Assembly (NCBI GenBank): GCA_017940245.1 | Contig: JAGAYZ010000039.1 | Location: 1 to 63,755, forward strand | Direction: 5' to 3' | Length of the DNA: 63,755 nucleotides | Source: Muribaculaceae bacterium | Lineage (GTDB): Bacteria; Bacteroidota; Bacteroidia; Bacteroidales; Muribaculaceae | Part shown: one piece after another, positions 1-63,755 of the stretch | Layout of the letters: every line of letters begins with the position of its first letter | How positions within the stretch are numbered: position 1 is the first letter of the stretch | Made by a program: the position numbers and the translations under genes | The notes under the pieces: generated by a model | Told to the model about the DNA's origin: nothing | Seen by the model: the letters and a program-made list of their open reading frames with translations, nothing else | Databases searched by the model: none

Positions 1-185
1 CGCAACGAGTCGTAGCGTTTGATCACCGCATAGAGCATGATGGACAGGTGCTGCCACAAGTCAAACTTCTTGATGTACCTCTCTCCACCGTTTTTACGGC
101 TGATTTTGGCGATTTTTTCCTTGTCAAGCAAATTAATCAGCTGACCATACAACGGCTGTCCGATAAAATGTGTACCTTTGTTCAT
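1..185 (-). CDS. IS4-family transposase with DUF4372 N-terminus (partial)
   Basis: Read on the minus strand from the ATG at 185, the frame begins MNKGTHFIGQPLYGQLINLL and continues with a lysine-rich stretch and KKFDLWQHLSIMLYAVIKRY. This is the pattern of the DUF4372 N-terminal domain of Bacteroidetes IS4-type transposases, which usually read MNKG-x-x-F-x-Q followed by a conserved F-x-x-W-x-Q/H-L-x-x-M block and S-L-R. Only about 61 residues are present, and the DDE catalytic domain lies beyond the left edge. A TAnnTTTG promoter sits 35 bp upstream. It catalyses transposition of its own IS. Confidence 0.75.
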   Translation of the reverse strand, partial: MNKGTHFIGQPLYGQLINLLDKEKIAKISRKNGGERYIKKFDLWQHLSIMLYAVIKRYDSL

Positions 186-219
186 CTTTGTTCAAGTTAC
201 CTGGTTTTTGTGACGAAAA

Positions 220-227
220 CAAAGGTA
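220..227 (-). promoter_or_regulatory. Transposase promoter, -7 box TACCTTTG
   Basis: The minus strand reads TACCTTTG, an exact match to the Bacteroidetes -7 consensus TAnnTTTG, 35 bp upstream of the transposase ATG. Confidence 0.55.
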
Positions 228-234
228 ACGAAAA

Positions 235-264
235 AGGCTGAAACTCGGCAACGGGATTCAGCCT
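235..264 (-). terminator. Hairpin shielding the transposase promoter
   Basis: The arms aggctgaa and ttcagcct form an 8-bp stem. On the minus strand it is followed by TTTTTCG, so it would stop transcripts entering the IS from outside before they reach the transposase. Such anti-readthrough hairpins near IS ends are common. Confidence 0.45.
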
Positions 265-293
265 GATTTTTTCAGCCGCTAAAAAAGTTTTAG

Positions 294-3200
294 CGGACAC
301 CAATAGATAAAATTACCATCACTATTGATTTTGCTCCTACTGCCCTCCAGGCCTATGGTCCACAGTCAATCGTTGTTAAGTTTAATGAGACTGAAGATTT
401 CCAGTTCGACTATACCCTGCGTGGAAAAGGTGTGAAGAATACTGGTACAAAGCCCGCTTCGTTCTACGAAGGTATTGAATATACCTGGACTGACAAGGAT
501 GGCAATGAGAAAACTAGCAACCTGGGAGAGATCGCTACCGACCCCAATCAGATGATTGCCCTGTTGAAGGAAGTCTATACTAACAAGAACGTGCCGGGCA
601 ATTTGCATCGTGGCTATAATGCAAATGGCACAGCAACTACCGGCGATGTGGCTTATCCGGCAATTGGCGGAATACAACGCAACTACGATTCAGAAACTCG
701 TACTTATACCCATGACTTCTATGATGCTTATGGATGGGGTATGAATCATGATGAGGATAACTATCCAATGACTCAACAGAGTGTACCTAGTACTACTTAT
801 ACAATTACAGATTACATTATGAATCCTAATGAGTATAAGCCCAATCAGGAAGGTGTAACCCTGTTGCTTGTTGAGATGAATGATGGCGTCCAATACAATT
901 CCTGGTCAACTAGACCGGGAAATTACGGCCAATTGCGCAACCTCTTTGAGAAAATGTTTAAGAGTGTGCGTGTGGTGACCAACTCAAAGCTCGTAGAAAA
1001 GAAAGGTGAAGGTAATTCGACAATTCCTGGCACCTTGTTTAAGGTAGACTGCGATAAGATGAACCGCTTCTTCTTCTTGGCTAAAGGTCGTCTGCGTCAT
1101 TATGCAGGACAAACCGGTTCGTCTGCTTACTTTAGAGATCAGGTGAAAAATTCTGGTTCAGGTTCTTCTTATACTTGGTATGATCAAGAGAATACTCAAG
1201 CTACTGTAAACCCATTCAATGTGATGTACGAGCAATTCAGCCCCGTATCACTGTCTAGTTCACAAGAATCTAGTGATGTTTATCAAAGCTTGATTAATAT
1301 GGATTCTTATCTTGTTGAGCATGATTGCGAATCAGTGCCTTGGGCATCAGCCAATGGTGTCAATGGTCATGAGTTCAACATGTATGGCAAGACTTCGACG
1401 AGCGAAGACTGCCAAGACGTGCGCGACTTGATGTTCTTCGTACCCACCAAGCGTATGCAAGCATGGAGTGATCGTGATAGGAGTACAAGTGACATGTATG
1501 TAAATTACTACAAGCCCAATGCTCCCACAATGGGTCTGTACGTGATTCGCCAAAACCCCATCACGGGTGAGCAAATAAATGGCCAGAACACATATAAATT
1601 ACACTTGACTTGGGATTCCAACCTCACCGACTTCGTTCCCAGCAGTGAAGGTGCTTACTTCATCTATCTGGTAAATGAGGATGGTAGCTATACTAAGGTT
1701 GGCGAGACCAACTCACAAACCAAGGAACTGTATATAGACGTTAACATGGCTGAGCATGGTCAGCAAGTGACCTATGTGATCCAAGGTCAAGACAACACTC
1801 AGTTCCTGTCGCTGCAGATGTCTAACGAGGAAAGCTTCATCATCCCCGGCACCGACCAGTATGAGAAGTTCCAGCTCTTGCCTAACGCAGAGTATTACAG
1901 CCGCTTCAACCCTGCCGATCAGTATAACTACTATGCCAACGGACTTCAAATCAAGAATTATCCCGCAGGCTTAAATACAACTGACCTGGCCGGCAAGAAA
2001 CTGATATATTATCGTCAAGCAAAAGATCAATCTGTTTGGGACAAGGTGGGTGAAGTGACTATCAGCGGAACCACCGGCAGCGCCGAGATGTTCGGACAGC
2101 GTGCTCAGAGCGACTACAAGTACGGCTACAAGACCAATCCTGAATTGGTGGTTTCGACCAGTGGTAGCGACTATGTGTTTGGCACCAACGAAAAGCCGTT
2201 CATCATCTTCGATAACATTAAGGCCGATGTGAGCCTGAACATCCATGCCGACTACTACAAGTATATTGTTGTGGTCGATGGAACTCCCGATCAAAAAGAT
2301 AAGATTCACTCGAATGCAATCACCATCCGCGTGCAGAAGACCGCCATGTCGCCCATCGCCGGCGTATTTAGCAAAGAAGCCGTGGATGCCGACACCAAGC
2401 ACGCTACAGGACTGGTCGACAAGTCGTTCGACGTGGATGTGACCTACAGCAGTAAGACCGACGTGCTGCGTTACGACGCTTACCGCTGGAAAGATAGCGA
2501 GGCCATTGAGATTATTGACCACACCAGCGATCCCGACAACGAGCAAGACCTAGCTCCGCAGGGCATTGCCGGTAACCAGGGTGAATTCTACACCGTGGCT
2601 ATGAACAGCGACTATGTGGGCGAGGACGTGTATGTGACCCAAGGACAGACCGCACAGGCCACCTTCGTCGACAATGTGGCAACCGACAAGGCCGGTGCCT
2701 ACACCTATGCCCCTGTGGTGGAGACCTTCACCGGACGTGGCGACTACAACACCTATGGTGCTCCGCTGCAGCACAGCGCAACCGGCACCATCGGCGTGAA
2801 GGTACAGAACATCAGCCGCAATGATAAATCGGGCATGATTGAGCAGAGCACCTACACATGGCCTACCGGCAACCCGCAGTATGCCTACTACAACGTGTAT
2901 CTGAACGTGGACGAGATCAACATTCCCGAGGGTTACGACCTGTACAAGGTGCGCGCATGGCGCAAGATTGATCCCAGCTTGCTGGCCGAGGAACTGCCCG
3001 CTTATCAGGAGCGCATGGGCAATGGCGACGGTGAGTGCCTGTTTGAGGAAATCACCAGCGGAACCGATGCAGCTTGCAAGAAGACGGGCATTACCAGCTA
3101 CGCACTGGGTTCGGTAGAGAAAGAAGATGTTAGCCCCGTTAGCGGCAAGCCCTTCAAGGTGTGGGGTGGCACGTTTGGTGCCAAGATCCTGAGCCAGGGC

Positions 3201-3533
3201 GACGAAATGCCCATGGAGTTCACCGTGCGTGCTTACTTCACTCGCAACGCCAACCTGACCAGCGGCAGCAGCAATGCTCCTCGTCGCGCTGAGGGCGATG
3301 CCACAGTGACCGATGCCAACGGCTACTACATCACCGAGAGCACTGTGAAATTCACGGCTACCGGCTCCGACATCATCACTGCTGTGACCGACAAGAGCAT
3401 CAACCGTGAAGTGAAGGACGTGATTTACTACAACATGACCGGTGCAGTTTCGGTCCGTCCGTTCGACGGCGTGAATGTGGTTGTGACCCGTTACACCGAC
3501 GGCACCACCAGCACCCGCAAGATGATCAAGTAA
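294..3533 (+). pseudogene. Large secreted protein gene, 5' end removed by IS insertion
   Basis: The frame is open from 294, just after a TAG inside the IS end, to the stop at 3533 (about 1,079 codons). There is no signal peptide and no plausible start near the IS; the first GTG (432) lies inside continuous beta-rich coding sequence. The gene therefore lost its N-terminus to the IS. I do not recognise a catalytic domain. The protein is rich in Y, N, D, T and S, consistent with beta-sandwich repeats of an exported surface protein. Its C-terminus (AVTDKSI then YYNMTGAVSVRPFDGVNVVV and ending STRKMIK) resembles type IX secretion (T9SS) tails and is close to the tail of the protein at 48761. The first 1.2 kb is visibly more AT-rich than the rest. 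Without its export signal it is probably non-functional. Confidence 0.7.
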
Positions 3534-3557
3534 ACTCTGAACATAATATGTGTATTG

Positions 3558-3589
3558 ATCGTGGCGAGACTCCTGTGTCTCGCCACGAT
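3558..3589 (+). terminator. Perfect 13-bp hairpin after the truncated gene
   Basis: atcgtggcgagac and gtctcgccacgat are exact reverse complements around a 6-nt loop, 24 bp after the stop at 3533. The following tract is only moderately T-rich (TGTTATATT), so it may act in either direction. Confidence 0.6.
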
Positions 3590-3733
3590 TGTTATATTCA
3601 GCTACTTGTGGCATGTATCATGTAGCTGTTCTGGCTGATTTGCAATCCGTCGGGAAATTCACTGGGGATTTGCAATTTCCTCGCTGCAACAGCGCACACC
3701 ACCCCTCACGGGCTGGCGGATTACAAATCCGCC
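3558..3733. repeat. Composite palindromic intergenic repeat, copy 1
   Basis: Ordered elements: the ctcgccac hairpin; an imperfect ctgatttgcaatccg palindrome (about 3633-3651); ggggatttgcaatttcc (about 3664-3680); and a perfect ggcggattacaaatccgcc palindrome (3715-3733). The same order recurs at 57872-58014. This looks like a REP-type interspersed family with the core GGATTTGCAATCC. Confidence 0.65.
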
Positions 3734-3811
3734 GAACAAACTCAGCCAAATCGAACAGGCCGCCTGAGTGGATTCTTGGGGTGGCATGGTGGTGATTTCA
3801 CAATTAATGCT

Positions 3812-3819
3812 TATTTTTG
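3812..3819 (+). promoter_or_regulatory. Promoter of the GH3 gene, -7 box TATTTTTG
   Basis: It matches TAnnTTTG 49 bp upstream of the preferred ATG at 3869. An earlier in-frame ATG at 3776 lies upstream of this box, which favours the later start. I see no clear copy of the 19-bp regulon motif here. Confidence 0.45.
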
Positions 3820-3868
3820 TGGACGATATGGCGGCCGCGTGTGTGCCGTGTTTTGTAGAACCGATAGA

Positions 3869-6214
3869 ATGTATGGCGTTTTGAGAAGTCGATTTTTAAC
3901 CCTAATGATGATTGCGTGGCTCGCTGCGGCACTGCATGCAGCTCCGGCCGTGCAGCCATACCGTGATGCCCGCCTACCACTGGAGCAGCGCGTGAGCGAC
4001 TTGCTCTCGCGCATGACCGTGGAGGAGAAGGCTGGCCAACTGGTGTGCCTGATGGGCTGGGACTCCTACGTGTTGCGAGGCAACGAGGTGGATGTGAGCC
4101 AGACGTTTCGCCGGCAAGTGCGGCAGCAGGGCGTGGGCATGTATTGGGCGGTTTTTCGCGCCGACCCGTGGACGCGCAAAACCCTAGCCAACGGACTGAA
4201 TCCCGCGCTGGCGGCGCGTGCGGCCAATGCCATGCAGCATTATGCCGTAGACAGTACACGCCTGGGCATCCCGCTGTTGCTGGCCGAGGAGGCACCGCAC
4301 GGCCACATGGCCATAGGCACCACTGTGTTTCCCACCGGACTGGGCCTGGCGGCCACCTGGTCGCCGCAGTTGATGCACCGGGTGGGGCAGGTGATAGGCA
4401 AGGAAATCAGGCTGCAGGGTGGGCACATCAGCTATGGCCCGGTGCTGGACCTGAGCCGCGATCCGCGTTGGTCGCGCGTGGAGGAGACGCTGGGCGAGGA
4501 TCCGTGCCTGGCCGGCACGCTAGGCGCAGCCATGGTGCAGGGCTTGGGAGGCGGGCGTCTCCATGAGCCATATTCCACGGCCGCTACACTGAAGCATTTC
4601 ATAGGTTACGGCAGCAGCGAGGGTGGCCTGAACGGTGCGCGCACGGTGGTGGGCGAGCGGGAACTCAAACAGGTGTACTTGCCTCCGTTCCACCAGGCTC
4701 TGGCTGCCGGAGCCCGCGCTGTGATGACCGCCTACAATACCATCGACGGCGTGCCCTGCACCGCCAGCGGCCGACTCATCGACGGCGTGATGCGCCGTGA
4801 GTGGGGATTCGATGGCGCGCTGGTGGTGAGCGACCTATACAGCATCGACGTGATGCACAACACGCACCATGTGTATGCCAGTCGTCAGGATGCGGCCATC
4901 GGCGCGCTCCATGCCGGCGTGGATGTGGACCTGGGCGGCAACTGCTATGCACGGCTCGTGGAGGCGGTGGCCGCCGGCCGGGTGAGTGAGTCGCGCCTCG
5001 ACGAGGCCGTGGCGCGCGTGTTGCGGCTGAAGTTTGAACTGGGGTTGTTTGAGCACCCTTATGTAGACGAAACCGCCGCTGCTGCCGGTGTCCATGATAC
5101 CGCTGCCGTGGCCGTGGCACGCGAGGTGGCGCAGGCCTCGGTCACGCTGCTCAAGAATAACGGCATCTTGCCGCTGCGCAAGGACATGCGCGTGGCGGTG
5201 GTGGGGCCGAATGCCCACAACGTGTATAATCTGCTGGGCGACTACACCGCACCCCAGCCTGCCGGCAAGGTGGTGACCCCCTGGGAAGGCATCCGCGCCC
5301 AGTTGCCCGATGGGCGGTGCACCTATGTGCGCGGTTGTGTCGTGCGCGACACCGCCAGCAGCGACATTCCAGCGGCTGTGAATGCTGCTGCCGCCGCCGA
5401 TGTGGTGGTAGCCGTGGTGGGAGGTTCGTCGGCACGTGATTTTCGCACTTCTTACGCTGATACCGGTGCCGCCAGCGTGGATGAGCACGGCGTGAGCGAC
5501 ATGGATAGCGGTGAGGGCTTTGACCGCGCCACACTGTCGTTGCTGGGTCGGCAAGACGAACTGCTGCAGGCTCTGAAACAGACCGGCAAGCCACTGGTGG
5601 TGGTCTATGTGGAGGGGCGTCCGCTGGAGAAAACATGGGCCGACGAGCACGCCGACGCGTTGCTCACGGCCTATTACCCCGGCGAGCAGGGAGGAACTGC
5701 TATTGCCGATGTGCTCTTTGGCAACTATAATCCAGCCGGCCGCTTGCCGGTGAGTGTGCCGCGCCACGTGGGACAGTTGCCCGTTTATTATAACCGCCCG
5801 GGGCCGGTGCACGATTATGTGGAGATGGCTTCGTCGCCGCTCTATCCCTTTGGCTACGGGTTGAGCTATACCACCTTTGAGTATTCCGACCTGGCTGTGG
5901 TGCCCGATGCCGCCGGTGGCTGCGACGTGAGTTTCATGCTCACCAACACCGGGACGCGCCGCGGCACCGAGGTGGCACAGGTCTATGTGCATCATCGCCA
6001 GGCACCCGTGTCGCAGCCCGACCGTCAGCTCAAGGCATTTGAGCGTGTGAGCCTCGATGCCGGGCAGTCGCGCCGCGTGACGCTACACCTCGACCGTGAA
6101 GACCTGGCCGTGGTGGGCACTCAGATGGAGTGGGTGGATAACCGGGCGGCGGCCGACATTCTCGTCGGCACGTCGAGCACCGACATCCGCCTCACCGCCA
6201 GTCTGATGAAGTGA
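3869..6214 (+). CDS. GH3 beta-glycosidase (secreted)
   Basis: From the ATG at 3869 the product is 781 residues with a signal peptide (MYGVLRSRFLTLMMIAWLAA...ALHAAP). Family 3 features in order: PLEQRVSDLLSRMTVEEKAGQ at the N-terminus, the TIM-barrel motifs KHFIGYGSSEGG and YNTIDGVPC, nucleophile Asp322 in ALVVSDLYSID, then the alpha/beta sandwich (VAVVGPNA, YYPGEQGG) and a C-terminal fibronectin-III-like domain (YPFGYGLSYTTFEYSDL...AQVYV). Retaining exo-beta-glucosidase or beta-xylosidase activity is expected; the sequence does not fix the sugar. There is no PA14 insert, unlike the GH3 proteins at 10317 and 50825. An in-frame ATG at 3776 would add 31 residues without hydrophobic character ahead of the signal peptide, so it was not chosen. 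The stop directly abuts that of the converging GH43 gene. Confidence 0.9.
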   Translation: MYGVLRSRFLTLMMIAWLAAALHAAPAVQPYRDARLPLEQRVSDLLSRMTVEEKAGQLVCLMGWDSYVLRGNEVDVSQTFRRQVRQQGVGMYWAVFRADPWTRKTLANGLNPALAARAANAMQHYAVDSTRLGIPLLLAEEAPHGHMAIGTTVFPTGLGLAATWSPQLMHRVGQVIGKEIRLQGGHISYGPVLDLSRDPRWSRVEETLGEDPCLAGTLGAAMVQGLGGGRLHEPYSTAATLKHFIGYGSSEGGLNGARTVVGERELKQVYLPPFHQALAAGARAVMTAYNTIDGVPCTASGRLIDGVMRREWGFDGALVVSDLYSIDVMHNTHHVYASRQDAAIGALHAGVDVDLGGNCYARLVEAVAAGRVSESRLDEAVARVLRLKFELGLFEHPYVDETAAAAGVHDTAAVAVAREVAQASVTLLKNNGILPLRKDMRVAVVGPNAHNVYNLLGDYTAPQPAGKVVTPWEGIRAQLPDGRCTYVRGCVVRDTASSDIPAAVNAAAAADVVVAVVGGSSARDFRTSYADTGAASVDEHGVSDMDSGEGFDRATLSLLGRQDELLQALKQTGKPLVVVYVEGRPLEKTWADEHADALLTAYYPGEQGGTAIADVLFGNYNPAGRLPVSVPRHVGQLPVYYNRPGPVHDYVEMASSPLYPFGYGLSYTTFEYSDLAVVPDAAGGCDVSFMLTNTGTRRGTEVAQVYVHHRQAPVSQPDRQLKAFERVSLDAGQSRRVTLHLDREDLAVVGTQMEWVDNRAAADILVGTSSTDIRLTASLMK

Positions 6215-7153
6215 TTAGTGCTGGACGACGCGGCGGATGGTGCCGTCGGGGTTGTAGTAGAGGCGGTCGATGCAGATGGAACGCAACTCGGGCCGTCCGC
6301 CCGAGAGGTCGCTGTTGTGATAGAGCAGGTACCATGCGCCCTTGAACTCCACAATGGAGCCGTGACTCATGGAGCAGCTGGTGGGGTTGAGCAGGATGCC
6401 TTTGTAGTGCCACGGTCCCAGCGGCGAGTCGCTCATGGCGTAGCGCAACTGGTTGGCACCTTGTCGATTGTCGGCATACGACAGGTAGTATTTTTCCTTG
6501 TATTTATGCACCCAAGCTGCCTCGTGGAAGTCTTCGAGGCCTTCCATCTTGCGCAGTGGCTCGGCCAGTGCGGTCATGTTGTCTTTCATGCGCGCGCCAT
6601 AGCAGTTGTTGCCGCCTCCATAGTAGAAATAGGCCTGACCGTCGTCGTCGATAAACACGCTGGGGTCGATCATGTCCCATCCACCAGCACCTTCGAGCGG
6701 CTTGTCGAGCACCTTGAATCCGCTGGCGGGGTTGTCGCTCACAGCCACACCCACCTTCCACGAGGGCGACACGTTACTCTCCGACGGGTGTGGAAAATAG
6801 AAGTAATATTTTCCGTTTTTATAGGCACAGTCGGGTGCCCACATGAATCCACCTTCGGGTCGCCCCCACGGCACCTGGCTGGCGCGCACAATCTCGCCGT
6901 GGTCGGTCCAGTGCTGGAGGTCGGCCGTGGAGAAGACGTGATACTGGTCCATGAGGTCGCATCCGCGCGGCGGGTCGATGTCGTGCGAGGCATAGACATA
7001 GAGGCGGCCGTCGGCCCACACGTGACCCGAGGGGTCGGCTGTGTACATGTGAGTGATAAAGGGGTTGGGACCCAGTTTCACTTCTCGTGTGGAGTGGCAC
7101 GCGGTGCCCACCATCACTAAGGTGACAAGCAAGATGGATATGTTGAGTTTCAT
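6215..7153 (-). CDS. GH43 glycosidase, lipoprotein
   Basis: The 312-residue product starts MKLNISILLVTLVMVGTACH, with a lipobox cysteine at residue 19, so it is probably a lipid-anchored periplasmic or surface enzyme. Five-bladed propeller GH43 signatures: TADPSGHVWADGRLYVYASHD with the first catalytic Asp, GGFMWAPDCAYKNGKYYFYF, MIDPSVFIDDDGQAYFYYGG with the pKa-modulating Asp, and EDFHEAAW with the general-acid Glu. The family includes alpha-L-arabinofuranosidases, beta-xylosidases and exo-galactanases; the specificity is unresolved. It is the last gene of the minus-strand run, 111 bp after the phosphoesterase. No TAnnTTTG box is visible in that gap, so co-transcription is likely. Its stop adjoins the GH3 stop tail to tail with no spacer. 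Confidence 0.85.
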   Translation of the reverse strand: MKLNISILLVTLVMVGTACHSTREVKLGPNPFITHMYTADPSGHVWADGRLYVYASHDIDPPRGCDLMDQYHVFSTADLQHWTDHGEIVRASQVPWGRPEGGFMWAPDCAYKNGKYYFYFPHPSESNVSPSWKVGVAVSDNPASGFKVLDKPLEGAGGWDMIDPSVFIDDDGQAYFYYGGGNNCYGARMKDNMTALAEPLRKMEGLEDFHEAAWVHKYKEKYYLSYADNRQGANQLRYAMSDSPLGPWHYKGILLNPTSCSMSHGSIVEFKGAWYLLYHNSDLSGGRPELRSICIDRLYYNPDGTIRRVVQH

Positions 7154-7214
7154 AGATTTAATAATTAATAATTAATAATGCTGTGGACAATGCTGTGGAC
7201 TGTAGTTGGCTTGT

Positions 7215-7266
7215 GATGAGATCGGCGACACGTCGCATGGCAGCACATTATTAATTGTTCATTGTT
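7215..7266 (-). repeat. AT-rich intergenic element, copy 1 (downstream of a dockerin gene)
   Basis: On the minus strand, right after the phosphoesterase stop, the sequence reads AACAATGAACAATTAATAAT, then gtgctgccatgcgacgtg and a gatc end. A closely similar block follows the dockerin-tailed GH30 gene at 48271-48350. Confidence 0.45.
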
Positions 7267-8914
7267 AATTAGCCAGGATGATATTAATGATGGCGTTCAC
7301 GTCGGCCACGTCTACGGTGCCATCATCATTGAGGTCGGCGGCAGCCCGCAGCTCGTCGCTTACCGTGGCACCCAGAATGATGTTGATGACCATGTTCACG
7401 TCGCTCACATCCACCTTGCCATCGCCGTTCACGTCGCCACGGACAATCTCCACGGGGATTTCAACCGGAGTGAAGTACAGTGTGGGACGTAGGTCGTCGG
7501 TGACATTGGCGCGGTCGGTGCCATAGCCGGTGCAGTCGTTGAGCGCGCTGTTGAGCGGCGTTTCCAACATCTGGTTGAACTGCTCCACGATGAGCGGAGC
7601 CGCCACCAGCTGAATGATGGGGTTGGCATCGCTGAGCAGCTCGTTGGCAAAGTTGGTCACCGCTGCATTGAGTTGGTCACGAATAGCCTGTCCGTCCTTT
7701 TCGTTCTCGTTGCCCTCGGCCATGGTTTTGTTGAGCAAGGTGACGGCATCGGCCATGTTGCGGTTGGCGATGTCGGTGACCGACTCTTGTGTGAAAGTGA
7801 CGTTGCCTAGATAGGGCTTATATTCCTGCAACTTGCTGTTGAACGTGTCCCAGTTGCTGTAAACGATGCTGCTGATGGTGGCACGCGCGCTACCGGCCAT
7901 GCGCTGCTCGGCATAGGCGAGGAAATCGGGTTTCCCCTCAACCTGGGTGATGCAGCTGGTGGTGACCTTGAAGGTGCCCAAGTCGGGCGAAAGCTCGATG
8001 ATGCGGTAGTGGCAGGGATAGGCGATGGCCGAGCCGGTGGAGATTTCCACAATGGAGTCGGTGCGGGCATCGTTGTGCCATGTGGTGATGTTGGAAATGT
8101 GCATGTGTCCGGTGAGCACCAGTTGCACGCCGTGCTGCATCCACTCGTTGCGGATGGTCTCGGCCAGTGTCACTTGTGCGTCGCTGGAGAAGGTGGCCTG
8201 GTTGTCGATGTGCTCGATGAGGTTGTGGTGCATCATCACCATCACCTGCTTGCCCTGCTGGCGCGCGGCGTCGATTTGGCCATTAATCCACGAACGTGTG
8301 CCCAGGGTGAGCCCGTTGGCGTTCAGGCTGGTGTTGTAGTCGCGTGCGGTGCATCGGTTGTCGTCAACGGCGATGAGTCGCAGTCCAGGCACGGGTTCGG
8401 CCACATAACTGAGCGAGCCACCATCGCGAGCGATAGCGGCGGCATAGCCCATGTCGTTGTACAGTTCCACAAACTCGCCGCTGGTGACCGTGGCCGCGGG
8501 ATATTTGTTGGCCCCGTCATAGCGCACTGCCTGCGTGTTGTTCACGTCGTGGTTGCCGGGGATGACGAAAACCTTGATACCGGCATCGGTCACTTGCTTG
8601 AGGATTGCCGACATGGCCATGTGGCTCATTTTGGCCCCCTGCTTGGAGAGGTCGCCGGGAATGAGCACGGCATCGGGCCGCTCGGCAAGGATGGTGTTTA
8701 CCATCGACTGCATGATTTGGTTCGACAGGTCGAACATCTTGTTGTCGCTGGCCAGGTCGTGTTGTAGTGCGGTACTGTTGGCCTGAAACAGTCCCGGAGC
8801 TAGTAAATGGGGGTCGGTGAATACGAAAAGCCGTTTCTGCGCCATGGTGGCTAGTGTGGAGCCTGCCAGCACGATGGCCAGGGCTGTGCGGATAAGTAAG
8901 GTGGAGGATTTCAT
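7265..8914 (-). CDS. Secreted calcineurin-like phosphoesterase with dockerin-like C-terminus
   Basis: The 549-residue product has a signal peptide (MKSSTLLIRTALAIVLAGS...TLATMAQ). Metallophosphoesterase motifs follow in order: FTDPHL (D-x-H), IPGDLSKQG (G-D), IPGNHDVNN (G-N-H-D), MVMMHHN and LTGHMHI (G-H-x-H). These are the dinuclear metal ligands of the family. The last 60 residues form a duplicated EF-hand-like dockerin: GDVNGDGKVDVSDVNMVINI and DLNDDGTVDVADVNAIINII. The substrate cannot be read from sequence. In a PUL with two alpha-mannosidases and phosphomannose isomerase, removal of phosphate from glycans is one possibility. The gene lies 18 bp after manA in the same orientation, so it is probably in the operon. 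Confidence 0.85.
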   Translation of the reverse strand: MKSSTLLIRTALAIVLAGSTLATMAQKRLFVFTDPHLLAPGLFQANSTALQHDLASDNKMFDLSNQIMQSMVNTILAERPDAVLIPGDLSKQGAKMSHMAMSAILKQVTDAGIKVFVIPGNHDVNNTQAVRYDGANKYPAATVTSGEFVELYNDMGYAAAIARDGGSLSYVAEPVPGLRLIAVDDNRCTARDYNTSLNANGLTLGTRSWINGQIDAARQQGKQVMVMMHHNLIEHIDNQATFSSDAQVTLAETIRNEWMQHGVQLVLTGHMHISNITTWHNDARTDSIVEISTGSAIAYPCHYRIIELSPDLGTFKVTTSCITQVEGKPDFLAYAEQRMAGSARATISSIVYSNWDTFNSKLQEYKPYLGNVTFTQESVTDIANRNMADAVTLLNKTMAEGNENEKDGQAIRDQLNAAVTNFANELLSDANPIIQLVAAPLIVEQFNQMLETPLNSALNDCTGYGTDRANVTDDLRPTLYFTPVEIPVEIVRGDVNGDGKVDVSDVNMVINIILGATVSDELRAAADLNDDGTVDVADVNAIINIILAN

Positions 8915-8932
8915 AGTCTTTATCGTGTCGTG

Positions 8933-9913
8933 TTATGAGTGAATGTTTTGCGGAATGGAGGCCATGATGAGCTGGCCATTGCCTTGCACCTCGATGCTGG
9001 CTGCGCAGGCCGGGATAAGCACGCTCTCACCCATGGCCAGTGGTGTGCTGCAAGTGCCATCGGTGACGACCTCAACCCGACCTTGAATGCCTGTCATGAC
9101 CATAAAAGAACGCATCGGCTCCCAGTCAATTTTGTGCTGGCCTTGCACGCAAAGGTGAGATGTGCAGAAGTGCTCGCAACTGGCCACCGGCGTTTGTCCG
9201 GCTGTGGTGGCATGGCAGTGCGAGGCGATGCCCGTGTCGGGCGCATAGTGGATGGCATCGCGTGCCTGCTCGAGATGTAGCTGGCGCGGCTGTCCGTTGG
9301 CATCGCGGCGGTCATAGTCATAGACTCGGTAGGTGATGTCGCTGGCTTGCTGGATTTCCACCAGCAGGTTGCCTGCCCCGATGCTGTGAATGGTGCCAGC
9401 CGGCAAAAAAAACACATCGCCGGGCAATGAATGGTAATGAGTGATGGACTCTTCAAGCAGTCCGTTGCGTGCGAGCGACTCAAATTGTGCCGGAGTGAGC
9501 GTGCGGTTGAATCCGGCCATGATTACGGCTTGCGGTTGAGTCTCAACGATGTACCACATCTCGGTTTTTCCGGGACAGTGGTGGCGCCGGGCCGCCAGTT
9601 CATCGCTTGGGTGCACCTGGATGGAAAGGGCTTGCTGGGCGTCAATAATCTTGATGAGCAGCGGGAAGTGGTCGCCATATCGGCGATGCACGTCAAGGCC
9701 CAGCAACTGCTCGCGGTATTTGGCTATGAGCTGGACCAGGGTGAGCCCGGCGTCGGTGCCGGTTGCCACCACCGACTCGTGGCCGGGCATGGCCGATATT
9801 TCCCAACTCTCACCGATGGGTTCGCCGGTGTCGGGCAAACCCTTGAGCTGGGCGATGCGGTGCCCTCCCCACAGCACCGGTTTCAGTTGCGGTATGAACT
9901 TAAATGGTTGCAT
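8933..9913 (-). CDS. manA: Mannose-6-phosphate isomerase, class I
   Basis: The 326-residue cytoplasmic protein, without a signal peptide, interconverts mannose 6-phosphate and fructose 6-phosphate. Type I motifs: KPVLWGGHRI at the N-terminus, GESWEIS, the zinc-binding cupin signature ALSIQVHPSDELA with Gln and His ligands, GKTEMWYIVE with the Glu ligand, and PAGTIHSIGAGNLLVEIQQ with the last His. The length fits the short bacterial form. Its stop lies 18 bp from the phosphoesterase start, and its start is 2 bp after the DUF1573 stop. A mannose-catabolic enzyme inside the operon supports mannose as a released sugar, consistent with the two GH92 genes. Confidence 0.9.
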   Translation of the reverse strand: MQPFKFIPQLKPVLWGGHRIAQLKGLPDTGEPIGESWEISAMPGHESVVATGTDAGLTLVQLIAKYREQLLGLDVHRRYGDHFPLLIKIIDAQQALSIQVHPSDELAARRHHCPGKTEMWYIVETQPQAVIMAGFNRTLTPAQFESLARNGLLEESITHYHSLPGDVFFLPAGTIHSIGAGNLLVEIQQASDITYRVYDYDRRDANGQPRQLHLEQARDAIHYAPDTGIASHCHATTAGQTPVASCEHFCTSHLCVQGQHKIDWEPMRSFMVMTGIQGRVEVVTDGTCSTPLAMGESVLIPACAASIEVQGNGQLIMASIPQNIHS

Positions 9914-9915
9914 GG

Positions 9916-10311
9916 TTATCTAAAAGTGTTGCGCAGCGAGAATGCCTCGCCTTGAATGTAAAGTTTGATGTGTCGTGGCTCGCCGGTAGTGACCAGGGTG
10001 ATGGTCTTGTCGATAATGCCAGCCGGTCGCCCGGCGGTGTCGTAGGTGACCGTGACCACTCCCTTTTCGCCCGGGGCGATGGGTTGCTTGGGGTAGGAGG
10101 GAATGGTGCATCCGCACGACGACAGGGCACCGATGATGCTCACGTCGCCATCGCTCACGTTGGTGAACTCAAACCGGCATTGCTGGTAGCCGCTGTCGAC
10201 CGTGACACGGCCCAGGTCGCAGATGGTGTCGTTAAACTCCAAGCATTGGCCGCTTGCTGCCATGAACGGCAGCAGCAGTGCCATGATGCAATATGTGCGT
10301 AGCCATCTCAT
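9916..10311 (-). CDS. DUF1573 secreted protein
   Basis: From the ATG at 10311 the product is about 131 residues: a signal peptide (MRWLRTYCIMALLLPFMAAS), then a single beta-sandwich DUF1573 domain with the hallmark ALSSCGCTIPSY cysteine pair, followed by PIAPGEKGVVTVTYDT and a C-terminal strand block. The domain is common in Bacteroidetes periplasmic proteins and its role is unknown. A GTG at 10320 would overlap the GH3 stop by 3 bp and add three residues; the ATG keeps the signal peptide compact. The tight packing between GH3 and manA marks it as an operon member. Confidence 0.8.
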   Translation of the reverse strand: MRWLRTYCIMALLLPFMAASGQCLEFNDTICDLGRVTVDSGYQQCRFEFTNVSDGDVSIIGALSSCGCTIPSYPKQPIAPGEKGVVTVTYDTAGRPAGIIDKTITLVTTGEPRHIKLYIQGEAFSLRNTFR

Positions 10312-10316
10312 GTGGC

Positions 10317-12869
10317 TCACAGGGTGATGTGCGACTGCAAGTGGATGCGCTGCGACGATGAGCCCACCATGATGGTGTATTGGCCCGACGGGGTGACGAA
10401 GCCATGCTTCTGCTCGTCCCAGTAGCGGAGTTCCTTCTTGGGAATGGTGATACTCACCGCTTTCTTCTGTCCGCGAGCGATGGTCACGCGCTCAAAGCCG
10501 CGCAGCTGCTTGATGGGCATATAGGTGCCGGTTTCGGGATAGTGCACATAGACTTGTGCCACCTCGTCGCCATCGCGCTTGCCGGTGTTGGTCACGTTGA
10601 AGTTGACCACCACGTTATCGCCATCGGTGCGAGTGGAAAGATTGCTGTACTTGAAAGTGGTGTAACTCAGTCCGTAGCCGAACTCATAGAGCGGTTTACC
10701 GGTGAAATACTGGTAGGTGCGCCCCGGCCCATTGGTGAGAGCGTAGTCGTCGAAGGCGGGCAGATCGTCGATGCTGCTGTAGAACGTGAGTGGCAGTCGT
10801 CCACCCGGGTTGTAGTCGCCAAAGAGAGCTTCGGCCACTGCGTTGCCACCCTGCTCGCCCGGATACCAGGCGTCGAGAATGGCAGGTATGTTCTGGTCAA
10901 TCCAGTTGATGGCAAGCGAACTGCCGGCCACCAGCACCACCACAGTGCGTGGATTGATGCGGTAGATTTCCTGAATAAACTCGCGTTGGTCGGCGGGTAG
11001 TTCCAGTGTGTAGCGGTCTTGACCCTCGCGCTCGATGCTCTTGTCGATGCCCAGCACGGCCACCACCACATCGCACTCGCGAGCGGCCTTGCCGGCGTCG
11101 CCGTAGTACTGGATGCGGCTCTTCTGACTCACGTCGGGAGCGCGCCAGAATAGGCGTGCAAAGGCTTCACCGCCGCCGTCGTAGTACTCGATGACCACCT
11201 TGTAACGGCGCCCGGCTTCCAGCGTCACTTCGGCTGGATTGTCGGTAGCGGGGTGCGAAACCCATCCGTCAATCACCTGCTGGCCGTCGATCCACATGCG
11301 GCACCCGTCGTCGCTGCGCAAGTTAAAGGTGTATTGGCCACTCACAGTGGGGCACAGCGTGGTGGTCCAGCGTGCCGAGAAGGGCGCGTGCGGAATCACT
11401 GGATCGGGCGGCTGGTTGGCAGGGTCGTAGTAGATTTCCTCTTCGGTGCGGGTGCGAGGTGTGCCCTGGAGCTCCAGGTTGTCGAAATATTCTGCTTTGA
11501 TGCCCTCGGGGAAGAAACTCTTGTTGACGGGTTCATATCCACTCACGAGCGACACCCAGGGGGCGTGCACCACTTTGACGCTACTACCCACGCGCGCCTT
11601 GATGCCGTCGAGAATGGTAACCGGTTGATTGACGGGAGTGCCGCTATAGTCGCCAAACTCACATCGGGCGGCATTGGGGCCAACGACTGCGATAGAGCGA
11701 ATCTTCTTTGTGTTGAGCGGCAACATGTTTTTCTCATTTTTGAGCAGTACCAGACTCTGGCGAGCTGTTTCCAGAGCCAGCTGCTGATGTTCTTTGCATC
11801 CCACCACATCGGGGCTGATTTGATTGTAAGGATTGAGAGCAGGATCGTCGAACAACCCCAACTTGAAGCGCCCGCGCAGCAGGTGATAGGCTGCCGAGTC
11901 GATGTCGGCATCGGTCACCCGGTAGTCGCGATAGGCATTGAGTAGCGGTTGTGTGTACACATTGTCGGCACATTCCAGGTCCAGTCCCGCCTTCATGGCC
12001 AGGACAGCCGCGGTCTCGCGGTCTCGCACATATTTGTGCTGCGTTACCATCCACTCGGGTGCGCTGCAGTCGCTCACCACATATCCCTGGAATCCCCAGT
12101 CTTCGCGCAAGACCTTGCGCAGCAGGTAATTGTTTACCGTGCACGGCACATTGTTCACAGCGTTGTAGGCACTCATGATCGACTGTGCCTTGCCATCGAC
12201 AATGCACCGCTCAAAGGCAGGCAGGTAGTACTCACGCAAGTCGCGCTCGCTGATGACGGCGTTGCACGATGCGCGGTTGTGCTCCTCGTTGTTGGCGGCG
12301 AAATGCTTGGGCGTGGAAACCACCTTGATATAACGCGGATGGTCGCCTTGCAACCCCTTGACAAAAGCGCATCCGAGCATGCCGGTCAGAAACGGGTCTT
12401 CGCCATAGGTCTCGGGCGTACGCCCCCATCGCGGATCACGTGCCATGTTGACGGTGGGCGACCAGAAGGTGAGCAGGTCGCTGGAGCCGTCGTGCTGTTT
12501 CTTACCCAGGTCGAAGTAGTTCCACTTGCCGCGTGCCTCATCGCTGATGGCGGTGGTGACGCGCAGCAGCAGATTGGGATTCCAAGTTGATGCCATGCCG
12601 ATGGCCTGTGGAAACACGGTGAACCGCCCCGGGCGCACGACGCCGTGCAGGGCCTCGTTGCCGTGATAGAACTTGTCGATGCCCAGACGTGGGATGGCCG
12701 GAGCCGTGTGTGTCATCATCGACACTTTTTCTTCCACGGTCATGCGGCCCAGCAAGTCCATGATGCGGTCGTGCAAGGGTGCGTTCATGTTGCGGTAGAG
12801 CTCCTGTGCTGTGGCGGTGATGGCCGCAAAGCAGCCCGCTATGAGTAGTGATTTGCGCAGTAGGTTCAT
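10317..12869 (-). CDS. GH3 beta-glycosidase with PA14 insert
   Basis: The 850-residue product has a signal peptide (MNLLRKSLLIAGCFAAITAT). Family 3 elements: RIMDLLGRMTVEEKVSMM, HGNEALHGVVRPGRFTVFPQ, RDPRWGRTPETYGEDPF, KHFAANNEEHNR, nucleophile Asp267 in GYVVSDCSAPEW, then the sandwich domain interrupted by a PA14 domain (about residues 455-600, with IKAEYFDNLELQG and FNLRSDDGCRMWIDGQQVID), YPGEQGG and the FnIII-like end. PA14-bearing GH3 proteins include beta-glucosidases and beta-xylosidases. Next to two GH30 genes of the 1,6-glucanase type it is a plausible exo-acting beta-glucosidase for the released oligosaccharides. It is a close paralog of the GH3 at 50825. It starts 13 bp after the GH30 stop. 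Confidence 0.9.
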   Translation of the reverse strand: MNLLRKSLLIAGCFAAITATAQELYRNMNAPLHDRIMDLLGRMTVEEKVSMMTHTAPAIPRLGIDKFYHGNEALHGVVRPGRFTVFPQAIGMASTWNPNLLLRVTTAISDEARGKWNYFDLGKKQHDGSSDLLTFWSPTVNMARDPRWGRTPETYGEDPFLTGMLGCAFVKGLQGDHPRYIKVVSTPKHFAANNEEHNRASCNAVISERDLREYYLPAFERCIVDGKAQSIMSAYNAVNNVPCTVNNYLLRKVLREDWGFQGYVVSDCSAPEWMVTQHKYVRDRETAAVLAMKAGLDLECADNVYTQPLLNAYRDYRVTDADIDSAAYHLLRGRFKLGLFDDPALNPYNQISPDVVGCKEHQQLALETARQSLVLLKNEKNMLPLNTKKIRSIAVVGPNAARCEFGDYSGTPVNQPVTILDGIKARVGSSVKVVHAPWVSLVSGYEPVNKSFFPEGIKAEYFDNLELQGTPRTRTEEEIYYDPANQPPDPVIPHAPFSARWTTTLCPTVSGQYTFNLRSDDGCRMWIDGQQVIDGWVSHPATDNPAEVTLEAGRRYKVVIEYYDGGGEAFARLFWRAPDVSQKSRIQYYGDAGKAARECDVVVAVLGIDKSIEREGQDRYTLELPADQREFIQEIYRINPRTVVVLVAGSSLAINWIDQNIPAILDAWYPGEQGGNAVAEALFGDYNPGGRLPLTFYSSIDDLPAFDDYALTNGPGRTYQYFTGKPLYEFGYGLSYTTFKYSNLSTRTDGDNVVVNFNVTNTGKRDGDEVAQVYVHYPETGTYMPIKQLRGFERVTIARGQKKAVSITIPKKELRYWDEQKHGFVTPSGQYTIMVGSSSQRIHLQSHITL

Positions 12870-12882
12870 ATAGATATGTTTT

Positions 12883-14295
12883 TTAGATGATTATCGTGTG
12901 GAATGAATGGGCCGGCAATTCCAGATTCAGGAATCGGCCGGTGATGAGCAGACTGATGCGCTGTGCCTGGTCGCGGCGGTTGACCATCACTATGGTAATG
13001 CGTCCATCGGGGTTGACAAAGGCGAGCACGTCTTCGTTGTCGGCGGGCGTGGCCAGGCGGTAGGCACCGGGTACCACGCTGTGGCACAAGTGCTTCATCA
13101 AATAGAATTCAGGATTGTAGGTGACTGTTTTAGCCCCTGTGTCGACGGTGATGAGCGAGTTTTGTTTCCATCCCCATGGGCTGGTTCCGTTCTGGTCCAG
13201 AACCATGTTCCAGTAGGTGAACACGTTGGCTCCGTTGCGCAAGTAGTGGCTCATCTGCCACCATGTGTGCTCGGCAGCCGGCCAGTCGTTGCTGCCGTTG
13301 CCACACTCGGCCTCGGTGTGCATCATCTTCAGGTGAGGGTATTCCTTGCTGATATAAGGGATGGCTCCCTTTCCGTCCCACTGGAATCCCGCGCCCTTGA
13401 AGTATTTGCGTGCCTGGGGGTCGTCGAGGGCAACTCTAGTAAAAGACGGGTTATCGCGATTGATGGTACCGAAAAAGATGCCCGTGTCGATGTGAAGCCG
13501 CTCGAAGGTAGGCCCTAAAAATTTCCCTACAAAATAGGCCATGTCCTCGGGTCGCCAGGTGCAACTGGCATACTTCTGTGTAGAGCAAGGCTCGTTTTGG
13601 ATGCAGATGGCATCGATGTGAATACCGTTGTCGTCATAGGCCTGGACAAATTTGGCAAAATAAAGTGCGTAGGCCTGCAGGTATCCTTGCTGCATCTTGA
13701 ATCCGGTGGTGGGCAGTTCCAATTCCTTCTCACGCGGTAACCCGTTATGATTTTGCGCGTCGTTGTCGTAACAACTGGCGTAGTGGTTGTTTGTCTTCAT
13801 CCATGCCGGCGGGCTCCACGGTGAGGCCCACATCTTGAGTGCGGGCTGGATGGCTTGCGCGCTCTTGATGTAGCGCATCAAGATGTGACGGTCGCGGGCA
13901 ACGCTGAAATTGATCATCTCAAAGTCGTCGGCCACATCGTTGAGCGAGTAGAAATTCATGGCGAAGTCGCTTGCCCCGATGGGCATGCGGCAGTAGGTGT
14001 AGTTAGACTCTTGTGGCGAGAATAACTGGTAAAGCACTTGCTGGCGTTGTTGCTCGTCGAGTTGGCACAGTGCGTCCCATCCCAGTTCGTTGAAAGTGCC
14101 CCCCAGGCCATCGATGACTTGCGCGCGCTGCTGGCTGATTTCAATCACGCCGGTAGTTGAAGCAGTTGTGGCCCACTTAAGGCTTTTCTCATGCTTCCAG
14201 CATTGTGTGGCGGTGGAACTGTACCACTCGATGGCGTTGCCCGCGAGTGGAGAGACCAACAGCCACAAGGCGATAATGCGATAGATTCGTGTCAT
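12883..14295 (-). CDS. GH30 beta-glycanase (GH30_3-like), copy 1
   Basis: The 470-residue product has a signal peptide (MTRIYRIIALWLLVSPLAGN). It shows the family 30 barrel plus side beta-domain: VIDGLGGTFNELGWDAL, YCRMPIGASDFAMNFYSLND, MWASPWSPPAWMKTN, general-acid Glu235 in AICIQNEPCSTQ and nucleophile Glu328 in MMHTEAECGNGSNDW, then WNMVLDQNGTSPWGWKQNSL. The overall pattern resembles GH30 subfamily 3, where endo-beta-1,6-glucanases are known; subfamily placement is from memory and not tested. The beta-sandwich continues to the C-terminus. It lies 4 bp after its paralog at 14300, a clear tandem duplication. Whether the pair differ in endo or exo action cannot be seen. Confidence 0.88.
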   Translation of the reverse strand: MTRIYRIIALWLLVSPLAGNAIEWYSSTATQCWKHEKSLKWATTASTTGVIEISQQRAQVIDGLGGTFNELGWDALCQLDEQQRQQVLYQLFSPQESNYTYCRMPIGASDFAMNFYSLNDVADDFEMINFSVARDRHILMRYIKSAQAIQPALKMWASPWSPPAWMKTNNHYASCYDNDAQNHNGLPREKELELPTTGFKMQQGYLQAYALYFAKFVQAYDDNGIHIDAICIQNEPCSTQKYASCTWRPEDMAYFVGKFLGPTFERLHIDTGIFFGTINRDNPSFTRVALDDPQARKYFKGAGFQWDGKGAIPYISKEYPHLKMMHTEAECGNGSNDWPAAEHTWWQMSHYLRNGANVFTYWNMVLDQNGTSPWGWKQNSLITVDTGAKTVTYNPEFYLMKHLCHSVVPGAYRLATPADNEDVLAFVNPDGRITIVMVNRRDQAQRISLLITGRFLNLELPAHSFHTIII

Positions 14296-14299
14296 GTTG

Positions 14300-15712
14300 T
14301 TAACGAATGATGAATGTGTTGAACGATTTAGACTGGAGTGTGACCTTGAGCACCTGGTCGCACAGCGCGATGCTCATGTCGCGGTCGTGCTGACTTTTGT
14401 TGGCGACAATGACCACAGTCGAGCTGTCGGGGTTGCGGAAGGCCAGCATTGACTGGTCATTGCCCATGGTCTTGAGTTTGTAGGCTCCGGGCATCACATA
14501 GCGGCTCATGTGTTCCATCAAGTAATATTCAGGAGTGTAAGTCACCTGGTGGGTAGCGATATCCACCACCACGAGTGAATTTTGTTTCCAACCCCATGAA
14601 CTTGTTCCACCATGCTTGAGCACCATGTTGAAGTACATATAGGTGCTGGCACCATTGTCGATGTAGTGTTTGATGGAGGCAAAGGTGCGCTCGGCCGAGT
14701 CCCAGTCGTTGCTGCCGTCGCCGCACTCGTTTTCGGAGCACATCAGCGGCATGTCGGGGTGTAAGCGATGAATCTTGCCCACGATGTCACGCCCCTCCCA
14801 CTGGAAGCCACCACCGGTGATATATTTCCCTGCAACGGGGTGATCCACTACATACAGCACCTCATCTACGTGGTCGGTGTTCATGGTGCCGTGCCACAGT
14901 TCCACACCCGGATGCTGCTGCTTGAGCAGTGGACCCAGATAGTTGCCTAAGAAACGTGCAGTGCCTTGCGGCGACCATGAGCAGTTGGGCCAGATGTTGA
15001 TGGTGTACGGCTCGTTTTGGAACATGACCATGGAGATGGGAATGCCTTCCTTCTTGTAGGCTGTGAGGTAACGCGAAAAATAGTTGGCATAGGCAGCCAG
15101 ATAATTGTCTTGCATGATAAACTGGTCTTGTCCGTGCACCATATCGGGGCCGGTGTAGCCGTTGCCGTTACCGCTCTTTGTGGCATAGTGGTGATTGGTC
15201 TTCATCCAGGTGGGTGGAGTCCATGGGCAAGCCCACAGGCGCATGTGTGGATTCACCTGCAGAGCGGCCTTGATGTAGGGAATGAGCCCTTTTTTGTCGC
15301 GCTTGACACTGAAGTGCTTCATCTCGAAGTCGCCATCGTGGTCGTTGAGGCTATAATAATCGCGGGCGAAGTCGTTGGCACCGATGGGCGTGCGGCAGAA
15401 ACTAAGGTTGGCACCCTCGGTGGTGCTGAACAAGTGGTTGAGCACATGCTTGCGCTCGCGTTTGTTCAGCGTTTTGAGCGCGTCCCAGCCCAGTTCTCCG
15501 AAGCAGCCCCCGAAACCCAGCATCTTCTGCTCTTTGTAGCGAGTGATAATGGCATCATATACCTGATCTTGCAGGAAAGGAGTCACTTGAATGTTGTTGT
15601 TTTCCTGCCACGGAGCCGACTCGGTGGAATAGATCCACTGCACTTCGATGGCTTGTGTCCAAGAAGACATAGCCATGAGGAATGTAAATAATATCAAGTG
15701 CTTAATGTTCAT
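14300..15712 (-). CDS. GH30 beta-glycanase (GH30_3-like), copy 2
   Basis: It has the same length (470 residues) and architecture as its neighbour: signal peptide (MNIKHLILFTFLMAMSSWTQ), MLGFGGCFGELGWDALKTL, FCRTPIGANDFARDYYSLND, LWACPWTPPTWMKTNHHYA, general-acid Glu234 in MVMFQNEPY and nucleophile Glu327 in LMCSENECGDGSNDW. Many substitutions separate the copies, so the duplication is not recent, and the substrate-facing loops differ (for example the GNGNGYTGPDM segment here). The expected activity is hydrolysis of a beta-1,6-linked glucan or a similar beta-glycan in the periplasm or at the surface. It starts 36 bp after the GH92 stop and belongs to the PUL operon. Confidence 0.88.
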   Translation of the reverse strand: MNIKHLILFTFLMAMSSWTQAIEVQWIYSTESAPWQENNNIQVTPFLQDQVYDAIITRYKEQKMLGFGGCFGELGWDALKTLNKRERKHVLNHLFSTTEGANLSFCRTPIGANDFARDYYSLNDHDGDFEMKHFSVKRDKKGLIPYIKAALQVNPHMRLWACPWTPPTWMKTNHHYATKSGNGNGYTGPDMVHGQDQFIMQDNYLAAYANYFSRYLTAYKKEGIPISMVMFQNEPYTINIWPNCSWSPQGTARFLGNYLGPLLKQQHPGVELWHGTMNTDHVDEVLYVVDHPVAGKYITGGGFQWEGRDIVGKIHRLHPDMPLMCSENECGDGSNDWDSAERTFASIKHYIDNGASTYMYFNMVLKHGGTSSWGWKQNSLVVVDIATHQVTYTPEYYLMEHMSRYVMPGAYKLKTMGNDQSMLAFRNPDSSTVVIVANKSQHDRDMSIALCDQVLKVTLQSKSFNTFIIR

Positions 15713-15748
15713 CTCTATGAGTGTTTAAGGTGATTACATACAGTGATT

Positions 15749-17998
15749 TCAGGGCATAGGCTGTGCCGAAGGTGGTGCATCGGCTGCATTGCCGCCCCAT
15801 GAGGAATGTTTCTTGCCCAGGCCGAAGGTGATGTCGCCGCCGCGGATCACCGTTTGATGATCAACCCAGGGCCTGTTCCAGGAGCGATAGTTTACAGTGG
15901 CCTGCTGAATATATTTATTACCTTGGCTGGCACCCACGGCGTGGATGCGCCACTGTTTGTTGCCTGCCAAAGTGATAGTGATTTCCTCAAAGAAAGGGCT
16001 GCTCAGGTTATAGACCGGCATACCCGGTGTGACGGGATAAAGTCCCATCATGGAAAAAACAACAAATCCCGATAGGCCTCCGCCGTCTTCATCGCCGGGC
16101 ACACCCATCAGATCGTTGCGGAACCACTGGTCGATGAGCGTGTGGACGCGTTTTTGCGTTTTCCACGGTTGACCAGCGTAATTGTAGAGATAAGGAATGT
16201 GAAGAGAAGGCTCGTTGGCCATGGAGAACTGGCCTACGTTACCCGTTTGGTCGGGCAACTGAGCGTAGAACTCATATTTGCTTCGTCCCAGCCACTCGTC
16301 GAATGTCTGATCAAGGTTCTTGACCATCTGCTCCGGGCCGCCCATGAGACCGATGAGGTCGGCCGGGTTATGCTGCACGTCCCAGCGATAGATCCAGCCA
16401 TTGTTTTCGTCGTAGTAGTCGCGTGCGCCCACACCGCCCGAGAAGCGGTAGTCAAAGGGCTCAATCCACAGTCCGTCCTTGTCCTTGGGATGGAAAAAAC
16501 CGGTCTGGGGGTTAAACAGATTGCGGTAGTTGTAGGAGCAACGCAAGTAGTGCTCGGCTTCCTGGCGGTGCCCCAGTGCTGCAGCAACCTGCGAGAGGCA
16601 CCACTGGTCGTAACTCGTGCCCAGTGTGACCGCTACGGCCTGGCGTTTTTCCCAGCTGTTGACTCCCGCCACAGTTTCCTGCTCGCCGGGTTTGAGTGCG
16701 GGAATGTAACCATGGTCGCGGTAGAACGAGTCGAGCCAAGTGGCATCGTGGCTCGACCAGGGAGCCAGTGTCTTTTCTTCGATGGCTCGACGGCAATAGT
16801 CGTAGGCCTGTCCCAAATCGAAACCGCGCAGCCCTTTAGCCCAGGCATCGGCCACGATGGCCACGCCATGGTTGCAGTTCATGCGGCGTGAGTCGCCGGT
16901 GACAGCGGGAAAAGTGGGGAACCAGTGCCGGCGATCGTGTTGGGCGGTGCGCACCAGCGAGTGGATGATGTCGTTTTCGCGCTCGGGGTCGATGAGCATG
17001 CGCAGGGGGTGAGTGGCGCGGTAGGTGTCCCACAGCCAGTCGTCGGTGTAAAAAGCTCGGTCTTCGTCGCTGTGCACCTGGTGGCATGCCGGGCAGAAGT
17101 AGCGTCCCTGCTCACTGATGCACACCGGTCGCTCCATGCACCTATACAGCGATGTGTAGAACACGGTGGTGTGGTTGTCACTGCCGCCCTTGACGCTGAT
17201 TTTTCCAAGTGCTTGGTTCCATCGTTGGCGGGCTTGATTTTTTAGCTGCTCGAAGGAGCTGGAAGCCACCTCGGTCTGGTAGTTGCTTCGCGCCTGCTCC
17301 ACATCGATGAACGAGATGGCATAGCGCACGGTCACAGTGGTGCGGCCGTTAAATCGCAATACCACACAGGCATTATTTCCCGAAGCGACAGTGGTGGTGG
17401 GGTCAAGGCTATGGTCGCGCAAGATGCCGGCGGCAGTGGGGGCGGCATCGACCTCGGCATAGAAATACACTTTAATTCCGCCCCATGTGTTCTGGTAGCC
17501 GCTGATGCGCTTGCCTTCAACTTTCATTTCACCATTGCCTGAATTAAACAGCAAGTGGCCTGGTGTGGCTTCAAGGAAACGGATGCTGTAGATGGCAGCA
17601 TGATCGCTAGGCGTGAATTGTGCTTCTACGCGCTGCCGGTCGAGGTCGGTTTTATAGTGATAAGGCGTAACGACCTCGTTGTCGTAATCGGTGCGCATCA
17701 CTGCGTGCAACTGTCCGTCGGGGCAGTGTGTAGCCGAAATGTTGAAACAGCAGTTCTCGCGGTGGTTCACCACCACCACAGGAAGGCCGTTGACAAAATT
17801 GTCGGTGTAACTGCCACGTTGAGGGTACACGCGCAGCATGCCATAGGGAACTTGTACTGTGGGAAATGTGGGCGTGAGCAGGTGGCTGATGTTACCCATG
17901 TAGGGATTTACCCAGTCAACAGGAGTACTTTCACACCAGCCACAGAGCCATGAGAATAATAATATGAGAGTAACTGTCGGTTTGCCCACGCCTTTCAT
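15749..17998 (-). CDS. GH92 alpha-mannosidase
   Basis: The 749-residue secreted product has the GH92 hallmarks: DWVNPYMGNISHLLTPTFPT (N-terminal sandwich), FYTSLYRCMERP, FYTDDWLWDTYRATHPL, WFPTFPAVTGDSRRMNCNHG, SYDQWCLSQVA, GNVGQFSMANEPSLHIPYLY with probable general-acid Glu596, and GVPGDEDGGGLSGFVVFSMM with the acidic pair of the calcium-dependent inverting mechanism. The acid motif reads NEPSLH where many family members, including the one at 27939, have NEP-x-HH, and the base loop is GDEDGGG instead of GNDDCGQ. It therefore probably belongs to a different specificity group from the second GH92. Family 92 enzymes act on alpha-1,2-, 1,3-, 1,4- or 1,6-mannosides. Confidence 0.9.
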   Translation of the reverse strand: MKGVGKPTVTLILLFSWLCGWCESTPVDWVNPYMGNISHLLTPTFPTVQVPYGMLRVYPQRGSYTDNFVNGLPVVVVNHRENCCFNISATHCPDGQLHAVMRTDYDNEVVTPYHYKTDLDRQRVEAQFTPSDHAAIYSIRFLEATPGHLLFNSGNGEMKVEGKRISGYQNTWGGIKVYFYAEVDAAPTAAGILRDHSLDPTTTVASGNNACVVLRFNGRTTVTVRYAISFIDVEQARSNYQTEVASSSFEQLKNQARQRWNQALGKISVKGGSDNHTTVFYTSLYRCMERPVCISEQGRYFCPACHQVHSDEDRAFYTDDWLWDTYRATHPLRMLIDPERENDIIHSLVRTAQHDRRHWFPTFPAVTGDSRRMNCNHGVAIVADAWAKGLRGFDLGQAYDYCRRAIEEKTLAPWSSHDATWLDSFYRDHGYIPALKPGEQETVAGVNSWEKRQAVAVTLGTSYDQWCLSQVAAALGHRQEAEHYLRCSYNYRNLFNPQTGFFHPKDKDGLWIEPFDYRFSGGVGARDYYDENNGWIYRWDVQHNPADLIGLMGGPEQMVKNLDQTFDEWLGRSKYEFYAQLPDQTGNVGQFSMANEPSLHIPYLYNYAGQPWKTQKRVHTLIDQWFRNDLMGVPGDEDGGGLSGFVVFSMMGLYPVTPGMPVYNLSSPFFEEITITLAGNKQWRIHAVGASQGNKYIQQATVNYRSWNRPWVDHQTVIRGGDITFGLGKKHSSWGGNAADAPPSAQPMP

Positions 17999-18024
17999 TT
18001 CTCAACCTTTTTATGAAAACTATT

Positions 18025-18954
18025 TTAAATTCTTTGCACGCAACTTTCCTTCATCTCAATCCAGATGCTCTCGCCATTCACCGTTTCCTTGAAGCGATAA
18101 TGCAGGTTGAAGACATAGCGTCCGCGCTTGTTGATAGAGCAGAAGTTGTCGTCGCTGCCTCCCAGCATTTCCACCTCCAAATTGCCAAACGGCGTGATGG
18201 TGATGGAGTTGTCGGCTGCGATGGTGAGCGTCATGGCATAAGAGTCAATTTCGCTCTTGCTCACATTAGACGGGTTATAGGTGTGTGTGCCGGCAAAGCA
18301 ACGCACCTGGTTCTTGCTCAGTGGCGCAAAGATGCGCGTCACTGAGATGCCGCTGGCCGAGTTTTCCTCGCCCAGCAGGCGGGTCTCGGTTCCAGTCACC
18401 TGGTAATAGGTGGTTGAAGCCATGGTGGCGTAGTCGTTCTTGAGCAGCACACGGTAAAGCACACGTTGCTTTTCGGGATTCACCTCATAGTCCGATACCG
18501 ACTTGATGCGCAGCGGAATGAAGTAGATAGAGTCGGGGCTAAGTCCATCGGGATTGATGCTGATGGGCAACAGGCTATAGTTGTCTTCACTGCTGGCCTT
18601 GAGCACCGTCTGGTAGCTGGCAATGCTATATTTGTCGGGGTCTAGCTCATGGGCATAACGCGACTCGTCGATGTCGTAATACATGTAGTTGTATTCATAC
18701 ACGGCATCGGGGTCGTGTTCGAGCACGACAGTCACATCCTTGTCGATGTGCTGTGTGCCGCCGCAGTAGACGGTCACATAACCCATCGACTGCTCGCCCA
18801 GGGCATGCTCGTTATCGAACGTATAGTCGTCGTCACTGAGCAGATAGATGACTTTCTTGTATAACTCGCCACGGAACTGTTCGTTCTCGTCACAGCTGGC
18901 CATCAACAGTGGCAGCATCAACAGTGGCAACAGGAATATTTTATTGATTTTCAT
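18025..18954 (-). CDS. Surface glycan-binding lipoprotein (DUF4361/DUF1735-like)
   Basis: The 309-residue lipoprotein has a signal ending LLPLLMASCDEN. The body reads as beta-strand-rich domains seen in SusE-position proteins: a DUF1735-like N-terminal domain (about 30-165, with the typical DYTFDNEHALG, VLEHDPDAVYEYN and LLPISINPDGLSPDSIYFIP segments) and a C-terminal part (about 170-309) ending KRGRYVFNLHYRF. It lies 27 bp after susD, the usual place for the third component of the glycan-binding outer-membrane complex. Its role is inferred to be binding of polysaccharide at the cell surface and presenting it to SusCD. No catalytic motif is seen. Confidence 0.8.
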   Translation of the reverse strand: MKINKIFLLPLLMLPLLMASCDENEQFRGELYKKVIYLLSDDDYTFDNEHALGEQSMGYVTVYCGGTQHIDKDVTVVLEHDPDAVYEYNYMYYDIDESRYAHELDPDKYSIASYQTVLKASSEDNYSLLPISINPDGLSPDSIYFIPLRIKSVSDYEVNPEKQRVLYRVLLKNDYATMASTTYYQVTGTETRLLGEENSASGISVTRIFAPLSKNQVRCFAGTHTYNPSNVSKSEIDSYAMTLTIAADNSITITPFGNLEVEMLGGSDDNFCSINKRGRYVFNLHYRFKETVNGESIWIEMKESCVQRI

Positions 18955-18981
18955 TGCTGTAATGCTTTTAATATGTGTAAA

Positions 18982-20991
18982 TTACCATCCGGGATTCTGG
19001 TCTAGTGATTTAGACTTTCGCACCTCGTTGCGTTCCAGCGGCAGGAGCACCATCTTGCGGTCGCAGGTGCGGTTGCGGTAGTCGCTGTGATTCACAATGG
19101 TGCGCACAAAATAATTGGAGGCATCCGACTCGACGTTCATGCCGGTGATGGGCTCATTTTCCACTTCCTCGAGGATGCCCCAGCGGCGCACGTCGTAGTA
19201 ACGGCGTCCCTCGGCCATGAACTCGATGAAACGCTCGTGGCGCACGGTCTCGTCGAATGTCTCTTCGGTGGCAGCCTCCTCATCGCTCACGGCAGGCTGA
19301 CCTGAGCGGAAACGCACCTGGTTGATGGCAAACAAGGCATCTTGCAGGTTGCTGGCGCGCGAGAGTGTGTAGGTCTGGCCACTGGGCAGGGTCACTGTGT
19401 GCGACGATGCCAGGTGGTTGACGGCTTCGGCATACGAGAGCAGTATCTCGGCATAGCGAATGATGGGGAAGGTCTTCGACGTGCGGGTGGATCCGTCGCC
19501 GTTATACCAGTTGTCCTCGGGATGGATATACTTCTTGAGCACATAGCCGGTGATACACTGGTTGCGGGGTTCCTGAATGGCCTTGTCGCGACCGGCGTTG
19601 GCACCATTGTAGTAATAGATGGTCTGCTGACGGAAGTTCTGGTTGGAGCATGAGGTGGCCGGCCAGTAGCAGCCGCTGTAACCCACACAGGCATAGAAAC
19701 GCATTTCGCGGTTGACATACATGTTGTTGGTGCCGCGCAGCACACGATAGCCCGAGAAGTATTGCAGCACGCGAGAGTTGCCTGTCTCGCTGTATTCACC
19801 GGCAGCGCGTGCCTGCTCGATGGTCTTGCCGTCGCGCATGCGGTACTCGTCGATGATCTTCTGCGGGATGCACATGCCGTTATAGCCACCCATGAAGATG
19901 GGGAACGACTGCTGGGTGAATCCCTGAATGGAACCCGAGGTCTTGCCCCAAATCAGTTCGCGGTTCTGCACCGGGTAGGTAGTGCCGTTGAACATATTGG
20001 TATAGGACTTGAGCGGGTCGATGTCGCCGGCACCATAGGGGAAGTCGGCATCGCTCACGTTGTCGGGCAGAGAGGGGGTGACTTCGGTCACGTCGCCCGA
20101 GGCCGATGTGGTTTTTTCCACAGTGTGCAGGCGGTAACGGTTCATGTCCATCACGCGCTTGCAGGCGGCAGCGGCCAGAGCCCACTTGTTCTCGTCATAT
20201 TCCTGCGATACATAGTAGGCACCATCGCTGCTACGTTTCCAGTTGCCGAAGTAGCGCCGTGCGGCGGCACCGCCGTTGAAGGCAGGGCTGGCAGCGTGCA
20301 GACGCACACGGGCAATCATGGCATAGGCGGCACCCTTGGTGGGACGGCCAAAGTTGAGGATAGGCACATCGTCGGGGATAAAGTCGGCGGCGGTCTCGAG
20401 TTCGTTGCAGATGTAGTCGACCGTTTCATCGAATGTGGCGCGGCCGCGCTCATAGTAGTCGGCATCGCGGTTGGTGTCGAGCACATCATCGCCCAGCAAC
20501 ACGGCAGGGCCGTAACTCATCAGAATCATCGAGTAGGCATAGCCGCGCAGGAAGTGGGCGTAGCCAATGAGTTCACTGCGTTGCAGCGAAGTGATGTCCT
20601 TGCACTCGCCAATGCGAGCCAGCACGGTATTGGCCTTGCGGATCACGCGGTAGCAAGGATCCCAAGCATTCATGCCGCGCAGGTTGCTGGAACTCACCAG
20701 GTCCAGCGTGAGGGCTTTCCCATGGAACAGACCCTCGGTCATGAGTGTGAAAATCTCGTCGGTGGCCGTTTCGCCGGGCAGCACATCGTTGCCAAAGATG
20801 GCACTCTCGTCGGGCAGTTGGCCGGCGGCACCCCACAGGTATCGTTCCAGATTCTGACGGGAGACAAATACCGAGTCATATTTCAGCGTGTCGTCGAAGT
20901 ATTCATCGACGTCGAGAAAATCTTCGCAAGAACTGGCTATCACTGCTATTGCCAATAGGGCCAGCCAGAGCAAATTTTTCATTTGGTTCAT
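18982..20991 (-). CDS. susD: RagB/SusD family nutrient-uptake lipoprotein
   Basis: The 669-residue product has a lipoprotein signal (LLAIAVIASSCEDFLDVDEY) and SusD/RagB features: TPR-like helices with RGMNAWDPCYRVIRKANTVL, YAHFLRGYAYSMILMSYGPA, GRPTKGAAYAMIARVRLHAA, IIRYAEILLSYAEAVN and a C-terminal RHERFIEFMAEGRRYYDVRR followed by LLPLERNEV. It acts as the lid and glycan-binding partner of the TonB-dependent transporter encoded 34 bp upstream. Two ATGs lie 9 bp apart (20991 and 20982); both give a working lipoprotein signal. The symbol denotes family membership only. Confidence 0.92.
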   Translation of the reverse strand: MNQMKNLLWLALLAIAVIASSCEDFLDVDEYFDDTLKYDSVFVSRQNLERYLWGAAGQLPDESAIFGNDVLPGETATDEIFTLMTEGLFHGKALTLDLVSSSNLRGMNAWDPCYRVIRKANTVLARIGECKDITSLQRSELIGYAHFLRGYAYSMILMSYGPAVLLGDDVLDTNRDADYYERGRATFDETVDYICNELETAADFIPDDVPILNFGRPTKGAAYAMIARVRLHAASPAFNGGAAARRYFGNWKRSSDGAYYVSQEYDENKWALAAAACKRVMDMNRYRLHTVEKTTSASGDVTEVTPSLPDNVSDADFPYGAGDIDPLKSYTNMFNGTTYPVQNRELIWGKTSGSIQGFTQQSFPIFMGGYNGMCIPQKIIDEYRMRDGKTIEQARAAGEYSETGNSRVLQYFSGYRVLRGTNNMYVNREMRFYACVGYSGCYWPATSCSNQNFRQQTIYYYNGANAGRDKAIQEPRNQCITGYVLKKYIHPEDNWYNGDGSTRTSKTFPIIRYAEILLSYAEAVNHLASSHTVTLPSGQTYTLSRASNLQDALFAINQVRFRSGQPAVSDEEAATEETFDETVRHERFIEFMAEGRRYYDVRRWGILEEVENEPITGMNVESDASNYFVRTIVNHSDYRNRTCDRKMVLLPLERNEVRKSKSLDQNPGW

Positions 20992-21025
20992 AATCTATGT
21001 GGATTTTGATAGTGGTACAAATTGT

Positions 21026-24000
21026 TTAGAAGTTAAGATACAGCTGCAGGGCATAGGAGGTGGGGATGGGATATGCGCCACCATTATACTCGGCCTGCTC
21101 GGGATCCCACAGTTTCATGGGGCTCCACACAGCTAGGTTAGAAATCACAAATTGCGCATCGATAGACTTCAATCCCAGTTTCTGGAAGAACTTGCCCGAC
21201 TCGATGTGGTAGTTCAGGTTGATTTCCTGCAGGCGCAGGTAGCGCGAGTTGGCATGCCAGAAGGTGGAGTACTGCGTGTTGTTCTCGTTGCGGCCGTAGC
21301 TCAAGCGCGGGAAAAGCGCATTGGGGTTCTCGGTGGCGGGGTCGCCCGAGTAAGAGGCCGGAATCCATCGGTTTTTGGAATCGGCCACGATAGAGAGCAC
21401 GTTGCCCGTCTCTCCGTTATAGAAGGGAATGTAGCCCTGTCCGTTGGTCGTTCCGTTCACGTAGTAATAGTCGGTGTTGCCCGTTCCCTTGAACAGCACA
21501 CCCAGCGTGAGTTGTTTCCAGCGGGCTTCAAAGCCGAAGCCGTACATGAGTTTGGGGTAGTTGGGGTAGGACAGGGGCACCTTGTCGTCGTCGTCGATGA
21601 TACCATCGCCGTTCACATCCTTATATTTGATATCGCCAGGCATATAGGATCCGAAGGTCTGTCGCGGACTCTGTTTCACGTCTTGCTCGTCGCGGAACAG
21701 TCCCAGGGCAATCAGGCCACGGAAGGCGTTGTTCACGTAACCGGTGTAGTTCTGGTAGTCGTAGGGTTGCTCGGCCTGCTCCCAGTTTTCCACTTTGTTG
21801 GCCGAGTAAGTGAAGTTGCCGCGCACGGTGAGCGACCAGTCTTTTCCGAAGTCGTGGCGATAAGAAATATTGCCATCGGAACCGTAACTCTTCATCTTAC
21901 CCACGTTACCAAAAGGCATCTGCATCAAGCCCACGTACCCGGGAATTTGCGAGCGGCGCTGATAGATGCCGTCGCGGCGGTCGCGGAAGAAGTCGATGAT
22001 GAATTCCAGTCGCTCGTTGAAGAGTTTACCTTCGATACCGATGTCGGCTTTCTTGGCACGCTCCCAGCGCAGGTTGTCGGCACCCACGCGTTCCTCTGTG
22101 ATATATCCGTTGGTGCTGCCCCAGCCGCCACCACCGCCCGAGACTTGCATCAGGGTCAGGTAGGGGAAGCGCTCGTCGGTGAGTCGGTCGTTACCCACGC
22201 TACCATAAGAGGCGCGAATCTTCAAGAAACTGAGCCAGGGCATTTTTTCACGCACCCAGCTGTAACTGGTGGGCACCCAGCCCAGACCCACAGAGGGGAA
22301 GAAACCGAAGCGGTGACCGGCCTGGAAGTTCTCAGAGCCGGTGTAACCGAAGTTGGCGTCCATGAAGTAGGTGTCCTTGAATCCATAGGTGATGCGGCCC
22401 GAGAGACCCTGATAGCGGATGGGGATGGCATACATGCTGCGCAAGGTGGCATCGCGTGCATCAATAGAGCCGTTCATGGTCTGCTCGCTGCTCATGTAGT
22501 AGTAGGCCAGCAGCCCCACGCGATGGTCTTCGCGGATAATTTTGTCCCAAGTGGCCGTGGTCTCGAAGTGCCACTTGTAGTATTGCTCGTCTTCGTGGCG
22601 ATAGGTGGCCGGCTGGGCCTCGACACGCTTGACAATACCCAGCTCACCCGTGTATTTGCGTGTGGATGCGTAGTACATCTCGGGCAAGATGGAGCGTATT
22701 TCTTTCAGGTTCGACGAGTTGTCGTAGGCACCCTGAGCGCGCAACTTGAGTCCGTCAAGAAGCATCGACAGGTCTTGCTTGATTTCCAAAGTGGCCTTGC
22801 CACGGAAGTGGCGAATGTTGGTCATACCCGTGTTGTTGAGCATCACATAGGGAGAATAGGCATTATTGGCTCCATAGGCAGGCAACTGGCCGGTAGAATA
22901 CTTCGTGGGAATGGTGATTGGGGTCAGGTTGCGCTGCGTGGCCCACAGGGCGTCGGTGTCGTTATTTCCCGGCTCTTTCTTGATGGAGACGAAACCGTCG
23001 GCACCGAAGTAGAGCTGGGTGGTCTTGGTCAAGTTGATGTCCAGGTTGGCACGGTAGTTGATGGTGCGGTAGCCCACGCTGGTAGAGTATTTCGAGCTCT
23101 TGTCCTGGCGGTAGGCGGCACTCTCGTAACTGGTACCCAGACTCAGGTAGTAACGTGCCAGGCTACCACCGCCGCGGGCGTTGATGAAATAGGTCTGCGA
23201 CAGGGAGTTCTTGTGCAGCAGTTCCTTCTGCCAGTTCACGTCGGGGTAGAGGTCGGGATCTAGGTGATACTTGATGATGTCGAGCTCGATGTCGCTGTAC
23301 AGCGGCAAGTTGCCACGCACGGCACGAGCCTCGTTGGCCAGCTTGGCATATTCATACGAACCCAGGTATTCGGGCATGTGCGTCAGGTGCGATACCGTGA
23401 AGTTGGCACGTCCGGTGATTTGCAACCGGTCGGTCGTACCGCGCTTGGTGGTGACCAGCACCACGCCATTAGCGCCACGCACACCATAGACGGCTGTAGC
23501 CGAGGCGTCTTTAAGCACAGAGAACGACTCGATGTCGGCCGGATCAATTTCGCTCAGGTTGCCTTCCAGGCCATCGATGAGCACGAGGGCGCTACTATTG
23601 GCACCGAAAGTGCCTATACCGCGCACCCAGAACTCAGAGATGTTCTTTCCCGGCTCGCCGCTGCGCTGGATGGAAATCACACCCGGCACGCGGCCGCCAA
23701 GCATGTTCTGGATGTTGGTGGCCGGAACTTGCAGGTCCTTGGTGTTGACTGCGGTGATGGCACCCACGGTGCTGATTTTGCGCTGGCGTCCCAGACCCAC
23801 GACCACGGTTTCTTGCAGCATCTGCGCGCTCACGGCCATGTTCACCACCATGTTGCTCTCATCTTTTGTAATGGCGATTTCTTGCTTTTCGTAACCCACA
23901 AAGGAGAAAACGAGCACATCGTTCTTGCTCACTTTGATGGTAAATTTGCCATCGGCATCGGTGGCGGTGCCGGCACCCGGTCGGTCTTTAGCAAAAACCA

Positions 24001-24118
24001 CCACTCCGGGGAATGTCTCGCCGGTCTCGTCGAGTACCGTACCCGACACGGTGAGCTGTTGGGCCACCGTAGTGAAAACGCTGGCCATCAGTAGCAGGAG
24101 GATATATATTTTTTTCAT
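21026..24118 (-). CDS. susC: SusC/RagA TonB-dependent outer-membrane transporter
   Basis: The 1,030-residue protein has a signal peptide (MKKIYILLLLMASVFTTVAQ), a carboxypeptidase-D regulatory-like domain (about 22-100, VSGTVLDETGETFPGVVVFA, FVGYEKQEIAI), a TonB-dependent plug (about 110-225, including the SusC signature GTFGANSSALVLIDGLEGNL and SVLKDASATAVYGVRGANGV) and a 22-strand barrel ending in an aromatic residue (SYALQLYLNF). It imports oligosaccharides across the outer membrane using TonB energy. No N-terminal STN domain is present, so anti-sigma signalling through this protein is not expected. That fits control by the nearby HTCS regulator. Confidence 0.95.
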   Translation of the reverse strand: MKKIYILLLLMASVFTTVAQQLTVSGTVLDETGETFPGVVVFAKDRPGAGTATDADGKFTIKVSKNDVLVFSFVGYEKQEIAITKDESNMVVNMAVSAQMLQETVVVGLGRQRKISTVGAITAVNTKDLQVPATNIQNMLGGRVPGVISIQRSGEPGKNISEFWVRGIGTFGANSSALVLIDGLEGNLSEIDPADIESFSVLKDASATAVYGVRGANGVVLVTTKRGTTDRLQITGRANFTVSHLTHMPEYLGSYEYAKLANEARAVRGNLPLYSDIELDIIKYHLDPDLYPDVNWQKELLHKNSLSQTYFINARGGGSLARYYLSLGTSYESAAYRQDKSSKYSTSVGYRTINYRANLDINLTKTTQLYFGADGFVSIKKEPGNNDTDALWATQRNLTPITIPTKYSTGQLPAYGANNAYSPYVMLNNTGMTNIRHFRGKATLEIKQDLSMLLDGLKLRAQGAYDNSSNLKEIRSILPEMYYASTRKYTGELGIVKRVEAQPATYRHEDEQYYKWHFETTATWDKIIREDHRVGLLAYYYMSSEQTMNGSIDARDATLRSMYAIPIRYQGLSGRITYGFKDTYFMDANFGYTGSENFQAGHRFGFFPSVGLGWVPTSYSWVREKMPWLSFLKIRASYGSVGNDRLTDERFPYLTLMQVSGGGGGWGSTNGYITEERVGADNLRWERAKKADIGIEGKLFNERLEFIIDFFRDRRDGIYQRRSQIPGYVGLMQMPFGNVGKMKSYGSDGNISYRHDFGKDWSLTVRGNFTYSANKVENWEQAEQPYDYQNYTGYVNNAFRGLIALGLFRDEQDVKQSPRQTFGSYMPGDIKYKDVNGDGIIDDDDKVPLSYPNYPKLMYGFGFEARWKQLTLGVLFKGTGNTDYYYVNGTTNGQGYIPFYNGETGNVLSIVADSKNRWIPASYSGDPATENPNALFPRLSYGRNENNTQYSTFWHANSRYLRLQEINLNYHIESGKFFQKLGLKSIDAQFVISNLAVWSPMKLWDPEQAEYNGGAYPIPTSYALQLYLNF

Positions 24119-24151
24119 AGAGTGTATAAATCTTGGTTGCTAATAGTGAAT

Positions 24152-25483
24152 TTACTCAATGGCCAGGCGGCGGATGCACTGGTTCTCATAGTCGCCAATG
24201 TAGATGATGCCTTCCTTGTTGATGCACACGCCGAAGGGGCGGTTAAACAGTGCGTCTTCGGGACTGCCGTCCTGGTAACCTTCTTTACCGGGCTGGCCGA
24301 TGACGGTGCTCACCTTGCCGTCGGGAGTGACTTTGCGTATGATGTGGTTATTGGTGTCGGCGATATACATGTCGTCGTTCTCGTCCAGGATGAGCTGGCG
24401 AGGCTCGTTGAACATGGCAGCGGCACCGATACCGTCGATGTAGCCTGGCTGGCCCGAGATGCCGGCCAGCAGTTTGTGTTCACCGGTCTTTATATTATAG
24501 GTGTAGACACAGTGATTGTTGGTGTAGGCCAGATAGAGCAGGTTGGGGTTCTTGCGCGAGAAAGCCATATAGGAGTCGCTGCCGCTCATCAGGCCATTGG
24601 TCACCTGTGTGGTGAGTCCCGTTTCGGGCTGCACACGGTAGAGAATGCCGTTTTTCGCGCGGATATACATGAAGCCGTCGTCCATGTTCATGGCAAACGA
24701 GTGCTTGAAGTCGATGGTGATGGTCTCGCCGGTGTTAGGTTTCATTTGCTGTTTGATGGGGCTCCACATGTTTTCGCTCGACATGGTCCAGTATTCTAGT
24801 CCGTTGTCGGTGGGAATGTACACGGTTTTGCCGTCGTCGAGCATACAGGGCTGATTGAGCGGTGCACCGGTATCGGGGATGAGCAGGCGGCTCATGTCTT
24901 CGTCTTCATTGACCAGAATCACCTTGTTCTCGTGATAATAATTGTTGCGGTTGCGCAGGCTGGCGAAGATGTTGTTGTCGTTATCTACGGCCAGATAGGT
25001 CACACAAGGGAACGAAGTCTGTGCCAAATTGCCGGTAATGACATCATCGGGCGCTCCCAGAATACCGCACACGGTGGTGACCACCGTCTGGATTTGATAG
25101 GTGAACGGGGTGGGGTATTCCACGCGCTTGTCGCCTATCTGCACGGCTACCTTGCACTGCACGATGTTGTTCTCGTCGCCGTCGCCCGGCTTGCGCGGAC
25201 AGATGGCGTAGATCTTGTCGCCGATGGTTTCGATCACGGCGGCTTCCTTTTCGTTGATAAACACTTTCACCTTGTCGGCATCGTTGCCGAAGTTGCTACC
25301 ATTCAGAATCAGTTTGGTAGCCACGCCGCCCGAGGTGGGGTAGAAATCGGTGAGCGTGATGGGCTGGTTGGGGTCGTAGGGAGCATAGGACGTTTCTTTT
25401 TCGTCCTTACACGACGACGCGCACAGTAGCAACAGCGCCGCTGCGGCGCCCATTGCCAGTTTAGCGGGATAAAAAATTTTCAT
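24152..25483 (-). CDS. IPT/TIG and NHL-repeat lipoprotein
   Basis: The 443-residue lipoprotein has a signal ending ALLLLCASSCKDEKE. Residues about 40-125 form an IPT/TIG immunoglobulin-like domain (DFYPTSGGVATKLILNGSNF). Residues about 130-443 form a six-bladed NHL-type propeller with repeated LAGISGQPGYIDGIGAAAMF, PRQLILDENDDMYIADTNNH and VSTVIGQPGKEGYQDG blades. Proteins of this layout occur beside SusCD in Bacteroidetes and are thought to be surface glycan-binding proteins; that role is inferred. It lies 33 bp upstream of susC. Confidence 0.85.
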   Translation of the reverse strand: MKIFYPAKLAMGAAAALLLLCASSCKDEKETSYAPYDPNQPITLTDFYPTSGGVATKLILNGSNFGNDADKVKVFINEKEAAVIETIGDKIYAICPRKPGDGDENNIVQCKVAVQIGDKRVEYPTPFTYQIQTVVTTVCGILGAPDDVITGNLAQTSFPCVTYLAVDNDNNIFASLRNRNNYYHENKVILVNEDEDMSRLLIPDTGAPLNQPCMLDDGKTVYIPTDNGLEYWTMSSENMWSPIKQQMKPNTGETITIDFKHSFAMNMDDGFMYIRAKNGILYRVQPETGLTTQVTNGLMSGSDSYMAFSRKNPNLLYLAYTNNHCVYTYNIKTGEHKLLAGISGQPGYIDGIGAAAMFNEPRQLILDENDDMYIADTNNHIIRKVTPDGKVSTVIGQPGKEGYQDGSPEDALFNRPFGVCINKEGIIYIGDYENQCIRRLAIE

Positions 25484-25548
25484 GATGATATATGGTTTTT
25501 TAGTTTTTTATTCAAGTGGAAACTAAATAACAAGAAACTTGAATTGGC

Positions 25549-27657
25549 TCATTTTTTATAAAGGCGGAACACGCGTGCACGATCGTTGGGCGAGCTGTAG
25601 ACGAGCTTGCCGCCTTGCAAGTTGATGCGGTCGCCAGTCCAGCACTCCTCGCTGCGGCCGGTGTCGATGGTGGCTGCGTCGATGCCCAGTGTAGACAGGT
25701 CAAGTTCCACATTCTTGTTGCCCACACCATAGTTGAAATGGACAATTACATAGGAGTCGTCGGCCTCGGCCGAGAAAAGGTCTATCGAGTTGTTCACGCC
25801 CGAGAGTTTGTGGCCATAGGCCGGGCGGAAGTTAAGGCGCATATTAATCAGGTCGTTGATTTTCTCATAGGTGAAATACTTGGCGGCTTTCACTTGCGAC
25901 CCGGGGTCGCCAATGGCCGATCCGGCTGTGCTCAGGTTGTCGCCCAGGATGCAGTAGCTGGTTACGATGGCGGTGGTCACGCGCGAGATGTTTTCGGCCT
26001 CGCTGCGGTTGCCCATCACCAGGTGGTCGGGGTCGTTGAACGAGTAGACACGGTTCAGCCACCAGCCAAACGAGTAGCTGTTCATCATGTAACTGGTGTG
26101 CCACATCTCGCCCCAGGCATCGCAGCTGATGCGGCGAGCGTCGCAGTAGTTGGCGGGGAACAGCGGCGAGATGGAAAGATCCAGAATTATGTCGTCGCCA
26201 CAGCGCTCGCGCAGGTAGTTCATGCCGTAGTTATAAGCTTGAATACCGGTGGTGATGTCGGGATTATAGAAGCCGTCGGCTTCTTGTGCGCCAGCACTCA
26301 TGAAGTCGAGCTTGATATACTTGAAACCGCAGTCCTTGAATTTGTCGATGTAGTAATTGATGCGCGACAGCGTTGCCGGAGCCGTAGGATCCACACGCCC
26401 CGTGTGCACACGGCCGTTAACCTTCACGCGAGTCTGGCTGTAGGTGTAGCCATTGTTGCCCTCCACAGCGCGGCTGTCGGAGCCATACCAGTCGTTCCAC
26501 GGTGTCCAGTAGATGCCGGCTTCCTGTCCGTTTTCCTTGCAGTGCTGCACAAACTTCTTGCGTTCTTCCCAGTTCATGTTGTCCCATGAGTCCAGTCCCA
26601 CGTAGATGATGCCGTCGGGGGCGAAATGCCCTTTGTCTTGCAGGTGTTCCTTGATGAAGTCCGACACAGAGAGTGCTCCGGTGTAGTTGCAGTTCTTTTC
26701 CATGCCGCCCCAGCTGTTCCAGCCCCAGATGGAGTTCACATTGAGCTCGCGGCGTGGTGCAAAGGTGTTGTTCACGTCGGCATAGGTCTCCATGCCCGTG
26801 CGCCAGTCGTCGAACAGGCCCACCATCATGCGGGCCGAGCTCACTCGTGTGCCCCTCACGGCTCCGTGCGGTTGCAGCACGCCGTTGTGCTCGTCGCGGG
26901 TGGCGGCATGGGTCACGCCGCTGAAGCACTCCAGCCGCGAGATGTGGCCCTGGGTGAGTGGACTGCCCGTGAGCCTCACGGCCGATTTCCAGGTGTCGTG
27001 TGTCACCGAGCCGATGACCATGCCCTTCTGCGTCTCACCGTTAAAGATGGCTGTGACCTCAAACGAGATGGAGTCGCGGGCAAAACGGCCCGATGCCGCC
27101 GATGATGGATTGGTGGCGCGGCTCAAAGGATAGGAGCCATAGGTAACAAATCCGTCGTTGTCAAACGGCACCGTGAGGAACCTGTTATTCGCGTCCTTGG
27201 GCAGAAACAGGTTTTGTGCCTCGGTGAAGATGGGTGCAATGTAGTTGCTGGCCAGTTTCTCGCCGCTCGTGAGCGAGAGCGTCACGTCGGTGAGCAGGTA
27301 GTCGGCATTGCTGTAGAGGTAGAAGCACTGCTCCACAATGGGAAGCGAGTTGCCGCCGTCGTAGGTGATGGCCACTTTCTTGCCGCGGCCCACCTCATCG
27401 TTCAAGGCTTCCTCGGTGAGTGTGCCCTTGCCATAGGAACTGGTCTGGTACATCGTGGCTCCGACCTTGAATTTTGAGCTCACGTCGGAGAGCACATTCT
27501 CTCCGTTCTTGAGCAGCGCCACAGTTTGTGTGGCATCATCGTAGCGCACTGTCCACTTGCCGCACGACACATCGGTGGTGCCGGCTTGCATTACGGTTGC
27601 CATGGCCATTGCTGTTAAGGCCATCAGCATTTTTCTCAATCGATTATCGGTTTTCAT
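25549..27657 (-). CDS. Clan GH-D (GH27/GH36-like) alpha-galactosidase-type enzyme
   Basis: From the ATG at 27657 the product is about 702 residues with a signal peptide (MKTDNRLRKMLMALTAMAMA). A large N-terminal beta-domain (about 25-290) precedes a barrel with NSIWGWNSWGGM, YVGLDSWDNMNWEERKKF, GIYWTPWNDWYG, probable nucleophile Asp451 in FKYIKLDFMSAGAQ, RISCDAWGEMWH and YSFNDPDHLVMGN, then a C-terminal sandwich. These match clan GH-D melibiases. Alpha-galactosidase is the default call, but other retaining alpha-glycosidases of this clan are possible. A start 42 bp further upstream (27699) would overlap the -7 region and spoil the signal peptide. It is the first gene of the SusCD operon; promoter and regulon motif lie just upstream. 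Confidence 0.78.
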   Translation of the reverse strand: MKTDNRLRKMLMALTAMAMATVMQAGTTDVSCGKWTVRYDDATQTVALLKNGENVLSDVSSKFKVGATMYQTSSYGKGTLTEEALNDEVGRGKKVAITYDGGNSLPIVEQCFYLYSNADYLLTDVTLSLTSGEKLASNYIAPIFTEAQNLFLPKDANNRFLTVPFDNDGFVTYGSYPLSRATNPSSAASGRFARDSISFEVTAIFNGETQKGMVIGSVTHDTWKSAVRLTGSPLTQGHISRLECFSGVTHAATRDEHNGVLQPHGAVRGTRVSSARMMVGLFDDWRTGMETYADVNNTFAPRRELNVNSIWGWNSWGGMEKNCNYTGALSVSDFIKEHLQDKGHFAPDGIIYVGLDSWDNMNWEERKKFVQHCKENGQEAGIYWTPWNDWYGSDSRAVEGNNGYTYSQTRVKVNGRVHTGRVDPTAPATLSRINYYIDKFKDCGFKYIKLDFMSAGAQEADGFYNPDITTGIQAYNYGMNYLRERCGDDIILDLSISPLFPANYCDARRISCDAWGEMWHTSYMMNSYSFGWWLNRVYSFNDPDHLVMGNRSEAENISRVTTAIVTSYCILGDNLSTAGSAIGDPGSQVKAAKYFTYEKINDLINMRLNFRPAYGHKLSGVNNSIDLFSAEADDSYVIVHFNYGVGNKNVELDLSTLGIDAATIDTGRSEECWTGDRINLQGGKLVYSSPNDRARVFRLYKK

Positions 27658-27703
27658 CTGTGAGTGAAATTTATACGGGAACAACAGGTAAAATGTCACC
27701 CTG

Positions 27704-27749
27704 CAAAATTATCCTAATCCGATAACAACAAATGGCACGCATCATTCAA
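27704..27749 (-). promoter_or_regulatory. Operon promoter with regulon motif (site E)
   Basis: On the minus strand the -7 box TAATTTTG (27711-27704) lies 46 bp before the ATG, with a TTTG -33 candidate (27732-27729) 17 bp upstream. The 19-bp motif TTGAATGATGCGTGCCATT (27749-27731) starts exactly 38 bp before the -7 box. It matches site A (44457) at 13 of 19 positions. Confidence 0.65.
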
Positions 27750-27800
27750 AAAATAGCAAAATCGGTTCACAACGAGCCCCCGCGCTCATTATGAACCGAT
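27745..27800 (-). terminator. Intrinsic terminator of the GH2-GH92 unit
   Basis: In the minus-strand RNA the 17-nt arms (27800-27784 and 27777-27761) pair throughout, using two G-U wobbles, around a 6-nt loop, followed by TTTGCTATTTTTTG. On the plus strand the same two positions are A-C mismatches, so the hairpin is tuned to minus-strand transcription. Confidence 0.7.
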
Positions 27801-27938
27801 AAAAGTTCCTTTTGGCCTCTCTTATTGTGTCATCAACAATATGTAACCCCCCTTTTTAAGGTAGCTATTTAGCATACAATTTTGCTAAATATTATCGGCA
27901 TTTGCATGATGCCTTGTTATGGTATTGAGCTACTGTTG

Positions 27939-30173
27939 TTAGGGAGTGGGAGCCATGACGAAGGTGATGTGGCGGGCGGCCAACAGCGCATCGTGGGTGA
28001 TGAATGGCTCGGTGAGCTCGCTGCCGTCGACCAGCACGCGTTCCACATAGGGTCGCTCGGGCGACAGGCCGCGGGCCTCGATGGTGAGGTCGTGCGGCAT
28101 GGGGCGGGCCATACGCAGGGTGACCTGTGGGAACTGTGGCGCACCCAGGGCATAGGTGTTACTGCCCGGGGTGACGGGATAGAATCCCATCACCGAGAAG
28201 ATGTACCAGGCCGACATCTGGCCACAGTCGTCGTTGCCGTTGATGCCATCGGGGGCATTGCGGTAGTTGACCGTGGTGTGCCGGCGCACAAGCTGCTGGC
28301 ACTTGTGGGGCTGGCCGCAATAGTTGTATAGATAAATGTAATGATGCCCAGGCTCGTTGTCGTGCCGGTAGTGATTTTCGTCGAAGTTGCGGTCGAGCAT
28401 TCGGGCAAAGGCATCGCGCCCCCCCATCATCTCTATCATGCCGGGGATGTCGTGCAGCACGCAGAACAGGTAGGTCCATTTCGACCCTTCGGTGAGTCCG
28501 CGGCGGTTGTGGTCGTCGAGGTCAATCCAGTCGCCGCCATAGTTGCGTGGCAGCATGAATCCGCGCTCGCTGTTGTAGACGTTGCGGTAGTTTTGGCTCC
28601 AGCGCATGAGTTGGTCGTAGTCGTGTGCTGTGCCCAGGTCTCGTGCCAGCTGGGCCACGCACCAGTCGTCGTAGGCATATTCCAGTGTGCGCGAGAGCGA
28701 CTCGGCGGTGCGGTCGTCGGGCACGTAGCCGATGCTGTGGTAGTAGCTGGCTCCGGCGCGTGCCTGGAAAGCCGTCCAGCGGTCGCGGTCGCCATATCGG
28801 CGCTGGGTGTCGCCATCGGGCGGCACCATGGCATCTTTGCGCAAGGCCTCGTAGGCCAGGCGGGTGTCGTAGTCGCGCAGTCCCTTCATGTAGGCATCGG
28901 CGATGACGGCATCGGCATGAGTGCCTATCATGATGTTGGTGTAGCCGGGATTAGGCCAAATGGGGAGCCATCCGCCCTGCTGGTACATTTGCAGCAGAGA
29001 GGTGATCCATTGACAGGTGAGGTCGGGCTCGATAAGAGTCATGAGCGGATGTAGTGCGCGGAAGGTGTCCCACAGCGAGAAGTCGTTGTGGCTGGTGCCC
29101 TGGTGCACCTGGTCGTCGAAAGCACTATAATAACGTCCACCCTCGGAAAACTCGCGGGGGAACAAATAGCTGTGATACATGGCGGTGTAGAAATTCACCA
29201 TGTCGTCGTGCGAGATGCCACTTACCCCGATTTTGCTCAGTTTTTCTTCCCACTGGTCGTGGGTCGTGCGGGCCAGTGTGTTGAAGTTCCATCCGGGCAG
29301 TTCCTGCTCCATGTTGGCGCGTGCTTGGTCGATGCTGATGAACGAGGTGCCTACTTGCATGGTCACCGTGGTGGCGCGTGGTGTGGCAAACTCGGCGTAG
29401 GCTCCCATGCGCGTTCCATATTCTTGAAGCGAGCGGGGATGAATCTCGTCGCCCGTCCATGTGCCGTAATGTGTGATGGGGCGGTCGAACTTGATGACGA
29501 AATATCCGTTGAAATTCTTTAGTTCAGGTCCCAGCTGTGCCGATTGTCGATCGGGGTTGTAGCCGATGATTTCATTGCGCTCGGGGTCGATCTTCACCCA
29601 GCCTTTGAGCGAGCGCAGTCGCGGGCCGTAGTCGTTGCACCAGTCGTTCAACCCGGGATTTAGGTTGATGCCCTGCACGATGATGCGCGAGTGTGAGCTC
29701 TTAGCAAAGGTGACCTTGATCAGCGCGCATCGGCTCGATGCCGTAACCAGGGCTTTGAGAGGCTTCCCTTCCTGCGAGTTGAGCGTGACGGAGTACTGGT
29801 GCGGTACGGCATGCTCGTTGCGGTGGCTATAGGGCAGCGCGCGAGCTTCGGGCAGGGTGAGGACGCGCTCGCCCTGCTGCGGCATGATGCTCACGTAGCC
29901 ATAGTCGCCCATCCACACCGTGGGCTGATGCGATGCCATGATGCCCATCAGGCAAGTGTCGTCGTAGACGTAGGCCATGGTGCCCATGCGGTTTTCACGC
30001 GTCTGTGGCATCATCTTGGTCATGGCGTGTGGCGGTCCCACAAATGGCGCTGTGCCGCCCTCGCCCTTGATGGCGGTGCCTATGAGTGGGTTCACGTAGT
30101 CGGTGAGCGACCGTGCTTGGGTGCCCAGTAACAGTGTGCCTAAGCACAGGGTGGTGAGGAAGAGTCGTTTCAT
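27939..30173 (-). CDS. GH92 alpha-mannosidase (NEPGHH type)
   Basis: From the ATG at 30173 the product is about 744 residues with a signal peptide (MKRLFLTTLCLGTLLLGTQA). GH92 motifs: YVNPLIGTAIKGEGGTAPFV, FYTAMYHSYLFP, FSLWDTFRALHPL, WLPIWPNPGYTNIMIGTHAD, DDWCVAQLARDLG, YRHDNEPGHHYIYLYNYCGQ with probable general-acid Glu607, and INGNDDCGQMSAWYIFSVMG with the catalytic-base and calcium region. These are the classical motifs, in contrast to the diverged GH92 at 15749. The start was chosen 2 bp after the GH2 stop; an upstream ATG at 30197 would overlap GH2 by 22 bp and lacks a good signal. It exo-cleaves alpha-mannosides. Confidence 0.92.
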   Translation of the reverse strand: MKRLFLTTLCLGTLLLGTQARSLTDYVNPLIGTAIKGEGGTAPFVGPPHAMTKMMPQTRENRMGTMAYVYDDTCLMGIMASHQPTVWMGDYGYVSIMPQQGERVLTLPEARALPYSHRNEHAVPHQYSVTLNSQEGKPLKALVTASSRCALIKVTFAKSSHSRIIVQGINLNPGLNDWCNDYGPRLRSLKGWVKIDPERNEIIGYNPDRQSAQLGPELKNFNGYFVIKFDRPITHYGTWTGDEIHPRSLQEYGTRMGAYAEFATPRATTVTMQVGTSFISIDQARANMEQELPGWNFNTLARTTHDQWEEKLSKIGVSGISHDDMVNFYTAMYHSYLFPREFSEGGRYYSAFDDQVHQGTSHNDFSLWDTFRALHPLMTLIEPDLTCQWITSLLQMYQQGGWLPIWPNPGYTNIMIGTHADAVIADAYMKGLRDYDTRLAYEALRKDAMVPPDGDTQRRYGDRDRWTAFQARAGASYYHSIGYVPDDRTAESLSRTLEYAYDDWCVAQLARDLGTAHDYDQLMRWSQNYRNVYNSERGFMLPRNYGGDWIDLDDHNRRGLTEGSKWTYLFCVLHDIPGMIEMMGGRDAFARMLDRNFDENHYRHDNEPGHHYIYLYNYCGQPHKCQQLVRRHTTVNYRNAPDGINGNDDCGQMSAWYIFSVMGFYPVTPGSNTYALGAPQFPQVTLRMARPMPHDLTIEARGLSPERPYVERVLVDGSELTEPFITHDALLAARHITFVMAPTP

Positions 30174-30175
30174 CG

Positions 30176-32176
30176 TTATTCTACTTGTAGTGTCCATTTA
30201 CATTGATCGGTTACCGGAGTGTCCTGCTCGGCTGTGATGCCGCGTGCCTGGATGTCGTTTTCTCCGGCCCGCAGCTTCACTTGTCGGGCCACAAATACCC
30301 CCAGCCCACGGCTCTCGACGTGCACGGGCACGTCGTTGACGGTGAGGTGCACGGCCTCACAGTTGCTATAGATCTTTACATCGGTGATGGCCTCGGTTCG
30401 GGGCGTGTGGCGGCGGCTGGTGATGTGCACCATGGGTGTTTTCGACCAGTTGGCCTGATAAAAGTAATAAGCGTCTTTGCGCGTGAGTCGGTCGTAGGTT
30501 ACCAGCCCCTTGTCGTTGATGCCCAAGCGGTCGCCCTCGTGCCGCGATGCACTGGCAAAGTCAAACATGTTCCACACAAACGAGCCCCACACATAGGGCC
30601 GCTTGTCGATTTCGCGGTAATTGCCTTCATGCACGATGGCCTGCCACTCCTCGGGGTGCCAGTCGCCGTCGGTTTTCGGCGCTTTGTCGATGTGCTGGTC
30701 GTGCTGGTGGATGCTGGCTCCCGCACCATACTCGCTGATGCCGATGGCTCGGTTTTTCTGAGGGTCATATTTCCAGTCGATGGCCCATTGCATGGTGGCC
30801 GGGTCGGCCCAGTACCACCCGGGATAGGTGTTGTAGGCCATGATGTCGGTCATGTCGTTCTCGGGTCGGCCATCGTTGTTGGCGGCTGCCACGGTGAGTC
30901 GTGTGGGGTCTTCGCTGTGAGCCAGGTCGTTGAGCTGCTCCACCAACTCATGCGGACGGTCGGGGCCACCCAGCTCGTTGAACAGGCTCCAACAGAAGAT
31001 AGAGCAGTGGTTGTAGTTCTGGCGAATCAGTTCGGTGAGTTGCTGGCGTCCATTGGCGTCGAAAGCATAGTGGCGCGTGCCGTGGCCGATGTAGGGAATC
31101 TCGGCCCATACCAGCATGCCGGCTTCATCGCACAAGGTGTAGAAATCATTGGCGTGCGGGTAGTGTGCCAGACGGATGCAGTTAGCCCCCATCTGCTTGA
31201 TGATTTCCATGTCTTCGGTATGCTCTTTGTGGGTGATGGCCCATCCCATGCCATCGCGGTCTTGATGGCGGTTCACGCCTCGCAACGGAAATGACTTTCC
31301 GTTGAGGAAGAACCCCTTGTGGGCGTCAACTGTGTAATATCTGAGTCCGATGTGCTGCGACAAGGTGTCGATGACCTGGTCGCCGCGCATCAACTCGAAG
31401 AAAAATCGGTGTTGTGCCGGGTGATTGATGCCATCCCACAATTCTGGTTGCTCGATGTCTATTTGCTGTTCCAAACTCAGGAATCTGCCATCGAGGGCCG
31501 CGGCGGCAGTGCGCTTTGTGGCTGTTACACGCCCGTCGGGGGCAAAGACAGTGGTGCGCAGCGCATAGCCCTTGTCGGTTGCGCCATCCACCTTGGCCAG
31601 GATGCTCAGGTGGGCATTGTCGCGGTTCACGCTTGTCTGGCTCACGTAGATGCCACAGGAAGCGTGGTCTTGCACTGTGAAACTCACTGCGGGCACGGTG
31701 ACCAGCGCCACAGGCCGATAGATGCCGCCGAAGATGGTGAAATCGCCATCCAGTGGCATGATGAAGCTGTCGGGAGCATTGGTTACTTCCACGGTGAGCG
31801 TGTTGCCCTTGTCGCGCAACAGGCTGGTGATTTCGAAGCAGAACGCCGTGAACGCACCGCGGTGCCGTCCCAGCCGCTTGCCGTTGAACCACACGGTGGC
31901 ATCCTGGCTCACGGCCTCAAAACGCACAAATGTGCGCTCGCCCTGTCGTGCCGCCGCAGGTGCGTCGAAGTGGCATCGATAGGTGGCCGGGCCACGATAG
32001 TAGTCGGGCCTGGTGCCATCGGCCGCATTCCAGGAGTGCGGAATGGTCACGGCCTCCCAAGTGCCGCCGGCCTTGCAGAAAGTCCATTGACGGTCAAGTG
32101 GAGTCACCGATCGAGCCTGTACGCAGGCAATGGTTAAAAACAACGTGATTAGAGCGATGAAATACTTGCTGGTCAT
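30176..32176 (-). CDS. GH2 beta-galactosidase-family enzyme
   Basis: From the ATG at 32176 the product is about 666 residues with a signal peptide (MTSKYFIALITLFLTIACVQ). Domains: sugar-binding jelly roll (about 30-165, VTIPHSWNAADG, RFEAVSQDATVWFNGKRLG), immunoglobulin-like sandwich (about 170-280), and a TIM barrel with LRGVNRHQDRDGMGWA, NCIRLAHYPHANDFY, general-acid Glu401 in FCWSLFNELGG and nucleophile Glu482 in IGISEYGAGAS; a short C-terminal beta domain follows. Beta-galactosidase is the likeliest activity. It is shorter than E. coli LacZ and lacks its fifth domain. It leads a two-gene unit with GH92 and is divergent from the HTCS gene. The -7 box at 32198-32205 overlaps the longer possible start (32200), so the start at 32176 is preferred. 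Confidence 0.88.
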   Translation of the reverse strand: MTSKYFIALITLFLTIACVQARSVTPLDRQWTFCKAGGTWEAVTIPHSWNAADGTRPDYYRGPATYRCHFDAPAAARQGERTFVRFEAVSQDATVWFNGKRLGRHRGAFTAFCFEITSLLRDKGNTLTVEVTNAPDSFIMPLDGDFTIFGGIYRPVALVTVPAVSFTVQDHASCGIYVSQTSVNRDNAHLSILAKVDGATDKGYALRTTVFAPDGRVTATKRTAAAALDGRFLSLEQQIDIEQPELWDGINHPAQHRFFFELMRGDQVIDTLSQHIGLRYYTVDAHKGFFLNGKSFPLRGVNRHQDRDGMGWAITHKEHTEDMEIIKQMGANCIRLAHYPHANDFYTLCDEAGMLVWAEIPYIGHGTRHYAFDANGRQQLTELIRQNYNHCSIFCWSLFNELGGPDRPHELVEQLNDLAHSEDPTRLTVAAANNDGRPENDMTDIMAYNTYPGWYWADPATMQWAIDWKYDPQKNRAIGISEYGAGASIHQHDQHIDKAPKTDGDWHPEEWQAIVHEGNYREIDKRPYVWGSFVWNMFDFASASRHEGDRLGINDKGLVTYDRLTRKDAYYFYQANWSKTPMVHITSRRHTPRTEAITDVKIYSNCEAVHLTVNDVPVHVESRGLGVFVARQVKLRAGENDIQARGITAEQDTPVTDQCKWTLQVE

Positions 32177-32197
32177 GAGAGTCTTTTTTTTATGCTG

Positions 32198-32205
32198 CAA
32201 AAATA
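32198..32205 (-). promoter_or_regulatory. GH2-GH92 promoter, -7 box TATTTTTG
   Basis: The minus strand reads TATTTTTG, matching TAnnTTTG, 21 bp upstream of the chosen GH2 ATG. The 38-bp-upstream position does not carry the 19-bp motif. A lone partial match (ATGAAACAATGGTG) lies on the plus strand at 32247-32260. Confidence 0.5.
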
Positions 32206-32345
32206 GTTCTTATTGTTGTGATGAACTTTATTTTTTGTAGACAAATATGAAACAATGGTGCAGAAATGGCTATTGAGTAACCATGAGTCCATTTTTTTAC
32301 GACTAAATTGCTATTTTTTGGGAGATTTGTTTTGACAATAAGTGC

Positions 32346-32353
32346 TAATTTTG
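32346..32353 (+). promoter_or_regulatory. HTCS promoter, -7 box TAATTTTG
   Basis: TAATTTTG lies 27 bp before the HTCS ATG. TTTG at 32326-32329 is a candidate -33, 16 bp upstream. The 204-bp divergent gap contains no other gene. Confidence 0.5.
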
Positions 32354-32380
32354 CCCGTGTCATAATTCAAGATTTTTTTA

Positions 32381-35300
32381 ATGAAAAAAGTCACTGTCAT
32401 ATTGTTGTTTCTGCTGGTGTTTTTGAAGCCCGTCCTGGGCCAAAACTACCCCTACAGATATTATTTCCGTAACATAGACAAGAGTGATGGTCTGTCGCAA
32501 ACCGACATTAAAGCCATCTTGCAAGACAGGCGTGGCTTCATGTGGTTCGGCACACGTAATCGTCTTAACCGTTACGATGGGCATACAATAAGGGTTTTTG
32601 ATTGTGTGGATACCAAAGCCCAAAAGAAAAACAACAATATCTCATCAATTTTCGAGGACAGCAATGGTCAGTTGTGGGTGGGCACCGACAAGGGTGTGTT
32701 TCTTCTCGACCCTGTGAGCGAGCAATTCCGTTTCGTGGGCGAGTCCACTGCCCAAGGCACGCAGATGAAAGACTGGGTGGCCGACATCAAGAGCGACACC
32801 GATGGCAATATCTGGCTAGTGTTGCCAAATCAGGGTTTGTTCCGCTATAAAAAGGGCGAAAAACTGCGTTTGTATAGTTTCGGCAGTTCGTCGCATCCCG
32901 ATTTCGGCAGCCCGCAATGTGTGTGTATTGATGGTGGTGGTCGCCTTTGGGTGGGCACCAATGGCAGTGGCGTGTGGCTTTACAACCCAAGCCAGGACCG
33001 GTTTGTGCAGTACTTGGGCAACAAGCAGGGTGAGTCGCTCATGGGTGAGAATGTTTACACCATGTGTGACTATGGCGATGACCTGGTGCTGGGCATCCAT
33101 GAGGGCAAGTTGCGTAGGCTCAACAAGCGTCGCAACACCGTTACCGATTTCAACGCCCCCCAGGTGCATTATTCCATTATTCGCGATGTGGAGTGCTATA
33201 ACGAGGAGTTGTGGGTGGGCACCCAGCGGGGTGTCTATGTCATCAATGAGCATCGAGGCACCATTCAGCACATTGAAAACGACGCAATGTGCTCTTACTC
33301 GCTTACCGACAACCAAATAGGGCGCATATATCGCGACCGTGAGGGAGGTATCTGGATAGGTACCAACCTGGGTGGCGTGAACTACTTGCCGCAAAAAGGC
33401 ATGGAATTCATGCGCTATGTGCCGCTCACCAAGCCGTTTACCATCACCAGCAAGCGCATTCGCGAGATGGTTGAAGACGAGCAGGGCAACGTGTGGATTG
33501 GCACCGACGATGCAGGCGTGAATGTGTATAATCCCATCCAGGGCACGTTCAAGGTGATAGGAAAAGACTTCGGCTCACCACTGCACAGCGAGAAGACACT
33601 GGCCATCATGCCGCATGACGGCCAGATGTGGGTGGGTTTCTTCAAAGATGGTTTTGACATTGTGTCGCCCACTACGTTTGTCGCCCGCCATTTCTCGGGC
33701 GAGATGTTACACATCAATGAGTCCAGCATCTATGCTATGTGCGAGGATGCGCAAGGCAATGTGTGGATAGGCAATGGCTGGGGCGTGTATGTGGCACCGC
33801 GAGGCAGCATGGAGTTCAAGCGCATGGACGAGTTTGGCTTTAACTATATCTACGACCTGATGGAAGACAGCGACAACAACATGTGGGTGGTGACCATGGG
33901 CAATGGCGTGTATCGCTACTCCCCCGACAGTCGCAAGGTCAAGCATTTCATGCACCGCGAGGGTGATTCGACCACGATCAGTTCTAACTCGGTGAGCAAC
34001 GTCATGGAGACGAGCCGTGGCCAGATATGGTTCTCTACCGACCGCGGTGGCGTGTGTCGCTTCAATAAAAACGACGACACGTTCACTACCTACAGTATCG
34101 AGCAGGGACTGCCCGACGATACTGGTTACAAAATATTGGAAGACAAGAACGGAATGTTGTGGTTTGGCACCAATAATGGCCTGGTCATGCTCAATCCCGC
34201 GACGGGGAAATGCCAGGTCTATACCACAAGCAACGGATTGCCAGGCAACCAGTTCAACTACAAGTCGGCTCTGAAGACGCGCAGCGGCATTTTCTATTTC
34301 GGCAGCAGCGAAGGGCTCATCTCGTTCAATCCTTATTATAGTAATAAGAACACTTATGCACCTCCCGTGTATATCACTCGATTGTGGATTAATAATAATG
34401 AGGTGTTGCCGGGTAATGACGACTCGCCGCTCACCGAGAGTCTGCTCACGGCTCAGCGCGTTGTACTCAGTCACGACCAGTCGAATATCAGCCTGGAGTT
34501 TGCCGCGCTCAGCTATGTCATGCCCGATGCCAACCGCTATCGCTACAAGATGGATGGTGTGGACAGTGACTGGATTACAGCCGAGGATAACCAGCGCGTC
34601 ACCTATGGCAATCTTGCACCGGGAAAATATGTTTTCCACGTCATGGGCAGTAATAACGACGGCGTGTGGAGCAAAGAAGAAGCACGGCTGGAGATTGTGG
34701 TCTCGCCGCCCTGGTGGCGCTCCATCTGGGCCAATATGGCCTATCTGATGCTGTTGCTGGCAGGAGTTTATGCCGCTTTCAGTTTATATAGGAAACGCAC
34801 GTTGCAGAAGTCGGCCGAGGCGCAGCGACTCTTTGAGGCCGAGAAAGAAAAAGAACTGTATCAGAACAAGATAGATTTCTTTACTAGTATTGCGCACGAG
34901 ATTCGCACACCGCTCACCCTGATCAACGGGCCGCTGGAAAACCTGCAGGAAATGTCAATCGCCGACCCCGAGATACGCCGCAACTTGAACACCATGAGCC
35001 GCAACACCAGCGACCTGATGAATCTCATCAACCAGTTGCTGGACTTCCGCAAAATGGACAGCAACAAGATGGAGATGTATTTTGTGTCGGTGAATCTGTC
35101 GTCGATTTTGCGTGAGTGGGTGAACAAGTTCACCGATATGCCTATGTCGCGCGACCGTCATGTGACACTGACGTTGCCCGAGGGCGAGGATATCTATGTG
35201 CATGCCGACCGCAACGCCCTGATCAAGGTGCTCAACAACTTGTTTTCCAACGCCATCAAGTATTCCGAGCGTGAATTTCTCATCTCGGTGTGCGTGGAAG

Positions 35301-36418
35301 ACGACTGCGTGATGTCGCATTTCGAGAACGACGGTCCCATCATCCCGCATGAGGCGCGAGAAAAGATATTCACACCATTCTACCAGTTGCATGGCAACGA
35401 AAACGCCCCGTCCAGTTCGGGCATCGGACTGTATCTGGCCCGGTCGCTGGCCGAGATGATGGACGGCTCGCTCACCTACGACAACCACCAGGGTCTTAAC
35501 CGCTTCATCCTCAAAATGAAGCGTGTGGAGAAAGAACCCGAAGTTGCGGCCGATACCGATGAAATGATTCTGGCCGACGATGATTTCGTGCCCGAAGCAC
35601 TGCAGTCGGCACTGATTCTGCTTGTGGAAGACAATGTGGAAATGCTCAACTTTGTGGCCGACAAGCTGCGTCACAATTATGCCGTGGAAACGGCTCAGAA
35701 CGGCGTGCAAGCCATGGAAGTGTTAAGAGAGAAGAACATCGACTTGGTGCTCAGCGACATCATGATGCCCGAAATGGACGGGCTGGAACTGTGCCGCCGC
35801 ATCAAGGAAGACATTGAGTTGAGTCACATTCCTGTGATACTGCTCACGGCCAAGAACGACCTCGACAGCAAGGTTACGGGTCTGCAAATCGGCGCCGATG
35901 CCTACATCGAGAAGCCGTTTGCGTTCAAGTATCTTGTGGCGCAAATCACCTCTATCTTCGAGAATCGCCGCCGCGGCATGGACGCATTCATGCGCAAGCC
36001 CTTTGTGCCCACGCAGACCATCGGTATGAGTAAGGCCGACGAGCGTCTCATGGACCGCATTGTGCAAGTCATCGAAGAAAACATAGACAACACCAACTTC
36101 GGCGTGGAGATGCTGGCCGAGCTGGTGTGCATGAGCCGGTCCAGCCTGCATCGCAAAATCAAGGCCATCAGCGACACGTCGCCCACCGACTTCATACGCA
36201 TGGTACGTCTAAAAAAAGCCTCTCAGCTCATCAGCGAGGGCAGTTACCGTGTGGGCGAGGTGTGTTACCTGGTGGGTATCAACTCACCGTCCTATTTCAT
36301 CAAGTTATTCCAGAAGCAATTCGGAATGACACCTAAAGAATTTGAAAAACAACAGCGCAAATTGCGCGAAGGCCAGAAAAATAATGACAATGAGCACTAC
36401 GAAACCGATGAAACGTAA
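32381..36418 (+). CDS. Hybrid two-component system regulator (HTCS)
   Basis: The 1,345-residue one-protein two-component regulator is an inner-membrane sensor. Order: signal peptide (MKKVTVILLFLLVFLKPVLG), about 14 periplasmic Reg_prop propeller blades (repeated G-x-x-WxGT, e.g. DSNGQLWVGTDKGVFLLDP), a Y_Y_Y domain (about 690-775), a transmembrane helix (about 783-803), HisKA with phospho-acceptor His839 in FFTSIAHEIRTPLTL, HATPase_c (NALIKVLNNLFSNAIKYSE, SGIGLYLARSLAEMM), a receiver with phospho-acceptor Asp1126 in LVLSDIMMPEMDGLEL, and an AraC-type DNA-binding domain (MSRSSLHRKIKAISDTSPTD...PSYFIKLFQKQFGMTPKEF). It should sense an oligosaccharide released in the periplasm and activate PUL promoters. 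It is the only regulator in the window and the best candidate to bind the shared 19-bp motif. GH43 overlaps its end. Confidence 0.95.
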   Translation: MKKVTVILLFLLVFLKPVLGQNYPYRYYFRNIDKSDGLSQTDIKAILQDRRGFMWFGTRNRLNRYDGHTIRVFDCVDTKAQKKNNNISSIFEDSNGQLWVGTDKGVFLLDPVSEQFRFVGESTAQGTQMKDWVADIKSDTDGNIWLVLPNQGLFRYKKGEKLRLYSFGSSSHPDFGSPQCVCIDGGGRLWVGTNGSGVWLYNPSQDRFVQYLGNKQGESLMGENVYTMCDYGDDLVLGIHEGKLRRLNKRRNTVTDFNAPQVHYSIIRDVECYNEELWVGTQRGVYVINEHRGTIQHIENDAMCSYSLTDNQIGRIYRDREGGIWIGTNLGGVNYLPQKGMEFMRYVPLTKPFTITSKRIREMVEDEQGNVWIGTDDAGVNVYNPIQGTFKVIGKDFGSPLHSEKTLAIMPHDGQMWVGFFKDGFDIVSPTTFVARHFSGEMLHINESSIYAMCEDAQGNVWIGNGWGVYVAPRGSMEFKRMDEFGFNYIYDLMEDSDNNMWVVTMGNGVYRYSPDSRKVKHFMHREGDSTTISSNSVSNVMETSRGQIWFSTDRGGVCRFNKNDDTFTTYSIEQGLPDDTGYKILEDKNGMLWFGTNNGLVMLNPATGKCQVYTTSNGLPGNQFNYKSALKTRSGIFYFGSSEGLISFNPYYSNKNTYAPPVYITRLWINNNEVLPGNDDSPLTESLLTAQRVVLSHDQSNISLEFAALSYVMPDANRYRYKMDGVDSDWITAEDNQRVTYGNLAPGKYVFHVMGSNNDGVWSKEEARLEIVVSPPWWRSIWANMAYLMLLLAGVYAAFSLYRKRTLQKSAEAQRLFEAEKEKELYQNKIDFFTSIAHEIRTPLTLINGPLENLQEMSIADPEIRRNLNTMSRNTSDLMNLINQLLDFRKMDSNKMEMYFVSVNLSSILREWVNKFTDMPMSRDRHVTLTLPEGEDIYVHADRNALIKVLNNLFSNAIKYSEREFLISVCVEDDCVMSHFENDGPIIPHEAREKIFTPFYQLHGNENAPSSSGIGLYLARSLAEMMDGSLTYDNHQGLNRFILKMKRVEKEPEVAADTDEMILADDDFVPEALQSALILLVEDNVEMLNFVADKLRHNYAVETAQNGVQAMEVLREKNIDLVLSDIMMPEMDGLELCRRIKEDIELSHIPVILLTAKNDLDSKVTGLQIGADAYIEKPFAFKYLVAQITSIFENRRRGMDAFMRKPFVPTQTIGMSKADERLMDRIVQVIEENIDNTNFGVEMLAELVCMSRSSLHRKIKAISDTSPTDFIRMVRLKKASQLISEGSYRVGEVCYLVGINSPSYFIKLFQKQFGMTPKEFEKQQRKLREGQKNNDNEHYETDET

Positions 36419-37424
36419 CAAGTTATTACTGCTGGGAGCATGGCTCCTGATGACTACCGTGCCCGCACAAGCCGCCGATGCTATTGTGCCTGGAGCCGAG
36501 TGGCTCGACACCGAGGGTATGGTCATCAATGCCCATGGAGGCGGAATCCTCTATCATGAAGGCATTTATTACTGGTATGGCGAGGCCAAGGGCGACTTCA
36601 CTTATCGCTCGCCAGGCGTGGGGTGGGACTGCTACCGCACCGATGCCGGCGGCGTTTCGTGCTACTCGTCGCGCGACTTGTGCCACTGGACCTACGAGGG
36701 AATCGTGCTCGACCCCGACACCACACACACATTCTCCGATATCCACCCCACTATGGTCATCGAGCGTCCCAAGGTGATTTACAACGAGCGCACCCGCCAG
36801 TTTGTGATGTGGATGCACATCGACAATCACAACTATGAGAAGGCTGTGGCCGGTGTGGCCGTGAGCGACCGCCCCACAGGCAAGTTCCGCTTTATAGAGT
36901 CCATACGCCCCAACGGACAGATGAGCCGCGACATGACCCTCTTTAAAGATGACGACCAGCAGGCTTATCTAGTCTATTCGTCGGAGGGCAATGCCACGCT
37001 CCATATTGCCAGCCTGAGCGACGACTACCTACACGTAACTCCGCACTACACGCGGCACTTTGTAGGCCAGTCGCGCGAGGCTCCGGCCATGTTCAAGCGC
37101 CAGGGAAAATACTACATCGTCACCTCGGGCTGCACCGGTTGGGATCCCAATGAGGCCCAGTGGGCAGTGGCCGACCATGTGATGGGTCCTTACACGGTCA
37201 TGGACAACCCCTGCCGTGGCCCGCATGCCGACAAGACGTTCTATGCTCAATCGACTTTCGCTCTGCCCGTGGTTGGCACCGACCAGTATATCATCATGTT
37301 TGATCGCTGGAACAAAAAAGATCTCATCACCTCACGCTATGTGTGGTTGCCAGTTCGCTTCGACGACGGCGCCCTCACCATTCCCTGGACTGACCGCTGG
37401 ACACCCGCCACATTGCGGTGGTAG
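36408..37424 (+). CDS. GH43, subfamily 24-like (exo-beta-1,3-galactanase type)
   Basis: From the ATG at 36408 the product is about 338 residues with a signal peptide (MKRNKLLLLGAWLLMTTVPA). The opening blade GMVINAHGGGILYHEGIYYW followed by YGE, then YSSRDLCHWTYEGIVL, IERPKVIYNERTRQFVMWMH, SREAPAMFKRQGKYYIVTSG and a final RYVWLPVRF, is typical of subfamily 24 galactan 1,3-beta-galactosidases. That subfamily is known to lack the usual catalytic-base Asp of GH43, and I see no ordinary Y-x-D-P base motif at the N-terminus here. The start overlaps the HTCS stop by 11 bp, implying translational coupling. Earlier in-frame ATGs (36342, 36384, 36390) would put a long hydrophilic leader before the signal peptide. 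It probably trims the beta-1,3-galactan backbone of arabinogalactan. Confidence 0.82.
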   Translation: MKRNKLLLLGAWLLMTTVPAQAADAIVPGAEWLDTEGMVINAHGGGILYHEGIYYWYGEAKGDFTYRSPGVGWDCYRTDAGGVSCYSSRDLCHWTYEGIVLDPDTTHTFSDIHPTMVIERPKVIYNERTRQFVMWMHIDNHNYEKAVAGVAVSDRPTGKFRFIESIRPNGQMSRDMTLFKDDDQQAYLVYSSEGNATLHIASLSDDYLHVTPHYTRHFVGQSREAPAMFKRQGKYYIVTSGCTGWDPNEAQWAVADHVMGPYTVMDNPCRGPHADKTFYAQSTFALPVVGTDQYIIMFDRWNKKDLITSRYVWLPVRFDDGALTIPWTDRWTPATLRW

Positions 37425-37461
37425 AGACGGTGTAGGCAAGGTGGGTCGAATTTGCTATTAA

Positions 37462-37507
37462 TTGCGACCATTGCGTTACGTGGGCGACGTGCGAGGCAGT
37501 AATTTTG
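37462..37507 (+). promoter_or_regulatory. FG-GAP/GH2/esterase operon promoter with regulon motif (site D)
   Basis: TTGCGACCATTGCGTTACG (37462-37480) starts exactly 38 bp before the -7 box TAATTTTG (37500-37507), which is 41 bp before the ATG at 37549. It is the weaker type of the five sites but has identical geometry. Confidence 0.6.
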
Positions 37508-37548
37508 CGACATTGATTTTTGTTTGATTAATAAATATAGATATCGCT

Positions 37549-39525
37549 ATGAATCGGTATAGCATTTTTACGCTTATCGCCGCGTTGGCCGCAGGTGCCC
37601 CTGTGTTGCTGGGACAGACTGCCGGCTCGCCCGATATGGTGAAGTTCAGCAAAGTGGCCACTCCAGTGCCCGGCCAGCGAGTACAGGGCAGTCAGCCCGC
37701 GGGCGAGTTTTTTCATGCCATCTACACGGGAGCCGCCTGGGGCGACTATGACGAGGACGGTTTTCTGGACCTGTATTACAGCCACATGAACCCCACGATA
37801 GATGGCAGTGTGGTATATAGCAATCTGTATCACAACGATAAGGCCGGCACGTTTTCACGTGTAGCGTTTTCTCACATTTCACCCACAGCCTTTTCGAGCC
37901 CAGTGTGGCTGGACATGGATGGCGACGGTCACTTGGACCTGTTTGTCACAGGGCTGGGACAAGCCGGTTATCACTGGAACGATGCGCTGACGCAGACCTC
38001 GGGCATCCGAGCCCAGCTGTATTTGGGCGATGGCGCAGGAGGCTTTGAGCCGGTGAGTGACCATGGCATAGCACCCGTGTTTAACGGAACCACCGGCGGC
38101 AAGGCGCATAACTGGGTGGCGGTGGGCGACTATGACCACGACGGCTATACCGACCTGGCTCTGGCCGGATTTGACGACATTGCCCGCATGGACACCGAAC
38201 ATCCCGAGGAAGCCGTGCGTGTGGTGCGGCTCTACCGCAATGTAGATGGACAGCGATTTGAACTGGTAGAAAACCCGGTAGAGGGCGAGGAGCCATTTCA
38301 TGGCCTCACCGACGGTAGCGTGGTGATGTGTGACTTGGACGGCGATGGCTGGCAGGATTTGTTCACTACCGGATATGGTGCCACGCGCAATGCTGAGGCA
38401 TATATTTACTGGAACAATGGCAACGGCACTTTCACGCAGGGCAACTCGCTGCCGGTGTATCCCACTACCGACGCTTCGTGCAGTGTTGCCGACCTCAATG
38501 GCGACGGCTTGCTCGACCTGGTGCTCACGGGCGTGTATAGTGATACAGGACAAAAACTCTTCACGATATGCCGAAACGATGGCACGCGCTCGTTCTCACA
38601 AGTGGCGACCGATAACTTGGAAGGCATCGATGGCGGCCAACTGGCCTTTGGCGATGTGAACCACGATGGCCTGACCGACATGCTGGTGGGCGGTCATGGC
38701 GCCACTCACGAGCACACCACATGGCTCTATCTTAACCAAGGCAATTTCACTTTTGCCGTGGTGGGAGCCTATTATAACGACCCCTTCGGCAAGTTGGGCA
38801 GTTTCTCGCGTGTAACTCATGGCAGCCACCACCTGGTGGATGTGGATCGCGATGGCTTGCTCGATGCCTGGTACTCCGGCTGGAGCAATGGCGGTTGTTC
38901 CAAGGGCTGCGCCACCGAGTTGTGGCACAACGATTCGGGCGAAAAAGGCGTTACGGCCAATGTGCCTCCCACGGCTCCCATCGGACTGCGTGCCCAGGAA
39001 GCCAATGGCCAGGTCGTGTTCCACTGGCAGAATGGCAGCGACGAGGTGACTCCACTCGCGGCCTTGCGCTACAACCTGTTTGTGCGCGTCAAAGGTTCCA
39101 ATGAGGCCTTTATGGTGATTCCTGCCGACCCGAATAGCGGCGTGCTCAGGGTGAATGAACTGAGTGGCGCGCTGCACACTACCACCTATCGCATGAAACT
39201 ATCTTCCGGCAAGACCTATGAATGGGGAGTTCAGACAATCGACAATGGCAACCTCGCTAGCACGTTTACTGTGGCCGAACTGGATTTGTCGCCTTCGTCC
39301 GTTGAAACGATAAAAGCGGCCGATGTGAAGGTAGAGGCTGTGAACGGTGGCATCAGCTATCATGTGGCTGGCCCTACCACACTCACGGTGTATATGCCTT
39401 CGGGCAGTGTCGTGAAGTGCGCCCATGTTGTAGGTGAAGGTGTGATACCCGTCGATGTCGCAGGCGTGCTCGTTGTCAAAGCCGAGAGTGCCGTCGTTAA
39501 CCAGAGTTATAAGGTGGTGCTGTGA
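37549..39525 (+). CDS. Secreted FG-GAP/VCBS beta-propeller protein
   Basis: The 658-residue product has a signal peptide (MNRYSIFTLIAALAAGAPVL). Most of the chain is a propeller of FG-GAP/VCBS blades with calcium loops such as WGDYDEDGFLDLYY, WLDMDGDGHLDLFVTG, VGDYDHDGYTDLALAG, MCDLDGDGWQDLFTTG and VADLNGDGLLDLVLTG, followed by a fibronectin-like domain (about 470-570, PPTAPIGLRAQEANGQVVFH) and a short C-terminal beta domain ending NQSYKVVL that resembles a T9SS sorting tail. No catalytic motif is seen; a binding or scaffolding role is inferred. It is clearly homologous to residues about 800-1330 of the GH2 fusion at 53645. Its stop overlaps the GTG start of the GH2 gene by 4 bp. Confidence 0.85.
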   Translation: MNRYSIFTLIAALAAGAPVLLGQTAGSPDMVKFSKVATPVPGQRVQGSQPAGEFFHAIYTGAAWGDYDEDGFLDLYYSHMNPTIDGSVVYSNLYHNDKAGTFSRVAFSHISPTAFSSPVWLDMDGDGHLDLFVTGLGQAGYHWNDALTQTSGIRAQLYLGDGAGGFEPVSDHGIAPVFNGTTGGKAHNWVAVGDYDHDGYTDLALAGFDDIARMDTEHPEEAVRVVRLYRNVDGQRFELVENPVEGEEPFHGLTDGSVVMCDLDGDGWQDLFTTGYGATRNAEAYIYWNNGNGTFTQGNSLPVYPTTDASCSVADLNGDGLLDLVLTGVYSDTGQKLFTICRNDGTRSFSQVATDNLEGIDGGQLAFGDVNHDGLTDMLVGGHGATHEHTTWLYLNQGNFTFAVVGAYYNDPFGKLGSFSRVTHGSHHLVDVDRDGLLDAWYSGWSNGGCSKGCATELWHNDSGEKGVTANVPPTAPIGLRAQEANGQVVFHWQNGSDEVTPLAALRYNLFVRVKGSNEAFMVIPADPNSGVLRVNELSGALHTTTYRMKLSSGKTYEWGVQTIDNGNLASTFTVAELDLSPSSVETIKAADVKVEAVNGGISYHVAGPTTLTVYMPSGSVVKCAHVVGEGVIPVDVAGVLVVKAESAVVNQSYKVVL

Positions 39526-42422
39526 GGTTGCTCAGCTTCTATATGTGCATCGTGCTGAGCACGATGGGAGTCGTTGCCGGCGTGGTGAATCTGGGCGACT
39601 CGCCCTGGCGGTTCACCCGGGTGGTTAAGCAAGAATCCAATCTAGCCGCGGGTCTGGATGTGATGTGTGGTAGTCACCGAGTGACCGAGGTGAACGATGG
39701 AAAACTGCACACGCACTGGAAGGCTGCCGGAGAGACTCTGGAAGTGGACTTGCTGGCTGTGAAGCACCTCAGTAGTGTCGATTTGCAATTTGCAGGCGAC
39801 TCGGTGAAGCAGGTTAGAGTGGAAGTGGAACATAGCCGCGACCGCCAACACTGGACTCGTCTGTCTGGTGACACACAGTGGCAACGATGCGTCGCCAATA
39901 CCGAGAACGATATTACTACGGTGAACAACACGGTGGGCTACGCCGCTGTGGTGGTGAGCACCTCATGCGTGCTGCCGTCAACCGATTCGTGCCGATATGT
40001 GCGGGTGCGCCTTGTGGCACTTGCCAACGATGACCGGCGGCCACTGCAAGCCGGCATCAGCGAACTCGTGATTCACCCCAGTAGCATTTCGCATCCCGAT
40101 TCCTATTATTATGCAGAGCATCTCGACGACTCGCAGTGGGAGGAAGTGGGCATACCACATTGTTACAATGAGCAGGACACCTACCTCAATGCCACCACCG
40201 GCGAACGTTGCTGGCGTGGCGAAGCCTGGTATCGCAAGCACCTGACCGTGCCTGTCGCCGACCGCGGAAAACGCGTGCTCATTGCCTTCCAGAGCGTGAA
40301 CATTGGCGCCACAGTCTATATTAATGGCCATCCCATCGAGGGCAACACTCGTGTGCCGCAACCCGGAGCGGTGACCCATGTGGGCAGTTCGCTGCCATTT
40401 GTGGTGGATATTACCCCGTGGCTCCGCTGGGGCGAGGACAATGTGCTGGCGGTGAAGGTGTCTAATGCCCGCAACACGTTTTTCACTTGGCCGCAGTTTG
40501 CCGAGAACGAGGGCTTTGGCCAGGCCATGGGAGGCATTGTCTCGGCAGTGTATATGCACACGAAACACCCTATCCACATTCCGCTCAATGCCTATTCTCC
40601 GCTGGGCAGGTGGGGAACCTACCAAGCCACCATCAGTGCCGACACTCATCGTGCCGTGGCGCGCTGGCTGGCGCAGGTTGAAAATGGCACCGCGCAAGTG
40701 CAACGCATAGAACTGGAAACCATCGTCAAGAATCATCGTGGACGCAAGGTGCTGTCGTTCAAGCAAAGACAAGTGGTGCCGGCGGGAGGCATAGCCCGCT
40801 TCGACCACACCGACTCCATCGCCCATGCCACCCTGTGGTATCCCGTGGGCATGAAAGGCGAGCCATATCTCTACACGGTAGAGCGCAAGGTGTATGCCGA
40901 CGGCCGCCTCACCGACACCCGCACCGAGCAGATGGGGCTGCGCACGGTGACCTGGGACGAGAACTATTGCTACGTCAACGGCGAGAAGTGCATCCTGCGC
41001 GGCTTCGGCAACCGGAATATCTATCCCGGTCTGGGCGCCGCCGTACCCGAGTCGATGCAGTGGGCCGATATCGGCCGCATGGCCCGTTGTGGAGCCAATG
41101 TGCTGCGTGTGGGTCACCAGGCTCCGTTTCCCGAGGCTTTTGAGGCTTGCGATGCCCTGGGTGTGATGCTCATCGTGAACAGTGGCGACAACGAGTGGTC
41201 GCTCAAGAACGAACCGGCTCTCACCTACAAGCGCGAATATGACCGCGACCTGATGTATGCCTATCGCAACCACCCCTCGGTCATCGTGTGGGAGTCCAAC
41301 AACGGACTGGCCTATGAGGGCGAGAAATACCTGCCCAGTTACACCCGCGAAATAGCCGAGCAGGTAGATTTCATCGCTCCACGCATTGTGCTCAACCGCG
41401 ACGGATTTCCACCACAGTGGGATAAGAAGAATAACATCGTTGTGGGTTATACCAACCGATATGAAAAGCAAGCGGGTTATCCGTCGCTCAACACCGAGGT
41501 CTATGGTACCAACTGGAGTGGTAAACCCAGCTGGTGTATCGCCCGCGACGATTATGAGAATGAGAAACGTTTTGCACAATTCTATGTGCAGAACTATCTC
41601 GACGACCTTCACCATCAGGCTGCCGGATGGATCCACTGGATGCTGGCCGAGACCTATGGCGAGGGCTACACTATCTACCTGAACGGCCGTCGCAACCAGA
41701 AAAGCCTGGGCTCTTGCGCCATGGACGGCAACCGCTTCCCCAAACTCATCTACCGCATCTACGAGAAAGCCTTGTGGGTACCCTTCGACAAACGGCCTGG
41801 AGTGGCGTTGCAGAGTCACTGGAATTACAGCGGAGTGCAGGATGTGGACGCTTGGAGCAATTGCCCCCAGGTGGAGTTGTTGCTCAATGGCGTGTCGCAA
41901 GGAATTGTGACTCCCGACCCGGCTACGCGGCGCTGCACCTGGCCGGGAATCAGTTGGCAGGCGGGCGAGCTTCGAGCCGTGGGGCTTGACGAGCGGCGAA
42001 GGCCTGTGTGCGAAGAAAGTGTTCACTCAGCCGGTCCACCGCATCATATCCGAGTCACCATAGAGCCTCTTGGAGCAAAGACCAGCGGCAAGCCCTTCAC
42101 GCTTCGCGCCAATGCCTCCGATGCTTTCGTCGTAACGGCCACCATCGTTGATGAGCAGGGGCACTGGTGCCCCTTGGCAAGCAATGTGCTCCACTTCGAC
42201 GTGCAGGGCCAGGGCGTGTATAAGGGTTCCTATAATTTTTATGTAACCGAGGGTAGGCCGCTATCGTATCATGCCCCCGGCGACCATGAGTTGCAAGCCG
42301 AGGGCGGCTTGATGCGTGCGGCTGTGCGCACCACCTTCAAGGCGGGCGACATCACAGTGCGCGTGTCATCACCGGGACTCATCGCCGGCGAGGCCTCTAT
42401 CACCTCCACCTCTTGTAAATGA
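39522..42422 (+). CDS. GH2-family protein with F5/8-type N-domain; acid/base Glu apparently missing
   Basis: The 966-residue product starts at a GTG that overlaps the preceding stop (GTGA). Order: signal peptide (RLLSFYMCIVLSTMGVVAG), discoidin/F5-8-type domain (about 25-190), GH2 sugar-binding jelly roll (about 200-330, YRKHLTVPVADRGKRVLIAF, INGHPIEGNTRVP), immunoglobulin-like domain, TIM barrel (LRGFGNRNIYPGLGAAVPES, NVLRVGHQAPFPEAFEACDA) and C-terminal beta domains. Nucleophile Glu659 in SLNTEVYGTNW is kept. The region that normally carries W-x-x-x-N-E reads VWESNNGLAY: the residue five after Trp590 is Gly595, while Glu591 directly follows the Trp. Either Glu591 takes over or the protein is not a normal hydrolase. 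Operon: FG-GAP, this gene, esterase. Confidence 0.82.
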   Translation: MRLLSFYMCIVLSTMGVVAGVVNLGDSPWRFTRVVKQESNLAAGLDVMCGSHRVTEVNDGKLHTHWKAAGETLEVDLLAVKHLSSVDLQFAGDSVKQVRVEVEHSRDRQHWTRLSGDTQWQRCVANTENDITTVNNTVGYAAVVVSTSCVLPSTDSCRYVRVRLVALANDDRRPLQAGISELVIHPSSISHPDSYYYAEHLDDSQWEEVGIPHCYNEQDTYLNATTGERCWRGEAWYRKHLTVPVADRGKRVLIAFQSVNIGATVYINGHPIEGNTRVPQPGAVTHVGSSLPFVVDITPWLRWGEDNVLAVKVSNARNTFFTWPQFAENEGFGQAMGGIVSAVYMHTKHPIHIPLNAYSPLGRWGTYQATISADTHRAVARWLAQVENGTAQVQRIELETIVKNHRGRKVLSFKQRQVVPAGGIARFDHTDSIAHATLWYPVGMKGEPYLYTVERKVYADGRLTDTRTEQMGLRTVTWDENYCYVNGEKCILRGFGNRNIYPGLGAAVPESMQWADIGRMARCGANVLRVGHQAPFPEAFEACDALGVMLIVNSGDNEWSLKNEPALTYKREYDRDLMYAYRNHPSVIVWESNNGLAYEGEKYLPSYTREIAEQVDFIAPRIVLNRDGFPPQWDKKNNIVVGYTNRYEKQAGYPSLNTEVYGTNWSGKPSWCIARDDYENEKRFAQFYVQNYLDDLHHQAAGWIHWMLAETYGEGYTIYLNGRRNQKSLGSCAMDGNRFPKLIYRIYEKALWVPFDKRPGVALQSHWNYSGVQDVDAWSNCPQVELLLNGVSQGIVTPDPATRRCTWPGISWQAGELRAVGLDERRRPVCEESVHSAGPPHHIRVTIEPLGAKTSGKPFTLRANASDAFVVTATIVDEQGHWCPLASNVLHFDVQGQGVYKGSYNFYVTEGRPLSYHAPGDHELQAEGGLMRAAVRTTFKAGDITVRVSSPGLIAGEASITSTSCK

Positions 42423-42434
42423 AACATCTAGAAT

Positions 42435-44390
42435 ATGAAAAAAACAAGATTACGTAAAACGGCTTTTTCAATGTTGGCAGGCGCTGCTCTGTCGATGCAT
42501 GCTGCCGTCACATTGCCTGCTTATTTAAGCGACAACATGGTCGTTCAACAGCAATCTAACTTGAAAATTTCTGGTCGCAGCAACCGCGCCGGCCAGGTGC
42601 AGGTGCGTGCCAGTTGGAGCAAAAAGGTGTTCACCGTGCCCATTGCAGCCGACGGTACGTTTGCTGTGAGTGTGCCCACGCCCAAAGCCGGAGGCCCGTT
42701 CCAGGTCAGCATCAACGATGGTGACGAGCTGTTGCTCAAGAATGTGCTTTCAGGCGAAGTGTGGTTTTGCTCGGGACAGAGCAACATGGAGATGCCCGTC
42801 AAAGGCTGGGGACAAGTAAAGAATTTCGAGCAGGAGCTGGCTTCGGCCAGTCACAGCGACATACGCTTGCTGCAATCGCGGCATGTGACATCACTGGTGC
42901 CTCAAAACGAGCCGCAAGTGAATGGTGGCGGCTGGGCGGTGTGCTCGGCGGCAACGGTAGAGAATTTCTCGGCCGTGGCCTATTTCTTTGCTCGCCAGTT
43001 GAGCCAGCAACTGCATGTGCCGATAGGTGTAATCGACAGTTCGTGGGGCGGCACTCCCGCCGAGGCATGGACCAGTGCCACCACCCTCACCGGTGTCATC
43101 GAGCACCAGCGCAATGCGCAGGCCATTCTAGCCGCCGGAGGCAATCGCGAAATCTTGTGCCAAAAATATGAACAAGACGTGCGCGACTGGCAGGCAGCCT
43201 ACGACCGCGCCGATGCCGGAATGCAAGGCGGCAAGCCGTTATGGGTCGATGCCGAGCAGACGGGGACAGAGTGGAACACGATGCGCTTGCCCAATGCTTG
43301 GGAATGGTGCGGCCTGAAGGAGTTCGACGGCATCGTGTGGTTTCAGAAAGTGGTCGAACTGCCCGAGCGGTGGGCCGGAAAAGAACTCACACTCAAGGTG
43401 GGTAAGGTTGACGACATGGACATCACCTGGTTCAATGGCCAGCAAGTGGGCGAAACCGATGGCTATTGGATCGTGCGCGAATATAAAGTGCCTGCCTCGC
43501 TGGTCAAGGCCGGCAAAGCCATTATCACCGTCAAGGTGAAGGACGGGAGCGGTCTGGGTGGCATCTGTGGTGATGCCGGCGACCTGTCGCTGGGCATCGG
43601 CAGCGATGTGATTTCGCTAGCGGGCGACTGGCGTTGGCACAAGGGCGTGGCGCTCGACGAGCTGCCCTACCGTGCCATTCATCCCGATCATCAGAATTAC
43701 CCGGCCAATCTGTATAACGCCATGGTGCATCCATTCCGCGACTTTGCCGTGCGCGGTGTCATCTGGTATCAGGGCGAGGAAAATGCTTCGCGCTGGGAAG
43801 GTTACACACCCTTGTTCCAAGCGCTCATCCACGACTGGCGGCACACCTGGCACAATGCCTCGATGCCGTTCTACTTCGTGCAGCTGGCCGGTTGGCAAGA
43901 AAGTGCGCCGGTGCAGCCGGCTTCGGCCTGGGCACACCTGCGCGAGGCTCAGGCTCGTGCCCTGTCGCTCGATCACACAGGCATGGCGGTGGCTATCGAC
44001 ATCGGTGAGGCCTACGATATCCATCCCAAGAACAAGCAGGAAGTAGGTCGCCGGCTGGCGCTTGCAGCCCTGTCGGACACCTATGGCAAGGGGAAGTACC
44101 AAGTGCCGCAGTGCATCGGACACCAAGTGGAGGGTAATCGAGTGATGCTCACGTTCAACCAGCCTATCACCATCGATGGCGATAAGCCCCTAGGTCTGGT
44201 GGTGGCCGGTCCCGACATGGTGTTTCACGAAGCGCAAGCCATCGTGCGAAATCAGCGACTGGAAGTGTGGTCGCCGCAGGTGACCATGCCAGTAGCCGTG
44301 AGATATGCCTGGGGAAATAATCCACCCAACAATCTGCGTGGCCGCGACGGCTTGCCCGTGGCTCCATTCCGCACCGACTCCTATCGGTAG
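42435..44390 (+). CDS. Sialate O-acetylesterase-type (SASA/DUF303) carbohydrate esterase
   Basis: The 651-residue product has a signal peptide (MKKTRLRKTAFSMLAGAALS). The SGNH-hydrolase core is split: block I VWFCSGQSNMEMPVKGWGQ with catalytic Ser116, VIDSSWGGTPAEAWTS, then a GH2-like jelly-roll insertion (about 280-400, FDGIVWFQKVVELPERWAGK, ITWFNGQQVGETDGYW), then GVIWYQGEENASRW and the Asp/His block IDIGEAYDIHPKNKQEVGRR. It should remove O-acetyl groups from a decorated glycan; sialic acid is only the name-giving substrate. It starts 12 bp after the GH2 gene, so it is the third gene of that operon. No T9SS or dockerin tail is present. Confidence 0.88.
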   Translation: MKKTRLRKTAFSMLAGAALSMHAAVTLPAYLSDNMVVQQQSNLKISGRSNRAGQVQVRASWSKKVFTVPIAADGTFAVSVPTPKAGGPFQVSINDGDELLLKNVLSGEVWFCSGQSNMEMPVKGWGQVKNFEQELASASHSDIRLLQSRHVTSLVPQNEPQVNGGGWAVCSAATVENFSAVAYFFARQLSQQLHVPIGVIDSSWGGTPAEAWTSATTLTGVIEHQRNAQAILAAGGNREILCQKYEQDVRDWQAAYDRADAGMQGGKPLWVDAEQTGTEWNTMRLPNAWEWCGLKEFDGIVWFQKVVELPERWAGKELTLKVGKVDDMDITWFNGQQVGETDGYWIVREYKVPASLVKAGKAIITVKVKDGSGLGGICGDAGDLSLGIGSDVISLAGDWRWHKGVALDELPYRAIHPDHQNYPANLYNAMVHPFRDFAVRGVIWYQGEENASRWEGYTPLFQALIHDWRHTWHNASMPFYFVQLAGWQESAPVQPASAWAHLREAQARALSLDHTGMAVAIDIGEAYDIHPKNKQEVGRRLALAALSDTYGKGKYQVPQCIGHQVEGNRVMLTFNQPITIDGDKPLGLVVAGPDMVFHEAQAIVRNQRLEVWSPQVTMPVAVRYAWGNNPPNNLRGRDGLPVAPFRTDSYR

Positions 44391-44456
44391 TCGAAGTGCT
44401 CGGCTCAATCCATCCTGAAGTTGAGAGGCTGGCAGATTGTTCCAAATTGTCATTTT

Positions 44457-44502
44457 TTGAAACAATCGTGTTATTATATCTAATGTTCCTGCTCTACTTT
44501 TG
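44457..44502 (+). promoter_or_regulatory. Promoter with regulon motif (site A)
   Basis: TTGAAACAATCGTGTTATT (44457-44475) begins 38 bp before the -7 box TACTTTTG (44495-44502), and the ATG follows at 44555. The core AACA-atcg-TGTT is an inverted repeat. The 3' part of the motif ends 19 bp before the -7 box, about where a -33 element would sit. Confidence 0.72.
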
Positions 44503-44554
44503 CAAGCGAGAACAATGAGAAAAAAAATGAGTTAAACATTTAATAATTAATTGC

Positions 44555-46339
44555 ATGAAAAAGAACTTTACTTTTCTGCTGGGCTTGGCCGCGCTGATGA
44601 TGCCATCGGCTGCATGGGCCGGCGACCTGGTGATTCCCTGTAATGAGAACAGTGGAGTCGTCATTGAGAACAGTGGTGTTTTTGATCGTCTGAATCAGAA
44701 CATCGGTAACACCAGTGCCGACACTCGCGTTTATCTGGGCGAGGTGGACTTCGGCAGTGGCAACAACTATCAGGCCACCAGCATCGTGCTGGGCAACGGC
44801 TGGTATGTAGACGGCTGGGCAATCCTGCACGCAGGTGACACGTATGAAAATTCTGTGCCCTTCACCCAGATGGGTATCAACGAGACTGGCGGTTATCAGC
44901 ACTATCAGGTGTTTGGTGCCAATATGGCCTACAATGCCGTAGATCCTGCTGAGCTTTCGGGTGGTGGTCCCGCCATCGAAGGCATCACCTTCAGCCAGCC
45001 TACAGGCAAGAAGAAAGTGTGGCTCACCTTTGTGGGTGGTGCCGGCAACATTCGCTCGGTCACCTTCCGCGAGCAAGCCCTGCAGCCCACCGACTTTGTG
45101 AACGTAGAGGGCGACTGGGACAGCGGCATCCGTCTGCTCAATCCCAACGAGAAACCCGGTTATGAGCTGATTTCGACCAAGGTCTATTCTATCGACTCTG
45201 AGCCTGCTGTGCCCATCGGTGAGGGAACCGACTTCCCCGACACCCGCATCGACACCTCGGCTAATGCTCAAAACGCTTGGGGCTGGACCCACGAAGGCTT
45301 TATCGCCGACTATGGAACCATCGACTTCGGCAATGGCAAGTTCAAACAGATTATTCTGTACATGACCCACTGGGGTGCCAACATCTATGACTACCTGGAG
45401 TTCTATCTGGACGAGGTGACCGAGTCTAAGAAGTTCCTCACCGTGTGGTCGGGTCTGGACCTGGCCAACAATGGCCCGTATCCTTTCGCCAAGAATCTGC
45501 CGGTGATTACCGGTCGGCACAAGGTGCTGGTGAAGTGGATTGGTGGTAGCACCAACCTGCAGGCTGTGGAATTCTGCGAGCAGCAGTTGTGGCCGTTGCA
45601 CGTGGATTGCGGTGTTGAGCTCGAAGACGTGGAGCCTTCGCCCGAAGCCTTCCATTTCACATTTGAGAATTGTCCCGAAGGCCAAGGTAATCCTTGGGGC
45701 TATGAGGTGAAGTGCAAGGGGCGGTATGAAGCTGCCGGCAACATTGGTTACACCGGCAACGGTACAGTGATCGACTTCTATGGCGACGGCGACGGCGTGG
45801 ACTTCGGTAACGGAGGCTGGAAGCGCATCATCGTGAACCACTCGAGCGAACCCTCATGGATTGGAACCGTAGACGTGTCTAACTTCTCGTTCTACATCGA
45901 CCTGGATCCCGACTTCATCTACACACCCGAAGACTGGGAGCAGAACCTGCCCGCCATTCTCGAGGGTCACGAGCCCGTGGCTGTGGTGCGTCTGCAAGGA
46001 ACAGGGGCCTGGAGTGTGCGCAAGCGCACCGCCGGTGAATTCCTGGTGAACGTGACCGGCAAGCACGACCTGTTCATGGTCTACAACACGCCTAACAGCA
46101 GCACCGGTGCCAACGTGTTCGACATCTGGCTGGATCCCGTGGGTGCAGCTCCCCAGCTGCCCGTGGGCGACGTGGACGGTGATGGCAAGGTGGATGTTTC
46201 CGACGTGAACGCCGTGATCAACATCATCCTCAAGACCAAAGACACGACCGACTTCGTGGGCAATCCCGATGTGGACGGCGATGGCAAGGTGGATGTTTCC
46301 GACGTGAATGCTATCATCAACATCATCTTGAAAGTGTGA
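44555..46339 (+). CDS. Multi-CBM secreted protein with dockerin-like tail
   Basis: The 594-residue product has a signal peptide (MKKNFTFLLGLAALMMPSAA). Three successive beta-sandwich repeats (about 25-185, 195-350, 365-525) carry CBM6-like features: GEVDFGSGNNYQATSIVLGN, YGTIDFGNGKFKQIILYMTH and GDGVDFGNGGWKRIIVNHSS, each ending near a GKHDLFMVYNT or KKVWLTFVGGAGNIRSVTF strand. There is no catalytic domain. Residues about 535-594 form a duplicated dockerin-like module (GDVDGDGKVDVSDVNAVINI and DVDGDGKVDVSDVNAIINII). It probably binds glycan at the surface and docks to an unknown partner. It is paralogous to the protein at 48761, which has another tail. Site A lies upstream; a hairpin follows before the GH30 gene. 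Confidence 0.78.
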   Translation: MKKNFTFLLGLAALMMPSAAWAGDLVIPCNENSGVVIENSGVFDRLNQNIGNTSADTRVYLGEVDFGSGNNYQATSIVLGNGWYVDGWAILHAGDTYENSVPFTQMGINETGGYQHYQVFGANMAYNAVDPAELSGGGPAIEGITFSQPTGKKKVWLTFVGGAGNIRSVTFREQALQPTDFVNVEGDWDSGIRLLNPNEKPGYELISTKVYSIDSEPAVPIGEGTDFPDTRIDTSANAQNAWGWTHEGFIADYGTIDFGNGKFKQIILYMTHWGANIYDYLEFYLDEVTESKKFLTVWSGLDLANNGPYPFAKNLPVITGRHKVLVKWIGGSTNLQAVEFCEQQLWPLHVDCGVELEDVEPSPEAFHFTFENCPEGQGNPWGYEVKCKGRYEAAGNIGYTGNGTVIDFYGDGDGVDFGNGGWKRIIVNHSSEPSWIGTVDVSNFSFYIDLDPDFIYTPEDWEQNLPAILEGHEPVAVVRLQGTGAWSVRKRTAGEFLVNVTGKHDLFMVYNTPNSSTGANVFDIWLDPVGAAPQLPVGDVDGDGKVDVSDVNAVINIILKTKDTTDFVGNPDVDGDGKVDVSDVNAIINIILKV

Positions 46340-46373
46340 ACTAAAAAGCTATTTCTAACTTGAACTCGAATTG

Positions 46374-46404
46374 CGCAAGCGCCCCCATTTGTCGGGTGCT
46401 TGCG
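46374..46404 (+). terminator. Hairpin between the multi-CBM gene and GH30
   Basis: cgcaagcgccc and gggtgcttgcg form an 11-bp stem with one wobble pair, followed by TGATTTATTT. The poor T-tract suggests a partial terminator or a stability element. No separate promoter is seen for the GH30 gene. A short tandem gggctatgggctgtgggc repeat follows (about 46420-46443). Confidence 0.45.
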
Positions 46405-46479
46405 TGATTTATTTAGTGGCTATGGGCTGTGGGCTATGGGCTGCATGATTCATAATCAATAAAAGAAGGAGGAACAGAA

Positions 46480-48282
46480 ATGAAACGAGTATTATTGGTG
46501 ATAGTGCTACAGGCTGTGATGGCGGTGAGTGCCTCGGCGGCCACTACAGTAATCAGGCTCGACCATCAGCACCAGGTGATTACAGGCTTTGGCGCGTCGG
46601 ATTGCTGGTTGGGCGACTACGTGGGACGCTATTTCTCGGGCACGATGAAAGAACGGGCCGCAAAATTGCTCTTTGCCCGCACGTTTAACCGTGGTGGCAG
46701 TCCCGAAGGCATCGGGCTGAGCACCTGGCGTGTGAACCTGGGTGCCGGTAGCGACACGCAGGGCGACGACAGCAACATCAGCGACCCCACGCGCCGCGCC
46801 GAGTGCTTCCTGAATGCCGATGGCGTCACCTACGACTGGTCGCGCGCCGCCGGGCAGCAATATTTCATGCAGAAGGCGCTGGGCTATGGTGTGGAAGAAA
46901 TGGTGCTTTTCTCCAATTCAGCTCCCATCTATTACACGGCCAACGGCAAGGCTTGCCGCACCTCGCTGCTGCCTTGGGGTGCCAACCTGCGCGATGATGC
47001 CTACGACGACTTTGCCACCTACATGGCCACTGTGGCGCGCCATTTTGTAGACTTGGGCTATCCCATTGCTTATATTTCGCCCGTCAACGAGCCGCAATAT
47101 GAATGGACCGGCGGCCAGGAAGGCACACCCTGGTATAATACCGAGGTGGCGCGCCTGGTCGGGGAACTCGATGCGGCCCTCACCGCCAAGGCGCTCTCAA
47201 CCAAGATTCTTATCCCCGAGGCCGGAAAGTGGACCTACCTCACCGACCGCAACAGTGTGCTCACCGACTGGGGCTATGATCAGATTGACCAGTTTTTCAA
47301 TCCGGCCAATGCCGGCACCTATGTGGGAAACCTGGCGCATGTGGCACAGGCGGTGGCCGGGCACAGCTACTGGACCTTCCGCACCAATAATGAACTCACT
47401 TCCACCCGCAGTGCCGTGGCCACCGCCGCCGCAGCGCGCTCGCTGCAGGTGTTCCAGTCCGAGTGGAGCATGCTCGACGAGCCGCCCACCGCTGGTGCCG
47501 GATTCCCGGCCAGGGGCTACGACGAGGCCACCTACATGGACATTGCCCTCTATATGGGCAAGGTGATTTATTGCGACATGGTCTATGCCGATGCCTCGTC
47601 GTGGAGCTACTGGACAGCTTTTGCCCAAGAGCAGTGGGGACAGAAAAACCGTTTCTATCTGCTGCGCGTTATCGCTAATGGTGATGCCGGACCCGAGAGT
47701 TACGGCGACCTGCACAGCGGTGGCACCATCGTGGACAGCCGCAACCTGTGGGTGCTGGGCAACTACTCGCGCTTCGTGAGGCCGGGTTACCGCCGCGTGC
47801 AGGTGGAGGGTGCCAGCGACTTGAACGGACTCATGGCCTCGGCCTACGTGTCGCCGGCCGGCGACGAGGTGGTGGCGGTCTATGTGAACATGGGCAGTGC
47901 TGCGGCCACGGTCTCACTGCAGGCCGACGCCGCCGATGGTCGCGCGATTTCCACCATCAAGAAATACACCACCAGCGAGTCGCTGGCCTTGCACTTCGAC
48001 AGCAGCTTGCCCACCGATTATGCCGGCGGCGACGTGGAGATTCCCGCGCGATCGGTAGTGACGCTGGTGATGGGACTGGCCGCAGAGCATAGTCACGTGC
48101 GTGGCGACCTCAACGCCGACGGCAAGGTGGATGTTTCCGACGTGAACGCGGCCATCAACATCATTTTGGGCGCAACGGCAAGCGTCGAGCTGCAAGCCGC
48201 CGGTGATGTGACGGGCGACGGCAAAGTGGATGTTTCCGACGTGAACGCCATCATCAACATCATTCTATTTAATGAACAATGA
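46480..48282 (+). CDS. GH30 (endo-beta-1,6-galactanase type) with dockerin-like tail
   Basis: The 600-residue product has a signal peptide (MKRVLLVIVLQAVMAVSASA). Motifs: VITGFGASDCWLGDYVGRYF, SPEGIGLSTWRVNLGAGSDT, YDWSRAAGQQYFMQKALGYG, MVLFSNSAPIYYTANGKACR, general-acid Glu204 in YISPVNEPQYEW, nucleophile Glu328 in LQVFQSEWSML, then WSYWTAFAQEQWGQKNRF and a beta-sandwich. The GFGASDCW and GIGLSTWR pattern is that of GH30 subfamily 5-like endo-beta-1,6-galactanases, quite unlike the two GH30 genes at 12883 and 14300. Subfamily placement is from memory. Residues about 540-600 are a dockerin-like duplication. With the GH43 at 36408 it suggests type II arabinogalactan as substrate. Confidence 0.85.
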   Translation: MKRVLLVIVLQAVMAVSASAATTVIRLDHQHQVITGFGASDCWLGDYVGRYFSGTMKERAAKLLFARTFNRGGSPEGIGLSTWRVNLGAGSDTQGDDSNISDPTRRAECFLNADGVTYDWSRAAGQQYFMQKALGYGVEEMVLFSNSAPIYYTANGKACRTSLLPWGANLRDDAYDDFATYMATVARHFVDLGYPIAYISPVNEPQYEWTGGQEGTPWYNTEVARLVGELDAALTAKALSTKILIPEAGKWTYLTDRNSVLTDWGYDQIDQFFNPANAGTYVGNLAHVAQAVAGHSYWTFRTNNELTSTRSAVATAAAARSLQVFQSEWSMLDEPPTAGAGFPARGYDEATYMDIALYMGKVIYCDMVYADASSWSYWTAFAQEQWGQKNRFYLLRVIANGDAGPESYGDLHSGGTIVDSRNLWVLGNYSRFVRPGYRRVQVEGASDLNGLMASAYVSPAGDEVVAVYVNMGSAAATVSLQADAADGRAISTIKKYTTSESLALHFDSSLPTDYAGGDVEIPARSVVTLVMGLAAEHSHVRGDLNADGKVDVSDVNAAINIILGATASVELQAAGDVTGDGKVDVSDVNAIINIILFNEQ

Positions 48283-48350
48283 ATAATTAATAATGAATAA
48301 TGAACAATGAACGATGTGCCGCAGCGCGACGTACTCGAGAATCACTGCAG
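48271..48350 (+). repeat. AT-rich intergenic element, copy 2
   Basis: It follows the GH30 stop: aatgaacaatgaataatt, aatgaacaatgaacgatg, then tgccgcagcgcgacgtac. It resembles the block on the minus strand at 7215-7266, also directly after a dockerin-encoding gene. Confidence 0.45.
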
Positions 48351-48413
48351 CAGTAACAAATTGACAAAATCAACGACGGCTTAAAACGTCCGACCAAAAA
48401 TCTAGGTGCTGCT

Positions 48414-48541
48414 TGCACGATTCATAATCAAGAAAAGAAAGAGAAACAGAAATGAAAATTGGGTCAAGTGAATCAAAAGCAATCAATCAGATTGAGTGTT
48501 ATGATAATGATTTGTGTTTTGGCGTTTCCCGCCCGGGCTGA
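48414..48541 (+). other. Relic leader and 29-codon reading frame
   Basis: About 40 bp (48414-48454) nearly repeat the leader and start of the GH30 gene at 46445-46485: gattcataatca, an A/G-rich ribosome-binding stretch, then cagaaatgaaa. From the ATG at 48452 a short frame (MKIGSSESKAINQIECYDND and nine more residues) ends at 48541 inside the terminator stem. It looks like the remnant of a deleted gene, or a very short leader peptide. Confidence 0.35.
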
Positions 48542-48576
48542 GCCAAGCAACTAGGCCGGGCGGGATAGCTTTTTTG
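48528..48576 (+). terminator. Intrinsic terminator
   Basis: cccgcccgg (48528-48536) and ccgggcggg (48556-48564) form a 9-bp GC stem followed by ATAGCTTTTTT. It closes the GH30 transcription unit before site B. The rest of the 478-bp gap holds the AT-rich element, the relic leader and the next promoter. Confidence 0.75.
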
Positions 48577-48667
48577 CATAGCGTTTCGCCAAACAGGCGC
48601 TGTTCTGGCCTTGTGCGGGTGGCTGCCGCTGTGCACGGGTGGCGTGGCGGTGGATATTTTCTATTTT

Positions 48668-48713
48668 TTGACACGATTGTTTTATTTGGTTAGAATAATC
48701 GCAAGTACTTTTG
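48668..48713 (+). promoter_or_regulatory. Promoter with regulon motif (site B)
   Basis: TTGACACGATTGTTTTATT (48668-48686) starts 38 bp before the -7 box TACTTTTG (48706-48713). A TTTG overlapping the motif end could serve as -33. The ATG is at 48761. Confidence 0.7.
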
Positions 48714-48760
48714 CCCCAGATGTTTTTATATTGTTTTTTATTAACTAAAAATCACTGAAC

Positions 48761-50674
48761 ATGAAAAAGTTTTTTACTCTATTGGCCGCTGCGGCAGCGA
48801 TGACGCTCACCGCAGGAGCCGAGACTGTGACCTTCCAGATGGGAGCTAACGACGGTGCCGTGATTCTGCAGGACGGCAAGTTCAATCCGCTGGGTTCGTT
48901 CATTGGCAACACCGGCACCAACACCATCATCGAGGTGGGTGAGGTGGATTTCGCCACAGGCGATGCCTACAAGGCTGTGAGCATCCGTTACGCCAACGGA
49001 TGGAGCAATGGCGGCAAGGCCATCATCTCGGTGGGTGCTGATGCCGACAACAGAACCGAGATTGCCCGCATGGACTTGATCAACTGGAACGACAGTTACA
49101 CCAACTTCCGCTCGCTGGGTGTCAACCTGGGTGATGTGCTTCCCACGGGTGTGCAGAAGGTGTATCTCACCTTTGAGGATCGTGCCGGTAACATTCAGGA
49201 TGTGCGCTTCTATAGTGAGGCCTTCACTGCCGACCAATTTGAGAACGGATCGCTGCTCAAGGAACCATGCAACCAGGCCGGTTATGACCAGATGGCTACA
49301 GTGCTCGACATCAATAACTCGAAACTGGTGTATTCCAGCAGCTCAGACACCCGCATCGACAATGGGTCGTGGGGCTGGACCGGCGAGGGTGTCGTGGTGA
49401 AATATGGCGACCTGGACTTCGGCAGCGGCGACTACAAGCAGGTGGTGCTTGAGCTGGCCTCGCACTGGCAGGGCGACCAGAAGGACCACAGCGTGGACGT
49501 GTATATTGACGACTACAACAACGATGCCAACAAGATTGCCAATGTGTGGACCGGTATCGATGTGAAGGCCAAACTCTATCTGGCTCGCAACATCGAGGCC
49601 ATCAGTGGCACGCACACGGTGTACCTGAAGTGGCACGGCGGCAGCGCCAACATTGCCAATGTGCACTTTGTGAAAGACTGCCTCTATTCACTGGGCAACA
49701 TCGTTGATCCTGTGGTGCTGAATCCCATCAACGAAACTCCCAGTGAGAACGCATCGCGCTACTCGTTCCGCGACGGTATGAAGAATAGCGAAGAGGCTGT
49801 GTATGTGGGTCGCGACAGTGGTCGCACCACCATCTTGAACCAGGGCCAGTGGGAAGGCAACAACGTGGGTTACACCGGTGGCCACACCGTGCTCAAGATT
49901 ACCGATGTGGACTTCGAGGACGGACGCTTCAACGAGATTCTGGTGACTCATGCCACCGGCAGCAGCTGGCTGGGTTACGTGAACGATGCCAACTTCAAGT
50001 TCTATATCGACCTGAACGAGGAAGGAGTTGACTGGGGCAATGCTCAAGCGGCCTTTGCCGATGTTGAGCCCATCGCCACAGTGTGGATGCAAGCTACTGG
50101 CGGATGGGGCAACGAGTACACCACCAAGGGCGACCTGAGCCAGGTGACCGGTGTTCACAACCTCTACATCATCTATACTGCCAGCGACGGTGCCAACGTG
50201 AAGGACATCTATCTGGATGGTCCCGCTCCCGCAGTGAAGAGCGCTATCAACTTCAATGCCGAGATGGAGAACGCTACCGTTGAGGTGCTGGTGGTCGGTG
50301 AGGCTATCGAGAGCGGTGCCGAAGTGGCCGAGGGCACTGAGGTGACTGTGGTGGTGACTCCCGCCGACGGCTACAAGGTGGCTGGCGTGACTGTGGAAAC
50401 TGCTGCTCCCAGCACTGCTGCAGGCGCACCCCGCCGTGCCGCTGTGGATGTGGAAGAGGCCGGTAACAACACCTACACCTTCGTGATGCCCGCCGAGGCC
50501 GTGACGGTGAATGTGGAAGTTGAGGAATCCGTTGTCACTGCCGTTACCGACATCAACGTGGCCAATAGTGCCGCTGTGAAGTATGTCAACGCACAGGGCC
50601 AGGTGAGCGATCGTCCGTTCCAGGGCATCAACATCGTGATCGAAGGTAACAAGGCATATAAGATTGTGAAGTAA
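48761..50674 (+). CDS. Multi-CBM secreted protein with T9SS-like tail
   Basis: The 637-residue product has a signal peptide (MKKFFTLLAAAAAMTLTAGA). Three CBM6-like repeats occupy about 20-165, 175-325 and 335-490 (GEVDFATGDAYKAVSIRYAN, YGDLDFGSGDYKQVVLELAS, ITDVDFEDGRFNEILVTHAT; also SGTHTVYLKWHGGSANIANV), matching the paralog at 44555. After them come a beta-grasp-like region (about 500-595, EVAEGTEVTVVVTPADGYKV) and the tail AVKYVNAQGQVSDRPFQGIN with a final KAYKIVK, which resembles a T9SS sorting domain. There is no catalytic domain; surface glycan binding is inferred. It is a single-gene unit: its own promoter with site B and a strong terminator behind it. Confidence 0.78.
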   Translation: MKKFFTLLAAAAAMTLTAGAETVTFQMGANDGAVILQDGKFNPLGSFIGNTGTNTIIEVGEVDFATGDAYKAVSIRYANGWSNGGKAIISVGADADNRTEIARMDLINWNDSYTNFRSLGVNLGDVLPTGVQKVYLTFEDRAGNIQDVRFYSEAFTADQFENGSLLKEPCNQAGYDQMATVLDINNSKLVYSSSSDTRIDNGSWGWTGEGVVVKYGDLDFGSGDYKQVVLELASHWQGDQKDHSVDVYIDDYNNDANKIANVWTGIDVKAKLYLARNIEAISGTHTVYLKWHGGSANIANVHFVKDCLYSLGNIVDPVVLNPINETPSENASRYSFRDGMKNSEEAVYVGRDSGRTTILNQGQWEGNNVGYTGGHTVLKITDVDFEDGRFNEILVTHATGSSWLGYVNDANFKFYIDLNEEGVDWGNAQAAFADVEPIATVWMQATGGWGNEYTTKGDLSQVTGVHNLYIIYTASDGANVKDIYLDGPAPAVKSAINFNAEMENATVEVLVVGEAIESGAEVAEGTEVTVVVTPADGYKVAGVTVETAAPSTAAGAPRRAAVDVEEAGNNTYTFVMPAEAVTVNVEVEESVVTAVTDINVANSAAVKYVNAQGQVSDRPFQGINIVIEGNKAYKIVK

Positions 50675-50711
50675 TGGTCACATTCTATTATTAGGTTATT
50701 CTTTTGAATCA

Positions 50712-50743
50712 GGGCTTGTCTCCAGTGAGGCAGGCCCTTTTTT
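50712..50743 (+). terminator. Intrinsic terminator
   Basis: gggcttgtct and aggcaggccc form a 10-bp stem (two wobbles, loop ccagtg), followed by TTTTTT, 37 bp after the stop at 50674. Confidence 0.75.
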
Positions 50744-50751
50744 GTTATCTT

Positions 50752-50797
50752 TTGAAACGAGCGTGTTATTTCGTGCTGAGAGATTGTGGTAATTTTG
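50752..50797 (+). promoter_or_regulatory. Promoter with regulon motif (site C)
   Basis: TTGAAACGAGCGTGTTATT (50752-50770) starts 38 bp before the -7 box TAATTTTG (50790-50797). The ATG follows at 50825. It differs from site A at only two of 19 positions. Confidence 0.72.
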
Positions 50798-50824
50798 CAG
50801 CCGTAATATAATATGTGTAACTAA

Positions 50825-53629
50825 ATGAAACGACTACGATTAGCCGGTGTAATGATGTTTGCGCTCATGGCCTCGATGGCATGGGGGCAGTATTACCCGT
50901 TCAACAACGCCAACCTGAGCGAGCAGCGACGTCTGCAAGACCTTGTTGAGCGTCTCACGCTAGAAGAAAAGCTATCATTGCTACGACACAACCAGCCCGC
51001 CATTCAGCGGCTGGGACTACCCAAATATTACTTTGGCAACGAAGCGCTGCACGGCGTGTGCCGTCCGGGTCGCTTCACGGTGTTTCCGCAAGCCATCGGC
51101 CTGGCCAGCATGTGGAACACGCCGCTCATGCTGCAGGTGGCCACCGCCATCAGCGATGAGGCCCGTGGTCGCTGGACCGAACTGGGCTGGGGCAGTAAGC
51201 AGCACGACAGTGCCAGCGACCTGCTCTCGTTTTTCTCACCCACGGTGAACATGGCGCGTGATCCCCGCTGGGGCCGCACGCCCGAGACCTACGGCGAGGA
51301 CCCCTATCTCACGGCACAGACCGGTGTGGCCTTTGTGCGCGGCATGCAGGGCGACAACGACCGCTATGTGAAGGTGGGTGCCACGGTGAAGCATTTTGTA
51401 GCCAACAATATTGAGGAAAACCGCTCGGGAATCAGTTCGCAAGTGAGCGAGCGCGACCTGCGCGAGTATTATTTCGTGCCCTACGAGATGGCCGTGAAAA
51501 AAGCACGGGTGCAGAGCGTGATGAGTGCCTACAACGCGCTCAACGGCGTGCCCTGCTCGGCCAACCGCTGGCTGCTCACCGACGTGCTGCGCGGCGACTG
51601 GGGCTTCGACGGCTACGTGGTGAGCGACTGCAGCGCGCTCAGTTACGACTACGAGCACCATCACTATGTGTCGTCCTACGAGGAGTCGGCTCGCGCCAGC
51701 ATCAACGCCGGGCTGGACCTGGAGTGCGGTGACCATGTCTATGGCTCGCCACTGCGCAATGCCTACAACTCGGGCATGGTAACAAAAGCTCAAATCGACT
51801 CGGCCGTGTATCGCGTCATGCGCTTGCGCTTGCGCCTAGGCTTGCTCGACCGCAACAACCAGAGCCCCTACAACAATATTCCGGCCAGCGTGGTGGGCTG
51901 CTCTGAGCACCAGGAACTGGCTGCCGAGGCCGCTCGCCAGAGCATTGTGCTCATGCAGAACAACGGCATTTTGCCCCTGGACTTGAGTCAGGTCAATTCC
52001 ATTGCCGTGGTGGGGCCCAATGCGGCTCGCCACGAGTATGGCGACTACAGCGGCACACCGCTCAACGAGCCGGTGTCGGTGCTCGAGGGACTCATCAAAG
52101 CCACCGAGAATACGGGCGTGCAAATCAACCACGCTCCCTGGGTAGGCAATAACTCGTCGTATGGCCTGGTGAACTCCGACTACTTCACCGACGGCATCCT
52201 GATGGAATATTTCGACAATGCCGACCTCAGCGGGCAACCATACGCCACGACAAAGACCGACTTCGTCTATTTCGACCCTGCCAACCAACCGCCCAACCCC
52301 ATGGTGCCCAGCGCGCCCATGTCGATTCGCTGGAGTGGCGATTTTGTGGCCCCGGCCACAGGACGCTACCTGTTCTCGGTCACCAGCGACGATGGCTGCC
52401 GCCTGAAAGTGAACGACAATGTGATTATCGACAAATGGGTGGTTCGTGCTTCGACAACCGACTATACTAGCACCATTATGCGCGAGGGAGAAACCTACCA
52501 CATCGTGTTTGAATACTTCGACAATGGAGGAGAAGCCGAGGCTACACTGCGCTGGCGCATGCCCTCGACGGTGACATCCGATCCGCTCGATGCCTACGGC
52601 AATGCCGGCAAGATGATCCGCCAGAGCGACCTCACCATAGCCGTGATGGGTATCAACAAAAACTACGAGCGTGAAGGGCAGGACCGCAGCGCGATAGAAT
52701 TGCCCACCGAGCAGCAAGAGTTTCTGCAGCGGGCCTATGAAGCCAACCCCAATCTGGTGGTGGTGATGGTGGCCGGCAGTCCGCTCTCCAGTGCCTGGGT
52801 CAAGGAAAATGTGCCGGCGATGCTCTATGCCTGGTATCCGGGAGAGCAGGGCGGCACTGCAGTGGCCGATGTGTTGCTGGGCAACTACAATCCGGCAGGC
52901 CGTCTGCCCATGACGTTCTATAACTCCACCGCCGAGTTGCCTGCCTTCGATGACTATGACATCACCAATGGTCGCACCTATATGTATTATAGAGGCGAGC
53001 CGTTGTACCCATTCGGCCACGGATTGAGCTACACCACATTCCGCTACTCGGGACTGCGTGTGTCCGTTGAGAACGAGGTGATGCACCTCTCGTTCGATGT
53101 GCGCAATGTGGGCCGCACCGATGGCGACGAGGTTCCACAGGTCTATGTGCAATTCCCCTCGCTGCCACGGCCGCTTCCCGTCAAGCAACTGCATGCCTTC
53201 GAGCGCGTGTCGGTTCCGGCGGGGACCACACAACACCTCGAATTCCAGATTCCACTGAGCGAGCTGCGCTTGTGGGACGATGACCGCAAAGCGTTCTTCA
53301 CCCCCGAGGGTATGTATACGGTGATGGTGGGTGCGTCATCGGCCGACATACGCTTGCAGCAGATGGTGCAGGTGGGCGATGCTCCGCTCATCACCGCTGT
53401 AGGCGATGTGGAGATGGATGGCGTGAACGTGCGCACCATGGATTGCGCCGTTGAAGTGTCGTCGTTGCTGCAACCCGTGGATGTGCGCGTGTTTAACACC
53501 GACGGCCGCCTGGTGACTACTGCAGTGCAGGTGCAAGGCGCTCACCGCATGGAACTGAATCGAGGATTCTATCTGATAGAAGTGGCGCGGGCCGGAGTGC
53601 GGCGCACCTACAAGGTTTTGATCAAATAA
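50825..53629 (+). CDS. GH3 beta-glycosidase with PA14 insert and T9SS-type tail
   Basis: The 934-residue product has a signal peptide (MKRLRLAGVMMFALMASMAW). It has the same architecture as the GH3 at 10317: LVERLTLEEKLSLL, FGNEALHGVCRPGRFTVFPQ, RDPRWGRTPETYGEDPYL, nucleophile Asp268 in YVVSDCSALSYDYEHHHY, a sandwich domain with PA14 insert (about 455-600, FSVTSDDGCRLKVNDNVIID), YPGEQGG and an FnIII-like domain. It adds about 75 C-terminal residues with VDVRVFNTDGRLVTTAVQVQ, LNRGFYLIEVARAGVRRTYK and final VLIK, a good match to T9SS type A sorting domains, so it is probably surface-exposed. The 10317 paralog lacks this tail. It is the first gene of a two-gene unit from site C. Confidence 0.9.
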   Translation: MKRLRLAGVMMFALMASMAWGQYYPFNNANLSEQRRLQDLVERLTLEEKLSLLRHNQPAIQRLGLPKYYFGNEALHGVCRPGRFTVFPQAIGLASMWNTPLMLQVATAISDEARGRWTELGWGSKQHDSASDLLSFFSPTVNMARDPRWGRTPETYGEDPYLTAQTGVAFVRGMQGDNDRYVKVGATVKHFVANNIEENRSGISSQVSERDLREYYFVPYEMAVKKARVQSVMSAYNALNGVPCSANRWLLTDVLRGDWGFDGYVVSDCSALSYDYEHHHYVSSYEESARASINAGLDLECGDHVYGSPLRNAYNSGMVTKAQIDSAVYRVMRLRLRLGLLDRNNQSPYNNIPASVVGCSEHQELAAEAARQSIVLMQNNGILPLDLSQVNSIAVVGPNAARHEYGDYSGTPLNEPVSVLEGLIKATENTGVQINHAPWVGNNSSYGLVNSDYFTDGILMEYFDNADLSGQPYATTKTDFVYFDPANQPPNPMVPSAPMSIRWSGDFVAPATGRYLFSVTSDDGCRLKVNDNVIIDKWVVRASTTDYTSTIMREGETYHIVFEYFDNGGEAEATLRWRMPSTVTSDPLDAYGNAGKMIRQSDLTIAVMGINKNYEREGQDRSAIELPTEQQEFLQRAYEANPNLVVVMVAGSPLSSAWVKENVPAMLYAWYPGEQGGTAVADVLLGNYNPAGRLPMTFYNSTAELPAFDDYDITNGRTYMYYRGEPLYPFGHGLSYTTFRYSGLRVSVENEVMHLSFDVRNVGRTDGDEVPQVYVQFPSLPRPLPVKQLHAFERVSVPAGTTQHLEFQIPLSELRLWDDDRKAFFTPEGMYTVMVGASSADIRLQQMVQVGDAPLITAVGDVEMDGVNVRTMDCAVEVSSLLQPVDVRVFNTDGRLVTTAVQVQGAHRMELNRGFYLIEVARAGVRRTYKVLIK

Positions 53630-53644
53630 ATAAAACATAAGAAT

Positions 53645-56600
53645 ATGAAAAAATTGACAATGTGCCTGGCATGTGTGGTGATGGTCATGATGGCCTTCAG
53701 CGCCCGTGCCGTCGAGTGGCAAATGAAGCAGGGACCCATGATGACCCCGTGGAGCGAGACATTGAACCCCGACAACGTGTTGCCCGAGTATCCGCGTCCG
53801 CAGATGGTGCGCGAGTCGTGGCTGAACCTGAATGGCGTGTGGGATTTGCGCAAAGGCGTGAAAGACGAGCCCTACAGTTCGTCCTTTGCCTACGACAAGA
53901 AAATTCTGGTGCCGTTTCCCATCGAGAGTGCGCTCTCGGGCGTGATGGAAAAGAGCGATGAGCAGATTTACTGGTACCGCCGCACATTCACCCTGCCGGC
54001 CGAAATGAAAGGCAAAAACGTGCTGCTGCACTTTGGTGCCGTAGACTGGGAGACTGTGGTCTATGTCAACGGGCAGAATGTGGGTCACCACACGGGTGGA
54101 TACGACCCCTTCTGTTTCGACATCACCAGTGCCCTCAAGTCGAGTGGCGACCAAGAAGTGGTGGTCTATATCTACGACAATACCGGCGTTCAGGGCCAGC
54201 CCACCGGTAAGCAGTCGAAAAATCCGTCCATCTGTTGGTACACGGCCGTGAGCGGCATCTGGCAGACGGTGTGGATTGAATCGGTGTCGAGTGCCTATGT
54301 GCAGCAATTGGAAATGGAACCCTGCCTGGACCGCAAGTGGCTCAGCATCAAAGCTACCACCAATGTGACCGATGGTGTCACTCTCCAAGCACAGGTGACC
54401 GATGCCGATGGCCATGTGGTGGCAACCGGTAGCGGCACACCCGGTACGGTGTTCCGTCTGACCCTGGAGGGTGACGTGCGCACCTGGTCGCCGGCCGACC
54501 CCTATCTCTATGACGTGAAAGTGAAGGTGCTCAAGGGCGGCAACACTACCGACGAGGTGAAAAGCTACTGCGGTATGCGCAAGATAGAAGTGAAAAAGGA
54601 TGCCAACAACATTCCGCGCATCTATCTCAATGGCGAACAAATCTTCCAGATGGGCCCGCTGGACCAGGGATGGTGGCCCGATGGCTTATATATGCCTGCC
54701 AGCGATGAGGCTTTCTGGTTTGATGTCAAGGCGATGAAAGACTTGGGATTCAACATGGTGCGCAAGCACATCAAGATAGAACCTGCGCGCTGGTACTACT
54801 GGTGCGACAAGTTGGGATTGCTGGTGTGGCAAGACCTGCCCAGCCCCAATCTGCCCCAGGGCAGCGAAGACTTTGCCAAGGCCAACTTTGAGCAAGAAGT
54901 GGACCACATCATCCCGGCCATCAAGAATTTCCCCAGCATTGTGCACTGGGTGGTGTTCAACGAAGGTTGGGGCCAGTTTGACACCGATCGCATGACGCGC
55001 CACGTAGACGGTCTCGTGAACTCGCTCACGCCGTCGCGCTACGGCAAGCCGTCGCTCATTTGCTGTGCCAGTGGCTGGACCGATAGTGAGGTGGGCAACA
55101 TCATCGACACCCACAGCTATCCCAGTCCCAGTTGTCCGCAAAACGCCAACCGCGCTGCCGTGTGTGGCGAGTATGGCGGCATCACCTTGAAGGTGCCCGG
55201 CCACATCTGGCCCGGCGGTGACTTCCAGTACACCGTAGTAGAGTCGGCCACCGACTTCACTACGTTCTTTAACGGCCTGTGCGACAAGATTAAGGATTTG
55301 TATCTCGTAGGCCTGAATGCGGCTGTTTACACGCAGCTGAGCGATGTGGAGATTGAGAAGAACGGCTTCTACACCTACGACCGCCGCATCCTCAAGCCCT
55401 ATGCGCCCTATACGGCCATTCGCAACAAGATTCAGGAGTGCATTGACCTTCCTCACAGCACCACCATGCTCAAACCCATCCTTTCCACGGCACTTACGCA
55501 CAAATACACTTGGCGTTATACCACCGCGCCCGACGTGCCCCGCCATTGGAGCGATGTGGACTTCGACGACAGCGGCTGGAGCCAGGGAAAGGCTGCATTT
55601 GCCCGAAACCTGGGCAGTAACTGGAATGCCATCGTGGGTACCGACTGGAACACGAACCAAATTCACATGCGCCGCTGGTTCAAGTTGGGCGACATTACCC
55701 CCGAAAACATTGCTAAGCTGCGCTTCATGATTTTCCACGACGACGATGTGGAAATCTATATCAATGGTGTGTGGGCCGCCACAGAGAGCGGTTGGACCAA
55801 CAGTTATGTGCCCCTCGACATCAGTGCCGAGGCCAAGGCCGCATTGCGCCCAGGCCAGTGGAACCTGATAGCCCTTGCCGGCAAGCAAGGCTCGGGTGGA
55901 CAAGTGATGGACGTGGGTCTGACGGTGTTTACCGAAGAAGACTTTGACTATACCGAAGACTACAGCGAGCGCACCGACGCGCCCAGCAGTGCCAGTGCCA
56001 CCCCCGGAACGGCTGTGCAACCCAAGTTTGTGCGCGTGGCTCAGCCCGTTCCAGCCGAGCCGCGTCAGAACGGCGTCAATCCCGGCCAGTTTGTTCACAC
56101 TGCCGACCGCAGCAATGTGGCTTGGGGTGATGCCGACGGCGATGGCCGTTGGGAACTGGTGTATTCAGGCTTCAATGTGCATCAGTCGGGTGGTAGTCAG
56201 GTTTCGTTACTCTATAGATTGGCCGACGACAATACCTTTCGTCGCGAGACAAGCCCTTTTGCGGTAACGTTCTACGCCTGCCCGGTGTGGATCGACTATG
56301 ACAACGATGGTCTTCTTGACTTGTTTGTGCCAGGATTGGCAAAAAAAAATCTCACCAGCCCCTCCGATGTTGTAGCACGCTTGTATCACAACTTGGGCGG
56401 CATGCAATTTGAAGAGGTTAATGCCGATGCCGCTATGGGCCTGGCTCCTATCTATAACGACACCGATGGCGGTCGTGGCCGTCACTGGGTGAGCGTGGGC
56501 GATTATGACTGTGATGGCTGGACCGACATCGTGGTGTGTGGCCGCGAAGCCTACCTCAACGGTGAGGGCCTGCTGGCCACCGACCGCCGAGTAGTGCGCC

Positions 56601-57865
56601 TGTACCGCAACGATGGTGGAAAACGATTTGTGTTGCAAGCTACTCCGCTTGATGGAAATAGCCCGTTTGCCGAACTGGCGCGTGGCTCGGTCAACTTTGC
56701 CGACATGGACAGCGACGGCTGGCTCGACATCGTGGCATCGGGCTACGAAGCCAACCGCGGTGCCCTTTACATCTACTGGAACAATGGCGACGGCACGTTC
56801 TCCTCTACGGTTACCGGCTATCAAGGGTCGTATGATGCGTGCACCGTGCCTGCCGACTTTGATGCCGATGGCCGCATGGACATTTTGGTGACCGGTTTCT
56901 CACCCTATAAGGGGGGCAACGACAAGGCGGTGTTTATCTATCGCAACACCGGTAACCGCAACTTTGCCATGCTCAACGATAATTATTGCGGCTTTGAAGG
57001 TGTGGATGGCGCCACTCCGGCTGTGGCCGACGTGAACCACGACGGCCTGCCCGACATTTTGCTGGGCGGCCACGGACAGGAGCACGAAATCACCACCTGG
57101 CTGTATCTGAATCGTGGCGACATGGCTTTTGAAGCCTACGGCGCATATTATAACGACCCGTTTGGCAAACTGTTTGCCTTCGACCGCATCAGTCATGGCA
57201 ACAACCACTTGATTGATTATGACGGCGACGGCTTCTTGGATGCTTGGAGCATGGGTTGGGCACAAGCCGGCGTGTGCAGTAATGGCTGCTCAGCGATGCT
57301 CTATCACAACGAGTCGGCTTCGCTGGGGCAGGCACCCAATGCAGCACCCACCATGCCGCAGGGGCTAGAGGCCAGTTACGACGAAAAGACGAAGATGCTG
57401 CATTTCTCATGGCTACCTTCAACCGACGATGCCACCCCGCAAGCTGCGCTCTACTATAACGTGTGGGTGCGGGTCGAGGGGTCGACCACGGTGTATATGA
57501 CTGTGCCGGCCGACCTGAGTAGCGGTCGCTTGCGTGTGGCCGATTATTCGTGTCAGCTCACCACCACGGGTTTCAGCTTGCGCGTGAATAAGCCTGCGGC
57601 AGCCTATCAGTGGGGCGTGCAGGCCATCGATGGCGGTAAGCAGGCCAGCCCATTTGCCACAGGCCGTGTCGAAGTCGTTTCCGGCCTGCGTGGCGATGTG
57701 AATGGCGATGGCAAGGTGGATGTGGAAGACGTGAACGCGGCCATCAACATCGTGCTCAAGCTGAAGACTGCCGCCGACTACCCAGGCAGTGCCGACCTTG
57801 ACGGCAACGGCAAGGTGGACGTTGAAGATGTGAACGCCATCATCAACATCATGCTCAAGCTGTGA
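53645..57865 (+). CDS. GH2 - FG-GAP propeller - dockerin fusion
   Basis: The 1,406-residue product has a signal peptide (MKKLTMCLACVVMVMMAFSA). Residues about 20-600 are a GH2 core: jelly roll (VLLHFGAVDWETVVYVNGQN), sandwich and barrel, with general-acid Glu440 in WVVFNEGWGQF and nucleophile Glu509 in AAVCGEYGGI. A second jelly-roll domain (about 610-770, FMIFHDDDVEIYINGVWAAT) follows. Residues about 800-1330 are FG-GAP/VCBS blades (WGDADGDGRWELVYSG, WIDYDNDGLLDLFVPG, VGDYDCDGWTDIVVCG, FADMDSDGWLDIVASG) and a fibronectin-like domain, homologous to the stand-alone protein at 37549. Residues about 1345-1406 are a dockerin-like pair with the variant GDGKVDVEDVNAAINIVLKL. Substrate unknown; beta-galactoside or related. 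It lies 15 bp after GH3, same operon. Confidence 0.88.
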   Translation: MKKLTMCLACVVMVMMAFSARAVEWQMKQGPMMTPWSETLNPDNVLPEYPRPQMVRESWLNLNGVWDLRKGVKDEPYSSSFAYDKKILVPFPIESALSGVMEKSDEQIYWYRRTFTLPAEMKGKNVLLHFGAVDWETVVYVNGQNVGHHTGGYDPFCFDITSALKSSGDQEVVVYIYDNTGVQGQPTGKQSKNPSICWYTAVSGIWQTVWIESVSSAYVQQLEMEPCLDRKWLSIKATTNVTDGVTLQAQVTDADGHVVATGSGTPGTVFRLTLEGDVRTWSPADPYLYDVKVKVLKGGNTTDEVKSYCGMRKIEVKKDANNIPRIYLNGEQIFQMGPLDQGWWPDGLYMPASDEAFWFDVKAMKDLGFNMVRKHIKIEPARWYYWCDKLGLLVWQDLPSPNLPQGSEDFAKANFEQEVDHIIPAIKNFPSIVHWVVFNEGWGQFDTDRMTRHVDGLVNSLTPSRYGKPSLICCASGWTDSEVGNIIDTHSYPSPSCPQNANRAAVCGEYGGITLKVPGHIWPGGDFQYTVVESATDFTTFFNGLCDKIKDLYLVGLNAAVYTQLSDVEIEKNGFYTYDRRILKPYAPYTAIRNKIQECIDLPHSTTMLKPILSTALTHKYTWRYTTAPDVPRHWSDVDFDDSGWSQGKAAFARNLGSNWNAIVGTDWNTNQIHMRRWFKLGDITPENIAKLRFMIFHDDDVEIYINGVWAATESGWTNSYVPLDISAEAKAALRPGQWNLIALAGKQGSGGQVMDVGLTVFTEEDFDYTEDYSERTDAPSSASATPGTAVQPKFVRVAQPVPAEPRQNGVNPGQFVHTADRSNVAWGDADGDGRWELVYSGFNVHQSGGSQVSLLYRLADDNTFRRETSPFAVTFYACPVWIDYDNDGLLDLFVPGLAKKNLTSPSDVVARLYHNLGGMQFEEVNADAAMGLAPIYNDTDGGRGRHWVSVGDYDCDGWTDIVVCGREAYLNGEGLLATDRRVVRLYRNDGGKRFVLQATPLDGNSPFAELARGSVNFADMDSDGWLDIVASGYEANRGALYIYWNNGDGTFSSTVTGYQGSYDACTVPADFDADGRMDILVTGFSPYKGGNDKAVFIYRNTGNRNFAMLNDNYCGFEGVDGATPAVADVNHDGLPDILLGGHGQEHEITTWLYLNRGDMAFEAYGAYYNDPFGKLFAFDRISHGNNHLIDYDGDGFLDAWSMGWAQAGVCSNGCSAMLYHNESASLGQAPNAAPTMPQGLEASYDEKTKMLHFSWLPSTDDATPQAALYYNVWVRVEGSTTVYMTVPADLSSGRLRVADYSCQLTTTGFSLRVNKPAAAYQWGVQAIDGGKQASPFATGRVEVVSGLRGDVNGDGKVDVEDVNAAINIVLKLKTAADYPGSADLDGNGKVDVEDVNAIINIMLKL

Positions 57866-57871
57866 TACAAG

Positions 57872-58014
57872 TGTGGCGCGATGCATAGTGCCTCGCCACA
57901 TCAGTTCTCAGTTCTGGCGGATTTGCAATCCGCCAGGGCTTAACGGGGGATTTGTAATCCCCGTGCCGGCACGGCACAGAGGTAGCCCTCAAGGGCTAGT
58001 GGATTTGCAATCCA
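57872..58014. repeat. Composite palindromic intergenic repeat, copy 2
   Basis: Ordered parts: hairpin tgtggcg/cgccaca (57872-57900, possibly the operon terminator), perfect ctggcggatttgcaatccgccag in two arms (57914-57936), acggggga/tccccgt around tttgtaa (57943-57964), gtgccggcac, agccct-ca-agggct (57984-57997) and tggatttgcaatcca (58000-58014). The same order as at 3558-3733. The remainder of the 317-bp gap holds only the next promoter. Confidence 0.68.
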
Positions 58015-58087
58015 GCCGAATGAGGTGACCAATGATAAAGGTTCGAGCCGCACATTCCGTTTGGATCTATAATATTTGAATTTTGGT

Positions 58088-58095
58088 TATATTTG
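58088..58095 (+). promoter_or_regulatory. Promoter of GH43, -7 box TATATTTG
   Basis: It matches TAnnTTTG 87 bp upstream of the ATG at 58183. The position 38 bp upstream does not show the 19-bp motif, so this gene may be outside the shared regulon. Confidence 0.4.
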
Positions 58096-58182
58096 AAAGG
58101 TGCGGTCATTTCCCTGTAAGCCGCGCCTTTTTGCAGTTAATTGGCGGCCGGAAAATGTCCATGCTGCTTAAAAACAAAGAAA

Positions 58183-59634
58183 ATGAAAAGTTTGATTACT
58201 CTCATGCTGGCCTTGTTCCATGTTGTGACGGCTATGGCCGTGGTGGGCGAGTCGCTGTTGCTGCCGGGCGATTATCCCGACCCGTCGATTATTCGTGATG
58301 GCGATGACTACTACATGACCCATTCACCATTTTGCTATATGCCCGGATTTCTCATTTGGCATTCAACCGACTTGCGGCACTGGGAGCCACTGTGTCGCGC
58401 TTTGCCCGAGACCAATGGCGACCTTTGGGCCCCCGACTTGGTGAAGTGCAATGGTAGATACTATATTTATTATCCGGCAGGCGGCAGTAACTATGTGCTG
58501 CACGCCGACAGCATCACCGGCCCGTGGCAGGGACCTATAGATTTGCACATTGGCGGCATCGACCCCGGCCACATCCAGGCCGCCGACGGCACTCGCTACT
58601 TGTATACCAGTGGAGGCAATGTGGTGCAACTGGCTGCCGACGGCCTTTCTACGGTGGGAGAGGTGCGTCATGTGTATGACGGCTGGCAGTATCCCCAAGA
58701 CTGGGCGACAGAGTGTTTCTGCCTGGAGGCTCCCAAACTCACTTATCGCGATGGCTGGTTCTACCTGACTTCGGCACAAGGCGGAACGGCCGGTCCTGCC
58801 ACGAGCCACATGGTGGTCACGGCCCGCTCCAGGTCGCCTTGGGGACCCTGGGAGAACTCGCCCTACAATCCCATTGTGCATACCACCGACAGTGGCGACA
58901 CCTGGTGGTCGCGCGGACACGGCACCATCTTCGACGACACAGCCGGGCAGTGGTGGATGGTGTATCATGCCTATCGCAAGGACTACCACACCATGGGTCG
59001 CCAGACACTCATCGTGCCCATCGAGTGGACACCCGACGGCTGGTTCCGTGTCACCGACCGCTCGTGCGAACCTTTCACTGCGCAGCGGCCCGATCCCAGT
59101 GATAACTTTAAATCGGGTCACCTGGGGTGGCAGTGGATGTTCTGGAAAGAATATGCCCCACAGGCATTGCACTGGGGCAAAGCCGCGCTCGACATCGACG
59201 GCAAGGGCAGTGACAGCACCGACGGCCGGCTGCTGCTTGTGAATGTTCCCGACACGTGCTATGAAGTGACCGTGGACGTGATGCCCGGCAGCGGTGCCAC
59301 TGCCGGACTGGTGCTTTACTATAACGAGAAAGCGCACGCCGGCATCACCATGAGCGGGCGCGATGTGGCTATTGTGTTCAATGGAGCCACGGTGAGCCGT
59401 CACCGCTTGCCGCGCTATCGCCGGTGTGCACTGCGCATCAGTGGCGAGCGTGGTCGTGCCTTGATGGCGGTGAGCACCGACAACCGTAAGACTTGGCAGG
59501 TGATTACCGACGGGCTCGACGTGTCGTCGTTGCACCACAACCGCTATGGCCAGTTCATTTCGTTGCGTGTGGCTCTTCTTGCGACCGGTGCAGCGCGCAG
59601 CCGTTTTGCGCGTTTTGGCTATCGGGCATTATGA
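58183..59634 (+). CDS. Two-domain GH43 beta-xylosidase/arabinofuranosidase-type enzyme
   Basis: From the ATG at 58183 the product is about 483 residues with a signal peptide (MKSLITLMLALFHVVTAMAV). Propeller motifs: LLLPGDYPDPSIIRDGDDYY with the catalytic-base Asp, FLIWHSTDLRHWEPL, LWAPDLVKCNGRYYIYYPAG, GGIDPGHIQAADGTRYLYTS with the modulating Asp, FCLEAPKLTYRDGWFYLTSA with the general-acid Glu, and WSRGHGTIFDDTAGQWWMVY. Residues about 310-483 form the C-terminal beta-sandwich (GH43_C2/DUF1349-like, VTVDVMPGSGATAGLVLYYN). It likely removes terminal pentoses or galactose. A start 42 bp earlier (58141) would add a cysteine-rich non-signal leader. It has its own promoter and no dockerin or T9SS tail. 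Confidence 0.87.
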   Translation: MKSLITLMLALFHVVTAMAVVGESLLLPGDYPDPSIIRDGDDYYMTHSPFCYMPGFLIWHSTDLRHWEPLCRALPETNGDLWAPDLVKCNGRYYIYYPAGGSNYVLHADSITGPWQGPIDLHIGGIDPGHIQAADGTRYLYTSGGNVVQLAADGLSTVGEVRHVYDGWQYPQDWATECFCLEAPKLTYRDGWFYLTSAQGGTAGPATSHMVVTARSRSPWGPWENSPYNPIVHTTDSGDTWWSRGHGTIFDDTAGQWWMVYHAYRKDYHTMGRQTLIVPIEWTPDGWFRVTDRSCEPFTAQRPDPSDNFKSGHLGWQWMFWKEYAPQALHWGKAALDIDGKGSDSTDGRLLLVNVPDTCYEVTVDVMPGSGATAGLVLYYNEKAHAGITMSGRDVAIVFNGATVSRHRLPRYRRCALRISGERGRALMAVSTDNRKTWQVITDGLDVSSLHHNRYGQFISLRVALLATGAARSRFARFGYRAL

Positions 59635-59729
59635 GAGTTGCCTCGGCGACAGCGCGTGGGGGGGGACAAGAAGGGCTTCAAACCCTACCATAATAGGTAG
59701 TTTTTTGTAAAATTCAATAAATTTGCTTG

Positions 59730-59844
59730 TTTGATTATTTGATTTGATATAAATTTGCAACGTTTTATTGAAAAATATAACCAATCTCTTCATAACCAAA
59801 ATTTACATGTATTACGGTGCCACTATTAATGGTGCCGTTTTTTT
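59730..59844 (+). ncRNA. Possible short transcript: promoter followed by strong terminator
   Basis: A -33 TTTG (59730-59733) and -7 box TAAATTTG (59750-59757) are followed, with no reading frame, by a terminator 60-80 nt later (acggtgcca/tggtgccgt, then seven T; 59814-59844). This could be a small RNA or the remains of a displaced gene. The interval 59635-59729 shows nothing else. Confidence 0.3.
59814..59844 (+). terminator. Intrinsic terminator, insertion site of a group II intron
   Basis: A perfect 9-bp stem, acggtgcca (59814-59822) with tggtgccgt (59830-59838), 7-nt loop, then a run of seven T. Intron-like sequence starts directly after the T-run. Confidence 0.78.
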
Positions 59845-60459
59845 GCGTGACGGGCATGTTATGCATCTGTGGTGAAAGCCCACTCGTGGCGTAGTTACCG
59901 ACGAACCCTATAGCGACTCGCAAGTTTCATGGCGACGCATGGGAGAGAAGAAGCGATAGCGAAATCGTGGCTTGACGAACAGAAATCAGATACCAAGGCG
60001 TATCAAGCGGACAAGTTTGCAAAAGACAACAAAGTTTCCAAAGGTGAACGTAACCTTGATGCGTAAATCTGGCGAGTAAACGATGAAAGATGTATGGCTT
60101 ATCCCGTGAGGTCTCGGCAGTCCGTAAGCGGATAGTAACAACGAATGTCGAGAAGTCAGCAGAGGCCGTACTCGCCGACTTCGGGCAAGTCATGGCGAAG
60201 GGCAGAATGGTTTGCAACATCAATCGAAGATGTATGTTCCGGTATGAATTACTGACAAGGTGCAATGGCATAAACGTACATGATGCTACCACCGTAGAGA
60301 TAGGTACAATCAGTAGGCAGCAGAAATCAAGAACGATGGGAGGTGGCCCGCAAAGACACCTTTGAAAGCAAACCAAACCGCCGTATGCCGAACGGCACGT
60401 ACGGTGGTGGGAGGAAAGGGAACGCAAGCTAAACGCTCACGCTCCCCGACCTACTCGAT
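59845..60459 (+). ncRNA. ORF-less group II intron (approximate ends)
   Basis: The 5' part (gtgacgggcatgttatgc, then ccgacgaaccctatagcgac tcgcaag) and the internal block gtctcggcagtccgtaagcg ... aatgtcgagaagtcagcaga ggccgta look like domain I of bacterial group II introns. A domain V-like hairpin, gccgtatgccgaacggcacg with tacggtgg, lies at about 60380-60410. The 3' end reads gacctactcgat, typical of domain VI. There is no reverse-transcriptase/maturase frame in the roughly 615 bp, so splicing or mobility would need a protein encoded elsewhere. Placement right behind a terminator hairpin is the known habit of class C introns. Ends are good to about 5 bp. Confidence 0.7.
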
Positions 60460-60590
60460 TTTTGAAACATGAATAATTCGCAATAATCGCATGAACAATT
60501 CGGCTCGTTTTTGGCCGTTATAAAATAAATAATGATTATCTTTGTAGTTCCTACGAGATGAAGATAACGTAAAATGCTTTGTAACTGTCT

Positions 60591-60731
60591 ATGGCTGACC
60601 GCATGACGAAAGAGCAACGGCATCGTTGCATGAGCCACATAAAAGGCCGAAACACCAAGCCGGAACTCTTGGTGCGAAAGTTTTTGTTCCATGTTGCTCA
60701 TAATGAGCAAAATCGTGTTGAAAGAGCATAA
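60591..60731 (+). pseudogene. vsr (very short patch repair endonuclease), N-terminal fragment
   Basis: The 46-codon frame begins MADRMTKEQRHRCMSHIKGR then NTKPELLVRKFLF, the conserved start of Vsr T:G-mismatch endonucleases, which are about 130-150 residues. After the Phe the sequence departs from the family and stops at 60731, so the catalytic core is gone. Vsr genes normally accompany a cytosine methyltransferase; none is present here. Confidence 0.72.
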
Positions 60732-60816
60732 AGCAAAGATGTACAACCTTGAAGAAAGCGACTTGCCAATGGCGGCAGAACCAAGCGCAAGTTTTGGACT
60801 TCAAAACGACCGATAA
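60691..60816 (+). other. Short frame of unknown status upstream of the YhcG-type nuclease
   Basis: The 41-codon frame (MLLIMSKIVLKEHKAKMYNL then EESDLPMAAEPSASFGLQND R) begins where the vsr similarity ends and stops 6 bp before the next gene. I do not recognise it. It may be the remnant of another gene joined to vsr by deletion, or a small upstream gene. Confidence 0.3.
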
Positions 60817-60821
60817 CTACA

Positions 60822-61967
60822 ATGGCGAATCAAAGACAAATTCCCATCGAAGCGAAAGAATACAACGAATGGCTGGCTAATGTGAAGACAGGCATTCGTC
60901 ATTGTCAAATCAAAGCCGCTATAAGTGTCAACAAAGACTTGCTTCAGATGTATTGGCAACTGGGCCATGACATTGCCATTAAGCAGAGCGAGGCAAAATG
61001 GGGCGACGGACTTATCGCGCGACTTAGCCGTGACCTCACCGCTGAATTTCCTGAAATGAAGGGGTGGAGTGAACGCAATCTGCGAAGTATCCGGAATTGG
61101 TATTTAACTTATTCTCAATATTTCGCAATTCGGAAACAAGTTGTTTCCAAATTAGAAAGTAGTCTTTCAGAAAACGAAACGACTACCGTAAATCTTGAGA
61201 TTGCAAATCCAAAGTCGACTCTTGAAACTCCGATTGCATCCAATTTCTTCTCAGTTCCATGGGGACATCATGTGGTGATTATGCAAAAATGCAAAGATTT
61301 GGACAAGGCTGTATTTTACATTGAGCAGACCGTTGAGAACAATTGGAGTCGCTCAACATTGGAATGGCAAATCGAGAGTCAGCTATATGAGCGAAAAGGT
61401 AAGGCGATAACCAATTTTGCACACACCCTACCATTACCGCAGAGCGATTTAGCTCAACAGTTGACAAAAGACCCCTATGTGATTGATTTGATGGGGATAA
61501 GGCCAGAAATGACTGAGCGAGAAATCGAAAGCTACCTTAATTCGCATATTTTGAGGTATTTACTTGAACTTGGCAAGGGGTTCACCTTTTATGGAAGCCA
61601 GGTTCAAGTGACAGCTGGCAATGGAGATTTTTATATCGACCAGTTGTTCTATCATGTGAAGCTACACTGCTATGTCGTTGTTGAATTAAAGGCTGGGAAA
61701 TTTAAGCCAGAGCACATCGGCCAACTAAATTTTTATGTTTCGGCCGTTGACGAACAACTAAAAACGGAACAAGACAACCCAACAATAGGTTTGCTGATTT
61801 GCAAGGACAAGGATGATGTGGTGGCGGAGTATTCGTTACGGAATGTCGCCACCCCCATAGGTGTATCGTCAATGCGGATATATGATGACTTGATGAAGGA
61901 GTTCAAGAGTTCGTTGCCTACTGTCGAAGACATAGAGAACAACCTAAAGGATTATGATATTGAATAA
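60822..61967 (+). CDS. YhcG/DUF1016-type PD-(D/E)XK nuclease family protein
   Basis: The 381-residue protein has the DUF1016 N-terminal helical domain (about 10-185: YNEWLANVKTGIRHCQIKAA, LLQMYWQLGHDIA, GWSERNLRSIRNWYLTY, PWGHHVVIMQKCKDLDKAVF) and the YhcG C-terminal nuclease domain (about 205-360: DLMGIRPEMTEREIE, LGKGFTFYGSQVQVT, DFYIDQLFYHVKLHCYVVVE, LKAGKFKPEHIGQLNFYVSA). The D-x-Y-x-x-D and V-E-L-K residues fit the PD-(D/E)XK active site. Such proteins are found in mobile and defence islands; their cellular role is not settled. The segment about 108-140, rich in N, S, T and E, is a probable linker. It lies 15 bp before the HNH gene, so the two may be co-transcribed. Confidence 0.88.
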   Translation: MANQRQIPIEAKEYNEWLANVKTGIRHCQIKAAISVNKDLLQMYWQLGHDIAIKQSEAKWGDGLIARLSRDLTAEFPEMKGWSERNLRSIRNWYLTYSQYFAIRKQVVSKLESSLSENETTTVNLEIANPKSTLETPIASNFFSVPWGHHVVIMQKCKDLDKAVFYIEQTVENNWSRSTLEWQIESQLYERKGKAITNFAHTLPLPQSDLAQQLTKDPYVIDLMGIRPEMTEREIESYLNSHILRYLLELGKGFTFYGSQVQVTAGNGDFYIDQLFYHVKLHCYVVVELKAGKFKPEHIGQLNFYVSAVDEQLKTEQDNPTIGLLICKDKDDVVAEYSLRNVATPIGVSSMRIYDDLMKEFKSSLPTVEDIENNLKDYDIE

Positions 61968-61982
61968 TGAAATTGAGCGGCC

Positions 61983-62726
61983 ATGCAACAATCTCTTGAA
62001 CAATATTTCATCAACGAGCAATCGGATTTTTACAACTATCTGATTGATGTTAATGCGTTCAAAAGCTCAAAAACTTATCGAGATTACATCACTCGTCTGC
62101 GATATGTATCGCAATTGTATCGCTTGGATAGTAGCATAACGAGCGAATATGTTGATTTCATTATAGAAGACCTAAAACGCACTATGCGTGAACGGGATCG
62201 GTACAATACCAACAAAGGCATTGGTGATATCGCGTCGGGGTTGCGTAAATTCCTTCAATACGCCCAATCTGACTATAAACATATCATTGAAAACTCGGTA
62301 TTGGCCCAAGAAAATGCAATAATCACAGACACATCAATTAGTGAGACAGAGAAAGAAGCTGTTGTGAAATCTCGAATTGGCCAAGGCTCATTCCGGCAAC
62401 GACTTGTTGAATTTTGGCATGGCTGTTCTGTCACTAATTGCCAAACGCAATCACTTTTAATCGCATCACATATACGTCCATGGCGAAAATCAGATAATAT
62501 GCAACGCTTGGATGTCTACAATGGGCTGCTACTTATCCCTAATCTTGACAAATTATTTGATAAGGGTTATATCTCATTTGACAATAACGGCATTATCATT
62601 CTATCTGATTTTCTCCCTTTGAGTGAATATCGTCTCTTGGGCGTACAGCAAGGAATGCGGCTTGTCCATATCGAGACAAACCACATTCCGTATCTTAAAT
62701 TCCATCGAGAGAACTGTCTATTATAG
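61983..62726 (+). CDS. HNH endonuclease (HNH_2 type)
   Basis: The 247-residue protein has a helical N-terminal half (about 1-110, no family recognised; KTYRDYITRLRYVSQLYRLD resembles small SAM-like domains) and a C-terminal HNH_2 nuclease domain (about 130-247): IGQGSFRQRLVEFWHGCSVT, LLIASHIRPWRKSDNMQRLD, VYNGLLLIPNLDKLFDKGYI. The SH, N and NLDKLFDKG residues are the HNH_2 signature known from restriction-type proteins. It follows the YhcG-type gene by 15 bp and ends 6 bp inside a converging small gene. Its content and AT-rich codon use differ from the PUL, in line with an acquired defence or restriction module. Confidence 0.85.
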   Translation: MQQSLEQYFINEQSDFYNYLIDVNAFKSSKTYRDYITRLRYVSQLYRLDSSITSEYVDFIIEDLKRTMRERDRYNTNKGIGDIASGLRKFLQYAQSDYKHIIENSVLAQENAIITDTSISETEKEAVVKSRIGQGSFRQRLVEFWHGCSVTNCQTQSLLIASHIRPWRKSDNMQRLDVYNGLLLIPNLDKLFDKGYISFDNNGIIILSDFLPLSEYRLLGVQQGMRLVHIETNHIPYLKFHRENCLL

Positions 62727-62903
62727 CTCTTGTTTGTTTAATTCTCGTAACAAGTCAAGAGCTTCATTCACTTGAGCCAGTACTACTTCGCTTTCCTCAA
62801 GATACTCATCATCACAGATTGCCTCTATGCTGTTAGTGATGTAGTCACTTGCGGCCAATAGCGCCGCATCAATCATAGTTATTTGATTTTGACTGAGTGT
62901 CAT
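62721..62903 (-). CDS. Small acidic helical protein, unknown function
   Basis: The 60-residue product (MTLSQNQITMIDAALLAASD, then ICDDEYLEESEVVLAQVNEA and LDLLRELNKQEL) is predicted from composition to be all-helical with heptad-like leucines. I do not recognise a family. A near-consensus -7 box (TACCTTCG) 16 bp upstream and clean codon content suggest that it is real. Its stop overlaps the HNH stop by 6 bp in a convergent arrangement. An accessory or antitoxin-like role is possible but unsupported. Confidence 0.55.
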   Translation of the reverse strand: MTLSQNQITMIDAALLAASDYITNSIEAICDDEYLEESEVVLAQVNEALDLLRELNKQEL

Positions 62904-62918
62904 AACTGTTTTTTAGCG

Positions 62919-62926
62919 CGAAGGTA
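62919..62926 (-). promoter_or_regulatory. Possible promoter of the small gene, TACCTTCG
   Basis: It differs from TAnnTTTG by one base, 16 bp upstream of the ATG at 62903 on the minus strand. Confidence 0.35.
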
Positions 62927-62940
62927 AGCAATATTATTGA

Positions 62941-63666
62941 ATCAGCAAAACTCATTTATTCGGTAAACTTGGCGGCAATCCAACCGAATTCCGTTGTCGT
63001 CCTTACCAGGAAGTTCTATATGATATTGCGGTTACCCATTCTCCTCGTTATCTAATCAATATGGAATTGCAAGACGGTGAAACCATATTTGACAAGATGA
63101 ATACTACTTATGATGAGTTCCGCACAACCGAGAACAATATCGCAAAAGTGCGTGAGTACTATAAGGAGAAAGCCAAGAAAGCGCGTAAACATGAAATGCC
63201 GTGGTGGATTTCAAGCGAAGATGACGAGAAACCTGTTAATTTCACATTGCGCCTATGGAATAGTGTGGATGCTGACGAGCGCAAAACTTTAATCGCCTAT
63301 TGCTTGATATTGTTCCCTGAGATTTGGATGCCCGATGCCAATTCAAAAACAAAATACAATCAAGCAAGTTTGTGGCTTTGCTCCTTTGCTCAAGTTGTAT
63401 TCCCAAATATCCGTGACGCTTTTACCGCTGGCGGTAAAGTTGCGTATGAGAATGGCCGTCGATTGACAACCCGTTACCCTCAAGTTTATAAAACCATAAT
63501 TGAACATTTGCCCATAATCAAGCAATTACTTGAAAGGCCGACAAAGGAGACCATTGAACTTGTTGCGGAGTTTAATCCGTTGTTGTTGCAGGGCAAAGGA
63601 CTTTATAGAAATTGGGGGACACCCGCAAAAACCTGTGTGTTAAATTTTATTTACAGTCTCAATTAG
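62941..63666 (+). pseudogene. 5'-truncated gene of unknown function
   Basis: The frame is open from 62941 to the stop at 63666. The first ATG is at 63061 (201 residues), but the 35-40 codons before it (FGKLGGNPTEFRCRPYQEVL, YDIAVTHSPRYLIN) read as coding sequence without a start, so the N-terminus has probably been lost. The remaining protein is soluble and charged: a helical KVREYYKEKAKKARKHEMPW region, then WWISSEDDEKPVNFTLRLWN and FPEIWMPDANSKTKYNQASL. I do not recognise a family. It is followed by a transposase start 42 bp downstream. Alternatively the 63061 ATG is the true start. Confidence 0.5.
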
Positions 63667-63678
63667 AGTGAAAATATG

Positions 63679-63686
63679 TACCTTTG
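63679..63686 (+). promoter_or_regulatory. Transposase promoter, -7 box TACCTTTG
   Basis: An exact TAnnTTTG match 22 bp before the ATG at 63709. Confidence 0.5.
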
Positions 63687-63708
63687 CGTAATAAAAAACG
63701 CAGAGGAT

Positions 63709-63755
63709 ATGGAGAACGCCTATAAAAAACTGCTGGGCTATATACTGCCCAGTGA
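63709..63755 (+). CDS. Transposase start (ISAon1-like), partial
   Basis: Only 15 full codons are visible (MENAYKKLLGYILPS), then the window ends. The opening resembles the short first ORF of ISAon1-type elements in Bacteroidetes (M-x-x-x-Y-x-x-L-L-x-x-x-L-P). The strong promoter and the position after a truncated gene support an IS. The family call is tentative. Confidence 0.4.
   Translation, partial: MENAYKKLLGYILPS

Follow-up and report, generated by a model that had tools for sequence, protein, structure and literature searches.

HTCS operators and related sites

Most HTCSs studied so far are activators. AraC-type domains contact DNA through two helix-turn-helices lying one turn apart and, at the araBAD promoter, the I1-I2 site of AraC is a direct repeat of two half-sites spaced by 21 bp, of which the promoter-proximal half overlaps the -35 region. 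For Bacteroides thetaiotaomicron, the available text of one regulon study describes the predicted operators of 16 HTCSs as direct repeats in every case, the tandem sites being 21 bp apart on average, and reports that the regulons sometimes have unlinked members (Ravcheev et al. 2013; PMC3878776). Binding has been seen directly for the HTCSs BT4124 and BT4663, where the receiver and AraC-type domain binds the promoter of the PUL susCD genes in gel shifts; a contact made by a D-x-K motif is thought to keep the unphosphorylated HTCS off DNA (PMC11253607). In the open-licence literature we found neither a fixed register for HTCS operators nor the motif described below.

The locus that concerns us here lies in 63,755 nucleotides of a Muribaculaceae bacterium (GenBank assembly GCA_017940245.1, contig JAGAYZ010000039.1); this whole stretch is referred to as the window. 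Like the HTCS regulons of Ravcheev et al. (2013), whose direct repeats have a mean spacing of 21 bp, it has a direct repeat before SusCD and enzyme operons, although the organism is a different one and the comparison is of described architecture and not of sequence logos. Here, a single distance to the -7 box is kept over five promoters and in many relatives, whereas none is stated in the available text of PMC3878776. With BT4124 and BT4663 the window HTCS shares the receiver, the AraC-type domain and a susCD promoter as target, binding in the present case being predicted. The S/CHIP-DK contact was studied in those two proteins (PMC11253607); the window HTCS has SHIP but carries S-P-S in place of D-x-K.

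Five promoters of one PUL

An initial annotation of the window had proposed that five promoters, A to E, share a 19-bp motif that starts 38 bp before a TAnnTTTG box. All five sites are present at this distance, in the places and on the strands proposed, and the assignment of genes to them also holds. Site E is on the minus strand, with its operator at 27731..27762 and its -7 box (TAATTTTG) at 27704..27711. It serves the SusCD operon, predicted to span 6215..27654 from same-strand genes with mostly small gaps and encoding a 701-residue protein, a TIG/NHL protein, SusC, SusD, a BT_3987-like protein, GH92, two GH30 enzymes, GH3, PMI, a metallophosphoesterase-dockerin protein and GH43; one gap is of 404 bp (9913-10317, with a 134-residue frame inside) and another, before GH43, of 112 bp. 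The remaining sites are on the plus strand. Operator D (37449..37480; -7 box TAATTTTG, 37500..37507), the weakest of the five, precedes the FG-GAP, GH2 and SASA esterase genes (37549..44390). Operators A and B serve the CBM genes: A (44444..44475; box TACTTTTG, 44495..44502) precedes genes for a CBM6-like/dockerin protein and a GH30/dockerin protein (44555..48282), and B (48655..48686; box TACTTTTG, 48706..48713) the gene for a triple CBM6 protein (48761..50674). Operator C (50739..50770; box TAATTTTG, 50790..50797) precedes the GH3-PA14 and GH2-FG-GAP-dockerin genes (50825..57865). The genes downstream of A to E belong to one large PUL that contains only one HTCS.

Measured against A, the 19-mer agrees at 17/19 positions in C, 15/19 in B, 13/19 in E and 12/19 in D, in line with the proposal that A and C match at 17 positions and that D and E are weaker. 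Taken as a unit on its own, the 19-mer fails to set D and E apart: 93 places in the window score better than D and 42 better than E.

Other TAnnTTTG promoters of the window do not have the element. Three had been named as lacking it, and this is right for those of GH2 (30176-32200) and GH43 (58141), which have no match; the promoter of the HTCS itself carries the upstream half, as described below. Some close relatives have a variant shifted by 1 bp in the GH2 promoter (judged by eye). The other window GH43 gene, at 6215-7153, was considered as a unit with a promoter of its own but has no TAnnTTTG near its start.

A tandem direct repeat over the -33 position

An alignment of 61 sites, including A to E, shows a conserved element of about 32 bp (WWTTTGCTATTTTTTGMRACNATNGTGTTAT) running from -51 to about -20; the 19-mer, which had been taken for the whole motif, is only its promoter-proximal part. 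The logo gives equal weights to six gene groups and leaves aside ten sites without a homolog, the HTCS promoters and five sites labelled PMI or C2; its sites were selected with a model containing the -7 box. The element is a head-to-tail repeat of the half-sites GYTATT (-46) and GTGTTATT (-27..-20), spaced by 21 bp or two helical turns, with TTTTTTGMRAC conserved between the two and with specific G, C and A columns conserved. When A to E are matched against themselves, using 9-mers from -47, lag 21 is strongest (31/45, the other lags from 8 to 31 giving at most 26), and the identity at this lag lies mainly at -47, -43 and -42 (0.92, 0.95 and 0.87). Half-sites repeated in the same orientation at a spacing of about 21 bp are the arrangement described for predicted HTCS operators. 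The inverted repeat AACA-n4-TGTT, originally put forward as the core of the motif, has to be given up in favour of the direct repeat: it is perfect in 2 of the 61 sites, and its complementarity per pair (0.44-0.49) is about that expected from column composition (0.38-0.52).

We placed the -33 element from the description of promoters with TAnnTTTG and a -33 TTTG (PMC7366714). The 19-mer covers the expected -33 position, as had been claimed for its 3' end, and the proximal half-site occupies -27..-20. No TTTG is conserved at -24..-21 and the -7 boxes are well conserved. As at class-II promoters, the half-site nearer the box overlaps the upstream core promoter element, in a fixed register. In this the sites resemble I1-I2 at araBAD, likewise a 21-bp direct repeat whose proximal half covers the upstream promoter element. 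araBAD, however, is served by soluble, one-component AraC and by sigma-70, whereas here a membrane HTCS would act at a Bacteroidota promoter with a -7 TAnnTTTG.

Matches in the window and in the genome

To assess the five sites we used a leave-one-out matrix of 30 bp (-49..-20) that excludes the -7 box. Among the 127,452 window positions, the held-out site comes out on top for A, B, C and E and second for D; a chance origin of the five sites is unlikely. The genome to which the window belongs (2.70 Mb in 104 contigs, 80% complete) was searched with two models. With R1, built from A to E, the sole match above the noise (13.9 bits, E 0.15), apart from the five sites themselves, is the HTCS promoter (16.9 bits, E 0.017). 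R2 was built from 54 sites of relatives, none from this genome; as these sites were found with R1, R2 is independent of A to E in sequence but dependent on them in selection. Its five best matches in the 2.7-Mb genome are C (45.2 bits), B (39.5), E (39.1), A (37.5) and D (27.3), followed by a 20.3-bit match that covers model positions 5-37 only and then by the HTCS promoter (19.8 bits). That best non-site match, C96:98769, consists of the half-site GCCATTTTTTG followed by a TATCTTTG box, which lies out of register, 23 bp after the start of the half-site.

The proposed regulon, with a single kind of operator in an invariant place, is supported. The initial annotation would have been contradicted had the motif, at this spacing, stood before many housekeeping promoters; the scans of this genome found no such pattern.

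The HTCS and its promoter

The HTCS gene (32381..36418, plus strand; domains from Pfam) encodes in a single protein a Reg_prop propeller sensor with Y_Y_Y, HisKA and HATPase domains, a receiver and an AraC-type helix-turn-helix, and shares its locus with SusC (21026-24118) and SusD (18982-20991). A search of the 80%-complete genome found no other Reg_prop protein, and no second transcription regulator is present among the 28 window proteins scanned with Pfam. AraC-type (HTH_18) domains number 18 in the genome, 17 of them outside the HTCS. In an alignment by eye, the HTCS receiver keeps SHIP and has S-P-S at the position expected for D-x-K; without D-x-K, its binding to DNA may be independent of phosphorylation.

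In its own promoter (-7 box TAATTTTG, 32346..32353, plus strand) the HTCS gene has the half-site TTGCTATTTTTTG at 32308..32320, the upstream half of the operator, at -38..-26 and so 10 bp nearer the box than in A to E. This promoter is the genome's sixth (R1) or seventh (R2) best match. The block is conserved with small changes in nine close genomes, this one included, and in at least two genomes of a more distant clade (G003 and G005) the half is found at the usual -46. A full operator was looked for here, but the upstream half alone is conserved and a candidate partner 21 bp further upstream is unconvincing. To judge from the half-site, autoregulation of the HTCS is plausible.

Conservation with the HTCS in related genomes

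Orthologs of the HTCS (56-84% identical, one of them cut short by the end of its contig) are encoded by 16 of 101 genomes of the genus, this one included. R1 matches of at least 20 bits occur in 16/16 genomes with the HTCS and in 2/85 without a detected HTCS (Fisher p ~1e-16, relatedness ignored), a co-occurrence that cannot separate the HTCS from a PUL travelling with it. In each of the two exceptions, G028 (74% complete) and G040 (67%), a site precedes a GH43 homolog, and no HTCS ortholog was found.

Outside the window's genome, R1 gives 52 matches of at least 20 bits in 17 genomes, 48 of which precede homologs of window PUL genes: A1 (12), B (10), C1 (8), E1 (6, one of them counted on an identity of only 34% across 117 residues), D1 (1) and the GH43 gene at 6215-7153 (11). 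Two of the other four have no downstream frame, one has a frame of 83 residues and one precedes a phosphoglycerate kinase gene (named by eye). From the 127 matches listed beyond this genome we examined 76, namely all 52 and a further 24 that score lower and come from HTCS-bearing genomes. Ten of the 76 have no window homolog downstream, including the phosphoglycerate kinase match (20.6 bits), which is likely due to chance, and one before a likely xylose isomerase gene.

A scan with a box-free matrix covered 363 kb of relatives' PUL DNA (11 contigs from 9 genomes, chosen via the HTCS or via R1, a model that includes the box). Sites of at least 13 bits precede 6/6 A1, 7/7 B, 6/6 C1, 5/6 E1 and 2/9 D1 genes. 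The operator is conserved before orthologous operons where the HTCS ortholog is present, though seldom before D1: seven of the nine D1 genes on the scanned contigs have no detected site. The 26 box-free matches of at least 20 bits have a gap to the box of 19 bp in 22 cases and of 20 bp in two, the last two being boxless and one of these lying inside a GH2 gene. Thirty column-permuted matrices, counted at 13 bits, gave zero matches at 19 bp.

Gene order varies among the relatives and the sites travel with their genes. The GH43 gene at 6215-7153, for example, closes the predicted E operon of the window; its homolog has a promoter and site of its own in 11 relatives, and in G035 and G096 it follows the metallophosphoesterase homolog, as in the window. 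Across 347 genomes of the family, matches above 30 bits are confined to the known HTCS genomes and to G347 (30.3 bits), which lies outside the HTCS survey; 33 further genomes have matches of 20-28 bits.

How the sites may work

We think it likely that A to E are operators of the HTCS at 32381, at which a tandem dimer would activate the five units by replacing the -33 contact; the binder, the activation and its dependence on phosphorylation are our reading of the observed element, its repeat, register and conservation, and its co-occurrence with the HTCS. Two AraC-type DNA-binding domains would sit on one face of the helix at half-sites 21 bp apart, each presenting two helix-turn-helices and the pair thus reaching four consecutive major grooves, near -58, -48, -37 and -27. 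Three of these positions are strongly conserved and the outermost weakly. The 19-mer would then be the monomer site proximal to the promoter. On sensing of a glycan fragment the receiver would be phosphorylated, and the bound dimer would recruit RNA polymerase with the primary Bacteroidota sigma factor and stand in for the missing -33 contact, a class-II type of activation by which SusCD, the surface binding proteins, the GH enzymes and the esterase would be switched on together. Activation appears the likeliest outcome because the proximal half lies over a -33 position without a conserved TTTG, in an araBAD-like geometry. Several observations speak against this reading: operator D is weak and mostly undetected before the D1 genes of relatives, two strong box-free matches are not followed by a box, G028 and G040 have a site with no HTCS detected, 17 further AraC-type domains are encoded in the genome, the Xylanibacter brevis HTCS locus gives no match, and D-x-K is replaced in the window HTCS.

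The HTCS had been named as the most likely binder, and three observations argue for it: it is the only Reg_prop protein found, the motif occurs in 16/16 genomes with the HTCS as against 2/85, and the 21-bp spacing is that of predicted HTCS operators. With 18 HTH_18 domains in the genome, the sites might instead be bound by another factor, such as one of the 17 other AraC-type proteins, the HTCS being a mere passenger of the PUL, and G028 and G040 do carry the site with no HTCS detected. We consider this quite improbable, given the 21-bp repeat in the architecture published for predicted HTCS operators, the conserved half-site in the HTCS promoter, the sole Reg_prop protein and the Pfam scan of 28 window proteins, which showed no further regulator. 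Even less credible, to the point of being negligible, is that the element is a T-rich upstream feature of strong promoters and no regulator site. It is indeed T-rich and locked to the -7 box, but G, C and A are conserved in it too, in specific columns, the remaining TAnnTTTG promoters of the window are without it, the genome offers only A to E and then, far lower, the HTCS promoter and one half-site, and matches of at least 20 bits in the genus are limited to the HTCS genomes plus two.

It is also conceivable, though unlikely, that the HTCS binds A to E mainly as a repressor, sitting unphosphorylated in the path of the polymerase until a signal releases or remodels it; this overlaps in probability with activation by the HTCS, as the binder is common to both. 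The operator does cover the -33 position, and the receiver keeps SHIP with S-P-S for D-x-K in our alignment by eye. According to PMC11253607, non-consensus HTCSs possibly bind unphosphorylated, and BT2391 is a repressor. Against repression, the -7 boxes are conserved and TTTG is missing from -24..-21, as in activator-dependent promoters, although the sites were selected with the box. The HTCSs studied elsewhere, moreover, are mostly activators.

More distant HTCSs

Around more distant HTCSs the motif itself gives few matches. We took 96 promoters from 35 loci fetched with the HTCS protein (near-duplicates removed; a full HTCS was confirmed for part of the loci). In these, lag 21 is the best of 28 lags (0.354, the others at most 0.318), with the peak starting at -58. 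The relatives' box-free matrix gives 65 matches of at least 8 bits in the same loci, three of which have a box at exactly 19 bp; the numbers are small, and 40 permuted matrices gave a mean of 0.025 and a maximum of 1. Two of the three are from Bacteroides salyersiae and the third precedes a 999-residue SusC-like frame (by eye) that follows the HTCS of Parabacteroides gordonii. In Xylanibacter brevis (L183), where the HTCS domain has the same recognition-helix letters as the window HTCS (by eye), no match of at least 13 bits lies within 10 kb of the HTCS gene.

Implications

Sites of this kind are known from related bacteria; what the window adds is a regulon prediction that is sound and an operator that is corrected. 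It provides a specific candidate recognition sequence and regulon for an HTCS of a little-studied group of Bacteroidales, and would link about 20 genes to one sensor. The enzymes hint at mannose-containing and possibly xylose-containing glycans as substrate, and the likely xylose isomerase gene that has a site in one relative may be counted toward this.

The lag of 21 in the 96 promoters and the three of 65 distant matches at 19 bp lend support to a wider and tentative proposal, about which we are more doubtful than confident: HTCSs may generally dock at one register to TAnnTTTG (about -58..-44 and -37..-23) in place of -33, with a subfamily without D-x-K staying bound and passing from repressed to activated. 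The register rule seen here, with the operator at -51..-20 and a 19-bp gap to TAnnTTTG, could aid the prediction of HTCS targets elsewhere and, were the register general, the operators of Bacteroidota HTCSs would be readable from the -7 box outward.

The HTCS regulator and its neighbours in the window

In its DNA-binding domain, the HTCS encoded at window 32381-36418, the presumed binder of the operators, carries the sequence GINSPSYF at residues ~1299-1306, where alignment by eye would place the conserved D-x-K contact that is thought to hold unphosphorylated HTCS proteins off DNA. Alignment by eye likewise shows that D-x-K is not kept at this position in the homologues from P. gordonii, X. 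brevis and B. salyersiae.

Type I dockerin domains are found in four proteins of the PUL, encoded at window 7265-8914, 44555-46339, 46480-48282 and 53645-57865. Adjoining a GH3 gene is a 1033-residue reading frame (window 432-3533) for which there was no Pfam match at E 0.001.

Promoters in related genomes

Two relatives have a site-like sequence lacking the -7 box on the plus strand, at G039 C94 39507 (20.8 bits) and at G005 C6 6200 (18.8 bits), both being located in the GH2/HTCS intergenic region.

The near-palindrome GCGACCATnGTnGCA...TGCnnCnATGGTCG, changed in some cases, is also present in the GH43 promoters of seven relatives (loci L062, L092, L097, L105, L110, L115 and L130), where it extends as far as the -7 box; here it is perhaps the operator of a second regulator. 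In all seven of these promoters, as at L093, L098, L114 and L132, the ATG follows TAATTTTG by only a few bases, and this proximity suggests that the GH3 and GH43 transcripts are leaderless in some relatives.

In relative G001, a full site lies 28 bp upstream of a likely xylose isomerase gene (L078, G001:C42:3217), which has a Pfam AP_endonuc_2 TIM barrel and was named by eye. This site, which is outside the training set of R2, the sequence model built from relatives' sites, scores 37.7 bits with that model. Its position ahead of this gene suggests that the regulon extends to central xylose use in G001.
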